From NCBI GenBank assembly GCA_008704415.1, contig VXIS01000008.1:62001-126000 (forward strand): DNA of 64,000 bases, given 5' to 3'. Made by a program: the position numbers and the translations under genes. The notes beneath the pieces were generated by a model. That model saw only the letters and a program-made list of their open reading frames with translations, did no database searches and was not told where the DNA came from. Shown here piece by piece: positions 1 to 64,000 of the stretch (positions are counted from its first letter, which is position 1; the number at the start of each line of letters is the position of its first letter). Origin of the DNA: Sphaerosporella brunnea. Lineage: Eukaryota; Ascomycota; Pezizomycetes; Pezizales; Pyronemataceae.

Positions 1-983
1 TTTTTGGGGTTTTTGATGGACTTGTGCCGTGCGAGTTTCACGAGTTTGACTCCGGTTAAAGCTCGAGTGCACAGTATTGTATTCGAGTTCATGGAAATTA
101 CAGTTAAAACTCAAAACAAGAAAACCCGGAGTTATTCCCAACGTCAAAGACACCGAACTTACTATCTAGAACTCCGGTCCAGCTCGAATCACTGAGAGTC
201 TGGGTGACTCGAATACGCTGGAAACTCCAATCTTATTTATAGTTTTAACTCCTGCAGGCGAGACCGAGCACAAGTCGGGCTCGACTCCGCCACGAACAGA
301 CTCGTAGAGAACACTATTACCGAACATCAACAGAACCTGGTTTGTCAACTGAGACCACTGCCTTCGCCCACGACTCGCACTGGGTTGTAAAAAAGGCTGT
401 GTTTCCACAGTAGTCGCGGATATGACTGTCGCCTCAGATGTGGACAATGTATCCACGCTTCATACCCGTTGGTGAAATACAGCGAGGGTTACGATGTATG
501 ACAAGTACTGCGAAATTTGTCCACACATTGAAAGCGGCGTGAATTTTGCGAGAAATGCGCGAAGTAAGGTCAAAGCGATCAATCTCGGCTAGGTGGTGCA
601 CTGACAATCCTTCAGGCTAACCATATGTACCTGTGCATCGAGCACACTGAGTATGCGAGCCAGTACGTCACGAAACCTCCCGGAGGGCGAGCATGCGGCT
701 GCCAGCAGCCGTTGAGGATTGGGGCGAGCTCAACAGATTGGTAGCCGACTTTGAAGCTGGCAAACGCTTCCTTGGGCAGATGTCCCTAGCTGCTGCCGGC
801 GCGGCCGTTATTATTGCTAAAGCGCATGACGCCTGCATCGGCTGGATGCCTTACCGGGTCAGGCCTCAACTTTAATAGGGCTTAGGACATTGATTGCAGC
901 CTTCGTACACCCATCATCTACCCGCAGAGCGGAGGTGGACGTGGCAGGCTATCACATCTGTACCCTCTGATTTGCCCCCTCTT
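1..983. other. No recognisable gene
   Basis: Only short ORFs occur here on both strands. None shows a domain, a conserved paralogue in the window or a convincing intron structure. The first 250 bases contain several scattered copies of a short ACTCGA/GAGTT-like word, which resembles the subterminal repeats of DNA transposons, but no terminal inverted repeat can be fixed. Confidence 0.4.
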
Positions 984-2731
984 TCACCCTCTTCCAAAGA
1001 ACTCGATGTTATTTTTCCACCTCACGGACAACTTAAAGAAGTGGTCACGCATTGGTACTGCTTCGCTGATGCACCGCCAACGCCTATCGGTCGCACCGAG
1101 ACCGGCATTACGCAGATACGAGCCATTTGGGGCTTTTGCAAGTCTTGACAGAAGACGCCAGCCTCCACTGCTTTTCTGTACCTGTAAGAAATCTGGTTTG
1201 ACCAATCCATTGAACATAGCACCCATTTGGATGCCAATTTTCGTTCTACCATGCAATGAGATCTTGATACTCGGTGTGGGTGACGTTTCTGCTGATGTGG
1301 GCTGTATGATGTCGTAAGCCAGGGGCTGATCGCGACCCTTCTTTGCTGCTTTTTTAGTTGAGCTCTGGCGATGCAGTTCGGGAATGGCACTATTCGATCC
1401 GGCGAAGGTGAAGGAACGTCGGAATATGTCTTCATCGATAGAAATGCGGTGTCGGAGAACACAGCAGGCACATCGTGGCCGTGATTCGATATTCTCGCCC
1501 CGCAAAGCCTTGCACACTCAGAAAGAAGCACCACGCTTCCGGTATCGTCGCATCGACGGCTCCATGCACGCTATCTGGTCACGATCATAAAGGCTTCGTA
1601 CCACTCGCCTTCCAAACAGCGGGTCCGCGCCGCCGTTCTTGCTGGTTTCAGACGAAAATGAGGTCCAAAGAAAAGGCTGTTGACAATAGGTTTCACGCAG
1701 TGGCCTTCAAGACCGTTGGTAGAAGTGGCGACAGAAGCTCGTTCCCAATGTCTCTTTTCGGCGAAAACTGCGCTCTGATTGCCGCTTTGTCCAGCTCCGT
1801 CCGCCTCTTGTAGCCAGCGCGCTTTTCCGCACAAACCGCTCTCTCTTGCCCTCTCCCTTCAGCCAAATAAGGTTTCTTATGCCCTCTCATTGCTGCTTTG
1901 TCTCGTTCGAAGGCTGTTTTCTCCAGTTGCATCTGCCTCTCGGAGCCAGCTGTCTCTTTAGCAAAGGGAACTCTTTCCCTTTCCTGCTTTTCGTCAAAAT
2001 ACGCTCGGTTTTTGGCAAAAGCAGGTTTCTTTATATTTTGGGCCAAACAATGTTTCGTTCGGCTCCCACCTTGCCCCCCCCCCTTTCAGCGAAGCGAGCA
2101 TTCTTGTCGGCGAATTCGGCTCCATCCGCCTCTGATAGCCGCTTGTCTTTTCGATAGAAAGGGCTCTGTCTTTGGCGGAAGCAGCTCTCTCCTGCTTTCC
2201 CCGCCACTCGTATCCGGTTCCGTTTTCGGCAGTAGTGGCATTCTCTGTCGCGAAAATAGGTCTTCCCCTCTCGTATTCAGCTTTCGTTTCCGTAGAAGCT
2301 GGTCTTCCATTGGCAAAAGCAGTTTTCTGCTGTTCTTTCTGCCGCTCGCATCCAGATCTCTTTTTGGCAGAAGCGGCGCTCTTTTGCTTTCTCCCTTCAC
2401 CGGATTCGACTCCTTGTCTGCCGACAGCTGCTTTCTGATTGGCGAATCCGGCTCGTTCCCTAGCCATGGCTGCGGCGAAAGCGGCCCCGATCGGAGCCAC
2501 AACAAACTGCTCATGTTTCGGATATCGAACGTCAGCACGCCAGCACTTTCCTTGACTGAGTTCGGAGAGATCGTCGTCAGCATTGTGAACCATCGTCATC
2601 AGCATTTCTGTCAATACATCATCGCGATCCAGGAGAACCGGCATTGGGATGTGGGGACCAGTAGCGCGTGGATGACATTCCGACATCAACAGCGCAGAAT
2701 CGTTGCTTGTCATGGCCTTGGCTTCAGACAT
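984..2731 (-). pseudogene. Degenerate coiled-coil-repeat gene
   Basis: Three minus-strand open stretches follow one another: 2731-1994, 2046-1693 and 1517-984. The first begins with a plausible Met, runs through an acidic segment (LLDRDDVLTEMLM) and then enters imperfect repeats rich in A, E, K, R and Q with a recurring FAxxxAxxE pattern. The repeats continue in another frame in the second stretch. The third stretch has a more ordinary globular composition. The frame changes suggest indels in an old gene, although introns cannot be excluded. I do not recognise the family. The charged heptad-like repeats predict a coiled coil; no catalytic motif is visible. Confidence 0.35.
1690..2480 (-). repeat. 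Imperfect coding minisatellite
   Basis: Blocks resembling GGCAGAAGCGG followed by a CTYTC-rich stretch recur at about 2171, 2223, 2288 and 2361 and onward toward 1,700. Spacing is irregular, about 52-75 bp. Read on the minus strand each unit gives about 18-25 residues with AxFAxxxA and YERR-like words, so the array is the DNA basis of the coiled-coil repeats of the surrounding ORF. Confidence 0.5.
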
Positions 2732-2739
2732 TTCGACCT

Positions 2740-3179
2740 TCTGATCGGACTGTCAGTTCTTCTTTCGGTTTGGACACTTCCGTTTCATATGGCCTAGTAT
2801 CAACCTCAGCCGATAGTCTGCATGGCAACTCGTCGCAACGAACGTTTAATGCCAGTTCGCAAGGCGGTAGCGCTTGCAGTGAGCTCCCCATCAAGACGGA
2901 ATGGAACCATATCGTGCGAAGCATGCGAGCGATATGATCGACACAAGTCCGCAACCCGTAACAGGGTCCCCCTCTGCGGGTAGGCAGATGCACCACCACA
3001 CTTGACTGCCCGTAACTTGGACTCGTGTGGGATCATTGTTTTAGGCACCGAAGGCGTTCCATGCCGGACGCTAGAAGCGGGCGTGCATATGGGCGGAGGA
3101 ATGCACATGGTAGTGGGTCGGTCGTGGATAGAGCACGTCAAGTCGATAATAGGGATCACTTTAACCGAAGGGTTGGAGG
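2740..3179. other. No recognisable gene
   Basis: Short ORFs only, on both strands, without domain or paralogue support. The stretch ends where homology to the LINE 3' untranslated region begins. Confidence 0.4.
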
Positions 3180-3360
3180 AGGTTTTTTGGTGTTTCGATT
3201 CCCCCTTTTCACTGAAAATTTCCTTGATTTTCTTTGCTTGAGAGAGCCGCCAGACACGCCCGCCGGCAGGCCCGTGAGGCCTGAGGGTGGTCTGCTTCTC
3301 TCCTGTATGTCATGGCTGTAAGCGGCTGAATACATTATGATTAAAACAAAACAAACAAAA
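3180..3360 (+). mobile_element. LINE 3'-end remnant
   Basis: The last 180 bases match the 3' untranslated region of the LINE at 40,434-41,455. Shared features are a T/C-rich stretch, an ATTTCCTTG word, and a tail that reads CATGGCTGTAAGCGGCTGAA in this copy, ending in GATTAAAACAAAACAAACAAAA. In the tail block (3311-3345) most differences from the other copy are C-to-T changes. No coding sequence of the element remains, so this is a severely 5'-truncated or eroded copy. Confidence 0.65.
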
Positions 3361-3682
3361 TCCTTTGGTTGGATCAGATACTAGCTCCCGGGGTGGTTCA
3401 CCGCGCATACATGGATGCACGGTTGCTTGCCTTGATGGTTTTGATGGGTTGAGCAGCGTGACGTGGGGGGTGCACAAGTTATTTCTTTTGAACGCATCTG
3501 GTATACTGGACGCAAGACCGGCTTCCTGAGCGGTTTCACTCGCTTACCACTCCATGTATACGCGTCAACATCTCCACCAACGGAGCCAGACCGCCTGCAC
3601 TATGTATTTGCACGAAAACAGAGCAAGGTATACCGACGCGATGTATTTATGAAGTAGCCAGACGAAATACGATGTGAGGGCT

Positions 3683-4239
3683 CTAAGAGGTCGATCCACC
3701 AAACGAGAAGGTAACTGCAGAAACAGTGCCATTGGGGCTGAGGTTCCCGGCAATGTCAATGCCATTATAATCGGGCACATCGACGTGAATAGACATGGTG
3801 GTTCGCTGAACCGCCGACGCCGACGCCGGTTCCGGGGCCGCTGCGAGCCCGTTGTCGATCGCCAGTTCAGGTCCAGAGACGCAGACACGGTCGCAAGCAC
3901 TGGTGTCGCTGTTGAGGTTCGAAACCTTGCGAGGATTGTCATTTTCGCTAGGCATCTGCTGATGAGGTCAGAGCGAATGCTCTTGGTTGTTGGGCCCTGG
4001 GGTTTGACCTTGGGCTTACGCTTGGGCCTGTGCTTGCGCTTGCGTTTCTTGACATCAGACGCTGGAATCGTGGGCGCCGAGGGCACTATTGGTTGGGTGT
4101 CAGGCAAGGCTCGGTAGAGTGGCAGAGATAGGTAGGTACCAGCGGCTTGAGCGGTTTCAACGTCAACAGCGGTAGTCTCGGCAGACGCGTCAGCATCGGG
4201 AGCGCGTCCCTCGCATAAGTTTGGACTCAATGCGGCCAT
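3683..4239 (-). CDS. Hypothetical protein with polybasic nuclear signal
   Basis: An ORF starts at the Met at 4239 (MAALSPNLCEG) and includes a strongly basic cluster (KKRKRKHRPKRKPKVK) at about residues 64-79 that looks like a nuclear localisation signal. Near 3955-3965 the plausible coding frame changes to one that runs to a stop at 3683 and ends in a Gly/Ser/Phe-rich tail (FGGSTS). The frame change could be a roughly 50-nt intron with a CTCTGAC branch-like site and CAG acceptor, but the phase-compatible donor (GTCAAA) is atypical, so a frameshift is equally possible. No known domain is seen. A telomere-like box lies about 117 bp upstream of the start. Confidence 0.4.
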
Positions 4240-4355
4240 GATGTGAAGAGGGAAGGAAGATGGACAGAAAGAAGCGAGTCAAGGGGAGGTTTTCAAAGCT
4301 ATAGACGGCGTTGCTGTCGATAGCTGTTGCTGTATGTCGAAGTGTTGGTTGGGTG

Positions 4356-4372
4356 TTAGGGTTAGGGTTAGG
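4356..4372. promoter_or_regulatory. Telomere-like box (TTAGGG)2.8
   Basis: TTAGGGTTAGGGTTAGG, nearly three telomere-type repeats, lies upstream of the minus-strand gene starting at 4239. Short interstitial TTAGGG tracts in fungal and plant promoters are known as teloboxes and can bind Myb/TRF-type factors; a regulatory role here is inference. It is too short to indicate a chromosome end. Confidence 0.5.
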
Positions 4373-4401
4373 AACAGAAGGGAGCGGCGTTGGCTGGACC
4401 C

Positions 4402-4745
4402 TTACGTTCCGGTGCCGGCAGGGCGGGCGGAGCCAACCGCCACTTGTGGCTGTTCAAGTGGGCTGTCGTCGGTACGCTTGAGAAGTTCAATGTGCTCAGG
4501 TAGGCGGCCATGATTGAGCTCACTATTTAAACTGTCGTTTGAGTCGTACTCCGAAAACTCGTCGTAGTGCGGAACGTAGTGCCACTTGAGTAGTAGCTCG
4601 ATGCGCTCAGGTAGAGGCGGCTGAGCTCAGTCTCCAAGCTGTCGTTTGAGTCGTATTCTGAAAAGGCAACAGAAACGTGGTTGTGGTGTAGAAAGCGGTG
4701 CCATATACACCGCGCGTTTGCCGCCGACGTGTGTTGCAATAGCAA
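4402..4745 (-). pseudogene. Degenerate ORF with internal duplication
   Basis: Minus-strand reading gives two copies of a block starting FSEYDSNDSL, at about 4660 and 4550, followed by related sequence (RLPEHIELLKR in one, a frame-shifted RLYLSASS equivalent in the other). The DNA of the two blocks is clearly homologous over about 65 bp. A two-base difference puts them in different frames, so the coding sequence is broken or one block is non-coding. The downstream frame stops at 4402. No family is recognised. Confidence 0.25.
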
Positions 4746-4757
4746 CGGCTGAGCGAG

Positions 4758-5057
4758 CTATGATTCGTCGTGATCTGCCGAAGAGGAGTCGGCCGGGCTT
4801 AGTTCAATTGGGTCGTTGACATCGATATCATCCGGTGCCCATTCGATGCGCCGCAAGACAACCTTCATGATCGATACAGGAAGAATTTGACCAGCGACTG
4901 AAATGTCCGCGATCGACCCACCGCGACGCCGTTCTCGTTGCAGCTCTACGAGGCGGAGGAAGCCTCGACGGACCCCGATCCAACTCGCCGCGCCCCGGCC
5001 ACCTCGTCGCTGCTCCGGCGATCCCGTCGAAATCCCGGCCACCCCGATAGTCCACAT
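4758..5057 (-). CDS. Unrecognised acidic-tail ORF
   Basis: A 99-residue minus-strand ORF. Its C-terminal half (about 55 residues, from ADISVAGQILPV to the stop) has balanced composition and an acidic Ser/Asp tail, which looks like genuine coding sequence. The N-terminal half overlaps a GC-rich minisatellite and is low complexity. It may be the last exon of an eroded gene. No domain is recognised. Confidence 0.25.
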   Translation of the reverse strand: MWTIGVAGISTGSPEQRRGGRGAASWIGVRRGFLRLVELQRERRRGGSIADISVAGQILPVSIMKVVLRRIEWAPDDIDVNDPIELSPADSSSADHDES

Positions 5058-5200
5058 ACACGTCGCCGCGGCGATACCCCGTCACCCCGATGATCCCGCC
5101 CGACCCGGGTCACCCCGTCGCGCCCCGGTGCACCTCGTCCTGCCCGTCCTACCTCGACGCGCCCAGCCCGCCCGCGCCCCGACCCGTCGCCCCGTGCACA
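4940..5200. repeat. GC-rich dispersed minisatellite, copy 1
   Basis: Repeated words such as CACCTCGTCGCGCCCC and ATCCCGCCACCCC fill this stretch. Its reverse complement matches 45,884-45,970 closely, including GACGAGGTGGCCGGGGCGCG and a shared GAGGCTTYCTCCGCC tail. The same word family recurs at 45,325-45,450, so this is a dispersed minisatellite present at three places. Confidence 0.6.
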
Positions 5201-5660
5201 GCTCTAGTTGGGCGGCGGCGATTTTCAGCAACCTGCACGGTGTTTCCAGCCGGCTGGGAAGCCACTACCACTTCTATTAGCGGTGGCGTATCTTATAACT
5301 CTCGTGCTGATCACTAACCTGTATGCTCGGTGATGGCGGGCGCGTCCACAGCGGTCGAGGAGTCAATCTTGGCATTGGCACCGGCTGCTGTTCCGTCCGC
5401 AAGGTGCTCGGTGACAATCACTGGCTTGGTCAGTCGCCACAACATCTTCCTGGTGCGCCGACAAATCTCTTACCTTCAACACCTGCGGGGTTCTTTGCAG
5501 CTACACTGCTGGCAGACGGTCTGCTCCCGTTGTTGTCGTGGCTGTGTTCCGGCATGGTGGTCGTTTAGCCGCTGATCAAAATGACCAGGTGTCGTTGGTC
5601 TGATGTGTTGAGGATCGGGTTGATGGGGGTAAACCCTACGAATCGTCCCTTGGGCCTCAC
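5201..5660. other. No recognisable gene
   Basis: Two overlapping 81-codon ORFs on the plus strand and a minus-strand ORF are present, but none has recognisable features. Confidence 0.35.
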
Positions 5661-6049
5661 TCACAGCCCGAAACAGACGCAGGAGGCGCTGGTGCTGCGC
5701 GGCGTCCTGTTCGTCGGCAACCTCGGTACAACTACCGGAGGCGCCACGGGCCTGGGTGTTGGTGATAACGCCTCGCCACTATCAGGATGCTTGCAGGTAC
5801 CACCCATCACGTTTTCCCATGACAAGGGAACGTGGTTGCAATACCTTTCAAGCAGCCATCTCATCGCCTCGTGCGGAGCATACATGGCGCTGTAATGCGC
5901 CGGGGTTGGGTGGTGCGCGAACACGACTGTCTCCCCGCGCTCCGAGCTGGTGCCGCTGAGTGAAAGCCGTCGTCGTCGTCTGGGAGGTAGGAAGCAATGC
6001 TCGGATGCAGTTCGCTCGGCAGGGTGAAACGCAGCCAGCTGTGGGTCAA
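5661..6049 (-). pseudogene. Possible F-box-like gene remnant
   Basis: From the Met at 6049 the minus strand encodes a segment reading FTLPSELHPSIASYLPDDD, which resembles the first half of an F-box helix bundle (LPxELxxxIxxYLP). The frame then loses sense, and a neighbouring frame continues with HYSAMYAPHEAMRWLLERYC and similar protein-like sequence down to about 5,750. A single frameshift near 5,960 would join them. The F-box similarity rests on one short motif, so the call is tentative; it could equally be an unrelated eroded gene. Confidence 0.25.
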
Positions 6050-6701
6050 GCTGTGCTAATGCGTGTCGGGGGACGGCGTGCAGCCCCGCGAGTCCTGGCC
6101 GGTGAGGCCAGCTTGGACGATTACCTGGGGTGGTGCAAAGGGCGGATATCGGGGACAGCTGACGGCTCATGAGTGCTGCAAAGGTGCACCGTTTCGCAGA
6201 GAGTTGTTGGTGGTTGGCAGGTTCGGTTTCTGGTATGCCCCACACCCAGCCACCTGAAGCGCACACCGGCAGGCGACTTGGGCGCCTTCGAGTACTGCAT
6301 GCGATTGGCGCACCGGTACATGTGGTGGACCTGTTCGTGTGTCAGCGCAAAACCTAGCAGAGATGGATTGCTTTCAGCTTACCTGGCGCCTATGTGACTA
6401 TCTTTCTAACGGCTGAGTTGGGCTGTTTAAAAACCAAGCCCAGCCGTTGAACGCGCAGCCCGGCTGGTTGGCTGTTGGCTGTATGAGCTCTGGCGCAGGT
6501 GTGCAGAATGGACATCATTGTTGCTTCACTGGTTATCACTCTGTACCAATTCGCGACTTTGAAATACAAAGACGCAGCCCACAGCCAGCAAACACAACAC
6601 TTTTCGGTCGAATTGGCCCCACGAACCCGATCCCCAGTCGGTAACCATCCGTATAGCGCCTTCTGGAAGCGGCCAACTGAGATCTCTAGGCCGGACTGCC
6701 T

Positions 6702-7073
6702 TCACCCACCTGCACAGTGGGGACATATAATGAACGACTGGCAGGCGCATGGTAAACCGCGCCACGAGCGAACCGCCAGATGGATCAAAGATGAGGACAC
6801 TGCAACAATTTTCGGCATCCTCCACGACCGCCCCCAGACGTACTCGATTGGGTTGAGCTCGGGGTGGTATTTCCGCAGAAGGGTAACCAAATGACCTCCT
6901 ACACACGACACACTAAATTCGGCGGGGATGTGGAATTGCACATGCGCGCTCGGGTGCACCACAGACAAACAACTGTAGTTTACTCCGGGTACCACCCATA
7001 CCCCTGGCAACGGCTCGGGAGGAGTGACGGCGGTTCTCGATGCTCTAGGACCGAAAACCCAACACCATGACAT
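6702..7073 (-). pseudogene. DDE transposase C-terminal remnant (Tc1/mariner-like)
   Basis: The minus strand at about 6830-6876 encodes KYHPELNPIEYVWG, preceded by GGHLVTLLR. This is the hallmark block around the third catalytic acidic residue (here the E of NPIE) of eukaryotic IS630/Tc1/mariner-type DDE transposases. Beyond it the family C-terminus is not maintained in any one frame, and the first two Asp motifs are not found upstream, so this is a fragment. A second relative lies at 33,231-33,660 on the plus strand. Confidence 0.6.
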
Positions 7074-7099
7074 TTACGCGGACTTGTGAGCGGTTACAT

Positions 7100-8355
7100 T
7101 TTGCTCACGGGGCGGTGGGAAACCAGTTCATCTCTAGTGGCGTAGGTTGCATGGCGGACGTTGGCTTTAAGGAGCATTAACCAACCGCCAGTAACAACTC
7201 CCGACGTGCAGTGATAGTGGAGGTGCGTTCTTCCTGGCAATTTTCGGAGAGCGCTGACTGGCCTAGGTGGCAGTCGCCCACTATAGAGGGCATTCACTGC
7301 TTTCAATGGTGAGATGTTGGAAGAGCGACCACAAAATTTGGCACCGAATTGACCGCCTGAATGCGTGGCTGATTCCAGGCCACGGTCCCGGGCCCACAAC
7401 ACCACAGTTACGCCGACATACCCACCAGGACAAATCACATGTCTAGGGGCGTATTTCTTGAATAAATCACCAACAGCGCAAAGCAAACTTTGGCCACTTT
7501 CACCGCTGCCTGTGTTCTGGACTAACGTGTGCAGTATCTATTCAGTCGTCACTTGGGGCGTGGTCACCGCAAACGCTTATCGTCGTCCTGTTTTAACCGT
7601 CCATATTTCCCACCCCGACTTCACATCACAAGACGACATAGTGTTCGAGCCAAACTGGTGTCCATACTCGCTGTGTCAATGCACAAGCTGGTTTGAAACG
7701 CCTGCCTTTACTCCCGCCATGCTCTTGATGAACGCCCAAGTCCCGAAGAATGGGAATCATTTGATGGAATGGAAACTAGTTGTCGATTGAGATGTGTCCA
7801 GGGACTTCCATCGCCAAATTGCAAAGGAAGAATATACATACACCCGGTTGTGCAGCGCCGGTTTATTGGGAGTCAATAACCGGCAGCGGTCAGGATGTGG
7901 ATGGTGATGATCGGAAGGCCTGCCACACTCAACATTGATTGCACGCATACCTCCGCGTCTCCGGGTGTCAGCGTCCAACTTAGTGTGTGCTCCATCGTAA
8001 CACATAGTCTAAGACGAAATACGTAAACACGTTTAGAGTATCGCTATCGGGCTTTTTGACCTTTTACCCCTAAGCCGGGCCCACTGTCAAGAGATACCGC
8101 AAAATACAGCAAAATTTTATAGTTTTGTCGTTGCAGTAGAAGTCCACTGCCTCGATGAGGTCAGCCTCGACATCATGGATGTTCTCTTCGACACTGGTGG
8201 TGGTGGAAACTGAGACCTCCCGTAAGAGAAAAGGCAACCCGGGGTACGGATAACAGTAAAGAAGAGAACTTCAGTGAACGTCAAATAACAGTATCAGCAA
8301 CTTTGCAGGCCCACGGGCATCGATGCATGGCAAACCAAACGGTTTCACACCTCAC
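7100..8355. other. No recognisable gene
   Basis: ORFs of 130-141 codons occur on both strands (minus 7486-7094, plus 7365-7790), but none carries a recognisable motif or has a related copy in the window. The sequence may be the eroded N-terminal part of the neighbouring transposon. Confidence 0.35.
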
Positions 8356-8562
8356 TTACTGCTCACTCTCGAACTCCAATGCGTACACACCTTCGTGATT
8401 CCAGTTCCTGAACCACAGCAGGCCATCAATCATCGCACAGCCTTCATGTTCGTTGCCTGTCCGTGCGACGACGCAGCCAGTGGGGACCATGAGTGCGCCG
8501 GACGCCTTTTCTTTGGTCGTCCAGCCCTGATTGGCAGGAGCTGGGTTGCAGAACCATTTCAT
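8356..8562 (-). CDS. Small hypothetical protein
   Basis: A 68-residue ORF starts MKWFCNPAP in a good fungal start context (CACAATGA). The composition is protein-like, Gly- and Trp-rich, with the block GCAMIDGLLWFRNWNHEGVY near the end. It has no signal peptide, membrane segment or recognised domain, and no related copy in the window. It may be a small intact gene or the last exon of a longer one; the upstream sequence shows no obvious partner exon. Confidence 0.35.
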   Translation of the reverse strand: MKWFCNPAPANQGWTTKEKASGALMVPTGCVVARTGNEHEGCAMIDGLLWFRNWNHEGVYALEFESEQ

Positions 8563-8917
8563 TGTGATGGTGAGCTGGTGCGGTGAGTGTGGGAGGGGGG
8601 TTATGGGGTGAGGCTCGGTTGTGTGTGCTTGTCATAAGCACTCTACAAGCAAAACACCAATCGTCACGAACCATCATTCCTCCCTACCACTGAGTGATAC
8701 ATTACAGTTTTTGCCTCCAGCAACGCCCCGCAGAAAACACCAGGATGCACTCGCGCAAACGACATTCTAGCCCTACCGTGGTGGCGCAAAACGAGCCCTA
8801 AGTTATGAATGACTAGAACACAACCCGCCGAATCCCCACGCTCTCACATCCAACCCACCTCTCCAGGCTCGCCCATTTCAGATCGCCGACCGATTTCTCT
8901 TCCCTTCGCGAGACAAC

Positions 8918-10954
8918 ATGGACGGGTTCACGCCGCCCGTCACACCTCCGCCGCCAGCGTTTACTTTGGTCTATGATGACATTGTGTCGGAGGCCGATGC
9001 GCGAGTATGGTTCAGAAGTATACATACTACCCACGCCCGCTGAATAGATGCTCACGATTCGCAGTGTTTTCAGCGATGGTAACGCAAGACCTTGGAAGCG
9101 CTTTCCAGGTGCTGGTGAGCACGATTCAAAGCCGCGCTCGGAACGTAATCTACCAGTCGCAACAAGAGCTCCAGGAACAGATTGGAACTCTGAAGGAAAG
9201 CAATGCGTTATTGAAAGGCAAGGAGGCCCTGGTACATTCTCTGCAGCAACAGCTTGCCCGTCAAGAGGAACTAGAACAAGCACTTCGTGACCGCGCCCGC
9301 TGCGAACAGTCCCCCGGTTTGTCCCCGAGCCCACCTCGCTCACAGCCCCACTGACGGCACCTCCCCCCTGACAGGTACCATAACCCGCTGCGATCTCTGG
9401 GAGATGTTCTCGACCAAAGCCGGCTTCAAAAAAGACCTCGAGTTCGCAATCGGCCCCGGCAAGAAGCGGAAAACCGCCGACAAGTGCCGCCAACTTGCGG
9501 CCGATATCGAAAAGCTCAAGACGATGAAAGAACGTGCAGAAAGGTCGCAGCCTTCGGGGCGGGAGTCAGAACCTAAGAATGGCAAGAAAGAGACTATCTA
9601 CACCTTCATCTGCGAAATTCTGCAGCGCGAGCTGTGCGGCAGCAGCAAACTTGCTAAAGATATTCGCGTTTTCGACACCCACGCATCGGACTATCTCATG
9701 AAGCGAGCACCGGACATCACCATCTGCAGCCCTGGCATCAACTCGGCACACGCCGCCTTTGTCCGTACCCATGTCGAGATGAAACCTTATAGCATGAGAA
9801 TCACCAACGACATTCTAGGACAAGGGGTGGACTACATCGAGCGCATGGCCCAAGCCCAGCCTGAGCGGCGAAAGTTCTCGGTTATGATAATGAACATCAC
9901 TGAAAACGTGCTGATCACGCTGGAAATTATAAACGGAGAGCGGATCGGAATGCTTTATGGTCCCATGGACTTTGATAAAGCTCTAGAAGTGCTCAAATAT
10001 ATTCTCGCCGACGAGGACCAGCAGACGAAGCCTTTTAATTTCTCAGACAGCCTGGGCAATGCGGAACGCCCCCTCAAAACGACCAAGATGAGCAGAGTCG
10101 GAGCGTTCAAGTTGAAGGATGTTCCAGAGGATCTGATTTGTGTTAAGTCACTAGGCAGCGCAACCTCGATCGCCGTCAAGCGGTCACGAAGGGATGATCT
10201 AGCCATGAAATCCGAAATCGAAATGCTTCTGAACATATCGGACGCCAAAATACGCGGTTTACCGCAGATCATTTTCTACTCTCCCGACTACATGGAATTT
10301 GGCGTGACGCCCTGTGGGCAGCCCGTCGATCTCGACCGTCTCCGTTCCCTTCCAAGCATGGCGCAAAAGGTCCTAAACGACATCCTCGACGCCCTCCTGT
10401 GGCTACACAGCAAAGACATTATCCACCGGGACGTGCGATGGGACAACATCGTCCTTTCACGCGTCGACCAAGCTTACCTCATCGATTTCGGCTGTGCGGT
10501 CACACGCACTTCCAAGAAAATCTACTACCGCGGGGGATATATATGCTGCCCGCCAAAACTTATTGGAAAGCTAAAGAATTACTTGTACATCGCCTCCTTT
10601 GAGGACGACTACCTCGCCTATGTACTACTTGGCAACGCCCTTCTCTACCCGCGCAGTGTCATCGGCTTCGAATCATGAAACATCGAAGATCCGGATTCGG
10701 TTGCCACCGCGAGATTGAAACAGCTGTGGTTAGAGTTGTACCTAAGTCCGCCGTGGAGGCCGTTTGTGGAGGCGGCAAGGAAACAGGATATAGAGGGTTT
10801 GAGGGACATTAGGACGCTCATCACCGCGCTCAGGAGCAATAATCACGCTTCCCCGATGGGAGCAGGAGCCGTGGTTGATTGGGGTGAGGTGTTCACTGCA
10901 GACGACGGGGCGAATGACGCGGAAGTCGATCTCAGCCGCCTGGCAATCGGGTAA
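8918..10954 (+). CDS. Fungal-type protein kinase (FunK1-like), one in-frame stop
   Basis: Three exons fit: 8918-9017, 9074-9286 and 9375-10954. The introns are 56 bp (GTATAC...TTTTCAG) and 88 bp (GTGACC...CTGACAG), and both junctions keep phase. The protein has a proline-rich start, a coiled coil (about residues 45-100), a middle domain with RAPDITIC, and a kinase domain with AVKRS (putative ATP-binding Lys), HRDVRWDN (catalytic Asp and Asn), LIDFGCA (metal-binding Asp) and GGYICCPP in the activation segment. No glycine loop is obvious, as often in fungal-type kinases. A TGA at 10676-10678 interrupts the C-lobe, but the same frame stays open and protein-like for 92 more codons. It is therefore a recent nonsense allele, a readthrough case or a sequencing error. 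It presumably phosphorylates Ser/Thr; the substrate is unknown. Confidence 0.75.
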
Positions 10955-11399
10955 ACTATGGCGACGGCTGAAAGCTCTGAGGTGGCGTCAGATTCACATA
11001 CGTTGTGCTATTACTACTATTCTTTGGCTCGAGAATGACATATTTCCCTGTTGGTACAGTGCTTCGGTGACATATTGAAAGTTTGATTCCGACACAAAGA
11101 GATGGTCACACACAGGGCAGATGGTCGCTTGCGATCAGCCGGCAACCGGTCATGTACAATCCTCAACGTTCCCTGCGTGATCAATGACCTCACCTGCCGG
11201 GCGCACATCCGTGTAAACCAGGCCAATCTGGTGGCTAACCGGCCGGGAGTCTACGCTGACCTAGCCTTCCCGCACCAACTTATAGTGCGTGCCAGGGCAA
11301 CCCGCGATCCTTCTGGTCGCATAAGAACTGTTTGCGGTGATCCAGACAGCCGGTCATGCAAAGGTTGACCACACTGTGATTGCGAACGTATCCTTGAGA
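10955..11399. other. No recognisable gene
   Basis: The 3' flank of the kinase gene. Short ORFs on both strands show no motif. Confidence 0.4.
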
Positions 11400-11740
11400 G
11401 CAAGGTCCGCGTCTTCCCGCGAGTATTAAATGTGCGGCCAGTCCTGCTTTGAGCGCGGCCTGAACCGGACTGATTGAAACGGGCTTCTGAAATCACGGCC
11501 CGTTTGGACCAAGCTTTTTGGATCGAGACCCAGGCGCCTACGGGCACCCGCCAGGCATCTGTAGTTTTTTGCTTACACAGACATCAACGAAAGAAACATG
11601 AACGCGAGATAAAGATTCAACAACCTGAAGGACCTCTAGATACCCCTCCATTTTCGCCTCCTGCTGTTCCAGGTCACTCAGCAGACGCTCAACCTCATGA
11701 ATTTGAGAACCCGCCGCACATCCCATATCTTCGCTAGAAT
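11400..11740 (+). mobile_element. hAT-B-type element end, eroded
   Basis: The sequence matches the reverse complement of 62,690-63,000: the AACCGGRCTGATTGAAACGG block, the CAGGCATCTGTAGTTTTTTG block and the following region that reads IQQPEGP...FENPPHIP in one frame. The terminal CAGGGCTGTC seen in other copies is not preserved. Both strands are open in both copies (a coiled-coil reading on one, a Pro-rich reading on the other), so which strand codes is unresolved. Confidence 0.5.
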
Positions 11741-11776
11741 CGCAGTGAGCTGAACTCCCATGCGAGGCAGATCTCC

Positions 11777-12103
11777 TCAGAACATCCCATTGCAGCCTTG
11801 GCCCATCGCTTTAACCCAGTAGTCTTGCATGCCAGTGAATGCTTCGACCAGAAGTTGCTGAAATCGCTGCAATGCATCAACTTGGGAGCTTGCCAACCGG
11901 ACTCTTGACCGCCCTGTCGAGGTTTGCAGGCTGTTTTGTATGGACCCGTTCCCATTCGGAGAATTCCCGCTCGTTGCTAGCGGCATTGGGGAAAACTCAG
12001 TGTAGTACACGACCGACAAAGCAAAATTCCCGCGTTTCCGGAAACCTAAATCTCTCCCAAACGGCGACCGCGTGATGAGTTCGATTTCCCCTTTGGGCCG
12101 CAC
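11777..12103 (-). other. Unrecognised ORF beside hAT-B end
   Basis: A 108-residue minus-strand ORF ends with a helical segment (SSQVDALQRFQQLLVEAFTG) and heads toward the coiled-coil reading of the adjacent hAT-B fragment. The two could be pieces of one transposon-encoded protein broken by indels. No domain is recognised. Confidence 0.25.
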
Positions 12104-12385
12104 GTTTTATGTGCGTTGCAAGCTCAAACAATCCGGACACATCATTGAACAGGGCGTCCTTGATAAGATGCCGGTGGAACCTGGTAATGAGTGTTCACGT
12201 TGGCTCATGGCTAGCTACGTTTTCAATGGTTTGCCGTCAAAGGCGGCCCTGCGCTGTGGCTTGTAAATAGCGGTGCTCCGTATTTAATGGATAACTCTGG
12301 TGCTGTTCAAGCTCCTTCACACTGGTGCAAATGGATTGACCACTACGGCAGTATATCGGCTGATCTACCGCATGCCACCGTTTTT

Positions 12386-12757
12386 CTAGAGAGGCCACCG
12401 CTGCCTCGGCAATATTCTATACCTTGAAGATGTTAGCGAAGCTTGATTAAAGAAAATTAAAACATTATGCTTTACCTGCGACCGGACATCGAAGTCACTA
12501 TTTACCTTGATTGCGTGGAAATGGCGGTAGAGATAACCCAATATAATTGCTACGTGGTCCAGCCGAAGTCGGTTTTGTTGTAAAATCATTGCTGTGATTG
12601 CGAGCTTTCGCACATGACAGTTTCCGATCCTCAGCTTCTGCCAAAAGGAATCTCTTCGGAGCATAGCGAGTATCCACTCAGCCTTTTGTTGGGCATCCCG
12701 ATCTTTGGATGGAACTTCCAGCAACCTCTGTTTGGAAATTCCAGTAGCCGAAGCCAT
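12386..12757 (-). pseudogene. hAT-like transposase fragment
   Basis: The 123-residue minus-strand ORF contains FWQKLRIGN and then LRLDHVAIILGYLYRHFHAI. This resembles the central FW...L / atLadV...LYRHF region that follows the catalytic core in hAT transposases. No dimerisation motif or BED finger is attached, so it is a fragment. Its position between other hAT debris at 11.4 and 13.4 kb fits this reading. The assignment rests on pattern resemblance only. Confidence 0.4.
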
Positions 12758-12891
12758 AAGGTGCGGCGTAACACGTTCAATCCGTGTGTGGACGGTATAA
12801 GTCCTGGTCTAATGTGTGACGATACTTTTGAGCAACCCACCAGGCCTTTCACGCCGTGGCAGGTCTCGCGGTTGAATATCAAGGAGAGGAG

Positions 12892-12939
12892 AGTAGTGAC
12901 CAGCCGTGTGGTGACCACACGGCGTGGAGTCATCACTAC
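12892..12939. repeat. 48-bp imperfect palindrome
   Basis: A core of CCGTGTGGT-G-ACCACACGG forms a perfect 9-bp inverted repeat. Outer arms GTAGTGAC and GTCATCACTAC extend the pairing. The outer TAGTGA/TCACTA ends resemble hAT-A termini in this window, so it could be a relic of two joined ends, or a protein-binding palindrome. Confidence 0.55.
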
Positions 12940-13183
12940 AGCGCCACTTCATGTGAAGTCATATGTACGTTGAGTGGGGAGTATGGTGTTCAACACGGCA
13001 CAGTAAAGTAAAGCGAGGAGGTGGCTCCGCACCAGGATGGTAGAGCTGTGCAGTCATCAACACCCGCTCTTAACATCCCACCAACGGAGGGGCTCACAGA
13101 CGGGTCGAGCAAACGGAGGCTATTGACAGCCGCCAGGTGAAACGGTTGATGGGCAGCAAGGAAAAAAGAAATTAAAACAGACA

Positions 13184-13300
13184 CTGCGAAATCAATTGCC
13201 GGCGAGTGATTGTCTGTGAAATCCATTGCAGGCGAGTGACGCACTGTGAAATCCATTGCGCCCAGATTGCAGGTGAGTGATGGTTTGTGAAATCCATTGT
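13184..13300. repeat. 30-bp tandem repeat
   Basis: Units begin TGYGAAATCMATTG and lie at 13184, 13214, 13244 and 13285. The third unit carries an 11-bp insertion and the last is partial. Read on the minus strand a unit encodes MDFTxxHSPA, ten residues. Confidence 0.75.
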
Positions 13301-14583
13301 TACTCCCATGTTCTTCTACACAGTACGAAGTTAAACTTAGGCACAAGCTAAAGGGTGCGTTCGAGCTGAATCGGCTCGACCGAGTGCTAGGCTTGTGGAG
13401 CCGCGTAGATCCTGCAAAGCTCGAGCCAAAGCTCGAGCTGCCATACTATTTTTGGTGCGCGAGGCGGTCCGGGTATCACATTCTCGTTCTGGTTTCGCTA
13501 TGTACAAGATCTCGCGCGCACCGTGACCACCCTTCGACCTATCACTCTATATCCGTAACAATGAAAGTGTTCATCTTGCTGCACGTCCACCCCCTGACCT
13601 GCTCCATGTCTCTGTCACTCTCTGCAGCACCTCCGGGTGGGGAAAAAAAGGTTCTGATCTAGGCCGTTGAGCCACCTGTCGTTGACGGTCTTTTGATTGA
13701 GCCAAATTTCCAACAAGAAATACTCCTGACGCTTCGCTCAATGTGCCGATGTCAGCACACTCTTCCCTTCTCTTAGTTGCACACCGATCCGCAGAATGCC
13801 CCTCCCAAGACCCTGCGTACCACGGGCGGCAGCCAATCATTCGTGCCATCTTCGATTGAGGCGACTACCGCCAAGCTATGCGACACTGCAATTCTGCGAC
13901 ACGGATATCCCAGCAAGGCCTTCCACATCGGAGACGCCAACTGGCGGACACCCACTGACGACGCTCACAAATCCCCCTACCGTCGCGGGGCGTTTTGAAG
14001 CGCGCCCAAACAAGGCGGCGTGTTTCCGATCCGGAAAAACCCGCCTCGGGATGGCCGAGTACATGCGGGTGGTAGGTTATCTTCACAGTTGCTGATGCTG
14101 GTTGAAGGGTCCACTTGCACCGCTGCCACGCTCGTGCGTGCAGGTGCGAGTTGGCGACCAGGCACCAGAATGGTTGTAGGGATGTACATAGGTAGAGTGA
14201 CGCTTAGTGAGGCTGGGTAGATAGACCTCGGGCCCTCGACCTCGCTTCCTCCTGATCAACCAAGCTTCACCCAAACACCTCTCCGCGATGGTTGGATGCG
14301 AGCACTCCACAATGGTTGGACGCTGCTCGCATACGCCGACGGGCGCTCGGGAATTCTTCAGGATACGCTGGGTGGTGGCCGTCGGACGCGGCGTCAATCT
14401 ACCCGCGACCACACGGAAGGGCCTGTGAGTGCCCCAGTAACCACGGTGAGTGTCAGGGTTTGGAGCGCTGACCTGCCAGTTGCCTGGCAATGTTCGATCG
14501 GTCCAACCGCAACATCCATCGGTCAATGATGGACAAGCTGCCACCACCTTGGCCATCGGCGCTCGCACCACGGGCACTTCACG
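13301..14583. other. Gene-poor stretch with hAT-like subterminal words
   Basis: At 13,360-13,445 the words GGCTCGACCGAG and AAGCTCGAGCCAAAGCTCGAG resemble the subterminal repeats of the hAT-A elements at 15.1, 17.0 and 50.0 kb, but no TIR is seen. The rest holds overlapping ORFs on both strands (for example 164 codons, minus 14577-14083) without recognisable features. Confidence 0.4.
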
Positions 14584-14994
14584 ATGCTCACGAAACTCTC
14601 ACCGGAGCTCCTCCACAACGTCACTGCATATCTCGACACCGAGGGCCTGCAAGCTCTCAACAGGGTGTGCCGGCAGATGCGGGCGCACAACATCGACCGC
14701 GCTCTCCGGAGCATTGGCTCCCAATATGCCGCTCCCGGATATGAACCGGCCACTGCCGCGCTGCAGCTCGCCGACGCGTTGAACGTGGCGTGGCAGAAAA
14801 GGCTGGAGGTTATACTGCTATCCACGGATTATAACATGATCGGTTCTTATTACACCGCGATGGGCCACGGCGGTTGGGTGATGCTCGATTGGTTGATAAA
14901 GTTGCTCCAGCGGGAGCTCGTCGCTTGCCGGTGCGGTGAAAACCCCGGCTTTTGGTTCTCGCTGACCCGATGCGTGGCGGAGCCGTTCAGATAG
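14584..14994 (+). CDS. Short F-box protein
   Basis: The 136-residue ORF opens with an F-box-like segment, LSPELLHNVTAYLDTEGLQALNRVCRQMR, at residues 5-33. F-boxes recruit substrates to SCF ubiquitin ligases through SKP1. The remainder is helical and has no ankyrin or leucine-rich repeats. It is unlike the three F-box/ankyrin genes downstream except for the general F-box pattern. It is short for the family, so it may be truncated; the sequence after the stop offers no obvious continuation. Confidence 0.5.
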   Translation: MLTKLSPELLHNVTAYLDTEGLQALNRVCRQMRAHNIDRALRSIGSQYAAPGYEPATAALQLADALNVAWQKRLEVILLSTDYNMIGSYYTAMGHGGWVMLDWLIKLLQRELVACRCGENPGFWFSLTRCVAEPFR

Positions 14995-15152
14995 GCAGGC
15001 GCTGGCTTTGGGCCTAGTCGCGTTCGACGTGCTAACGGCATCGTAGAACAGGTTTTACCGGGCATGAACTCGAAGCGCTACATATCGGCAAGTAGGTTGT
15101 ATTCCCCGTCTGTAATTAGAATAGCTACAGGCTGACATGGTTGAGCACAGGC

Positions 15153-15996
15153 TAGTGATGGACACGAGCCGAGCCAGCTCGAGCCAGAAGCTGAGGGTCG
15201 AGGATCGGCTCCAGCCAGCTCGGGTTTTCACCATGATCGATGATCGGGGATTCTGATGGGCCGGGTTGATCTGAATGCAAATTGCAGAGAGTGTTGTACA
15301 ATCAAAACAGATAATCAAATCTGTCATAGAGAAACTTCAAGTCGCTTGTTCCTGTCCCGCAACCCAACACTAGCTACCTACCCTTCAGCGGACCATAACT
15401 ACCAACGTCGAGCGGGTGCACCACCACCAGCAGAGCTATGACAGACAAATCGACGGATGCACTTCTCCCGGTTGAGCGTGCTGCTTGTTTTCAAAAGCTA
15501 TCAGGGAACTGTGGTATAGTCACTGAATGCTTCCTAATATCCCTCTTTACCACAAGTGTCCTGGCTGAGAGTCTTTTCTCCTAACCTGGAGATCTTATTA
15601 CCGAAAAGCGAAACAGGCTCTTGGAGACCTCAAGCAGCGCTTGCTTGTTGCCTAAAAGCTGGTCGGGGCAGGATGATGTGGAGCAGTGGGACCGTGAAAG
15701 GTTAAGCAAGGAGGATGCAGGAGAGATCGACAGTGGCGGTGAGGTTCCGGTTCCCGATACCCATCAGGAATCACTACTAGATAGTGACAATGATGCGGAC
15801 GCGGAGGAATTGCAGTCAGTTTATATGCCTAGATATGTTGAATACTATTACAATCATGTGGTAAAGCAGAACAGCTCGAGCTGGCTCGAACTGGCACCCA
15901 AGGCTCGGACGCGAGCCCGAGCCTCCACCTCCACGAGCCGAGCCAGCTCGAGCTGGCCTTGGAGGATTGATTCGAGCCGACTCGTGTCCATCACTA
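15153..15996 (+). mobile_element. hAT-A element, internally deleted
   Basis: The left end TAGTGATGGACACGAGCCG and the right end, which in reverse complement reads TAGTGATGGACACGAGTCG, form a terminal inverted repeat. Subterminal zones are packed with GAGCCGAGCC and CAGCTCGAGC words. The interior retains the transposase C-terminus. The 8-bp flanks (GCACAGGC and ATTCTGGC) agree at only four positions, so the two ends may not come from one insertion. Confidence 0.65.
15561..15860 (+). pseudogene. hAT transposase C-terminal dimerisation remnant
   Basis: The frame reads LAESLFS, a TAA stop, then PGDLITEKRNRL and a Cys-Leu-Leu helix ending PKSW. This is the signature of the hAT C-terminal dimerisation domain. 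It continues in an acidic tail (about residues up to QSVYMPRYVEYYYN). The in-frame stop and the lack of a catalytic core show that it is dead. A minus-strand copy of the tail lies at 38,168-38,475. Confidence 0.65.
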
Positions 15997-16997
15997 ATTC
16001 TGGCAGCCGCGTTGGCTCGCGGCTGCTTCCGTTTCTTGCGGGGCGGTGGGGGGCATTTGGCAGCGCCTGTTCACCGGGCAAGGTAGCTGGGGATCAGTGC
16101 AACTAGGATATACAGGTCGGACAATGGCTGGATGATTACCAAACTCTGTCTCTGGAAATATTCGCAGCGATCGCAATGTTTTCTCCATTCCGCGGGCAGC
16201 GCCAAAAAGCACTCGGCTCGCCGCAATCGGCTCATCACTGTCCACAGAAGATGATTACCGGCCGCTCAACGTGCATCCCAAACTGCCGGTTGTCATGACC
16301 CACCGTTCTCCACGTTCGTGACTCAGTGTTCCTAACCCGATGGCGCGCATGCTGGTTAGGGCAAGTCGCAGGGCAACTCGTAGGCCAACCCACATTAGAG
16401 CTTGACACTAGAGCTTGCTCTATACATCCCTATAAGGAGCAGTTGGTGTGGCGTTTTCCGGTGGTGTTTCCCGGATGCTCAGCATAAATTTCAGACGGTC
16501 GGGTTTTGGGGCGAAGCCACAGGGGGGCCGTGAGGGACCTTAGGGTTAGGCTGCAGGTGCAGGTTATTGATGTGCCTCCAAAGTACCATATTCTGGCACA
16601 GGAGGTTGGCCTGTGGAAGACTGCAATCGACAACAGCAGATGGATACCCGCTGTCGTTCCACCTGGGCTCCCGGCTGCATGTGCTCGGCTTGTGCGTCAA
16701 CCACAGCGACAGCAGCTTCTTCACGCGACACCTACAGGCACAGCAATCACTTTCACAGATGCATCAACTGCAACAGCTCCGGATCCACCAGTTTTTGCCA
16801 CACCTATGAGTGCCATCTCGAGGCCGCTAGCGATGCAGCAAGCTTCGCCGTTGTATGTTTCTTTCTTATCGCGTATATGCGCGGATGTGCTTCCCCTTTG
16901 TTCAATTCAGTGTTGACCGGAGTCTCCGCTGGGGGCCCGCAATGGCCGCTTTCCAACCTCCAGCCGTCGGCGTAGATGGCGACCTCCGGCTTGAGAC
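15997..16997. other. No recognisable gene
   Basis: Short ORFs only. A single TTAGGGTTAGG word occurs near 16,541. I see no domain, repeat or element boundary. Confidence 0.4.
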
Positions 16998-17430
16998 TAG
17001 TGATGGCCACAAGCCGAGCCGAGCCGACCCAGGCGAAATACTCGAGCCAGCTCGGCTTGTTAGAAGATGGGCTCGAGCTGCGATACAATCTATGATGTAC
17101 GAGCCGGTAAATAAGAGGTTGCACACAGTGACATTAGAGACGTCGCTATACTAGTATATATCCAACAGATCTGATCCGGAACCACAGCCCTGTAGCTCAG
17201 CTTCCTGCTCTGCGTCGAAGCCCGCGGGTTCGCCGTCGTCCAGATGCAGCTGGCCAACACCATGGTCAACATCGCCAACACCGTGGGCACCATCCTCGCG
17301 GTTGCTCCAGCGAAGGTGGTCTGACTGAGAGTAATCCCTGATTATAAGCTGTCCAGCCTGGCAAGGCACTGCCCAACTGCCATTGCAACGTTTCGGTCCG
17401 TACCGGAGCGCTGGCAGCAACCGCATGACA
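16998..17430 (-). mobile_element. hAT-A 3'-end fragment
   Basis: The TIR-like TAGTGATGGCCACAAGCCGA starts at 16998 and is followed by GAGCCGAGCC words. On the minus strand, 17,380-17,151 encodes CQAGQLIIRDYSQSDHL and an acidic tail. This aligns with the transposase C-terminus at 51,815-52,080 (FSQAGQVITIDYSQSDHL), but the preceding SERLF block has been lost by a deletion. No second TIR is found. Confidence 0.65.
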
Positions 17431-18554
17431 AAGGTCCATAGAGGGTTTGAGCGGTGGAGGTGTGACAGAAAAGCCCCGGCAATAGTTATGAGGATATGGG
17501 CGAAGGGTGGGTATAGGCTATGCTACTCCGACATTCATACGGCCTCCTGTGCAGCCTGCGGCTCTCTCAAGGAAACGAAATCACGAAAATCTCAACCTAT
17601 AAACAGAAAAGACTGTGGTTCACTCCCTGGTGCCGGAGTCCGCTGCGCTTCCTCCTTCTCTTGTCCCTTCCCCTTCTCTTTCTTACCCCACACCACCCCC
17701 CGGGTTTGCGCGCTTTGACCAGCTTGGTGTCAGCAGCCCCTCGCCCGACAAGGTTGCAGCGTGCACCCCCGCCCCGAGCCACTTGGGCCCAGGAAGGGAA
17801 GGGGCGCTTCCGCGGGTTGAGTGAGTCCCGTCGCAGCGCGAGAGCCGACTGCGTTTCTTTCCCTCGACTTTCGTTCACCCTTCTTTGACCTCATGTTTAT
17901 CGCGTGGGGGGCTTCGCGGGCTGGCGCATATGCAATTTCAGCGACACAAGTGCGTCGCTTGGTCCTACATGCTTCGAATTAGGGAGGGCGGAGGAGAGAT
18001 TTCCCCTCCGTGTTTCTTAGTTTCTGCGCCGCACCGAGCGATTACGTTTCAACCGTGTCTGGGTCGCCCCATGTGATACCATGGTAGCATGAAGGCGTTT
18101 CGATTGGAGCCCCTTGAGCCGAACCAGAATCTCTGTGTTCAGGCCAGAGAGCGTGTTGACCGATGTTTGTAGCCCAAGTACGCTCGTGACCAAACTTGCC
18201 ATGCAGGCATCATACAGCATATCCTTCCTTGCCAGAGGCGAGATGCCGTCAGAAAGGTCCCTGGACAGCGGCGGGAAGGAGAGTTTGAGCCAGGATCCTG
18301 CATCTCAGCAGGTGGGTGACACGACTTCGGCCGATCGGCGAGAGATTGCGCAGCTTAGCCTCAGCTGCTGTCTCTGTTGGGAGCGTCAGTACAAGCTCCT
18401 GGCGAGTACGATTTGCGTGTACCTCTCGACAGGCCGAACATCCCACGCGTACTTGACCCACCAGGTGTTGGGCCTTTCCGACTTTGAGAAGGAAAGGGAG
18501 TCGAGGGGATTGGGGCAAATGTTGGTTTCGTGACGCAAATCCTACGGACTATCA

Positions 18555-19093
18555 TGGGCAGTTGGACTGCGAGCTAGTGGGTCGGAGCAGCGCCGAGCGA
18601 CTGGACGGGAGGCCAGGGGCAAGGATTCAGCTATAGTGCCGGAGGTGGAGCGGGTGGAGTTCCTTCTTGGCCGGCTCCCTATAAAGGGACCCCCTTTCCG
18701 CGCCTCAAGGCCCCCCAGACCTCCAGCACACACCTCGTCTTCACCTCGCCTTTTCTTTTACCCACCCACCACAACCACCTGGATCATCTCCCTGTAGCTC
18801 TGCCCACGGGCGAGGCTGGGGGGTGTTCAGCCCGGCAGCCTGAGGCTCCCGTACCGGGTCGAGGGCTGGCTTAGGCCCCCCAACGCTCGGCCTCCAGACT
18901 CAGCTCTGCCTCCGGACTCAGCTCTGCCGGGCTAGGGGCAACCTTCACAGATCCGTGATTCAGGTTTAGGTGGGATGTTTTTTTGCTTTGTTTCTTTCGT
19001 ATGGTCGATCTGTTTTCTTGTGGGTTTTCCTTTTTATGTACGGTTATTTGGTCTCTTAAGGCTGCCCGACTCCCCGCTGCGGAGAATAGACTA
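18555..19093 (+). mobile_element. LTR-like repeat, copy A
   Basis: It starts TGGGCAGTTGGACTGCGAGC, has CTATAAAGGGACC near 18,681 as a TATA-like signal, a shared CCCTGTAGCTCTGCCCACGG block, and ends GCGGAGAATAGACTA. Related copies lie at 49,758-52,505 (split) and 61,867-62,374 (minus). Length, TATA box and isolation fit a solo LTR. No target duplication can be shown and no internal retrotransposon is present, so the class remains uncertain. Confidence 0.5.
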
Positions 19094-19710
19094 GCAACCC
19101 ACTATGTTGACAGCTGCCACCGCCAGTGCAGTGTCGCTGGCAACCGTGCCAACAACTGCGGTTTGACCCCGCTCGAATACCCAGAAAGACCTATCCTGGG
19201 TCGGTTCTGCGGGCTGTACCCACCGAGCACTACCTGGCAGAGGCGGGCCAGCATCATTTTGTCAAGAAGGCATATGCAGCGGAGAGTTGCACCGTATGTT
19301 TATGTTTCTCCACCCCCCGCGTGCAAGATCAAGTATCCTCTAGAAATGACTCCCCCCCCGTCTCCAACCTGAACCCTCCATCGCTGCAATACCTAGTGGC
19401 ATCCAGCTGACGGGTGGCTACCCCGCCAACGATTAAACGCGAGTGCTCGTCAGCGATGCGGGAATCAAATACCTGTCTATCAACGGTGATTGTCTGACCA
19501 TCAGCCGCCTACCGTGGGATACCATCATGTCGTTGGGTGTACCCCACAACGTCCCGGTTGACCGTCATTTAAGTCTGCCATGACATGCTCGCGCCAAGAA
19601 TATATTTCAGTGGTTTTCTGCCCGCCGCTCAAGCGCACGAGGGCGGCTTCCCGGTGGAGAGCCCGCGCGAGGCGCGTAGGTGCGCAGTAGTACGTGAGGT
19701 TTGAACGCCC

Positions 19711-20010
19711 ACGCTGTTTGCGGTGACCGAAGTCCCGTCCGCTGACGTCGACAACCAAAATCTAGCCCGCACATTCATCGCGGTGCAGACGCAGTGGATC
19801 AAATTTCCGGACATACGCGAAACGAGGAGAGATCACGACATACTGATTGCTTCCACGGCCACTATCTCGGAGGTTCATGCGTTGGTCGCGACGCACGTTG
19901 TTGAGCCTCTGCGCGACCATGAGCAGTGGCATGGGAAGATGGACTGAGGTTCCGGATCCGCACAAGACTACGCTGGGAAGCCTCCAGAGGCCGGTGCGAT
20001 CGCAGATTCG
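19711..20010 (+). pseudogene. 3' fragment of the gene found at 47,949
   Basis: The open frame from LFAVTEVPSADVDN to WHGKMD aligns with the C-terminal part of the gene at 47,949-49,036 and shows the ancestral frame continuing where that copy has two stop codons. The upstream part of the gene is absent because of the 0.94-kb deletion, and a frameshift near 19,940 destroys the C-terminus. Confidence 0.6.
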
Positions 20011-20160
20011 CTATAATTTTGGCTCATAGGGTAAGTGATTCTGGATACCTGGGCAGGAATGGTATGATTTGGCATGAAAGGATGCGGCTTAAGAGTGCGT
20101 AATTTGAACCTGCTTTTACCACCCCCGCTCGGTGATTTCAATATGTTCTCAGGCAGTCGT

Positions 20161-21400
20161 GCCGCGACCTAGCGGGCAACAGTTTTCGCGGTCGAAATGA
20201 TTTGTCGTGAACGCATTACCGTTGCCAGAATAGACACTGCAGTCCAGGCGCGTGCGTGTAGACACACTCCAGGAGATTGCCATCTGTGCTGTCGCCCTAT
20301 GTCCTCGGTTGGTGTTGTCTGTCATTCAATTCTGTGGAGTAATCATAAACAGAGTACAGTAGACACGCTGGAATATTATCTTCAGCACGGCACTGCCAAT
20401 TAGAGTGTTACGTCTGACGAGCCTCGCGCGGGGATCTCAGCTTCGGGAGTCTTGAGAATCAGAACATGACCGCATGGGCGTAGTCAGGACAGTTACTGAC
20501 AATCCAGGCGATCTGGCTGACGCCCAGGAGTTAATGACGGGCGATGCGCGGGATATCTATGGCGGTAGGCTGGGAAGGCATTCACTGGGTATCAAGTGGT
20601 AGGTGTTTCCATGTGTAATGCCGCACCAGCGGAACTGCGGCAACGACGTCGTTTTAAAAAAGAGGCGCGGACCGACGCGTGTCACACCATCGATCCTGAC
20701 ACGGACCCCAACCGGGCGTCTATGATGTTGTTGGGCAGCGCTGCTGAACGAGGTCATTGCGCCTGAGGGACCATATTTCGTGTGCCGGGCGCAAAGAAAT
20801 GTGTTACCATTCTCGGTGTGGTTACTGTTTCCGCCTAACTAGTGCAAACAACCTGCACCGCGTCTCTTGCCCTGGCTATTTGCGTAAACAGTTTGAATGT
20901 AGTCTGCACGCGAAAATCACCCACGCTGCTGCTATGCATCCATGGCTGTCCACGACTGTGCGGCATCGCATCTGTGGCGTGCCTGTAGCATTTAATGCAC
21001 ATTCAACGCTTGTGTCCTGACACAGTGAGGCCATGCATGCTGTTGCCGCTCACTGGTATCGTCGTATGGTGTGGGGTACTTTCATGACTATCGAAATGCG
21101 GTTGGCAGCGTTCGGCATTAGTGTCTTTCCAGCATTGCTCGTCGGGAGTTTGTGAAGCTTTGGACTCGTGCGAGGTGGCATTTCCGGCGGAATGCGGAGT
21201 GGCTCAAGTTAGGTAGGGAGCCGTCACAATCACGAGCGAGTGTGGCGTTCCATAGTTCACGACGTGGGTGGAAAACAAAATGCTTTTTGTACTCGCCAAG
21301 CACACCTTGTAGTTGTGCCGTTGGGCATACCAATGAGGATTATCTCGAAACCGCATATTACTGATTACAGGGAAGTCTGCGATGAATCACGACTACGATA
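20161..21400. other. No recognisable gene
   Basis: Fragmented ORFs, including a short Arg/Trp-rich one (21,152-21,364) and a Cys/His-containing one (20,757-21,020), but no motif is convincing. Probably eroded repeat sequence. Confidence 0.35.
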
Positions 21401-22790
21401 CTGTCACACCCTAAACTGTGACAATGGGATTTTGGTACAAGAATGGTACATTTTTAATCATTGAATAGGATTGACATCCAAGAATCAGTTAGTAGGCCTA
21501 TAAGGCCACCCCTTGGACGCTCCCGGAGTCCCCACATCCAAGGAGGCGGTACAGTGTCCCGTTACTGCTTGGCCGCTCCTCGAGCCTGGACGCTGACCGG
21601 TCCAAGTGCCACGCGTACCACGGGACGCGCGACCGATTATAATGAAGAGTACGTCGAGTCGACAGTTGTAGGGTCCGAAGGACGAAGGGCGTTATGCACC
21701 AAGGGCCTCACGAGGGCCACGATCCGGGGAGCTGGAAATACTGTTAGAAAGACCGAAGGCACGTTCAAAAGGGATACTTACATCAAACGTTGGTACTAAG
21801 CAAGATGGCTTGGTCCCGTTACCGAGAAACAACTGGTCAGGTTGTTACAAGAGTAGCATCGCTGCGGGTGCCTCCCGCCACGTGCCTTTTGGTGCTCAAG
21901 ATGGTATGGTGCGTTGGTAAGGACGGTCCGTTAGGCGTCTCTAGAGTAAGGAGCAAGAAGGAGTGATAAATATGGAAGAAAGAATGGAGGAGTAAGAGCG
22001 AGAGGAGCAACGAGCCTGTTTATGAAGCAAGCCGACACACCATCCTATCTACCGACGAGACTGCGGGATACGAGGACAGCCTGCAAGGCGTCAGAATCAA
22101 TCAGACGGCAGAATGAGGAGAAAGGCCAGCAGACAAAGGTGGAGTCAAATATGCAGAGTCTAGTCACCGGTGTGGGTGTCGTATTCATATGGCGTGCTTC
22201 GGCGGTATGATACGACAGAAGAACCCCCACATCGATATTGATATGACGAGTCATCGGTGCCCGCGTCTGCCGCAGAGTCTGATAATACCTCATCTGCGAA
22301 TGGATGTACTGAAAAGTTCAGCTGAGCAAGGGGGCGTAATCAAAGCAGGCCACAGGGCAAACCGATAACGCCAGCGTCCTGCAATATAGCTATGACGACG
22401 CATTGAAGTGCAAAATGACTCACGAGCGGGCAATGATCGTGCTCTGTGCATGACAGACTTCCTTGTCCTCGTACGAAGCACACCCTCAAGCGAACGACAG
22501 GATTTTACCCCGCTATCATTCAGGGTCAGAGGCATTCCCACTAACCCTCAGCTCGACGGTTGACGACGAGCGGGTTCTACTATAAAGAGGGCCGTTCCTG
22601 CCCACACGACTCCTCCAGATCTACAGAATCATCAGTTTCAAGGAACAAGAGGAACCTCAATCAGACACGAAAACGAACCACAAGCCTCCTCATAAAGACA
22701 CGGACCCTCTTCTCTGTTGTCTTTTCAGAAATCGAACAGAACCCCTTAAGATTATTACACTGTGATAATCGAGACTTCCTGGCTCTTCTA
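21401..22790 (+). mobile_element. Possible solo LTR region
   Basis: TGTCACACCCTAAACTGTGA at about 21,401 has the look of a fungal Ty3/gypsy-type LTR start. Downstream lie a CTATAAAGAGGG TATA-like box near 22,578 and a T/A-rich leader ending near a TTACACTGTGATAA word. No second LTR, primer-binding site or polyprotein is present, and the 3' boundary is not fixed. The evidence is compositional only. Confidence 0.3.
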
Positions 22791-23338
22791 TTTTAGCTAA
22801 AGGAAAACCCACTCTCAGCCCTACCTCAAGATATAAGGAAAAGGCTCACAGATACTGACTCGTCAGTGAAATCCGAGGTGGAAGCGTAGGTGGCGGAGAA
22901 GACCTCATCCTGTCGTTGGCCCTAGTGGTGGCTGGCTTTCCTTAATCTAGAGATTGGCTGTCACTTAAATGCTTTGCATACTTATTATGCCTTTCGGCTT
23001 TCGCATACCACCATATAGAGATGACGAGAGTCAGGCAAACGCAGGAGCAAACCCACCCTGCAGCTCCGGCGTGACTACCTATAGACCCCCCACTGCCTGG
23101 TATGGTAGCGCTTCTTGAACTGTGCGGATCTATATGTTTCATTATTCAGTCCCTTTGGGAGCCGGTGCGGCCGGGTTCTGTGATATCCGGCGTGTAATAG
23201 GTTTGTTGGTTGCATCGTCGTGATGATCTAGATAGACAACCTAAGCATCGCTGCCAGCAAAAAATAGTGTGATTACATATCATCTGTGGGTACCGTCGTG
23301 TTTCCAACCCCGTATATCACCTGAGGCATTTTTTTCAT

Positions 23339-24621
23339 CGGTTATTGGCTATAATACCCCCCTCCGAAGGCCATATTTGGCCCCATACCCCCGATCTTGA
23401 ATTATTTGGTAGCGTACCCCTTAACCCACTGGAGTGAGACTCCAAGAGCGTGACCCCAAGGACTGAACCCTCGCCCTTCGCCCATCGCCCTTCGCACCGC
23501 CGCCCCCCGTCCCCGTCCCCGTCTCTGTGCCGTACCCTCGCCCGCCCTCTGCACCCCATCCGCGTTCCCGTAGCCTCGCCCCCCCCCCCCCCCCCACTCG
23601 AGTGAAACACAAAGCCCACAATCAAACCACCCGTACCGTGTACAAACCGATGAATTTTACGCGCATACTACCTACGTTGCCCCAAATAACAGGGTTTGAG
23701 TTCATCTGCCATCTGCTAACCCCTTATCGCTCCCTCAGCACCTCCTATTCGCCAGTAAATCTACCTATGAGGCTGAGTGCTGGTTCGTGCATTATGACCC
23801 ATGCCTGTACAGGTGCTACATCGGACTGCCGCACCCTGGACAGCGTTCGGTTGCTGATTTGTTCCTCCGTATCTCATTTTCGCGCTTCCGCTTCCTCCCA
23901 GAGCGTGACCCCAAGGACTGAACCCTCGCCCCTCGCCCTTCGCCCTTCGCCGTTCACCCTACGCCCCCCACCCCGTCCTTCTCCCCGTACCCTCGCCCAT
24001 CTCATCCTCCCGCAGTCCTCACCACAACCCCGCGGTCGCTCCCGCTACCCAGTCCCCCACGGCCCGTGAGCAACCGTGCGGGAGCTATGCAGCATATACC
24101 ACACGGAAACGGATCAACGATTCAAGCTCCTTGAAGAGTCCAAGTTAGCTCAGCAACGATAGGCCGAGCGAAGCCTCCGCAATCAGACATTGTCTACATC
24201 GTGTATTTGGACAACCGGAGCTGCTCATGCTTACGCTTTCAGGATTCCTTGCGGTTGCTTGAATTCAAAAGACTCCCGCTGATTTCATGCTGTCATACGT
24301 TAAAAACAGCACATTTATTAATAGCTACGCACAGAACGTCTACCCGATTGATTTGGTGGATACCCGAAGCACTGGCCATACAGGCTGATGTCGACCCAGG
24401 CCGTGGCGCTGATCATGCCTCCGAGTCTGACAGTGATGACTCTGCCTTGTCTGATCCACCATTGGATGAATGTGGGCCACCTTTAACCCGTGCATCCCCC
24501 GATCGTCCCAGCAAAAAGGGTCTCACTCGAGTGGGTTGAGGGGTACGCTGCCAAATAATCTAAGATCGGGGGTATGGGGCCAAATACGGCCTTCGGAGGG
24601 GGGCATTATTGCCACTAACCG
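23339..24621 (+). mobile_element. Non-autonomous Mutator-like element (MULE)
   Basis: Terminal inverted repeats of about 100 bp (23339-23437 and 24518-24621) begin CGGTTATTGGC and, at the other end in reverse complement, CGGTTAGTGGC. They share CCCCCCTCCGAAGGCC and GGCCCCATACCCCCGATCTT. The element is flanked by identical 9-bp copies of TTTTTTCAT (23330-23338 and 24622-24630). Long TIRs plus a 9-bp duplication are diagnostic for Mutator-like transposons. The 1.28-kb interior has GC-rich duplicated blocks and a short ORF ending in an acidic, Pro- and Lys-containing tail near the right TIR, possibly the residue of a transposase C-terminus. Confidence 0.85.
23437..24010. repeat. Duplicated GC-rich block inside the MULE
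   Basis: The phrase GCGTGACCCCAAGGACTGAA followed by CCCTCGCCC/CCCTTCGCC words occurs at about 23,449 and again at about 23,903. A run of about 17 C bases lies at about 23,579-23,595. Confidence 0.65.
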
Positions 24622-24630
24622 TTTTTTCAT

Positions 24631-25579
24631 TTGTCACTGCTCGGATACATCATTTGACACAGTCGCAGACGGCTTCTGAGAGCCGCCATCCTTGACGTGC
24701 CAGTGATACGCTACATCAGGATGTATAGTTCCCGGTTCAGATGACTACCTGATCTATCCGCACCCAGGTGTGACCGGCAGCGTGTAGAGGTTCAAAAAGT
24801 CTGTCGCCATAACGTTTTCTACAATTACTCAATTGCCACTACAGTGTTCCGGTCGGGCATCCCCGTGCGATTGTTCCGCCATCCTTACCTAGCTCAGACT
24901 TACTGGTTCCCCTGTCACCCAGTTACGAGTCGCCATTCTTCAACGGCCAAACCGGAATGGTGGAATCAATTAAATCATGATATGGGTCAAGGTGGGAGAT
25001 TTGGGAGCGGATGGGTTGCGGTAGGTCCTCGCCGCCCGGAATGCTCTGGGCGGCTCACGAGGCGGATAATTGACTTTCACTTGTCGAAGTCATATGATGA
25101 TGCGGTAGGAGGTGGTTGCGCTATGACAATCTCTCACCCAGGTGATGTGAGCGGTTACTCCATGCCCTCTGTTGAAAACCTTCATCGCAGTATGTCTGGC
25201 TGAGTATGCCCAGTCAACGCACCGCCATTCGCGAGATCAAGAAATGGTGTCCTAACTTATTGCTCGCCAAAGAACGCAGATGGTACCGTCATTGCCAGAG
25301 AGCTATGGGGTCTACCTGGAATTCTTCGCACTGGTGAATCGGCCCGCCGCCGGGAAAAAAGAAGCCACCAGAATAGTCAAAATACGGGAGGCGAAAACTG
25401 ACTTTTATTCACATTACTTGCCAAGCCGAGATGCGGGGACGAACATCATCGAGGAACAGTACGCCGAGTTACCACAACTTCTGTATGCACATACTCGGAT
25501 ATCTAAACGACACATCCCGCCGGCTAACAACTTAATCGCAATCACGGCTCGTCGATCATAGTAAAAGCCAAGCTCGACA
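24631..25579. other. No recognisable gene
   Basis: ORFs of 119 and 93 codons on the plus strand (24,844-25,203 and 25,280-25,561). The second has fairly protein-like composition (PESYGVYLEFFALVNRP and onward), but no family is recognised. Confidence 0.3.
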
Positions 25580-26186
25580 TCTGAGGAGAGATAGGTGGTA
25601 CTGAGCTTCGTGAACGGGTGGGTGTGGAGCCTGTGGGCATCTTTTCGCTCTATGTGTGCGCTCTCCGTAGTCCAGGTGGTGGATCATTGCTGCTCACGGG
25701 GCCGCACGGTTTATTCCGCTTTAACGACCAAATCCAACCCGTGCACGATAACCTGTTCCGCGGGGACCATATACCGGGTTTGAAACCGAAGATTCGTGAG
25801 CTCTGTATTCATGCTCATATCCCGAGATCAGTGTGCCAACCCTCGAGGTAGATATGAATGTCGTTATCGGCGATTTCCAGAGACTCCACCATTGACAGAA
25901 GCCGATGAAGAAGCTCTCACAAAGCAAGGACAGGTGATACGTCATCACACTGCGCGTGATGCCGTCCGCGTGCAGGATGGTGGATTGCGTTGTCATCTGT
26001 GCAACTCCAACCCCGACACGACGTCCTTTGATGGATTCTGTAATTTCACGCGACGCTTGGACGTAGCTGTGATTTTTGACGCTGAGTGGATCTGTTGCAG
26101 AATTCGCACCACTGTTTCGAGTTTCGAGCATGACTATCATTGCTAGCGGCATGGAAGATATCGCAATAGGGGAAATGCCGATTCAG

Positions 26187-26696
26187 CTAGCGATACTCAG
26201 CGGGCTGTTTGTCGTAACCTTTGAGAAGCGGTCGCACCAAGGATCCTGTGCGTCGATCTTCTTGTGGGCGAGAATCTCTTTGATCTGGAAGAAGATCAAA
26301 TTTGGATTTTGTACTGTAAGTGGCAGTCATCGGGCAGCTGAACTGTTCACAGGACTCCTTGACGAAGTCTCGTAACTGCATTATCGTGATGCGATGCTGA
26401 TTAGGGATCAGAATAGCCTGGCACCAAATTCCATGGTCTTCGTCAGGGCTAGGGAGTGGGGGATGTTTTTGCCTTCTGGGATCAATTCGCGGGACGGTGA
26501 TCTCGAGATGCCATGCTTGGATGGCTTCCCATTTTCCCGCCGTGCTTGCTTGCAGCAGTGATGATTCACACCCCGATGATATCGCAATAGCGAAACTCCT
26601 CAATGCCAGCTTTTTGTGGTAACCTTGTATCCAGTGTTTTTCACGGGCCGCGGCGGTCACGAGGTCGGCCGGGACAGTCTGCCATAGTCCAGTCAA
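26187..26696 (-). CDS. Unrecognised ORF within repeat R
   Basis: A 169-residue minus-strand ORF with protein-like composition. A central block (WHLEITVPRIDPRRQ) is followed by LRDFVKESCEQFSCPMTATYS. Weakly similar minus-strand phrases (EHFSCAMNANYS, FCCPVNFNYTTTS) occur near 27,610 and 34,720, so a small family may underlie the repeat. No domain, membrane segment or catalytic motif is recognised. Confidence 0.3.
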   Translation of the reverse strand: MTGLWQTVPADLVTAAAREKHWIQGYHKKLALRSFAIAISSGCESSLLQASTAGKWEAIQAWHLEITVPRIDPRRQKHPPLPSPDEDHGIWCQAILIPNQHRITIMQLRDFVKESCEQFSCPMTATYSTKSKFDLLPDQRDSRPQEDRRTGSLVRPLLKGYDKQPAEYR

Positions 26697-29600
26697 CTAC
26701 GGGCACAGCAGCGATCTAGTCCGCGATTGATCCAGGACTGGAAAATATGGTCCATGAGTTCGGACGATCTGCAGTCCCGACTTATCCAATATCTGTATTC
26801 CGTGGGCCTGAACGTGCGAGCGGTGTGCGTCACGGCGTGGCCAACATGCGCCGAAGAAAAAAAAAATCACTATCTTTGCAACCATGACTGCACCATGACT
26901 GCCGCTGGAAATTTCGCTCTCTCCATTCAATCTGGGTCCCGGTCCATCGGCTATCCTAACATCGTGAGCTTTCCGCTGTTGTCACCGAAAACAACCACCT
27001 TTGAACGTCATCAACCACTAAACAACTACCTCCGAACGTCATCAATGCACGTCTCACTTGTCACTGGGCCCTGCGACCCTGAATAAAAACTGTAATTGTC
27101 ATCAAACTGTAAGTCACTCACTACGTGCCACATCCTGAGTACGGGAATTGGCTCATCAGCGCGAGCCATGCTGAAATTACGGGGCTTGAGGAGATGCTAC
27201 ATGCCCTCTGTATCCGGCAACTCAATTGTGGCATGGTTCTATAGCCTGAGCGTGAGGCATAGAGGAGTTTTGGGGTGCACGGGGATGCATTCATGATATG
27301 GCCGGGGTTTGGTATGTGAGTTTTCAGGGCGTGGGCGTTTGGTATATAAAATCCTTGGATAATACATTACTCCGTTGGAAGTATCCAATAGACTGGATCG
27401 CCCGCAGGGGGTCCAGCCCATACCCCACGAAAGAACTGCTGGCCCCGGGGAATCTCTTGGACTGGACTGCTTGATGTGGTCCAGGTCCGGTCGGCGCACA
27501 GGACTGGTCGGACTGGACTGTGAGGAACACTGCTTGTGTCACCCTTCACGTCAATACCTAGGCCCTGGGCAGCTTCGGCCTCTTGCCCAGAATCGCTGTA
27601 ATTGGCGTTCATTGCGCAGCTGAAGTGTTCACCGGCCTTATTGGCCAAGGCACAAAACTGTTTCGTGCGAAGCGACAATGATCAAAGCCTTTCCGTTCGC
27701 CGTGCGATACAATTGCCGCGCTTTGAGGGAAGTGGCTCTGACACTTGGCTGATGATATCGCTGACACGTTTTGTGAGCGACGGACGTTGGTTTCCTGGCC
27801 ATGGGACACGAGGCTGTGCGCATGCGTTGCCGGCGAAGTTGTTAGATCCCGGTGTTGTGGATTTCTGGAAGCGCGCGCGGAAACTCAAGCTTTGAGTATT
27901 GATCTGATTGTTGACTGGTTATCGCGGCGCGGATGTGCCGGGCCCCGCAAATGATGGACGGAAGGAGTAATGTAGTAGTAGTGTACGTTTGGAAGTTCGG
28001 GGGTTGAGGGGAGATTGCAGGGCGGCATGTGGGGAGAGATGCATCATGTAAATGGCAAAATAACCTGGTTATATTTATTACAGTGGTATTTTGTCAACGC
28101 TGGGTGCACGCCCACCGTTTGTGACTACCCATATCTCACCAGGCGTTTTTTAACGGGTTTTGACTTACGTTCTCCTCTGCGGTCGAACATTCTGCGGTAC
28201 CCCCCAACTTTTGCTCTGAACACGGTAATCCTGTGAAAACATGAGTGACAGACACTTCACGATCACCCGCACTTCAATGAACGCTGTTCAACCCACCCGG
28301 CGTCCCGTTGCCAGCTGCGCGACCCTGGCGATATCACAACTTCAAATTGCCGCAGAAACGCAGCATCATCTGGCTTCATATCTCGCTTACAACGCAGCCA
28401 CTGCGGACCTTCTCTTCCACTTTTACCCCGCTATAACACCTTGAGATACGCCGGTAAGTGAATGGATTGCGTGGCATAGCCGTTGATTGCAGCGGCCTGC
28501 TCGAAATCACCGGAATGGCGGTAGCCCGGTCGGTACTTAAACTAGCCGCTGAGAGTGCGCAAGGTTTTTCGAGCAAGTGAATTTTGTCGGTTGCAGAGCC
28601 AAATAGTTTACATTCCGAATTGCGTGGAGATTACCGCGCGGTGTCCCATAAACACTGATCGAATCAGCAGCCAAAGAAGTGTTAGTCGCCAACGCTTCCT
28701 TCAGAGTGCGATTCCGTCACGGAAAATATAACTTGCAAACGAGTTATGAAAGCACGGCAACCCAAGTTCGACCAAAGATGGCCTACATGTGCAACGTGTG
28801 TTCAACGTACTAGGAGGGGCGCAGAGTGCTGTCAATAATACACCATTGCTTGCGCAGCGTGCGATCATGGATTCTCAGTCATGGATTGCAACGCCAGCAG
28901 GAGAAAGTTTGGCTGCGTAAGCCCAAGGCCGTTGTTTTAACCAGCACCGTAGGAGTGGTGAAAATAAACCCAGATACTGCGGCATAGCATGGCAGCGCGC
29001 TGGCGGCCAAATCTTCCTTCCGCTCCGGACTGGCTGCTAGTCACTCTCACTGCCTTGCTCAAAGCCATTAACATATAGTTGTCATCGGCGCGGTGGCCAC
29101 GGACAAGAGTCCATCGCCATCCTACGCCGCAAATGGGCGTCGACTGAGTGTATATCATATTGGACATTGAGCCTGTTGGCGCGATCCAATTGGTACAACA
29201 CGCCAGACATATATATTGATTGACCATACCGTTTCCGACCAACAAATCAATCAAAACAACCACCGCACCTTCACTGACACTCTACACTCCCGTGTTTCCG
29301 GTCAGATCTCCTTTCCACACTCTTCCAGGTTTCGGTTGAAACGTCCTGCTTCAAGGTTGGTCATTGTCAACCATGATATTTCAACGTATTGCCCGTTACA
29401 ATTCACATAGGTCAACAAGGCTCCAACACCCACCAGTGACATATAAGCGGTTTGTGTCGACCCATCTGCAGGCGACACGTCTGACCCAGATTTCCTGCTG
29501 TGTCTGGGCTTTCCCGGCGTCGTCACAGTTTCCAGGTCGTACCCGTTCCATCGAGGGGCAGCCTTGCACGCGCATCCATAGGAAACAACATGCTGCGCAG

Positions 29601-30059
29601 ACAACCACAGAGCACTCTCGACCGAGACCTAAGTCACAGCCCTCCGTTTGCCGTTATTGATACCCGCACAGTGCAAAGAAAGTACAGCAGTCCGCATGCG
29701 ATACAGACGCGACCTGGCTGAGTCTGACGACCGGACCCGGCCACACGACACTCAACTCCGTTTGGACCAGGCAATTTTGCACGGGACCCAGGTGACTGAA
29801 GGTGCCCATCAGGCCCGGTGATCACCTTCACGATGCACCGCCGTAGCTGGGGGAAGGACATGTCGCGAGGCACGAAAATCGGGCTGCGGTTTGACTTGTG
29901 TAGGCCGAAACGGATAAGGCTTCCCAGGTGCGGGTCGCGGGCGGCAAGCGCGCCCACGTCGAACTCGATTTTGGTGGTGTCGGAGACTGGTGACGAGTGT
30001 GGCGCCGGGGCGATCGAGTTGACGTCGGTTGCTTCGCCTAAGCCCAATGTTGCTGCTGT

Positions 30060-30800
30060 CCACGTCCGCGGCCCCAATATGAGTGGGGGAATATACGCCG
30101 CTCTGTGGGAGTTCAGCGGGCATCCAGCCTCGAGGCCTCGGAAGCTCCGCCACATGAATGTGAGGTTTGAAATTGCCTCTTGGGGTGTTCGAGCATGATG
30201 GTGTATTCAAGCGTCGCCACGAGTCTGCAAAGTGAGTTAGGAAGGGCAGTAGGAGCTGCGGGTGATGCTTACAATTCCGGTGTTTTCGGTGGTGAGCTGT
30301 ATGCGATGCTGTGTTGCGGGGGTTATCCCGAGGTGACAAGTTCAAGGAGGGCGTTGTGGATCGGTGGCATCAGAGACCCTGTGGGTGATCACGATAGCTT
30401 GTGGGGTGGCGTTGGAAGCTGCGTGGGGCGACGACGGACTTCTGAACGTAGGCGAGCAGCTCCCAGTTCGCCCTGTTCTTGCTGGGTCGTTTACTAGTAC
30501 CATCCAACGATATCCGGCAATGAAATCAGGCATTTGCGCGCGGCGTGGGCCGAGTTGTGTGTGGCGCTCCGTGCGTGTTCAGCGGGCATCCAGCCTCCGG
30601 GCATCGGAAGCTCCGCCACATGAATGTGAGATTTGAAATTGTCTGTTGGGGTGTTCGGGACTGATGATATCGTTAAGCGTCGCCATGAGTCTGCAACGTG
30701 AGATAGGCGGGGTAGTAGGAGGTGTGGGTGATGGTCACATTTCCGGTGCTTTCTGTGGTGATCTGTGTGCTGGTGGTGTGTTGTGGGGTTATCCTTGATG
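30060..30800 (+). repeat. Partial tandem duplication in R copy 1
   Basis: The block beginning TCAGCGGGCATCCAGCCTC at about 30,113 recurs at about 30,578, each followed by GGAAGCTCCGCCACATGAAT and about 200 bp of further similarity ending in a GGTTATCC word. The corresponding part of R copy 3 (53,430-53,650) has a single version. Confidence 0.7.
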
Positions 30801-31800
30801 ACGCAAGGGTATTGCGCATCGCCTGGATCAGAAACCTCTTCCAGCGTTTCAGGATGACCACTGCAGAGTGAACTGATGCATATGGGGCAGTGCTGGTAGC
30901 TGCCTGGCGACAACGGACCTGTGAACGTAGGGGAACAGCTCCCAGTTCGCCCTGTCGCTGACCGACACCATGTATCCATGAACCGGCACCAACCGCTTCT
31001 CTCCATTTGCCCAAACAGACGAGTGCCGGCGAACCACATTTACCACAGTTCGCACACCTCGCGAAACCTTTCGGACCAGATACCAATTGGAAACAACCGC
31101 AGCAACACGCGCAGGACGAGTACCGTCGTGTCGCCATTCCAAGTGTATGTTCAGCTTTTGGACATGCTGGAAATTGCGGACTGGGCGCTGTAAAATTTCT
31201 TAACAACGTCATGGAAACCCCTGATCACCCGATGCTTGCTCTGCTTTAAGATTGACGTGGGAAGTCTGTGGAAGGGGAGACAGATGAAGATGGACGTTGC
31301 CACCGCGGCTGGAAGCGTCTGCTCTGTCCGTGATTTTGATAAAGCGTCCGCTAGGTCCTATCGCACTTGTAATCTCCACCGAGCACGCCCGTTACCAATG
31401 GAATCGAAGTCAGTGTTTTCGGCCACCGCATCTGAGGGCAATACTGCATTCGCCGCCTAGTTAACACGACCACGGACGCGCTATCCATGTGCCCCCGCGA
31501 TGTCTACTCTGTGGAGGACACGTGCCGCACAATAGGCCCGAAAACACGACTTGCCGGGGAGTACCGGCGACCTGGGAGCGTTTAGCGCAGCGGATCACAC
31601 GGAGACCAAGCGGTGGTGGATGATGAGAGAGAGGGGCTGAGAAACGGCAATCGCGTATATCATGGGAAGTCATGTGAGCATTCAGCATCGCGCTCGCAGT
31701 GGTTGAAACTGCTCTCAATAGCCGGCCCAAAAAGCCCGGGCTGGTTGTGGGCTGCGTGTTTGCATGGAAGTGTCGCGAATTGGTAGAGAGTGATAACCAG

Positions 31801-33230
31801 TGAAGCAACAATGATGTGCATCCTTCATACACGATCAACAGCTCATGCATCCCCCAGCCAGCCTGCGAGTTGCAAAGTCAGCCCGGCTTATTATTCGGCC
31901 CAACGCAGCCCAACGCAGCCAGGTCCATTGACAAACAACACGGAAACGATTGGACATCGCCATGCTGATAGACGTTTTTCTGCTCCTCCACTTTCTGCAC
32001 GTGTTGCAGTTGGCCGGCATCGCTCGCCGGAGCAACCACCAGCCCGGTGTTGGAGAGGATTGTCATTCAACTGTTGAAGACAGCTTCCAGTTCATGGCTG
32101 TCCCTGGTGCGTCCAGCCAGCCTTTGTCGTATCCACTTCTCCGTGGACCTGATGACAACACCTCAGTCAAGGCAAACAGGAGCTGTCTGGCTGTCCGCTT
32201 AAGAGGCGGCCTTGTCTTTACCGGGGCCTACCGCGCAGCCTCATTTGCCAAGGACCAGCAGCTACTGTTCGGCCGGCCAGGTGTAGGTGGAAAGCAACAT
32301 TTGCTGTACTGTCCCTTCTCAGAGCTATTGACATAAAGTGACCGGAGCATCTTTCACCAGTGCGCCACTGGGGATGGTACGTGTTGATGGCTCCTTAGTT
32401 CTCTACAAACTGTGGCTGACATCTGAATTTTTGGGTACAACGTTCTGGAGGCCAAGATTCACCAGAACAAGATGCATGAGAAGTGTGAGGAGGTTCTGCT
32501 CGGAATTGAACCGCTGCTCCCCATTCAGCAAAATGCCGACCCTAATCCTCAGATACTGATTGCGACCTGCGAACGACGTGTGGTGCTACCACACTCGACG
32601 CGTCAGACAGTGAACATGAGGCGAGCACGAAATGGGACCCAGCTTAAGCGCCAGATGACTCCTTCAATCGCCGAATGCAGGGGAATCTAGCGAGGTAGGA
32701 GCACCATGATGCGGGGGTGTGTGCGCGCAGGTGATGCTGATGGCAGACTCAATCAGAGCGGAGATAACCCCAAAAGCTTTGTTTCACCAGGCGGATTGAA
32801 CGAAAATACGCACGGCAATGATTCGATCGACATGCCAGCTGACAGTACACTCCCGCACACCGTCGCGGAGCCTCCGATCGACCTTGGGGATTTTCAATTC
32901 ACATTCAGAATGCCGATTCCTTACCGGGTAAAAAGAACCACAAACAACGCGCAGACAACCGACAATTCTGCGGTTGCCTCTATAGACGTCCGGCACGATG
33001 AACGACGATGACATGTCCCCATTCACAAGCGCAGGGGTCTGGCTGAGCCTGAATCACAGCAAATCGCCGAGCCTGTGGTCCCGGGCCTGGGTGAAGAGGT
33101 GGCTAAGGGAATGGAACAAGTTTTACAGGAGCGTGGCTGAGAGACAGTAAGCCTGCACTGCCTGCCTGCATGCCTATACTGACTGTCAACCACAAGACTT
33201 GCTGTTACAGTGCAGTATCCCAAATCCAAA
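31801..33230. other. Unique spacer, partly transposon-derived
   Basis: This lies between the two large R copies. It holds several short ORFs; one (32,706-33,011) has a protein-like tail and may be the eroded N-terminal half of the DDE transposase that ends at 33,660. No first or second catalytic Asp motif could be identified. Confidence 0.35.
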
Positions 33231-33660
33231 AAACAAAGCGAATTGAGAACCCCGAATGTGCTGAGGTCGTCGACGGCAGGGACTGCTGTGCGACGGCAAT
33301 CCTATCAGCACAGCCAGATTTCAACGGACAGCAAAGCCGGATTGAAGAAGTGGTAGAGGATGCGAGACAATCTCACTATGTTCTATCCAAAATATCATTG
33401 TCAGATGAACTGGATAGAATATTACTACTGCACATATACACTCCCTGCCGCGTCGTGCTCTTACAATTCACACTAACATCTCTCACAACTCAGGGAGGTT
33501 CTTCCAGAAGCATTGCAATCCGTTAAACCATTGCTCATTTTTAAGTATTCGAGACGCACCCGGCGCATGATCCAAGCCCACCGGGACGGGGCCACCTTTG
33601 GCGATAAGCAGTATAACGAGCGGGTGTCCAAGAGTCATCGGCGAGTTTCACAGAGACCGC
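33231..33660 (+). pseudogene. DDE transposase remnant (Tc1/mariner-like)
   Basis: The plus strand first reads RDCCATAILSAQPDF with EEVVEDARQSHY. A frameshift near 33,395 then leads into FYPKYHCQMNWIEYYYC, the block carrying the last catalytic acidic residue (the E of NWIE). After about 60 unclear bases it resumes as LPEALQSVKPLLIFKYSRR, RMIQAHRDG and SHRRV, the usual C-terminal order of this fungal transposase type. Frameshifts and the missing N-terminal catalytic motifs show that it is dead. It is related to the fragment at 6.7-7.1 kb. Confidence 0.7.
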
Positions 33661-33776
33661 CTGAGGCGGACCTTGCTTGAGGCAGCCGTGCAGGGGGGGG
33701 GGGGCAATTGTATCGTGGAAATATCATCATTCACGGTCCCCTCCACCTCGCCTTTGGTACCACTTCACATGCGTCT

Positions 33777-33821
33777 ACCACCGCTTTCACCACCGCTTTG
33801 ATCACCGCTTTAACCACTTCC
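33777..33821. repeat. 12-bp tandem repeat
   Basis: Three full units of ACCACCGCTTTN (33777, 33789, 33801, the last starting ATCACC) and a partial fourth. Just upstream, near 33,691, is a run of about 12 G bases. Confidence 0.7.
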
Positions 33822-34399
33822 TGTGCCGTCTGCACCCTGTTATAGGCAGGGAAATTTTAACTGAGCTGCAAGTTCAAAGCCGCCTGCACCATACGCCGAG
33901 TTACCGCGGTTCAGCGCACAACCGCTGTGGGACCTATTGAGAGATTTTGACTTTATATTTTGCTTTCCAACAAATTACTGGCGATAGCAGTGATTCGAAT
34001 AGACGAAACCCAGACTTGACATCCAAGTGTCACAGCGCAAGGTTGGAAAAACGATTGTGTGAGGCTATGCTCAAGCTGTACCTCGGCCATGGTCGCTCTC
34101 TTTCTTTGGGTTTCTATGTGTTACCGTTTGTTTACCGCAGGCTCTGCGATTGGCAATCAAGGCAAGCGGATACGCAACAGGACTTCAGTATTCAAAGTAG
34201 TGTTTGCCCCCGCTTTGTGGTTTTCTTTTCTTTTCATTCTCTCTCCACCAAATGTCTCTATCTCATTCCGAATAGATGTTGTTCCACTCTTGACTATCGA
34301 ATCCCGTGCCTAGCACCTCTCACCTCTGTCCTTCATATCGCGCCCTAGCTCTATCTCTGTACACGGCTACTTTGGGCTCCATCTTTTGAAACCGTCACC
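33822..34399. other. No recognisable gene
   Basis: Pyrimidine-rich sequence with a 133-codon plus-strand ORF (33,947-34,348) of unremarkable composition. No motif is seen. Confidence 0.35.
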
Positions 34400-37300
34400 T
34401 TTACACCGGGGGGAGATAGGTGCTAGCGAGCGTTGCGTAAGTATGGTTGTTTAGACCGTGGGCTTCATTTCGCTCCCTGTGTGCCATCTCGTCTCTATCC
34501 ACGCTGGCATCCAGTATCAGTGAACCAACGCTTGAGGTTGATATTGATGTCGTTATCGTCGATTTCCAGGGACGCCGTGATTGACAGAGGCCGACAATGT
34601 AGCGCTATATCTCGGCCCTGCGGTCTTGTTGTGGTCTAGAATCTCTGCACTCCAGAAAGCCATTAGATTGAGACTCTTGCCAGACCCGGCCCACAGGAGG
34701 AGGTTGTGGTGTAATTGAAGTTAACCGGACAGCAGAACTCTGCATAGACGTAAGTACCGAAACATTTATATCGCGCTGCGGCCCTGGTCGAATCCTTTTT
34801 CAAAGCTTTGTTTTCGCCATGCAATGCAATCGGCGCATTTCGAGGGAGGTGACTCCACCACTTGGCTGATGGTATAATTGACACGGTTTGTGAGCAACGG
34901 ACAGTGGTGTGCTGGCCTTCGAACAGGACGCCGTGTGGATGCTTTGCCTGGCAAAGTTCTTAGATCCCCGGGCTCTGGGTTTCTGGGAGTGCCCGCGGAA
35001 ACGTAAGCTTTGAGTATTGGCCTGATTGTTGACTGGTTATCGCCGCACTTGTAGGTGTGCCGGTCCCCGCAACTGATTCAGGGGAGGTTGTAGGGCGGCA
35101 TGTCGGGGAGAGTTGCGATCATGTAAATGACAGAATAGTGTTTCACTACGACGCCAAAACAGTGATAACTAGTGAACTGCTGGTCCATGCCCTCCTTTGT
35201 CAGGCCACATATCTCACCGGCATGTCGTCTAACGGGTTTTGACTCATCTACCCCTCCGCGGTCAAATATTCTTGCATACTGTTCAACATTTGCTCTTCCC
35301 GCGGCGATCGCGTGAAATTATGAGTGATCACGCGCACTTCAAGTCAAACCTGCTCAAGCCACCCTCGGTGCCATTACCAGCTGCGCGACCTTGACGACAT
35401 CAGAACTCCACATTTCACCGGCGTGCTCTGAATGACAGGAATTGCAGCACCCTCATCGGTACTTCCAGTGGCTGTTGAGAGTGCGTTCGTTATCTCGGGC
35501 AGGTGGATGAATATCGTCGGTTGCACAGCCAAATAATTGTTGAACGATGAGTTTGAGAGAGGATATATAGCTTAGCTAGTCCGACGCCGGAGGGCGAGCG
35601 TCGGGCCTTGATTTACAGCACCGCGTGGGCAAAACAACAGGAAAAAGTACAACTATCTAACTCCGGAAAACGGAAACGGAACAACAATGGAAACAAGACT
35701 AAGAAATCTAGACCCACGGTCACCACCCGAAAATCCTTCACGGTCGCCACCCGAAATCCTTTCCCAACAATAATGTGCATAACGAATTGTGTTGAAATCA
35801 CTTCGCGGTGTGCCACACACACTATTTGTGTCCAAGACCGAACCAGACACCAAACAAGTGTCAGTCGCCAACACTTCCGTCCTTCAGAACGCGGTTCCGT
35901 CGAGGAAGATACAAAATCCAAGCAAGTTATGAAAGCGGTGCAACGCAAATTCGACCAAAGTTTTCCTACATGTTTAATGTACGTGCAACTTGTTATGAGG
36001 GCGAGCAATATCCTGTCAATTAGGCAAATTTGCTTACGCAGCGTGCGATCGTGGATCGGCACTCATGGGTTCAAACGCCAGCACGAGAAAGTTTGGCTGC
36101 GGAAGTGAAAAGCCCTTGTTTTAACCCGCACCGAAGCAGTGACGACAAAAAACGTAGACAACCGCCGCACAGCATGGGAACGCTCCGGCGGCCAAACCTT
36201 TTTTCTGCGCCCATTTGGCTGCTGCTCACTGCCTGCGCAGTGTCATTATCATATGATTGGCGACAGCAAAGAGTCCTTCGGCATCCTACGCGGTAAATGG
36301 GAGTCCACCGGGTGTACATCGGGTTGGACAACCAGCTTCGTCGCGGGTTTCAATTGGTGAAAACCGTCAAACATGGATAACCAATCAATCCAACGCCGGG
36401 ACCTTCACCGACACTCTATACTCTCGTCTTTGCGCACCTTTCAGTTGTTCTCCAAGATCTCCTTCCGACACTCTTGAAGGTTTGGGTTGAAAAGTCCTCA
36501 GTCAATCTTGGTCATTGATTGACCGCAAAACGTGAAAGTATTGCCCTTTACGGCTCACACGTCACGACAAGGCTTCAACCCCCGCCATTTCACAAACACA
36601 CGGTTTGTGTTGACCCACCGGAGCGAAGTATGTGTGGTATACGATTGTACGCCAGCATCGTCGCCTCCCAGCGGGCGAGGCTGGCCGAATCCGTCCAGCG
36701 TTGATTGCAGCGCACGACCCGACCGATCCCAGCGATCCATGGTGCGGGGTCGAGCTTGTAATGGAGGACAGCGCAAGCTGTACATGGGATTTTGACGTTC
36801 CGGACATGACGCAGAGTCAGAAAAGCTTGGTTGCAATGCGTTGACCGTAATGCGCACATGCAAACGACAAGATGGGCGCAGTTTTCCTGCTGCCCTGGTG
36901 CTTTCCTGCGTTGTCACCGTTTCGGTTGCTGCCGTTCCATCGAGGGGCAGCCTGGCTTGCACATCCATGGGACATGACATGGCTGGTGACCACAGATCAA
37001 TCTCGGCCGGGGGCCGTCACCGCTCTCCGGGTACCGTTATTGACACCCGCACAGCACAAACAGAATACAGCAGTCGGCATGCGATAGAGACGTGAGCTGT
37101 GGACTCTAACAAACGGACCCGGCCACGCCACACTCAAGGTTACATCCAATGGGCGACTTCGCCCAACGAGATTGGTGGTGTGTGGCCCTCCCTCGGCTTT
37201 CAGCAGGCATGGCATCCACACGGATGCGATATGTACGCGGGTGGTGTATTGCAGGGTTATCCTCGATGGGGCAAGTGTAAGGAGGTTGTGGTGGAGAGCT

Positions 37301-39060
37301 GGGGTCCGAAGTTTCCTCTATTGTTCGAGGGAGATGACTTCAGACTTAATTGATGCCTGCGGGGCAGTGCCGGCAGCTGCCTGGCAACGACGGACCTGTG
37401 AATGTAAGGAAACAGCTCTCAGTTCGGACTGTTCATGCTGGGTTGTTGACCAGTCCGATCAAATGGTATCCGGAAATCCCACCGTGCATTTGCGTGGGCT
37501 TGACCATCAATCGCCCCAACTGCAAAGGGGACATTTCTGTCCGCCGCATACAGCTCTTACACTGCACAAACAAAAACACACCTTGCGATCCAACCGTTGT
37601 GGTGACCACCAAACTCCCGCCGGCGCTGGGTATGGGTTTCCGACAACTGCCGCCGATGACCAGTAGGCGGAGCTTCCTGGTCTCCCCGTTCGGAAGCCCC
37701 GCGCCAGTCGGTGTCTGTTGGTAGGACGCCCGCGGGCAATTGGCATGAACTTTGAATTATGCCTTAAAGCACTCATGCTCACCGGATACCGCCCAAGGCA
37801 CGTAGTAAGCGTGGTTGTAATGATGGCGAGATATGCTGCGGGCGGGGAAAGGAGTGGACCTGGTCATGTACACATGTTATCGTAGAATCATAGAAACACG
37901 CAGGAAGACAAAGCAGCTCTTGCACCACCGCACCATATACACTGTGTCTCACTCGGAAGCACTCAGTCTACGCCCACAGCAAGGAAGGACAGCCGCGATT
38001 TCGGCGCCGACCAATACCATGTAACCATGCACTGGCACCTGCCGCTCCTCTCTATGCGCACAAACGGACATGTTCCTGGGCCCGCAAATGCAGCACAATC
38101 GTGCAAATTTTCGGACTGGATACCAATTGTCACCAACGGCAGCACCAAGCGCAGCACGAGTACCGATTAGTGATGAACACGATCCAGCTCCAATCAATCC
38201 TGCAAGGTTAGCTCAAGCTGGCTCGGCTCGTAGAGGTGGAGGCTCGGGATTGTGTCCGAGCTTTGAGTGAGCTCGAACTGCAGCTCGAGCTTTACCATAC
38301 TTTAAGCTGGCGGACTATGTTAATTCCTGGTATTAGTATTCAATGTATCTAACATTATGAACTGACTACAATTCCTCGGTGCCTGCATCGTTCTCACTAT
38401 CTAGGAGTGATTCCTGATGGGTATCTGGGACCGGAACCTCATCGCCACTCTCAATCTCGCCCGCAGTCTCCCCGCCGTTGGACAGGCTGGAAAGTGCGCA
38501 CTGGGCGGGGTCGGATGTGGGCAGCACATGAGTTAAACCAGATGCGGAAAGTGAAGAAACGCCGGATCACCACTGTCGTCCTCGATGCCTGCTCTGCATT
38601 GATATATCGGCGGGGGAAGTGTGGAGAACGGGAGGTATGTGAAGACGAACGCAGCCTTGTCGACCTTGTAATCCCCAACGAGCACGCCTGTTACCAATGG
38701 AATCGAAGTCATTTGTGTCGGTCACAGCATCCGATGTCAATCATGCATTTGTCAACCGGCCAGGACGACCACGGGGTGTGGCTTGTGGCCACCGTGCTAT
38801 CAATATGCCTCCGCGAAGTCACCTCCGCGGGGGAAAGGCTATGCACCATCGGCCGGAAAACATGAGTTAGTGGGGACCCACGGCGATGTGGAAGCGTTTA
38901 GCGCAGCGGACCACAGGCAGACGAACCGGTGGTGGATCATGAGACAGAGAATAAAGGTCCTCCGGAGCTGAGAACAAGCAATGGTGTGAATTATTAAAAG
39001 CCACGTGGGCATCCAGGATGGCGCTTGGAGGGGTTGCAACTGCACGGCTCAGGAACTCCC
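34400..39060 (+). repeat. Large segmental repeat R, copy 2
   Basis: The second copy of the segment at 25,580-31,800, shorter because several blocks are missing. It lacks the material equivalent to most of 26.1-27.6 kb and the tandem duplication at 30.1-30.8 kb. It carries a hAT-A fragment at 38,168-38,475. A block at 35,570-35,770 with a doubled CACCCGAAAATCCTTC phrase has no match in copy 1. Confidence 0.75.
38168..38475 (-). mobile_element. hAT-A 3'-end fragment inside repeat R
   Basis: TAGTGATGAACACGATCCAG at 38168 is a hAT-A end. The following 300 bases are the reverse complement of the hAT transposase tail at about 15,720-15,990 (AGTGATTCCTGATGGGTATC block). At 38,476 the R sequence resumes (TTGGACAGGCTGG). 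R copy 4 at about 57,005-57,040 shows the corresponding uninterrupted sequence. Confidence 0.65.
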
Positions 39061-39244
39061 GATATCATCTTGCAGGCTTCGAACGCACAAAGTGATCGAA
39101 GCCCCGGCATTTGAGGATGGATATCAAACAGGTGCTTGATTGGGAGAGCAATTGTAGATTGTTCGGGCCAATGCTGACCTCTTCTTGGGGTCCTTATTTC
39201 CTTGAAACATGGTAGATAGTTCAGGTGCGTCGCAGGCCCCGCGG

Positions 39245-39368
39245 GCACCTACATCTCGCGCTCCATCGGGGGCCCGTGGGCACCTGGATCTCTTTGGAAA
39301 AGCCCGTTTAATTCAAATGGGTTCAGACCGCGCCGAAAGCCGGACTGGCCGGTCTATTGGCAGCCCTG
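39245..39368 (+). mobile_element. hAT-B right-end fragment
   Basis: The stretch ends GGCAGCCCTG, the reverse complement of CAGGGCTG, and carries the CCGGACTGGCCGG and GGGTTCAG blocks seen next to the right TIR at 63,050. The left end is not identifiable. Confidence 0.55.
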
Positions 39369-39916
39369 CTATCAATCAATAATGCAGGGACTCTAATGCA
39401 GGGACTCAGCCCGCATATGATCTCCGCGTACTAACATCATTCAAGCAAGCTGTCGACGGCTTCACTAGGACGATCCCATGGAAGATCTCATGAGTTCCAT
39501 CAGCGGGATCGAAAACGACGAGGCGAGCCCAAATATGGACCAACAGTGTGATCGCATCGACAAAAACGGTGACATTTTCGAATTAATCATGAATGGTAAT
39601 CATGTGGGCATCCAGGGACTCAAAAACTACCTGATTGGTGCGGGGTGTACGATCCCTCGGCCCCACGACACTTAACGCATTGGTGACGATACCAAGTAGA
39701 ACCCTCACTGGCACATGTGACGAGTTCGGTGACTCTAAACAATAAGCGGCCATGAGCTCGTGCTGGCACTCGTGCTGGCGCGGCACGTTTCAATTACAGC
39801 TGCCGGTGCTGACGAACAGGCTCAATAGGGGTCAGGGTTACATGCACACCGTGGGCCGGGGACGCTTCAAATTCCTCGAAACAGGGGTCAATAGATGTAA
39901 CGTCCAGTAAACCTCG
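39369..39916. other. No recognisable gene
   Basis: One acidic 65-codon plus-strand ORF (39,478-39,675) looks protein-like, but no domain is recognised. Confidence 0.35.
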
Positions 39917-40419
39917 ACGTGCGTGACGAAATGACCGGCGTGATACTTCATCTGCGAGCAGCGCAGAGTTCTGGGCTTTCACGCTTGCCTCCGGGCCATC
40001 ATACTCTGTGTAGGCTGTTTCCACCAATAGCGGGCTTGCGGAAATGCCCGGAATTTCGAGAGGGAGACATTGATAATCGCATTTTGTGTGATAGCACCGT
40101 GTCACGTCACGCCATGCCATGGGAGAGCCCACGAAGCGGTGCACCGCTCGGCTCTCTCGTGATGGTGCCAGGTGCCACTCCGGTTAACAACGTAGATCAA
40201 GAAGGTCACCGAAGGACTTGAGGATTTACTAAACCATTCAGTCTCGCTGGCGATTACTCCGTATTGATTTGCGCGGTTTACATCCAAAAAGGAAACCAGC
40301 CTACAAAAAATTGCAACTCAGCAGTGTTGAAAAGACCATCAAAGCGGTCAGCAAGGCAGGACAATTGATTTGTTATTACCATCCTTTTTGTGGTGTTTCG
40401 TTGGGTTGCTCACTTGAGG
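39917..40419 (+). other. Conserved 5' flank of F-box/ankyrin gene 1
   Basis: The segment is homologous to 59,083-59,440 upstream of gene 3. In both copies one plus-strand frame stays open and aligns (TGVI..., AGLR..., RIL..., TVS..., VPG..PV). It may be a short upstream ORF, an exon of another gene, or untranslated sequence with chance openness. Confidence 0.5.
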
Positions 40420-41469
40420 ATGTTTTTTCTGCGCAGAACTTTTCGGCATTGCCGCCGGCCTAGAAATGGCCTCACGGAGCGCTCATGTCAGGTCCAAGCT
40501 ACGGCAGAAGACCCCACCAGACACGCTTGGCACCGTGCACATCTTTGTGGACGCTCAGGCGGCCCTAAGACGTCTAAGGCACGGCGACCCCGGTGCAGGT
40601 CAATGGCTATTGCCACGCATCCGCCAGGCCGAAGCCGAGCTGCGCCAACTCGGATGGGCCGTCGAATATAGATGGGTGCCAGGACACAAGGGCGTCCCAG
40701 GCAATGAAATGGCTGACCATTTTGCCAAAGCCGCGGCAAGAGACCGACTCGATAAATCACACACAATCGAGGTCACCTCTCTCGCACACATCGGACGTCT
40801 GGTCACCGACGCAAGATCCAAGGACCGAAATGGATGGCTTAGCCAGCAGATTAAAGCCAAGTCCTACTACAGACGCAAGGCAAAGTGGGATAAGACGGCG
40901 GCGAAGGCTCCGAAGACCTTGGCATCCCGCTACTATCAGCTCCGCCTGAACAAGACGCCTACAGCCCCATACCTCATGTGGACGGGTCGCAGGGCGGACG
41001 ACAAATGCTGGTGGTGCCGCAAAGCACCCAAGCAGACAAGGGAGCACCTCATGAAGAGATGCGCCAAGTGGCGTAAAGAGCAGGACGTTTTGTGGAAGAC
41101 AATTGGTGCGGCGACAAGAGAGGGCGGTAAGGAGGGCTGGAGAAAAGCCTCCACTCCTGTAGCCAGAGTTATGGCGGATGCAAGATGCACCGAAGCCATC
41201 CTCGGCTTTCTGGACAGCACACAAGTGGGGAAGTGGCCGGAGAGGCCACAAGAATGATCGGAAATTGATGTCTTTTCCCTTTGTCTTTCTTTTCTTTTCT
41301 TTTTCCTTTTTCACTCTATTAGTTACGAATTTCCTTGGTGCGCCTTTCAGATCACGCCCGTCTGTGGACACTTGAGGTTCAAGGGTAGATCTGTGTATAT
41401 AGCCCCCATGTCATGGCCGCAAGCGGCCGAATACAGGATGATTAAAACAAACAAAATGTTTTTTCTGCG
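40420..41469 (+). mobile_element. 5'-truncated LINE with 14-bp target duplications
   Basis: ATGTTTTTTCTGCG occurs at 40420-40433 and again at 41456-41469 and bounds a 1,022-bp insertion. The insert holds the end of a reverse transcriptase ORF, a 198-bp 3' untranslated region and an A-rich tail (GATTAAAACAAACAAA). Target duplications of this length with 5' truncation are typical of LINE retroposition. The homologous locus at about 59,440 has the site without the insert. Confidence 0.85.
40434..41257 (+). pseudogene. LINE ORF2 C-terminus: RNase H and CCHC finger
   Basis: The frame enters at the truncation point as AELFGIAAGLEMAS (RNase H Glu block). It continues with HIFVDAQAALRRL (catalytic Asp) and EYRWVPGHKGVPGNEMADHFA (His and Asp block), then a basic linker and a C-terminal CWWCRKAPKQTREHLMKRC finger of CX2CX9HX4C type. 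This order is that of Tad1/I-clade LINEs of filamentous fungi. The endonuclease and reverse transcriptase domains are gone, so it cannot retrotranspose alone. The remaining frame has no internal stop, which suggests a fairly recent insertion. Confidence 0.85.
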
Positions 41470-41476
41470 GCATCAT

Positions 41477-41482
41477 CACGTG
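41477..41482. promoter_or_regulatory. CACGTG E-box, gene 1 promoter
   Basis: The site sits in the conserved CATCATCACGTGCCGGCA block, 79 bp upstream of the start codon of F-box/ankyrin gene 1 and 7 bp downstream of the LINE target duplication. The same block occurs upstream of genes 2 and 3. CACGTG is the classical bHLH recognition site; function here is inference. Confidence 0.55.
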
Positions 41483-41560
41483 CCGGCATGGATGACTAAG
41501 CCAGCAGGTGACATTCGCTGTGTTACGATCGCGTCCCGACAAAACCACCAAGCCACCGTC

Positions 41561-42463
41561 ATGTCGTCAACCGCGCCATTTCTCGCGTTGCCGACCGAAA
41601 CGCTCCGCGAGATCGGCGACCTCCTTTCGGTGAGCGACCTCAGCGCTCTATCCCGCGCGTCCCGCACGTTCCATTCAGTTTTCACACGGCCGCTTTTCCG
41701 ACGCGTCCGAGAGTCCCTGAGAACGCATCTGTTCCGCATTATGCACAGCAACAACATCCGCCTGCTTACCTACCTCCTTGATGAGGGCCTTCCGGTCGAT
41801 TGCACCATGAACACAGGCACAAACCCGACCCCCCTTGTGTCCACGCTTTTGCACTTCGCGGCGTATAGCGGCAGTGACGCGCTGGTCCGACTGCTGATTG
41901 ATCGCGGTGCCAACATCTCTGCCGCTACCAACGTCAACCCCGAGGGGCACGTCCAGCGAGCGATTACGAACGACTCGGAAGTGCTCAACGCCGGCAAGGG
42001 CTGGACCCCGCTGCACTGTGCGGCGATCAACGGGCATGATGTGGTGGCCAGGCTGCTGATTGAAAATGGCGCCGTGGTCTGTGCCGCGGCCGAGAATGGG
42101 AAGACGCCGCTGCATTGCGCGGCGTATGAAGGCCACGTGGCCATGTGTGAGCTGCTCATTTCGAAGGGCGCCAACGTCTCGGCGGTCAATAAGAGAGGCG
42201 TTACCGCGTTGTTCTCTGCTGCAATGAGGGGCCATGAGGAGGTGGCGCGGATGCTGATTGCGAACGGTGCTGAGGTGTCTATCGCTGACGAGAACGGGCG
42301 GACCCCCCTTCACTATGCGGCGATGTTCGGGTGGGCGTCGGTTTTCCGTTTGTTCCTCTTGAAAGGCGCCAACGTGTCAGCTCTCGACGTTTGGGGGGAC
42401 ACCCCGATACAGATGGCAACCCGTAAGATGCCTGCCGCTGTCATAGAGCTGATATCTGAGTGA
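41561..42463 (+). CDS. F-box/ankyrin-repeat protein 1
   Basis: Intronless gene of 300 residues. The start is the Met of MSSTAPFLALPTE, chosen because the paralogues start at the same point; the frame is open further upstream only through LINE-derived sequence. An F-box covers about residues 10-45 (LPTETLREIGDLLSVSDLSALSR). A helical linker (LLTYLLDEGLPVDC) is followed by about five full ankyrin repeats (from residues 92, 147, 181, 213 and 246; TPLHCAA...GH...LLIxxGA pattern) and a C-cap from about 279. F-box proteins bind SKP1 in SCF E3 ligases and the ankyrin face would hold the substrate, so a substrate-adaptor role is inferred. The LINE insertion about 105 bp upstream may affect its transcription. 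Confidence 0.85.
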   Translation: MSSTAPFLALPTETLREIGDLLSVSDLSALSRASRTFHSVFTRPLFRRVRESLRTHLFRIMHSNNIRLLTYLLDEGLPVDCTMNTGTNPTPLVSTLLHFAAYSGSDALVRLLIDRGANISAATNVNPEGHVQRAITNDSEVLNAGKGWTPLHCAAINGHDVVARLLIENGAVVCAAAENGKTPLHCAAYEGHVAMCELLISKGANVSAVNKRGVTALFSAAMRGHEEVARMLIANGAEVSIADENGRTPLHYAAMFGWASVFRLFLLKGANVSALDVWGDTPIQMATRKMPAAVIELISE

Positions 42464-43060
42464 CAGGTCAACCCGTCCGCGGGAGAGACCTTATCACCCA
42501 ATGGCGGCGCTGTGCAGTTCGTGAATATTCCTTCTCAGTGTGGTTATCTGTAGGCTGTGTGCTGAGAGGTCGTGGGGGATGGACATGGGAGGTGAATAGG
42601 CTGGACGGAGGCAAGGAAGGTGTGCGGCAAGAAGTATCAATTACAGATATTCTGATGGAGTGTCGCATAATTTGTAGAACTCCATAAGCCCTGAAGCAGT
42701 TGTATCCCCCATACCCCTGCGCCCGTTTATGCACTCGGGATGACCTCCTATCCCCCGCCTCAACATCGCAACCTTCCCCGGCGGGTCTCACTGTTGCCAG
42801 TATGGCTGATGCCAGAATCTCTTCCCCAGCCGACCGAAAGGGCGGCCAAATACGGCATATTTCGAGCCACAATGCCTTGCATATGAGCGCCTATGCACTT
42901 CGACACCATGATAACTGGCTATTAGTGGGCATCTGGTACCATGCAGGTTGTTCATCGCGTTTGAATGACCGAGGCCGAAGGGTTCCGCCGGCGAAGTAGA
43001 GTGTAGTGTAGTTAAAGGAAGGGTTTGGGGGAAACCAATGCTTGACTGCGCAGTGCGACA
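42464..43060 (+). other. Conserved 3' flank of gene 1
   Basis: Homologous to 60,640-61,120 after gene 3, with anchors TGGTTATCTGTAGGC, CACTCGGGATGACCTCC and AGGAAGGGTTTGGGG. The first 200 bp also match the flank of gene 2. Contains the 3' untranslated region and no further gene. Confidence 0.65.
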
Positions 43061-43989
43061 GTTAAAGCTTAAACTGCTGGGCTCACTTCCTCGTCAATCT
43101 GAGGATTTTCCGCTGGAGTTGACCGTGCCCAATTACAGCCCGTGATGGTGTATTACCGGATGTATGGGCGCCCAGTCCAATTCGTTGCGTGAGATATGTG
43201 ATCCCAGATGGGGTCGTCTTCAAAACTCGAGTTTGTTAAGTGAGCGTGCGCGGTCTCTACCAAGCAACCGCGATAGCGAGTTAAGTTCGAAGCCTCACGC
43301 TTTCTAGAGCTTCCGCTCTGGGCTCTTCATATCGCGACGACTTCAGTACCACCATGTCCTGTTAACGACACTCGCACAATCTCACAATGGTCTTCATCAG
43401 TCGTATATTATGTTCCACATCCTGCCAGAATGAAATGCCGATGTATGTGCCCCCAGTGCAATATACTTCCATACTGAGATGAAAAGCGCAGGATGGTCAC
43501 CATTTCTAACAGCCTGAAGATCCTCACACAGCGTGACCTACTTTCCATGAATAATCTCAACCCGCTAAGCCAGGGCGGCTGGTGTTTTTGCAAACAGTGC
43601 AACAAAAACTGCGGCCTCAATTTACCAGAATGGCCGACAGTGGGCCACGCAGATTTTCGGAGTGTCGGGCTTGAACTTTGAAGGCATTCTTGGAGTGTTC
43701 GAGGCGAATACTGGCAGGTATTCAGGTCCACTGGCATCGCCACGGTACAGAGGCTGTGGTTTTGTGCGCCGCAAGCCGCAAAGGTCTGGATAAACGAATG
43801 TACCTTTTTGCAGGGTTGATTGTGACCAGTCCGTGGTGGCACCTATGGTTTTCAATGGCCTCCCCCCAACTGAGTGGATACCAGGCGGCATTACAGACGC
43901 TGCGAACGGTGTATATTTACACGCGCGTGTACAAGGTTGTATCCGGTCGCTTTTCCTGCGTTATCCTGCAAGCCGAATTTGTCACGCTG
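43061..43989. other. Unrecognised coding-like stretch
   Basis: Both strands stay open between about 43,490 and 44,045. A plus-strand reading has a Cys-rich WCFCKQCNKNCGL block. Another frame gives protein-like sequence with MVFNGLPPTEWIPGGITDAA, while the minus strand also has a plausible 89-residue reading. The coding strand cannot be decided by eye and no family is recognised. Confidence 0.3.
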
Positions 43990-45153
43990 TGGAGTGCGTG
44001 GTCGTAATCTGGTATATAGCTTTGGCCGTTTCTGTGCCCTATTGACCTGCATTTGCTTCTTACCGGGGAGGTTGATCATCTCGCTAACGTGACTGGCCAT
44101 GCCTGACCAGTCGCTGCAGGTGTGGGTGAGTGATCAAGTTTCTTGGCTGTATCAGACCGCGTGCGATGATGACAGATCCCCTACTCGTCTCCGCTCTTGT
44201 TGATAGCTTCAACTATCTAAAAGGACATCAAAATACAGCAACAGGGGCGACATGTACAAAAGCAGTGTCCACCAGGGACCAATCGGACCTATTCTTGACG
44301 GTATCACCTGTCACAATCCGCTTTCATAGACTTCTAAACGTCCAAAGACTCTGTTGCTACAATGTTGCGACTTACCAAGTACTAGACAATAAACCCGGGG
44401 GCATGAAGGTAACGTTTAGCTCCGCATCCAGCGTTCGTGCCCATGACCAGCTGTGGACAAACAGCTGCACTGGAAACAGGTCTCGTGGCAGGGTTGTCTA
44501 TAGTCCGACCGCCCGCCAGGTGAAACCGGGCCCCACGCAGTGGGTCAGTTCGAGCCGATGATGCGGAAAGCCTGATAGGTTCGGGTCGGTGTAAGAAAAG
44601 TCTGGATATCTGATAGGTGCTGGCCGTCGCCGGGTACGCCTGGTCAAGATCGGTTCGGTCAGCAGGCCGAACTCAGGGCCACTAAAAGCGCTGATCTCTT
44701 CCGCAGGAGCTCAAGTGTCGATCGCAATGAATTGGCTTGTCGATCTCCACCAGAATCTGCGCACGTTTAACCCAAAAACTACAGCTCAAAATAAAACGGA
44801 GCGGAAGTGCGCACCTTTTGCTGACAAATCACGCCCTTTTACCCAGCAAATTCAGGTCGGAAGAGAGGCGGAAGAATACGGATCCGAATTGCTGATGTTT
44901 TGCTTGGAACAGCGGGCGGAGGAGATTGATGGGTACGCGCTTCACGTTGGATCTGTATCTCGCTTTCCTAGTACCGGTGCCTTGCAGGACCGCCCGGCGC
45001 TGGGTGTTCACCGGACCTGATGCGCACCTTCAGTCACCTGGGTCCCGCTCAAAATTGCCTGGTCCAAACGGGCCGTAATTTTCAAAGCCCGTTTGTATCA
45101 AGCGGGTTCAGGCCTCCTCCAAAGTCGGAAACGCCTGAATTCTGACAGCCCTG
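43990..45153 (+). mobile_element. hAT-B element, long eroded copy
   Basis: The right end is TCTGACAGCCCTG at 45,153. The interior matches the 62.4-63.05 kb region: TAGCTTTGGCCG and CGTGACTGGCCATGCC on the left, GTGTCGATCGCAAT in the middle, and CCTGGTCCAAACGGGCCG near the right end. The left terminus and target duplication are not found, and no intact transposase is present. Confidence 0.5.
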
Positions 45154-45324
45154 GATGAAACGTTCGAATTCTGGAGCTGCCGGGGAACGGCACCAGCCTG
45201 ACGCTGTGGAGGACTTGGTTTGCGTTGTTTTTTTTTGGATGAACGCGAGCGATGTAATACTATGGGTTTCTGACCGATGAAATGACGATACGTGATACGA
45301 GACACGCGAAAAAAAATATAATCT

Positions 45325-45450
45325 AGAGGTGCGCACGGGGCGACGGGTCGGGGCGCGCACGGGCGGAGCGCGACGAGGTGGGCCGGGGCACGACGGGGTG
45401 GATCGCAGCGCGGTGAGGTGGTTCGGGGTGCGACGGGGTACATCTGGGCG
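45325..45450. repeat. GC-rich dispersed minisatellite, copy 2
   Basis: Words such as CGGGGCGCGACGGGGTGG repeat with a period near 17-20 bp. Related to 4,940-5,200 and 45,884-45,970. Confidence 0.6.
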
Positions 45451-45883
45451 GCAGCGGGGGAAGAGTAATATATGCGGCGCATTCCGGGCCGCTACGCTTA
45501 ACAGTCCAAGTGGCGCACAAGGCGGTCATCTGAGATAACCGCCGCGCCGGCGGTACGCCTCGCACCCAAAGTTCATATAACAGCTAAGAAATCACAGGAC
45601 TGCACCGTTACAAAACCTCACCGCAAGACATGTGAGCAAATTCCCCATTCCAAAATCTACGCCGCCTCAGCGCGCGGTTTTCCACCTCCCTCCAAATCCT
45701 GGCTGTATGTTTCCAACACTGAATCGAACCCCAAGACGCCCGGTTCCCGCCTCCCGCGAAGCGTCACAAGTGCCTGCAGGGTTTGCTGCGACATTGCCGC
45801 CTGACGCCAACACATGCCCCTTCGAGCCGTCAAACGAGGTACCCCAGGAAAGAACCCTGATGTCGTCGATAGGCTGTACGCGA
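45451..45883. other. No recognisable gene
   Basis: Overlapping ORFs of about 115-122 codons occur on both strands, without motifs. Confidence 0.35.
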
Positions 45884-45970
45884 GTTCGGGGTGTTCGGGG
45901 TCTGACGAGGTGGCCGGGGCGCGGCGAGGTGGATCGGAGTCGGGCGAGGCTTTCTCCGCCTGGTCGAGCC
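45884..45970. repeat. GC-rich dispersed minisatellite, copy 3
   Basis: Nearly the reverse complement of 4,950-5,050, sharing the GACGAGGTGGCCGGGGCGCG phrase and a GAGGCTTTCTCCGCC tail. It is followed near 45,998 by a CATATATAGAG TATA-like word. Confidence 0.6.
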
Positions 45971-46039
45971 TCGTGCCCCGTCGGGTCGCCCCGACTCTAG
46001 GCATATATAGAGCCGAGAGACGATGCTGCTACAAGGTTG

Positions 46040-49000
46040 ATACATCCTTGTGTGGAGCCTGCGGCGCTTTCAAGGAACAGAACCCAAGGCAATGCTACTG
46101 ATAAACAGAAAACATTGTGGTTCCCTGGCTCGTGCCCGGAGCCCAATCCTCCTCCAGCTTGGCTTTCCCCTTTCCCTTCGCGTTTCGACTTCCCCCCCTC
46201 CCCCCTTCGGGTTTGTGTGAGTTTTGAGGCTTGGTGTCAGCAGCTCCTCCACAGCACAAATTGAAGCTCCCACCTCCGCCCCGAGCCAGCCGTGTCAAGG
46301 CATCGCTTAATCCTCCTGGATGCTTCGAATGCATTTGCGAGGGCGCGGGAGAGATTTCTCCTGCGTGAGTCATCTGGTTCGGACATGGGCCTGACTGCAC
46401 CGAGCGCTAGGTTTCAACTCTGACGTAGCAGGTGCTGTCGGCCTTTGTGGCGGTGCGGCGGCGCAGGCTCCATCTCGATTGCGGTCGTAGCTCGAGGGCT
46501 TTTCGCCTTGAGCCCCTTGAGCGGAACCAGAATCTCTCCGTTTTGGTCGACAGGGATTTTCAGCTAAAGTACGATCGTGGCCAAACTGGCCATGTTGGCA
46601 TGATATCCTTCCGTGAGCGCGGCGATATGCCGTCCTGAAATTCCCTCTATCCCGGCGGGGCGGGAGGCGGCCGGAGGGGAGTCTGAGCCGGGTCCGGCAT
46701 CTCAGCACCGCGCGTCTCCGCGTCTGAAGATGGGTCGTTCGCCGCCGCCCAATTCGCGACAAACTGGGCAGCTTTGCCGCAGCCATGGTATCTCTTAGGA
46801 GTATCAGTAGAATTTTCCGGCGAGCACGATTGCGGGTACCTTGCGGCCGCACAAACTTTACGGGATTGACGCACGGGGTGTTGGGGCTTGCTGACTTCGG
46901 GAAGGGAAGGCAGTTATCGGGCAGTGAGGCAAATGTTGGTTCCGTGACGGGAATCTTTCTGGCGGCTTCCTTTGTTTCTACCGTTGTACTTGAAAACACC
47001 GCTCTGCATCCACCCGACCCTTCCCCAACCGGGTGAATGTCGCATTTGCGTCTCCGCTGATTCACCGTCATCCAAGTTGTCAGCCTCGCCGCTGCCGCGG
47101 CCAAAAGCGATGGTGACACCTGCTGCCGCCAGCGCCGTGTCGCTGGCAAACGTGCCAACAACTGCGGTTCGACCTCGCTCGAATCCGCAGAAAGACCTAT
47201 CCTGAGTCGGTTCCGGGGGCTCTATCCACCGTCCACTACCTGGCAGGAGGGGGCCAGCACACTTTTGTCAAGGAGGCATATGCGGCGGACAGTTGCATTG
47301 GACGTTTGTTTTTCTGCACCCCTCAAGGCCGATCATCGCGACGTGTTTGCAACGCGCACGCAGCTGGATGCGTGTGCAGAGCTGGCTAGAGCTGAACGAT
47401 TGCTGTGAAGACCAAAGTGGTTGCCTGTGAGCGGGAACGACTTACCACTGTAAATACTAACGGCGGTCGAGGCCGCCGGCGGGGGGGCTTAGGTAGGGGC
47501 TGCGCGAGGGATGCCAATCATGTTCCAACAGTGGAAGAGGAACGGTCTCCGGTGCAAGTTGGTATTCCGTTAGTGGTGTTTAATCAAAGTATTGCATCGG
47601 GGATATCCCACAACGTCCGGCTACACCGTGATTTCAGTCTGCTGTGACTTGCTCGCGCCAGGGATATATTTCAGTGGTTTTCAGCCGTCCGGCCAAGCGC
47701 ACGAGGGCGGCTGCCCGGTGGAGAGACCGCGCAAGGCGGGTAGGCGCGCGGTCGTCCTCGAGGTTTGAGTAGTGGGTCGGATAGTCCGTAGGCTTTCCGA
47801 TATCGAGGATAAACCATAACATCATGAGGCGCTTATCAGGGTAAGTCCCTGGGTTATCTATCTACTTTGATCTCAAGGTACCAGGCTACGCAACTTCACC
47901 ATCACAACTGCGTTCCGAACAGCTCTGGTCCAACTCAGCCACTCGTCGTTGCCACAGTTCGCACAAAGGTCCCCGGCAGCCACATATCGTACCGTTATCC
48001 ACGTTCCACCGCACCGCTCCGGAACGCAGGCCAGCATTGAGCCTATGCATAGCCTCAGCGCAATGGACCCGATCATCATGGCGCCTGAAACGTATCGCCC
48101 ACAACAGGGCGTTTTTCCTAACGTCCTCGCGGTGCCGCGCGAGATCTCCCTGCCGCCGCTGAAGTTTGTCGTCTCCGGATCCCCCAGGATTTATTTTATC
48201 CCGAATGACAAAATCCAGACATACGAGGTACGCACAACTCCCGGTGGTGGGCGTTGGTGCCAGCAAGCTGAAGTTAGAGTTTCCGCTGCGGCCACTAGGC
48301 CCTGAAACAGGTTGTCGCGGAAAGGCTCGAAATTGGCCTGGAGGTCGTCCTGGATATGTATGGTGATTGCGTCGATGAAGATGGCTGGCCGGGAATGGCG
48401 TTCTCGTGGCCATACTACACAGGAAAGTTCACCGTCATTGGCGCGCCGCTGTTCTCGGAATCCTTGCTCATCGTCGAGTTCAAACCCAAGCGGCTGGCAA
48501 TCAAACTTGCGCTTCCCCGGCCACACAACCTCACCGTGGGATGCCTTTGCAGGATTGTGGTCGAATACATGCGCCAGCTGAGGACGGCCGGTGAGCTCGC
48601 AGCCGTCGGGTTGTTGCCTTCGGACCTTGCGACTTTGTATATTGAGGGCGCTACAAGTGGCGAACTAGTCCAAGGACTACTCAATCGAGTTTGTGAGGCG
48701 TGCCCCAAAACGCCCACGCTGTTTGCGGTGACCGGAGCCACGTGAGCTGACGTCGACAACTAGAAAGCTAGCGACGGCACAGCCTGCACATTCATCGCGG
48801 TGAAGATGCAGTTGATCAAATTTCCCGACAAACGTGAACCAACTGAGGACATATTGATGGCTGCCGCGACCACCATCTCGCAGGTTAAATCGTCTGTCGA
48901 GAGGTGCTTTTTCGAGGCTCTGCGCGTTGACCATGACGCGTGGAAGGACGAGATGATTGGGCAACATGATGTGGTCGTGCGCAGCGACGGCGGCCACTGG

Positions 49001-49200
49001 ACTGAGGTACCGGATTCGGACGAGACTACGCTGTGAAGCCTTCAGAGGCCGGTGCGATCAGTGATTCGCTGTGGTCCCTAGTGGCGTGTCGGCTAAGTGA
49101 TTCCGGATACTTGGGCAGGAATGGGATGATTTGGCATTAAAGGATGCGGCTTAAGAGTGCGTAATTTGAACCTGCTTTTGCCAACCCTGCACTGGGATCA
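46040..49200 (+). repeat. Segmental duplication S, copy 2
   Basis: The counterpart of 17,520-20,160. It lacks the LTR-like insertion, so the empty region lies near 46,955-47,110. It keeps the 0.94 kb that copy 1 lost, including most of the gene at 47,949-49,036. Confidence 0.75.
47949..49036 (+). pseudogene. Hypothetical two-exon gene with two nonsense codons
   Basis: Exon 1 is 47,949-48,227 and ends at a codon boundary (KIQTYE). An 83-bp intron (GTACGC...AAACAG) leads into exon 2 at 48,311, which begins VVAERLEIGLEVVL. The predicted 334-codon reading contains EFKPKRLAIKLALP and a C-terminal block with IKFPDKREPTED, but no recognised domain, signal peptide or membrane segment. In-frame TGA (48,743) and TAG (48,761) interrupt it. 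The related fragment at 19,711 is open through the same place, so the stops are mutations rather than an intron. Upstream exons may exist. The conserved frame in both copies supports a once-real gene of unknown function. Confidence 0.55.
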
Positions 49201-49757
49201 AAATATGTTCCCACCAAGGGCTGCTGCGACGTGAGAGTCCGGTTCGTGTGTAGTCACTCAGATAGAGTGAAACTTGCCGTGTTTCGCGACGGGGTTGCTG
49301 AGGAACGCTTCCGGTGAAAGCATGTTGGTGGGGTATGATGGTGGGTTGCAACGGTGGCCGGCGGTGGTGCTCAAAACTTTCTGTAGGGACCCGGATTCGG
49401 GCAACTCACGGTCTGCTCTCTCCGTCGGTGGTGGTGACGAGGTGCTGACATAGGTGTCACGGCGCGCGTGGCTGGCTGTCAGCATATGTTTTGCATGCTG
49501 CGAATTTGAGCACAATGGCGGTCAACTTTCGGGAAAGGAAGCGCAGACAGCTTGGAAGCACGCCTGGGTTGATACAAGCAAAGGAAAGCTGCACGTTACC
49601 GGCACCCATACACACGCTCCTCTGCCTGGTAGTAGCTGTTTGTGCGAACGATTCAGGGGCAAGCAGCCGACAAAAGAGAAACATCCGAATGGCGCGCTCT
49701 ATGTCTCTTGGGAAAACGGCATCAATGGCGTTGTGTTGTGGATACCGGGTGTTTGCA
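49201..49757. other. No recognisable gene
   Basis: Overlapping ORFs on both strands; the longest (minus, 50,293-49,457) crosses the LTR-like repeat and the hAT end and is therefore not a gene. Confidence 0.4.
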
Positions 49758-50474
49758 CGGGCAGTTAGACTGCGAGCTAGTAGGACAGAGCAGCACGAAG
49801 GGCCAGGCTTCGAGCCTCTTGGGGCGGGCAATGGGCGGGGATAGTGCTGGAAGCTCGGAGGCCGAGTTGACGGAAACGCCTTCGGCTCTTGGCGGGCCCC
49901 TATCAATGGGCCCCGTCCGGTCAAAGCCTCCCCTTGCGGGTCCTCCAGATTGCCAGCACCGCACCTAGTGATGGACACAAGCCGGCGGCCCGAGCCAAAA
50001 GGTCGAGCTGCAAGCCGAGCCGAGTACCATTGACGAGCCGAGCAGGCTCGAATGCGTTGCCCGCTGAGCCGAGCTTTGGTTCGAGCCCGGTGGTGGAAGA
50101 AGGCACTAGATGGCCGTGTGGGGCGGAAAGTACAACAATATGCTATCAAATTCCATGATTGCGAAAGCTCCCAGAAAAGGACACCCACACGTCCAGCCCC
50201 CACCACAACGCACTCACGCCGAAAAACCACGATCGCCGCACGTTGCCAGGCCGCGCCCTCTTCTACGGAAGATGAAATTGACGCGTTGAACAAGAAGATG
50301 GCGGGTAGTTGGAGTAATTGCTACTTGATATCTGTTTGTTGGTGCAAACTGACCGGGCGGACTAGACATGCACTACAGAGCTGGCGACGCGCGAACCCTC
50401 AGTGGGCTCAAAAATTCCAGTTTTGATGCCTTTTTATATAAGAGAAGGATGGGACTTTGTCGAAGGAGATCATC

Positions 50475-51608
50475 AAGGACGCTCATCCTCCCCGTGTATT
50501 CAAATCTATGCCCCCATGGATGGTTGTCAGGTGGGGTGGCCCCGCGAAGGGACCTGTGGCTCTCGGTGTTAAACTGTGCTAACGGCCTTTAATGTCTATG
50601 GAATCAGCTCAAACTTACAGATATAGGGCATCCAAGGACGCACATGCTCCCGCTACATTCAAATCTATCCCCCCATGGATGGTTGTTATGTGGGATGGCT
50701 CGGCGGGGTGTCCTGTGGCTTTCGGGTCAAACTGTTATGCTGGCATTTACTCTCCATGCAATGAGCTCCAACTTACATATATAGCGCATTCAAGAACACT
50801 CGTCCCTCTTCAGTAATCAAGTCTATCCCCACAGGGATGTTTGGCATGTCTGATGGCCACGCGCGGGGTCTTAGTCAAACTGTTATACTGGGCTTTACTC
50901 TGAATTGAATCAGCTGAAACTTACAGATATAGGGCATCAAAGGACGCTCATCCGCCCCCTGTATTAAAATCTATCCCCACATGGATGTTTGGCATGTCTG
51001 ATGGCCACGCGCGGGGTCCAAGTCAAACTGTTATACGGGCCTTTACTCTGGATGGAATAAGCTCAAACTCACAGATATAGGCCACCAAAAGACGCTCATG
51101 CAGCCACAATATTCAAATGTATCCCCACATTGATGGTTGGCATGTGGGATGGCCCGGCGTGGTGTGCTGTGGCTTTCGGGGTCAAACTGTTATACCGGTC
51201 TTTACTCTCGCTGGAATCAGCTCAAACCTACAGATATGGGGCATGCAAGGACGCGCATCCTCCCCGTGTATTCAAATCTATCCCCTCCATGGATGGTTGG
51301 CATGTGTGATGGCAACGCGCGTGGTCCTAGTCAAACTGTTATACTGGGCTTTACTCTGAATTGAATCAGCTGAAACTTACAGATATAGGGCATCAGAGGA
51401 CGCTCATCCGCCCCCTGTATTCAAATCTATCCCCTCATTGATGGTTGGCATGCCGGATGGCCGCGCGGAGGGTGCGGTGGCTCCCGGGGTCAACATGTTA
51501 TGCTGGCCTTTACCCTGCTTGGAATGAGCTCAAACTTTAAGATATAGGGCATTAAAGAACGCTCGTCCTCCCACTGTATTCAAATCTATCCCCCCATTGA
51601 TGGTTGTC
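50475..51608 (+). repeat. 150-160-bp satellite array inside a hAT element
   Basis: Units begin AARGACGCTCRTCC and start at about 50475, 50634, 50792, 50940, 51089, 51247, 51396 and 51555, the last being cut at 51,608 by a hAT-A TIR. Unit lengths are 158-159 or 148-149 bp, two size classes differing by about 10 bp. Each contains CATGGATGGTTGGCATG-like and TCAAACTGTTATACTGG-like words. Confidence 0.85.
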
Positions 51609-52193
51609 TAGTGATGGACATACGCCGAGCCTGGCCCTTCGGCGATCCGAGCCTCCTGGAGCCTTTTGCGTGACGAGCCGAGCTCTAGCTCGAGCCTTTT
51701 GTTGTCGCTGGCTAGGCAGGGGGAGACATCCCGTCGCCGGGGCGAAGATGAAAAGGGCTGCTTGATCGAGAACATTCTTTGCCAAAATGGCGCGTGACCA
51801 TCTTGCCATCCCCCCCTGCAGTGCTTCCAGCGAGCGGCTCTTTTTCCCAGGCTGGACAGGTTATAACCATAGATTACTCCCAGTCAGACCACCTTAGCCG
51901 GAGCGAACGCGGGGATGCTTCCCACGGAGTTGGCGATGGTGACCATGGTGATGGCCAGCAGCATCTGTACGAAGGCGACGCCGAGGCATGGATGCAGAGC
52001 AGGAAGCTGAGCTAGAAGGCTTTGATTCCGGATCAGATCTGTCGGATGTATACGAGCATAGCGACGTCGTCTTTAATGTGACTGCATGCAACCTCTTATG
52101 TACCGGCTCGTACATCATAAATTGAATGTCAACTCGAGCCAAAGCTCGAGCCTTCCTGATGGCTCGGCTCGGCTCGGCTCGTATGCATCACTA
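51609..52193 (+). mobile_element. Shorter hAT-A unit nested at the satellite end
   Basis: A second left terminus, TAGTGATGGACATACGCCGA, starts at 51609 where a satellite unit is interrupted. Together with the right end at 52193 it delimits a 585-bp unit. Its own flanks (TGGTTGTC and ATCGCACC) do not match, so it probably is not an independent insertion at both ends. Confidence 0.55.
51815..52081 (+). pseudogene. hAT transposase C-terminus, frame-shifted
   Basis: One frame reads ASSERLF and, after a one-base shift, the next reads FSQAGQVITIDYSQSDHL. Together they give the hAT dimerisation motif SERLFSQAGQ. A Glu/Asp-rich tail with SGSDLSDVYEHSDVVFNV follows, in a further frame. It aligns with the minus-strand remnant at 17,151-17,380. 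Confidence 0.7.
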
Positions 52194-52505
52194 ATCGCAC
52201 CCCGTCTTCGCATGCACCGCTCCTCTGTTGTTTCTTACCCGGACCATCTTCCTGTAGCTCTGCCCACGGGCGAGGCTGGGAGGACTTCAGCCAGGCACTC
52301 GGCTACGGGGCTGGGCTTAGACCTCCCGAAGCTCAGCCTCCAGACTTGGTTCTGCCGGGCTAGGGGCAACCGTTGCAGAAGCGTGATTCAGGTTTAAGAT
52401 GGATGGTTTGTTCGGTCTTTTGTATGGTTCCTTTTTCAATGTTTGGTCTTTCTCGTGGTTTCTTTTCTTAGTACTGTACTTTCCCCTCCCGGTACGGAGA
52501 ATAGA

Positions 52506-52829
52506 CCAGTTCCCTTTATTGCCTTCTACCCGCCTGTGTCCACAATCGGGGACCAAAACGTATGGATTGCAGCCAATGCTCTGCTGATTGGTTTCACGGG
52601 ACGACCCTGCTATGTTCTGCACGATACTTCCCCTCGCAATTCAGCGAGTTACTGGATCGCAATGACACCTTGAAAAGCACGCTCCACAGGTGCGGGGACA
52701 TCAACACTGCGCACGGATCCAATATTCAACCACCCTCAGCGATAGATGATGCAGCTTGATGTATATGTGAGATAGCAAACGCTCCACCCGGCGTCGCTGA
52801 TTAACAAATTGAACTCCGAACCTGGGAAG
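52506..52829. other. No recognisable gene
   Basis: Flank between the LTR-like repeat and repeat R copy 3. Short ORFs only. Confidence 0.35.
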
Positions 52830-54900
52830 TGTGTCTGCCCGCCCGGACGGCCAATGGACCGGTGGATTCAGAAGCAGATGCCGTAATCATACCTGTCATT
52901 GCACCGCCCATTGACAGTCAACCCCAAGGCGTGAGTGGCGGAAAAGACCCCATCCTGTGGTTGACCCTGGTGCTGGCTTTCCTTTGGATATCAAGCCATG
53001 GCCATGCACTCTGATACAACCACGTTGAATATTTGCCCCGCCTCAACAACACTAGCCTTCACTATCCCTGTGGTTGCAATGCGTTTGCCGTCATGCGCAC
53101 ATGCAAGCGACAAGAGCTTTCCTGCCGCCACAGGGGATTTCCTGCGCTGTCACCGTGTCGGTTGCTCCGGTTCCGTCGAGGGGCAGCCGGCCTCCACATC
53201 CATGGGACTTGACATGCTGGGCTGGTAAACACAGAGCAATCTCTGCCGCGAGCCATGACCGCCCTCCGCGTACCGTTCTTGGTACCCGCATAGCTCAAAC
53301 AAACTACTGCAGTCGGCATGCGATAGACGCGAGCTGTGAACTCTGAGAAACGGACCCGGCCACGCCACACGCAACGTGACATCCAATTCGCGCCTCTGGC
53401 CAACGAGCCGGGTCGTGTGTGGCGCTCCGTCGGTGTTCAGGAGCATGTCATCGCAAGCTCCGCCACAAGAATGTGAGGTTTCCAATTGCGATTTGGCGTG
53501 CTCGACCCAGATGGCAATGCATTCACGCGTCACGTCGAGTCTTGCACGTGCGTTAGAAACGGCAGTAGCAGCTGCGGGTGATGATAAGATTTCCGGTGTG
53601 TTGGGCGGTGATCAGTATGCGGGTATTATGTTTCGGGGCTTATACTCGATGGGGCAAGTGTAAGGAGGTTGGTGTGTGGAAGCTGGGTTCCGATGTTTCC
53701 TCCGTTGTGCGTGGGAGATGACTTCACAGTGAACTGATGCCTGTGGGGCGGTGCCGGCAGCTGCCTGGCAATGAAGGGCCTGTGAATGTAGGGGAATAGC
53801 TTCCAGTTCGGACTATTGATGATCAAATGGTATCCGGAAATCCAACCGTGCATTTGCGCGCGGCTTGACCCTCAATCGCGCCAGCCGCAAAGGGAGGAGT
53901 TGACGTTTCGGTCCTCAGCATACAGCTCTTTCACCGCATAAAGAAAAAGACACCTTCTTCCTGCTCGCCCTGTTTGGCAGCCCCGCGCCAGTCGATGTCC
54001 ACGGGTTTTGTGCGTGTCAGGTCAGACAATCGTCATGTGCGCGGTAGATACGACGCCCGCAGGACAATGGGCGTGAACTTTGGATCATGCCTTACAACGC
54101 TCTTGCTCACTGGATGCCGCCCAAGGCACGTAGAAAGTGTTGACGCAATGATGGGAAAATTTACTGCGGGGTCGGGGATGGCGTGATCCTGGTCATGTAC
54201 ATATGTTATCGTAGGATCAGAGGATACCAAGTGGCCATCGCACCGCTGCACCATATTCGCTGTGTCTCACTGCTGAAGCACTCATTCTACAAGGAAGGGC
54301 AGCCACAATCTCGGCGCTGACGAACACCATATCTCCATGAACTGGCACCAGCCGCGCCTCTTGAGGACAAGTGGTCGCGTCCCAAGCTGGTTGAAAGTGA
54401 GATAGATTCTGGCATCCTCGAGCGGGTCTTATAAACATGATCCTCCTCGCTAATCCCCATTCCCAACCCTACTCGCCACGTGCCCCCCAATGGTACAGCT
54501 CTCCTTTGGCCCAAACGGACAGGTGGCTGAGCCGTCGAATCACATGCACCACATGCCGCGCAATCGCGCAGATTTTTGGACCAGATTCCAATCGCAAACC
54601 TCAGCAACAGGAGTAGGACGAGTACCGAGCTGGCACTGGACCACGACGCGGACACCGTAGAAACCCCTGATAACCGCGGTCAGCCTCGGTGATTGCTCTG
54701 CTTTCACTTGTTGTAGTGGGAAGTCTGTGGGACGGGAGAGAGGTGGTGACGGACGTTGACACCGCGGCTGGCAGTCTGCTCCTCAGTCCGGCGCCCACCT
54801 AGGCAACGCATTCGCGAACAACGCCCGGGGAGGGATGGCCGGATTTGAAGGGCCGACGCCGTCGAAAATCTCACACGCACTGCCTGCATTGCAGTACATA
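52830..54900 (+). repeat. Segmental repeat R, copy 3 (partial)
   Basis: It aligns with 36,830-38,150 and with 29,540-31,320: the TCGAGGGGCAGCC block near 53,176, GTCGGCATGCGATAGA near 53,313, CACGTAGAAAG near 54,127 and TTGTAGTGGGAAGTCTGTGG near 54,711. Its first 150 bp (GTGAGTGGCGGAAAAGACCC near 52,931) also match 22,870-22,935. One ORF there (52,829-53,014) ends in a hydrophobic stretch, ILWLTLVLAFLWIS, that could be a membrane anchor of a lost gene. Confidence 0.65.
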
Positions 54901-55269
54901 GAGCCGAAAGCGACGAGGCGAACTCCCAACGTGGACGTTGTCACCGCATGCACAAAATCGGCTCCACCTTCGTGGTGATCATGAATCACAATGCTATGGG
55001 CACCAGTCAAGTCGATAACTGCCCGGTCCGTGCGATTGACACACGGTGAGTACCACCTCTCCCAGGAGACCGGTGTAGCCTCACCGCTGTCCCACACATA
55101 CATCGCGGCCAGATCCAAATCACCCCGTCGAGGTTCTTCACCTTCAGTCACTCGCGACCCTCAGCACTTGCGGGCACGAGACCCAGCCTCCACTGAGGGC
55201 GCCGGGGGTAAAAACAGGTAGACATTGAACGCCTTGCCGTGATGCTACGGTTCCATCGGTCGAGGCATA
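54901..55269. other. No recognisable gene
   Basis: A 122-codon minus-strand ORF (55,151-54,783) has protein-like composition (YVWDSGEATPVSWERWYSP) but no recognised domain. Confidence 0.3.
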
Positions 55270-55443
55270 CTCGGCGGTAGCCAGCCGTGGTATGCCACCC
55301 GCAGAAATCTATCAAAGTTGCAATTGTTCTCCCTGTCGAACGTCACCACAGTATAAAGCAAAGCTTCCGGATGCCGTTGCGCGTGTTCGGGGTTAGCACT
55401 TCTAGCCCTGACCCTTCTGCGCGTGACGGTGTTTTCGGTGGGT

Positions 55444-55449
55444 CACGTG
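55444..55449. promoter_or_regulatory. CACGTG E-box, gene 2 promoter
   Basis: Lies in the block GGTCACGTGCCGGC, 106 bp upstream of the start codon of F-box/ankyrin gene 2 and homologous to the sites before genes 1 and 3. Confidence 0.55.
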
Positions 55450-55554
55450 CCGGCTCATGTGGCGCACCGTGGATAGGCAGTCACGCTCGCAACTTAATTC
55501 ACGATTATACTCTGTTCATTGCAGGCGCAAACCACCACATTGCAAACCACCATC

Positions 55555-56517
55555 ATGTCGCCAACAACCCCATACCCACCTTTACCAACGGAAATATTCC
55601 TCGCGATTGGGGATCTCCTCGAGATCCGCGACCTTAGCGCTCTTTCCCGCACGTGCTGGTTGTTCCGTTACGTGTTCACCTTGCCGCTTTTCCGACGCGT
55701 CCGAGAGTCCCTGAGCACCTCTCTGTTCCGCATTATGCAGAGCAACAACAACGTCCGCCTGCTTACCTACCTCCTTGATGAGGGCCTTCCGGTCGATTGC
55801 ACCATGAACACAGGCACAAATCCGACCCCCCTTGTGTCCACGCTTTTGCACTTCGCGGCGTATAGCGGCAGCGACGCGCTGGTCCGACTGCTGCTCGATC
55901 GCGGTGCCGACGTCTCGGCCGCCACCACACGCAACACCGACGCGCAGGTCCAGCGAGCGATTGCGAACGACTCGGAAGCCCTGGGTGCCGACGCGGGCTC
56001 GACCGCACTGCACATTGCCGGGAAATACGGGCGTGAGGTGGTGGCCACGCTGCTCATTGATAACGGCGCCGTGGTCTGTGCCGCGGCAGAGGACGGGTCG
56101 ACGCCGCTGCATTGGGCGGTGTGTGGGGGCCATCAGGCCATGAGTGAGTTGCTCATCTCGAAGGGGGCCGACGTCTCGGCTGTGGACCGCTGTGGCCGGC
56201 GGCCGCTGCACTATGCGGCCTTGGAAGGCCATGCGGTCGTGTGTGAGCTGCTCATTTCGAAGGGCGCGAACGTCTCTATTGCCGACAGCGACCGGTTCGC
56301 CCCCATTCACTATGCGGCGATGAGCGGGCGGGCGTCGGTTGCCCGGTTGCTCATCGAGAAAGGCGCCAGCGTGTCAGCTCTTGCATTTGGCGGGTTGACC
56401 CCGATGTGCTTCGCAACCAGCGAGACGCATTGGGCTGTGAGACAGGTATTACTTGACAGCTCATTGGCGTCCGCTGGAGAGACTGCGTCACTCAACGGGG
56501 GCGCAGGTCGGGAGTGA
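55555..56517 (+). CDS. F-box/ankyrin-repeat protein 2
   Basis: Intronless, 320 residues, starting MSPTTPYPPLPTE directly after two AAACCACCA words. The F-box lies at about residues 9-45 (LPTEIFLAIGDLLEIRDLSALSR). The LLTYLLDEGLPVDC linker precedes about five full ankyrin repeats (TLLHFAAYSG, TALHIAGKYG, TPLHWAVCGG, RPLHYAALEG, APIHYAAMSG) and a C-cap. It has a longer C-terminal tail (SLASAGETASLNGG) than gene 1. A block of about 200 bp (55,685-55,895) is about 95% identical to gene 1, while the neighbouring coding sequence is much more diverged. Inferred SCF substrate adaptor. Confidence 0.85.
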   Translation: MSPTTPYPPLPTEIFLAIGDLLEIRDLSALSRTCWLFRYVFTLPLFRRVRESLSTSLFRIMQSNNNVRLLTYLLDEGLPVDCTMNTGTNPTPLVSTLLHFAAYSGSDALVRLLLDRGADVSAATTRNTDAQVQRAIANDSEALGADAGSTALHIAGKYGREVVATLLIDNGAVVCAAAEDGSTPLHWAVCGGHQAMSELLISKGADVSAVDRCGRRPLHYAALEGHAVVCELLISKGANVSIADSDRFAPIHYAAMSGRASVARLLIEKGASVSALAFGGLTPMCFATSETHWAVRQVLLDSSLASAGETASLNGGAGRE

Positions 56518-56719
56518 TCTCAAAATCACGATGATCGCGACTCTTCCTTCGTTGTGTCGGTGCATGCTGTCTGGCGGCGGGGGTCTCGGAGGGCGTGGGG
56601 GAGAGAAACGACAGTATGTAAATAGGTGTGCGGCAATGGTATCAATCGCAGATATTGAGATGCAGAACTCCATGGCCCCCGATAAAACCTGTATCCCCGT
56701 ACGCCTGCGCCCGTTTATC

Positions 56720-57245
56720 GAGGTCATGTCCATATGTTATCGTGGAATCATAGAAGCCCGCTGGAACACAAAGCCACTCTTTCACAGCAGCGCCACATAC
56801 AGTCACTCGGAAGCACTCAGTCCACGCCCCCAGCTCCAATCCCGGCGCCGACCAACACCAGCTAGCCCTGAACTGCAACAGGCGCTCCTCTGTATGCGCC
56901 CAAACGGACATGTTCCCGCGCCGGCAAATGCAGTACAGTCGTGCAAATTTTCGGACTGGATACCAATTGTAACAGTGGCAGCACCAAGCGCAGCAAGAGT
57001 ACTGATTGGGCGCCCCAGAAACGGTATTCCTGGCTATTGGACAGGCTGGCAAGTGAGCACTGGGCGCTGTTGGATGTGGTCACCAGATGGTCGGACAGGC
57101 AGAAACGCCTGATCACCGCTGTCGCCCTCGATGCTTGCGCTGCAGGAACACATCGGCGTGGTAACTCTGGGGAATGGGAGGCAGGTCAAGACGAAGGTTG
57201 ACACCACCGCTGGCAGCGTCTGCTACTCTGCGGTTTTGATAGGTT
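56720..57245 (+). repeat. Segmental repeat R, copy 4 (short)
   Basis: It matches R copy 2 at 37,860-38,610 from GTCCATATGTTATCGTGGAA to TGGCAGCGTCTGC. It joins the 3' flank of F-box/ankyrin gene 2 without a gap and shows the R sequence without the hAT-A fragment. Confidence 0.65.
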
Positions 57246-57599
57246 GCAACAGGCGGAGGCGTTCTGCTGGCAAGTATCATTTGGGCAGCTTGAAATGATC
57301 CCATGCAGGAGCGAATCCCCTCTGTAGGAGCTCTTAGCAAGATCGAAGGCTGCGGAACTGGTGACTAAGATCAGGCCCCACGGGTACTACGATGTGCGGA
57401 TGGGGGGGCGTGCAATGTCCAAGGCGAATGCAGCGGGTAACACAATTTTTGATGGCCATAGCTAGGCTCCACCAGCCTGCCATCTGCAATAAGGCAATGA
57501 ACCTGCGCTGGGGAGCATCTCATGAACCGACCTCAATACGGATAACATAGTGGGTAAACGTCAATCTGCAACTGTGATCGAGTAGAGATGGGGAAAGAC
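57246..57599. other. No recognisable gene
   Basis: Short ORFs only; no motif seen. Confidence 0.4.
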
Positions 57600-58120
57600 A
57601 CGCAGGACTGCTACCAACCCACATCTCGCATCAAAGTGGTGACCTCAGTAACACCCATATACGAAATAATTGCCTGAAAGCTTGCGTACAGCGGCAGCGA
57701 CGAGCTAGTCCGGCCGCTGTTTGAACACATTGCACTGGCACGATTGGATGGCCCTGCTCGTCGTTCACTACTGCGCGGAGGTCTGTGCCGCTGACTGGCA
57801 CGCAGCGTGTCGGGGTCACGTGGTCGTTTGTTGACGGGCGCCAACGTCTCGGCAATGCACTCGCTGGGTCGACCATGCGCCGAAGGCAGGGCATGCGGAG
57901 GGCGCGCCTGCTCCTTGCACGCGGCGCAGACGTCTCACCCACCCGACAGCACAGATGGACCGCCTGTTGCGCGCCGCATACAACGGCCATGTGGAGGCTG
58001 CGCCGCCGCAGCTTGACAATGGTCCCGACGGCTGGGCCACTGGCTGGAAACCCAGACCCCGCCACACCGCGGGGTAACATACGGGCGCGACTTGCTCGTC
58101 TGTTTCCTCGGGGATAGTGG
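57600..58120 (+). pseudogene. Ankyrin-repeat pseudogene of the F-box/ankyrin family
   Basis: The phrase GCGTACAGCGGCAGCGACGA followed by GCTAGTCCGGCCGCTG near 57,683 matches the first ankyrin repeat of genes 1-3, and GGGCGCCAACGTCTCGGC near 57,836 matches a later one (GANVSA). Several frame changes break the reading. No F-box remnant is visible upstream. It is a fourth, decayed family member lying between genes 2 and 3. Confidence 0.65.
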
Positions 58121-59082
58121 CGCATTTATGGACGCGTGGGGCCATGACACCCTGGCCCTGGCAGTTCAAGGCGATCACGAGGCGCGGGTCTACCGGTTGC
58201 CTAGCAGGGCAACGTCGCCCTCCTGCGTGGAGTGACGAGTCTTGGGCCTCGCAGTAAGCAGGGCGCGGCGGGTCCGTCGAGCGAAGATCCTTGTATAGTC
58301 CACATGATCGCGGTGCTGGTGGAGCAGCAGCACAGAGCCGCAACACGGAGCCGCATCACGGAGCCGCAACACTGAGGCTCGGCTAACTGGCCAATCATAG
58401 CGCTGACCGGATCCGCCACCCTCCTTCGGCACGTGACTCCGCGATGCAGAGCCGCAACGCAACGCCACAACACAACGCCACCAACCCTGCCGACCTCGCG
58501 CAGTGCCTCCGTTTCGCACGTTCGTGATCCACCTTCTGGCGCTAAGTTGCGGTCGTCGCCGGCTGATGCGCCTGGTGGCACTTCTTGATTGTACCGAGGT
58601 GAGCCCACCTGCGCGATGCCAAAATTCGCCGGTTGCGTGAACGGAAGGCCATGACCGCAAAATGCGCATCACTTTCCACGGAGCACATCGGCAGCGGCGA
58701 TGACCGGCCCTAAAGCCGATGAAGTCGTATGTGGTGGCAGACCTCGTTGTGCGCGCGCTTCGCAGTCCCCCAACAAGGACTGACGAAATGTTATCGGCGT
58801 ACCTCCGGGCGTCGCGGCTTTCTGGGCTGCGAACTTGACCACGCGGGGTCGACCGGAGACCATTGACACCCGCTACTACGTCGCCCGTGACCCCACCAAT
58901 TGCGCCGAGCGTGCGCGCAGAGACCCGGTTAATTTGGAGACGGGGATCAAGAAGAGCATCGTCGACATGAGAGCCCGGTCGGCGGGGCAGACAACGACGA
59001 GCCGAGCTCGTGGGTCGGTGAGGGTTCCAAGACCCCGAATCAGGCCTCTATTGAGGTGTCGCATACTAAAATCTCGGCGTCC
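58121..59082. other. No recognisable gene
   Basis: GC-rich sequence with long but motif-free ORFs on both strands. A short repeated CGCAACACGGAGCCGCATCA / GGAGCCGCAACAC phrase lies at about 58,338-58,375. Confidence 0.35.
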
Positions 59083-59456
59083 GTCATCAATCACCGGCGT
59101 GATTGTTTTTCTGGGAGTCGCGCCCAACACTGGGCTCCGAGGCTTTGTTCAGCCCCTTGCTTCACCGTGTACGCAGTTTCTGGTCACAGCCGGCTTGCGG
59201 AATCGCCGGGCGTTTCCAGAGACGCACACTGGCGATCGCATTTTGGGTGGTCGCACGGTGTCACTGGGCGCAGTCCCAGCGGAGTGCCGAAACCGGGGCT
59301 CACTGCTCAGCTCCCGCGTGATCGTGCCAGGTCACTCTCCGGTGTTGACTTGTCGAGTCATCAAAGTGGCAAGCAAGACAGCGCCATCAGTTGGCAGCTA
59401 ACCTCGGTTCGGTTGGTTGGTCGGTTGCGCGTGACGATGTTTTGTCGTGGCATCAT

Positions 59457-59462
59457 CACGTG
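59457..59462. promoter_or_regulatory. CACGTG E-box, gene 3 promoter
   Basis: Lies in CATCATCACGTGCCGGCA, identical over that block to the promoter of gene 1, 92 bp upstream of the start codon of gene 3. Confidence 0.55.
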
Positions 59463-59553
59463 CCGGCACGGATGACTCAGCCAGCAGGGTAATATATATT
59501 CTCGGTGTCACGATCGCGTACCGCCCAAACCACCAAACCACCAAACCACCATC

Positions 59554-60639
59554 ATGTCGTCAACCCCCACATTCCCCGCGTTGCCGACCGACACGCTCTT
59601 CGACATCGCCGACCTCCTGTCGGTGCCCGACCTCAGCGCTCTGTCCCGCACGTGCCGGTCCTTGCATGTCCTTTTTACACGGCCGCTTGTCCGACGCGTC
59701 CAACGGTCCCTGAGCACCTGTCTGTTCCACGTCATGCAGAGCAACAACAACGTCCGCCTGCTCACCTACCTCCTCGATGAGGGCCTTCCGGTCGATTGCA
59801 CCATCCCCGCATACGAAATCTGGCGCAGACCCGTGTGCACGATTTTGCACTTGGCGGCGGATAGCGGCAGCGACGCGCTGGTCCGACTGCTGATCGATCG
59901 TGGTGCCAACATCTCGGCCGCCACAACGGTCGACACCGAGGCGCACGTCCAGCGAGCGTGGGTGATGGACTCGGAATCTCTCGACGTCCCCGTGGGCTCG
60001 ACCCCGCTGCACTGTGCGGCGGCGAAAGGACATGATGTGGTGTCCATGCTGCTGATTGAAAATGGCGCCGTGGTCTGTGCCGCGGCCAAGAATGGGAAGA
60101 CGCCGCTGCATTGCGCGGCGTATGAAGGCCACGTGGCCATGTGTGACCTGCTCATTGAAAATGGCGCCGTGGTCTGTGCCGCCACAGAGCGCGGCGAAAC
60201 ACCGCTGCATGTGGCGACGTATGACGGCCAGGCGGTCGTGTGTCAGCTGCTCCTTTCGAAGGGCGCCAACGTCTCGGCGGTCACAGATGAAGGACAGACC
60301 CCTTTGTTCTTTGCTGCACAGCTGCGGTATGCAAAGGTGGCGCGGCTGCTGATTGCCAACGGCGCTGACGTGTCTATCGCCGACAAGGCCGGGCGGACCC
60401 CCCTTCACAATGCGGCGATGCACGGGAAGGTGGTGGTTGCCGCCTTGCTCATCGAGAAAGGGGCCAACGTGGCAGCTGTCGACAATCTGGGGCAGATGCC
60501 GATACAAGTCGCAATCGATTTCATGCAGGACGATGTCGTAGCGCTACTACGTGACAGGTCACCGCCGTTCGCTAGAGAGACACTCAACAGGAGCGCTATA
60601 CGGTTCGGGATTCTTCCTCCTTTGACTGGTTATCTGTAG
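59554..60639 (+). CDS. F-box/ankyrin-repeat protein 3
   Basis: Intronless, 361 residues, starting MSSTPTFPALPTD after three consecutive AAACCACCA words. The F-box is at about residues 9-45 (LPTDTLFDIADLLSVPDLSALSR). After the LLTYLLDEGLPVDC linker come about six full ankyrin repeats and a C-cap, one repeat more than genes 1 and 2. The extra unit is explained by two nearly identical DNA blocks (ATTGAAAATGGCGCCGTGGT at about 60,055 and 60,155). The protein ends with a basic tail after LLRDRS. It lies in a 2-kb unit homologous to the gene 1 locus. Inferred SCF substrate adaptor with variable binding surface. Confidence 0.85.
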   Translation: MSSTPTFPALPTDTLFDIADLLSVPDLSALSRTCRSLHVLFTRPLVRRVQRSLSTCLFHVMQSNNNVRLLTYLLDEGLPVDCTIPAYEIWRRPVCTILHLAADSGSDALVRLLIDRGANISAATTVDTEAHVQRAWVMDSESLDVPVGSTPLHCAAAKGHDVVSMLLIENGAVVCAAAKNGKTPLHCAAYEGHVAMCDLLIENGAVVCAATERGETPLHVATYDGQAVVCQLLLSKGANVSAVTDEGQTPLFFAAQLRYAKVARLLIANGADVSIADKAGRTPLHNAAMHGKVVVAALLIEKGANVAAVDNLGQMPIQVAIDFMQDDVVALLRDRSPPFARETLNRSAIRFGILPPLTGYL

Positions 60640-61120
60640 GCAGGGTTCTGAGACGGCGTGGAGGAGGGACACGGGAGGTGAATGCGCAGGAGGTCGGCAA
60701 GGAAGGTGTCTGGAAATAGGTATCGATTACAGATATTCAGATGGCGTAATTTGTAGACCTTCATAACCTCTGAATAAATTGTATGCACCATGCCTCTGTC
60801 CCCGTTTATCCACTCGGGATGACCTCCAATCCCCCGCCTCAACATCGCCACCTTCTTCCAGGTATGGATGATGCCAGAATCGCGACTCCGACCGACTGAA
60901 ATGGTCGCAAAACACGGCATATTTCGAGCCTCTATGAGGCTGCACACGCTTCGAGACCATGATGACTGACTACGCTGTGAGGGCATCTGGTAACAGCGAT
61001 CGCCATGCAGCAGCACCAGGTTGTTGATGGCGTTTCCAGGACCAACGAGGAACAGAGCCGTCGCCGGATCACAGCGTAGTGCAGTCACAGGAAGGGTTTG
61101 GGGCAAATTACCTGACCACG
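60640..61120 (+). other. Conserved 3' flank of gene 3
   Basis: Homologous to 42,464-43,060 after gene 1. A 229-codon minus-strand ORF crosses it but is not preserved in the other copy, so it is not called. Confidence 0.6.
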
Positions 61121-61866
61121 AATTTCGATGAAGACACGAGCGCCCGCCTCCGCGCCGATCTGAGGGTTTTCCGCTGCAGGTGACCGTGCCGATGACAGCC
61201 GGCGAAGATGCATTGCCCGCTGTGTGGTCGCCCGGTACACTTCGTTGCAGGGTCATGGACAGACTGGAGGGGCCCAAGGGACTCGCGTACAGAGGGGGAA
61301 CGGGCAGATGCAGGAACAAGGGCCAAGACGAGATCCGGAGGCGGACGACTCGGATCGCTCCTTAACAATGCGATGGATTCAAGATAGGCCACCCCTCTAC
61401 TCGCGCCCACTCCGAGGAGGAGTTCATAGATCTGGCACAGCGGGCGTGGGAGGAACCTGATTGGGACAAGGCGGACGGTATCATAGATAGTGGAGGCGAA
61501 GGGAGAGACAACAAAGTGTCGAATGCTTGTAAGTGAGCTCTCCATCACGTCGCTGGGGGGTTTTTTTTTTTTTTTCCCTGCGTTCTGGCGTGCTGGCATT
61601 GGTTGTCTTCTCGTTGTAAGGCGTCGGTACCAGGGCGCAACTCGTCACCCAGGTTCCCTGACTGTACATGTACATTTCTGCTTTACGGCGTCGATTTCGA
61701 CCGGTTTGTGCTGGCAGTATGGAGTTCTGAATCAACTCCCGCGAACGGAGTAGACGGTGGTGGGGGATGACAGCCGGACCGAACGGCGGATATTTACATC
61801 CGCTTTTTTTTACGTTCTATGCGGCCATTGTTCCGGGGTTGGATGATGAACACATCTTGCCATCCC
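61121..61866. other. No recognisable gene
   Basis: A plus-strand stretch at about 61,395-61,535 reads protein-like (EEFIDLAQRAWEEPDWDKAD) in one frame but has no partner. A run of about 16 T bases starts near 61,560. Confidence 0.35.
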
Positions 61867-62374
61867 AGTCTATTCTCCGCAGCGGAGAGGAAAAAAGTAC
61901 AGTACTAAGAAAACAACCAGAAGACCAAACATTTAAAAAAGAAAACCATACAAAAGACCGAAACCTGAATCAGACGTCTGCAAAGGTTGCGCCTAGCCCG
62001 CCAGAACTGGGTCCGGAGGCTGAGCTTCGGGAGCCCTCGGCCCAGCCCCGTAGCCCAGTGCCGGGCTGAACTCCTCCCAGCCTCGCCCGCGTGCAGAGCT
62101 ACAGGCAGATGGTCCAGGTGGTCGTGGTTGGTGGGAAAAAAGAAGACCAGAGGATTGAGGATGCGAACACGAGGTGCGGTGCTGGCGATCTGGGGGATCC
62201 TCGAGGAGTCGGCCAGACGGGCCCTTTTATAGGGGCCGGTCAAGAGCCTGAGGCTTTTTCGTCGACTCGGCCTCCGAGCCACCAGCACTATCCCCGCCCA
62301 TCGCTCGCCCCCAGGGGCTCGAGGCCTGTCCTTTGGTGCTGCTCCGTCCTACTAGCTCGCAGTCTAACTGCCCA
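61867..62374 (-). mobile_element. LTR-like repeat, copy D
   Basis: On the minus strand it runs from TGGGCAGTTAGACTGCGAGC at 62,374 to CGGAGAATAGACT at 61,867 and is uninterrupted, with a TATAAAAGGGCCC TATA-like word near 62,226. It provides the reference for the split copy at 49,758-52,505. Neither flank shows a target duplication. Confidence 0.55.
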
Positions 62375-62599
62375 TAGAAGCGGACACTGTGTGGTGTGGG
62401 TAGTCCAAATTTGGTAGCTTTGGCCGCTTCTGCGCACTATTGAGCGGCATTTACTGCTTACTACGGAACTAGATGAACGGGTCGACGTGACTGGCCATGC
62501 CAGACTGGTCGCGGCACGTGTGTGAGTAATCAGGTTCGTGGCCGTATGCGACGCCGTCCTCGTCCCCGCGCTTATGCGGGCCGCCGCCTGACTCATCAG

Positions 62600-63050
62600 C
62601 AGGGCTGTCGTTCGGTGGTCGTTCCGCCCCAGCCAAAGCGTCGATCGCAATCAAAAGACTGGTCGATCCACGCCATAGAATGCCTCAAATCCTAGCGAGG
62701 GAAGATCTGGTATATGGGGCGGGTTCTCAAATTCATCAGGTTGAGCGTATGCTGAGTGACTTGGGACAGCAGGCGGCGAAGATTGAGGGGTAGCTGGAGG
62801 TCCTTCGGGTTGTTGAATCTGTATCTCACGTTCATGTTTCTTACCTTGATGTATGTGTAAGCAAAAAACTACAGATGCCTGGCGGGCCCGCCGGGCGCCG
62901 GGTCCTTCTGGTCCTGGCGGGAGCACGTCGGCGCCTGGGTCTCGGTCCAAAAAGCCTGGTCCGAACCGGCCGTGATTTCAAACGCCCGTTTCAATCAGCC
63001 CGGTTCAGGCCGCGCACAATTCCGGACTGGCCGGACTTTTGACAGCCCTG
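62600..63050. mobile_element. hAT-B MITE
   Basis: It begins CAGGGCTGTCGTTCGG and ends GACAGCCCTG, a 10-bp terminal inverted repeat of the CAGGG type used by many hAT elements. The flanks are CTCATCAG (62592-62599) and CTCATGAG (63051-63058), an 8-bp duplication with one mismatch. The 451-bp interior is shared with 11,400-11,740 and 44,720-45,153. No transposase is encoded. Confidence 0.7.
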
Positions 63051-63058
63051 CTCATGAG

Positions 63059-64000
63059 ATCTCATGCGTCCCGGAACTCCAGGCACACTCCAGAAGGAAA
63101 TGTGTAAAAGGACATCGAAAGAAAGCAACAGGACCGAAAGGTGAAAAGCTGTGTCCAAGTACACCGCTTCTTCCCAGGACAACACATGACGCTCCTTCTT
63201 CTGAGCTTCCCCTGCCTCATTGGCGGTCACTAGTGTCCCTCGGTAATGAGAAGGTCGTAAACGCACCGGCGGGACTGTGTGGCGCTGCGTCACAGTCAAC
63301 GGTGAATAGCTTGAAGGTCTCTCCTGCCGCTGGTTTTTCGACTGGGTATTACCGCTAGGACTGGCCTGAGAATTCTTCTTTTGGCCTGCAGGCGGCAATT
63401 ACAACAGCCACTATGCCCGCTGTCAGAGTAGAATGGTGTGATCAGGAGTAGAATACATCAAAATCGGGAGTTACCCAGCTAGGTTAATATATGCCATGGG
63501 TGTATGCCAAGAGCAATGATGGGAATACTGGCTGAAGCTGCGTGAAGCCACAGCTGAAGAGAAGTGAGTATAGGTGTCCCGTGGAGAGGAGCCCAGCGGA
63601 CAGGGAAGTTCCAGGAGAGGACACAGACAAGGTCCTACTCCTGCAATACATTCGAGAGAACAGGGCCCCTCCCGATGAACGAGAGCTTTGAATGCGTTGA
63701 AGCAGGGGTTGAAGCCCCAGGGGGTGCGGAGCAGCAACACTGGCAGGAAATAGTCCGTTTTTTTCTTTAGTTAACAGGGATTTCTCTTTGAAGGATAGGA
63801 TAGAATACATTTATTTGATTTTCTCTATCCGCCGAGAGACACTCGATATCGGGGTAGGCGGCGTCGGGCGTCGGGCGTCGGGCGTTGTGGTTTGCGTCCA
63901 GTGTGATGAGTGAGGCGCGGGAGTCGTTGCTGTTGTACTCACTAACTCAAAGGTTATGAACAATGTCATGACTACTGACCAAAGTTACTAACCGTAACTT
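63059..64000. other. No recognisable gene; 7-bp repeat
   Basis: ORFs on both strands without motifs. GCGTCGG is repeated about 3.5 times at 63,859-63,884. Confidence 0.4.

Follow-up and report, generated by a model that had tools for sequence, protein, structure and literature searches.

The fast-diversifying repeat receptors known from fungi are mainly NOD-like receptors (NLRs); the accessible text of Dyrka et al. (2014, PMC4986451) describes their ANK, TPR, and WD repeats as modular and variable in length, with a positively selected concave face and with high internal conservation set at 85% over 100 amino acids, and the term "F-box" is absent from that text. In nematodes, F-box adaptors form a large lineage-specific family, in which the F-box is mainly under purifying selection and the substrate domain is more positively selected (Thomas 2006, as summarized in the available part of PMC12062965). 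Among other fungi, the portion of PMC7991009 available gives one F-box/ankyrin protein in Macrophomina phaseolina, one in Magnaporthe oryzae, and 0 in Laccaria bicolor, and the accessible part of PMC3218866 gives the F-box and ankyrin expansions of Trichoderma as separate families. A search of open-licence PMC (titles and the beginnings of abstracts) found, among the matches listed, no fungal F-box/ankyrin family under diversifying selection.

Here we describe F-box/ankyrin genes of Sphaerosporella brunnea, three of which (G1, G2, and G3) lie in the window, the whole stretch of 64,000 nucleotides that was analyzed. Like fungal NLRs, the family has modular, length-variable ankyrin arrays, apparent positive selection on the concave face (in two of four clades, and weaker with per-class silent distances), and, in a long-array clade (C622, C204, C501, C203, C32, and C146), similarity between the repeats of one gene (mean nucleotide identity, 0.71 to 0.84). 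Unlike them, it carries an F-box, no Pfam match to NACHT or NB-ARC was found in G1, G2, G3, or five other members scanned, and the repeat identity of G1 to G6 is low (mean nucleotide identity, 0.48 to 0.56). The nematode families, as far as the available text presents them, are similarly large and lineage specific, with a conserved F-box and a faster substrate domain, but that domain is FTH or FBA2 in place of ankyrin and the host here is a fungus; the accessible part of PMC12062965 makes no mention of tract exchange between paralogues. The single proteins described in part for other fungi also unite both domains in one protein, whereas at least 22 are present here.

Poxvirus ANK/F-box (PRANC) proteins, in the partial descriptions available, are alike in using ankyrin repeats as the substrate grip and the F-box as the link to SCF. 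They are viral and have the F-box at the C terminus, whereas the present genes are chromosomal and have it at the N terminus (residues 7 to 49).

Structure of the window genes and their flanks

A sequence-only reading of the window had proposed an F-box, a linker, and ankyrin repeats in genes at 41,561, 55,555, and 59,554. This layout is real; all three are single open frames with Pfam matches.

41561..42463, + strand: G1, intact F-box/ankyrin gene, 300 amino acids (single open reading frame from ATG; Pfam)
41828..42460, + strand: ankyrin repeats of G1 (R1 at 41828-41926, an insert, then R2 to R6 from 41990 in 33-codon steps; repeat scan)
55555..56517, + strand: G2, intact F-box/ankyrin gene, 320 amino acids (single open reading frame from ATG)
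59554..60639, + strand: G3, intact F-box/ankyrin gene, 361 amino acids, seven repeats (single open reading frame from ATG; repeat scan)
60049..60287, + strand: tandem repetition inside G3, with a 99-bp unit equal to one ankyrin unit (Tandem Repeats Finder, period 99, two overlapping rows)
39787..40433, + strand: 5' flank of G1, about 75% like the flank of family member G5 (blastn)
40434..41455, + strand: repeat element with an RNase H open reading frame (Pfam RNase_H), inserted upstream of G1
57606..58232, + strand: possible much-decayed ankyrin remnant (short, roughly collinear translated matches)

The Pfam Ank model detects five repeats in G1, five in G2, and six in G3. The F-box-like model PF12937 (cut-off, 24.3 bits) scores G3 over the cut-off (25.4 bits) and G1 and G2 just under it (23.4 and 22.4 bits). 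The AlphaFold2 model of G3 has a mean pLDDT of 85, with residues 151 to 330 at 97 to 98 and residues 1 to 50 at about 46 to 70, so the F-box part is of low confidence; in a PDB fold search, all of the best 50 matches listed were ankyrin or designed ankyrin proteins.

The RNase H element, flanked by 14-bp direct repeats (40420-40433 and 41456-41469), stops 105 bp short of the start codon of G1; 40 or more matches of ≥490 bp occur in the genome, counting the element itself (40 of 946 candidates scored). Its insertion separates G1 from the 5' flank common to G5.

A fourth, decayed copy had also been proposed at 57.6 kb. Short collinear matches are present there (57606-57734, 57739-57828, and 58053-58232) and point to linker or ankyrin stretches, the best translated match scoring 31.2 bits (highest score in 40 shuffles, 29.6), so this part of the proposal stands weakly; an F-box was not found in the remnant. 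The DNA matches are about 20 to 60 bp long, and a genome DNA search with 57600-58300 returned no match beyond itself. TpA/ApT ratios of 0.36 to 0.75 in the genes and the relic give no sign of RIP as a cause of decay.

The family in the S. brunnea genome

The description "young family of three" has to be revised on both counts. The genome contains at least 22 intact members, six of them on the contig of the window; this is a lower bound, as the count drew on 40 loci rather than on every match, and it leaves out the distant C128a (23 members becoming 22) and frames of ≤240 amino acids, such as a 209-residue member. Silent divergence among the whole genes of G1, G2, and G3 is 0.21 to 0.50, that of G1-G2 outside the larger of the two tracts described below is 0.61, and G1 and G3 are only 71% identical over a 1.2-kb alignment that includes the 3' flank. 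Members consist of an N-terminal F-box, a linker with the first ankyrin repeat, usually an insert of about 20 residues, and further 33-residue repeats, for a total of 5 to 12, and many broken copies and fragments occur alongside them. PF12937 exceeds its cut-off in six of the eight proteins scanned (G3, P0001, the 209-residue P0121, C622, C501, and C15), clearly so outside the window in C622 (35.1 bits), C501 (30.3 bits), and C15 (28.6 bits).

In the genomes searched here, the family was met only in S. brunnea. A protein search with the whole of G3 placed two matches from the window's contig among the best 120 of 4393, and F-box/linker searches gave three of 6 and two of 26 matches from that contig; the other F-box/linker matches covered 21 to 71% of the query and carried an ankyrin annotation, with F-box annotation absent. 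Absence outside S. brunnea is not proven, because the protein search requires shared five-residue words.

Selection on the ankyrin repeats

Omega was estimated by position class in eight pairs covering 16 of the 22 members, codons with discordant repeat register being dropped, and positions 2, 3, 5, 13, 14, and 33 of the ankyrin repeat were preset as the presumed binding face. It was 0.30 in the N-terminal 85 residues, 0.35 in the repeat core, 0.89 at other repeat positions, and 2.81 at the preset positions (LRT against 1, 105; eight pairs). Taken pair by pair, the preset positions had an omega of >1 in seven of eight, significantly in six. Whole-gene omega (0.46 to 1.15 in 15 pairs) is uninformative because opposite signals are averaged.

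A position-free site model for G1, G3, G5, G4, and C15 gave an omega of 5.3 for 16% of codons (LRT, 80.9). The posterior in this G1 clade was >0.8 at 22 of 190 ankyrin codons, and 16 of these 22 coincide with one of the 35 codons at preset positions (hypergeometric P = 2.2e-9). Site-model tests can be inflated by recombination; the signal persists without the two tract regions described below (LRT, 53.6) and with the ankyrin part only (LRT, 55.8). In the long-array clade, omega was 8.5 (LRT, 123.6), and 24 of 31 sites fell among the 47 preset positions of 252 codons. Two other clades gave nothing significant with the same site models (LRT of 3.8, and of 0.0 with three genes); C22a-C605, a pair from the former, has an omega of 2.60 in the pairwise test. 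Over residues 1 to 48, the posterior for the fast class averages 0.05. When the N-terminal half of the G1 clade was fitted alone, the LRT was 23.7 with 10 fast sites, one at residue 40 in the F-box and nine in the linker and insert. The site models support diversification of the presumed binding face in at least two clades, the window's included, and conservation of the F-box/linker as a whole and of the structural repeat core.

How silent distance is measured affects these values. When it was taken from the preset positions alone, omega was significantly >1 only in sets with long-array pairs: it was 1.70 for eight pairs (LRT, 7.4) and 2.68 for five close pairs (LRT, 15.5), and without the long-array pairs it was 1.11 for six pairs (LRT, 0.2) and 1.35 for three close pairs (LRT, 0.9). 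Comparison of repeats within genes was saturated in G1 to G6 and C15; in the long arrays it gave a preset omega of 2.16 (LRT, 49.6; all pairs, which are not independent) and of 1.86 for disjoint neighboring repeats (LRT, 3.7). Ankyrin-only controls were mostly saturated and were treated as uninformative: two independent usable pairs had preset omega values of 0.76 and 1.32 (0.55 pooled), and a badly saturated site model (tree length, 31) placed 20 of 44 fast-class sites at preset positions (LRT, 25.9). Because these saturated controls share the positional bias, the fast-position pattern may not be specific to the F-box/ankyrin family.

That bias, together with the omega of 1.11 and the many broken copies, would fit a birth-and-death family under relaxed constraint, in which many copies decay and change is fast simply at those positions where any ankyrin repeat tolerates it; variability is usual at exposed ankyrin positions. 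We consider this explanation unlikely, since relaxation alone does not produce omega values of >1, two clades reach 5.3 and 8.5 while their sister clades in the same pipeline remain at LRT values of 3.8 and 0.0, and the N-terminal part and repeat core are constrained. Diversification of a recognition surface, through amino acid change at presumed binding-face positions, is strongly supported by these comparisons.

The constraint on the N-terminal part also bears on whether ubiquitin is still used. The F-box could be a relic, with the repeats serving as stand-alone or NLR-partner recognition modules, as the scores just under the cut-off in G1 and G2 and the low-confidence F-box part of the G3 model might indicate; the omega of 0.30 over eight pairs and the F-box-like matches over the cut-off in C622, C501, C15, P0001, and P0121 argue against it, and we regard it as improbable. 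F-box proteins that act as SCF adaptors have an F-box recognizable by a sequence model and conserved relative to the substrate domain, and both features are found here (omega, 0.30 versus 2.81).

Patchy identity between paralogues

Whole-gene identity is 77% for G1-G2, 80% for G1-G3, and 72% for G2-G3, and 90-nucleotide windows range from 53% to 99%, confirming that divergence is nonuniform along the alignment. Two tracts of high identity, bounded on both sides, stand out.

41690..41900, + strand: tract 1, G1 side (residues 44 to 114), common to G2 55685-55895
55685..55895, + strand: tract 1, G2 side (silent scan, regional-rate-corrected scan, alignment)
42044..42163, + strand: tract 2, G1 side, common to G3 around 60040-60160
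60040..60160, + strand: tract 2, G3 side (identity counted over 60055-60155)

Their identities agree with those first reported: 200 of 214 alignment columns in tract 1 (41690-41900 versus 55685-55895) and 98 of 102 in tract 2 (42060-42160 versus 60055-60155). The G1-G2 dS is 0.075 inside tract 1 versus 0.468 outside, and no silent difference occurs in tract 2 over 28.3 silent sites (42046-42160). The idea that conversion shuffles a binding surface applies to the smaller tract, which runs from the second half of R2 to about position 24 of R3 and so takes in most of that repeat; it does not suit the larger one, which comprises the F-box end, the linker, and most of repeat 1.

The tracts were significant in the majority of tests. 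Permutation bore them out when all sites were used and not with silent sites of the three genes. With three genes (298 variable sites), the global P values were 0.0007 (G1-G2) and 0.0035 (G1-G3), and with seven genes they were 0.0007 and 0.0010; the three-gene silent-only test (amino-acid-invariant codons, 43 sites) was not significant (P = 0.92 and 0.31). A seven-gene silent test (62 sites) gave P = 0.009 for G1-G2 and no significance for G1-G3 (P = 1.0). Tract 1 does not concern G1-G2 alone, because G2-G3 (P = 0.011) and G2-G5 (P = 0.0025) also have silent runs over the linker. The pairwise silent scan, in which 10 of 21 pairs examined had P < 0.05, found 2.0 differences in 46 silent sites for G1-G2 (P = 0.0025) and 0 in 38 for G1-G3 (42038-42187; P = 0.007). 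After correction for regional rate, P was 0.027 for tract 1 and 0.011 for tract 2, three of the eight pairs entered being below 0.05 (the third was G4-G6).

Across the family, 96 of 231 pairs were kept for a silent-tract survey after removal of those whose silent difference exceeded 0.5, together with C544/C547. A tract was retained in 14 of the 96 at a 10% false-discovery rate, and 23 had P < 0.05 versus 4.8 expected, with genes shared between pairs. Ten of the 14 best tracts are located largely upstream of repeat 2, three are within the repeats, and one is divided about equally between the two parts; part of this excess is regional, because silent divergence is generally lower before repeat 2 (0.324 versus 0.425 after).

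The nearest kin of G2 differ along the gene, being C501 and C622 for the F-box part and G1 for the linker. G1 and G2 are sisters in the linker tree (support, 96/98), where an AU test rejects G2 with the C501 clade (P = 0.023). Three other AU tests did not reject, namely, G2 inside its own clade (P = 0.35) and G1 and G2 as sisters (P = 0.078) for the F-box segment, and G2 with all non-clade genes for the linker (P = 0.19). The trees lean toward G2 being a clean chimera, with its F-box from the C501/C622 clade and its linker from G1, but just one of the four AU tests rejects the alternative, and such an origin is no more than likely.

The same data may be read without gene conversion. In that case, tract 1 would stem from slow regional silent change or from unequal crossing-over that produced a chimeric duplicate, and tract 2 would be a run of identity that arose by chance among repeats. 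The modest corrected P values, the three AU tests without rejection, the three-gene silent result, and the linker runs of G2-G3 and G2-G5 are in keeping with this, as is the lower silent divergence of the linker and R1 in 82% of the 96 pairs. However, silent divergence of that region is 0.237 in G1-G3, 0.245 in G3-G5, 0.261 in G1-G4, and 0.132 in G1-G5, compared with 0.086 in the G1-G2 tract, and the bounds on both sides, the linker sisterhood, and the family-wide excess of silent tracts also speak for exchange. We therefore find the conversion-free account somewhat doubtful; exchange of short stretches between paralogues, more often in the adaptor half, is moderately supported.

Proposed function and implications

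The best reading of the F-box/ankyrin family, to which we assign a probability of roughly 0.6, is that its members are putative adaptors that bring substrates to SCF and whose binding face diversifies; for G1, G2, and G3, the presence of a conserved F-box is the basis on which we infer the SCF role. The predicted F-box would dock on SKP1 of the SCF ubiquitin ligase, and the concave repeat face would grip a target that would then be ubiquitinated, while gain and loss of repeats would change the length of the array. The selection would be accounted for if the targets themselves change fast, as foreign proteins or proteins varying from one individual to another would, but this step is conjecture.

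A bolder and tentative extension is a ubiquitin-coupled recognition repertoire, NLR-like without a NOD domain, in which dozens of F-box receptors with positively selected ankyrin faces and adaptor halves swapped between paralogues might target foreign or non-self proteins for degradation. If true, a family wired to degradation would widen the idea of self/non-self and antiviral recognition in fungi, and the F-box/ankyrin family would give the fast-evolving nematode F-box families a counterpart in fungi. It also offers a test case, a set of 22 putative adaptors whose docking half is conserved and whose fast positions on the presumed binding face are mapped.

The F-box/ankyrin genes and their surroundings

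The window covers bases 62001-126000 of a 345,766-bp contig in a 50.6-Mb assembly of 640 contigs. S. brunnea belongs to the Pezizales and is ectomycorrhizal; its published draft genome comprises 51.6 Mb in 872 contigs (PMC6908789).

Features of the window (window positions)
9287-10678: frame of 463 aa bearing DUF6826 and a partial protein kinase domain
29634-31212 (-): two pairs of overlapping 173- to 181-aa frames, ~860 bp apart
40434-41455: 1,022-bp repeat element with an RNase H frame (Pfam scan), upstream of G1
41561-42463: F-box/ankyrin gene G1, uninterrupted frame, 300 aa
50471-51606: tandem array between G1 and G2, unit length 148 bp (units of 308 and 456 bp called as well)
55555-56517: F-box/ankyrin gene G2, uninterrupted frame, 320 aa
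59554-60639: F-box/ankyrin gene G3, uninterrupted frame, 361 aa

G1, G2, and G3 each have an F-box-like N terminus, which in G1 and G2 scores slightly below the Pfam cut-off, followed by five or six ankyrin repeats by Pfam (six, six, and seven by repeat scan). The AlphaFold2 model of G3 has a mean pLDDT of 85, with blocks at 97 to 98 over residues 151 to 330; its F-box is taken up by three N-terminal helices (12 to 21, 27 to 33, and 35 to 51) of low to moderate confidence. In a PDB fold search, the 50 matches listed were ankyrin or designed ankyrin proteins.

The RNase H element ends 105 bp before the G1 start codon, matches at least 39 other places in the genome over at least 490 bp (40 of 946 candidates scored), and is flanked by perfect 14-bp direct repeats (whole, 40420-41469); the older 5' flank of G1, common to the family member G5, resumes on its far side. 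It is most simply read as a retroelement fragment inserted with target-site duplication. The paired frames at 29634-31212 possibly reflect a local duplication; a Pfam scan of two of the four found no match.

Family size, layout, and age

The sequence-only reading had described a young family of three genes. Searches with the F-box/linker of G3 or G2 gave 63 and 69 genome matches, respectively (E ≤ 0.01, fragments counted). In a set of 40 fetched loci plus the genes of the window, the family F-box starts 23 open frames of >240 aa; with one distant member set aside, at least 22 intact members are present in the genome. Six of these lie in one orientation within ~75 kb of the window's contig; farther along the contig come a relic broken by stops and a member of 209 aa. 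The common layout is F-box, linker, repeat 1 at about residue 82 to 102, depending on the member, an insert of ~20 residues (lacking in member C146), and further repeats mostly at 33-residue spacing, giving 5 to 12 repeats per member. Apart from proteins of the window's contig, protein searches outside S. brunnea returned partial ankyrin matches only.

Nor does the family appear young: whole-gene silent divergence (codon ML) is 0.44 for G1-G2 (0.61 outside the high-identity tract 1), 0.21 for G1-G3, and 0.50 for G2-G3, and G1 and G3 align over 1.2 kb, including the 3' flank, at 71% identity. Judged by these comparisons, the three genes are no very recent triplication. Two equal-length members on short contigs (L029 and L030; C547 and C544) share 97% nucleotide identity and would be either a recent duplicate or an assembly duplicate.

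Selection on the repeat surface

Repeat positions 2, 3, 5, 13, 14, and 33, which we take to be the binding face as in designed ankyrin proteins, were preset as a class. In eight pairs with no gene in common (16 of the 22 members), omega, a dN/dS-type ratio, was 0.30 for the N-terminal part, 0.35 for the repeat core, 0.89 for other positions, and 2.81 for the preset positions (LRT against 1, 105); the two of these pairs from the G1-G6 cluster gave 2.16 (LRT, 14.8). Preset omega exceeded 1 in seven of the eight pairs, significantly in six; it was 0.77 in C632-C630 and 1.16 in G2-C501. Position 10 is also fast, though outside the preset list. The signal is weaker when silent distance is taken from each class alone: 1.70 (LRT, 7.4) for all eight pairs, 2.68 (LRT, 15.5) for five close pairs, 1.35 (LRT, 0.9) for the first three close pairs, and, once the two long-array pairs are left out, 1.11 (LRT, 0.2).

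A tree-based site model, blind to the preset positions, placed 16% of codons of G1, G3, G5, G4, and C15 at an omega of 5.3 (LRT, 80.9, in a kind of test that recombination can inflate); 16 of the 22 high-posterior ankyrin sites fell on preset positions, which make up 35 of 190 codons (p = 2.2e-9). The LRT was 53.6 without both tract regions and 55.8 for the ankyrin part only. Fitted by itself, the N-terminal half likewise shows a fast class (LRT, 23.7), with ten sites, of which residue 40 is in the F-box and the others in the linker and insert. For the ankyrin part of the long-array clade, omega was 8.5 (LRT, 123.6), with 24 of 31 sites at preset positions, repeat homology there being uncertain. 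Its members C32, C204, C203, and C622 (L021, L025, L017, and L016) carry 9 to 12 repeats each, with a mean nucleotide identity of 0.71 to 0.84 between repeats of one gene, and show the strongest binding-face signal. Two further clades had no significant fast class (LRT, 3.8 for five genes and 0.0 for three), which argues against a pipeline artefact. For ankyrin-only control genes, whose tree was saturated (length, 31), the LRT was 25.9 and preset positions accounted for 20 of the 44 sites; the preset-site pattern may thus extend beyond the F-box/ankyrin family.

Probable exchange between paralogues

High-identity tracts
Tract 1, G1 41690-41900 and G2 55685-55895: silent divergence 0.075 inside versus 0.468 outside
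Tract 2, G1 42046-42160, shared with G3 (repeat 3 to about position 24): 0 silent differences in 28.3 sites versus 36.8 in 201.7 outside

For tracts 1 and 2, respectively, permutation of all variable sites gave p values of 0.0007 and 0.0035, the pairwise silent scan 0.0025 and 0.007, and the same scan with regional-rate correction 0.027 and 0.011; three-gene silent-only permutation was not significant for either (0.92 and 0.31). A seven-gene silent test gave 0.009 for G1-G2 and 1.0 for G1-G3, with linker silent runs also common to G2-G3 and G2-G5. In the linker-segment tree, G1 and G2 are sisters (support, 96/98); AU tests rejected grouping G2 with the C501 clade (p = 0.023) and did not reject its placement with every gene that falls outside the G1 clade (p = 0.19). 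The F-box-segment tree places G2 outside the clade of G1, G3, G4, G5, G6, and C15, and alternatives survive AU tests (p = 0.35 and 0.078). Family-wide, 23 of 96 pairs, which share genes, have silent tracts at p < 0.05 versus 4.8 expected, and 14 pass a 10% false-discovery rate; of these best tracts, three are within the repeats, ten are mainly upstream of repeat 2, and one spans that boundary, silent divergence before repeat 2 being lower in general (0.324 versus 0.425). Taken together, these tests, trees, and tract positions indicate a probably genuine exchange of moderate extent that probably touches the adaptor half more often. Inside tract 2, G3 resembles G5, its nearest relative, less closely than it does outside (0.800 versus 0.845), which weakly suggests that G3 was the recipient.

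Proposed working of the family

In the portions of three papers drawn on here, fungal NLR repeats show concave-face selection as seen here (PMC4986451), nematode F-box families likewise pair a conserved F-box with a substrate domain under selection (PMC12062965), and a fungal survey reports single F-box/ankyrin proteins (PMC7991009); by this comparison, the combination in S. brunnea matches none of the three exactly. The F-box/ankyrin proteins are predicted to be SCF substrate adaptors, in which the conserved half would dock on SKP1 and the concave repeat face, itself under pressure to change, would grip the targets; exchange between paralogues and repeat turnover may supply further variation.
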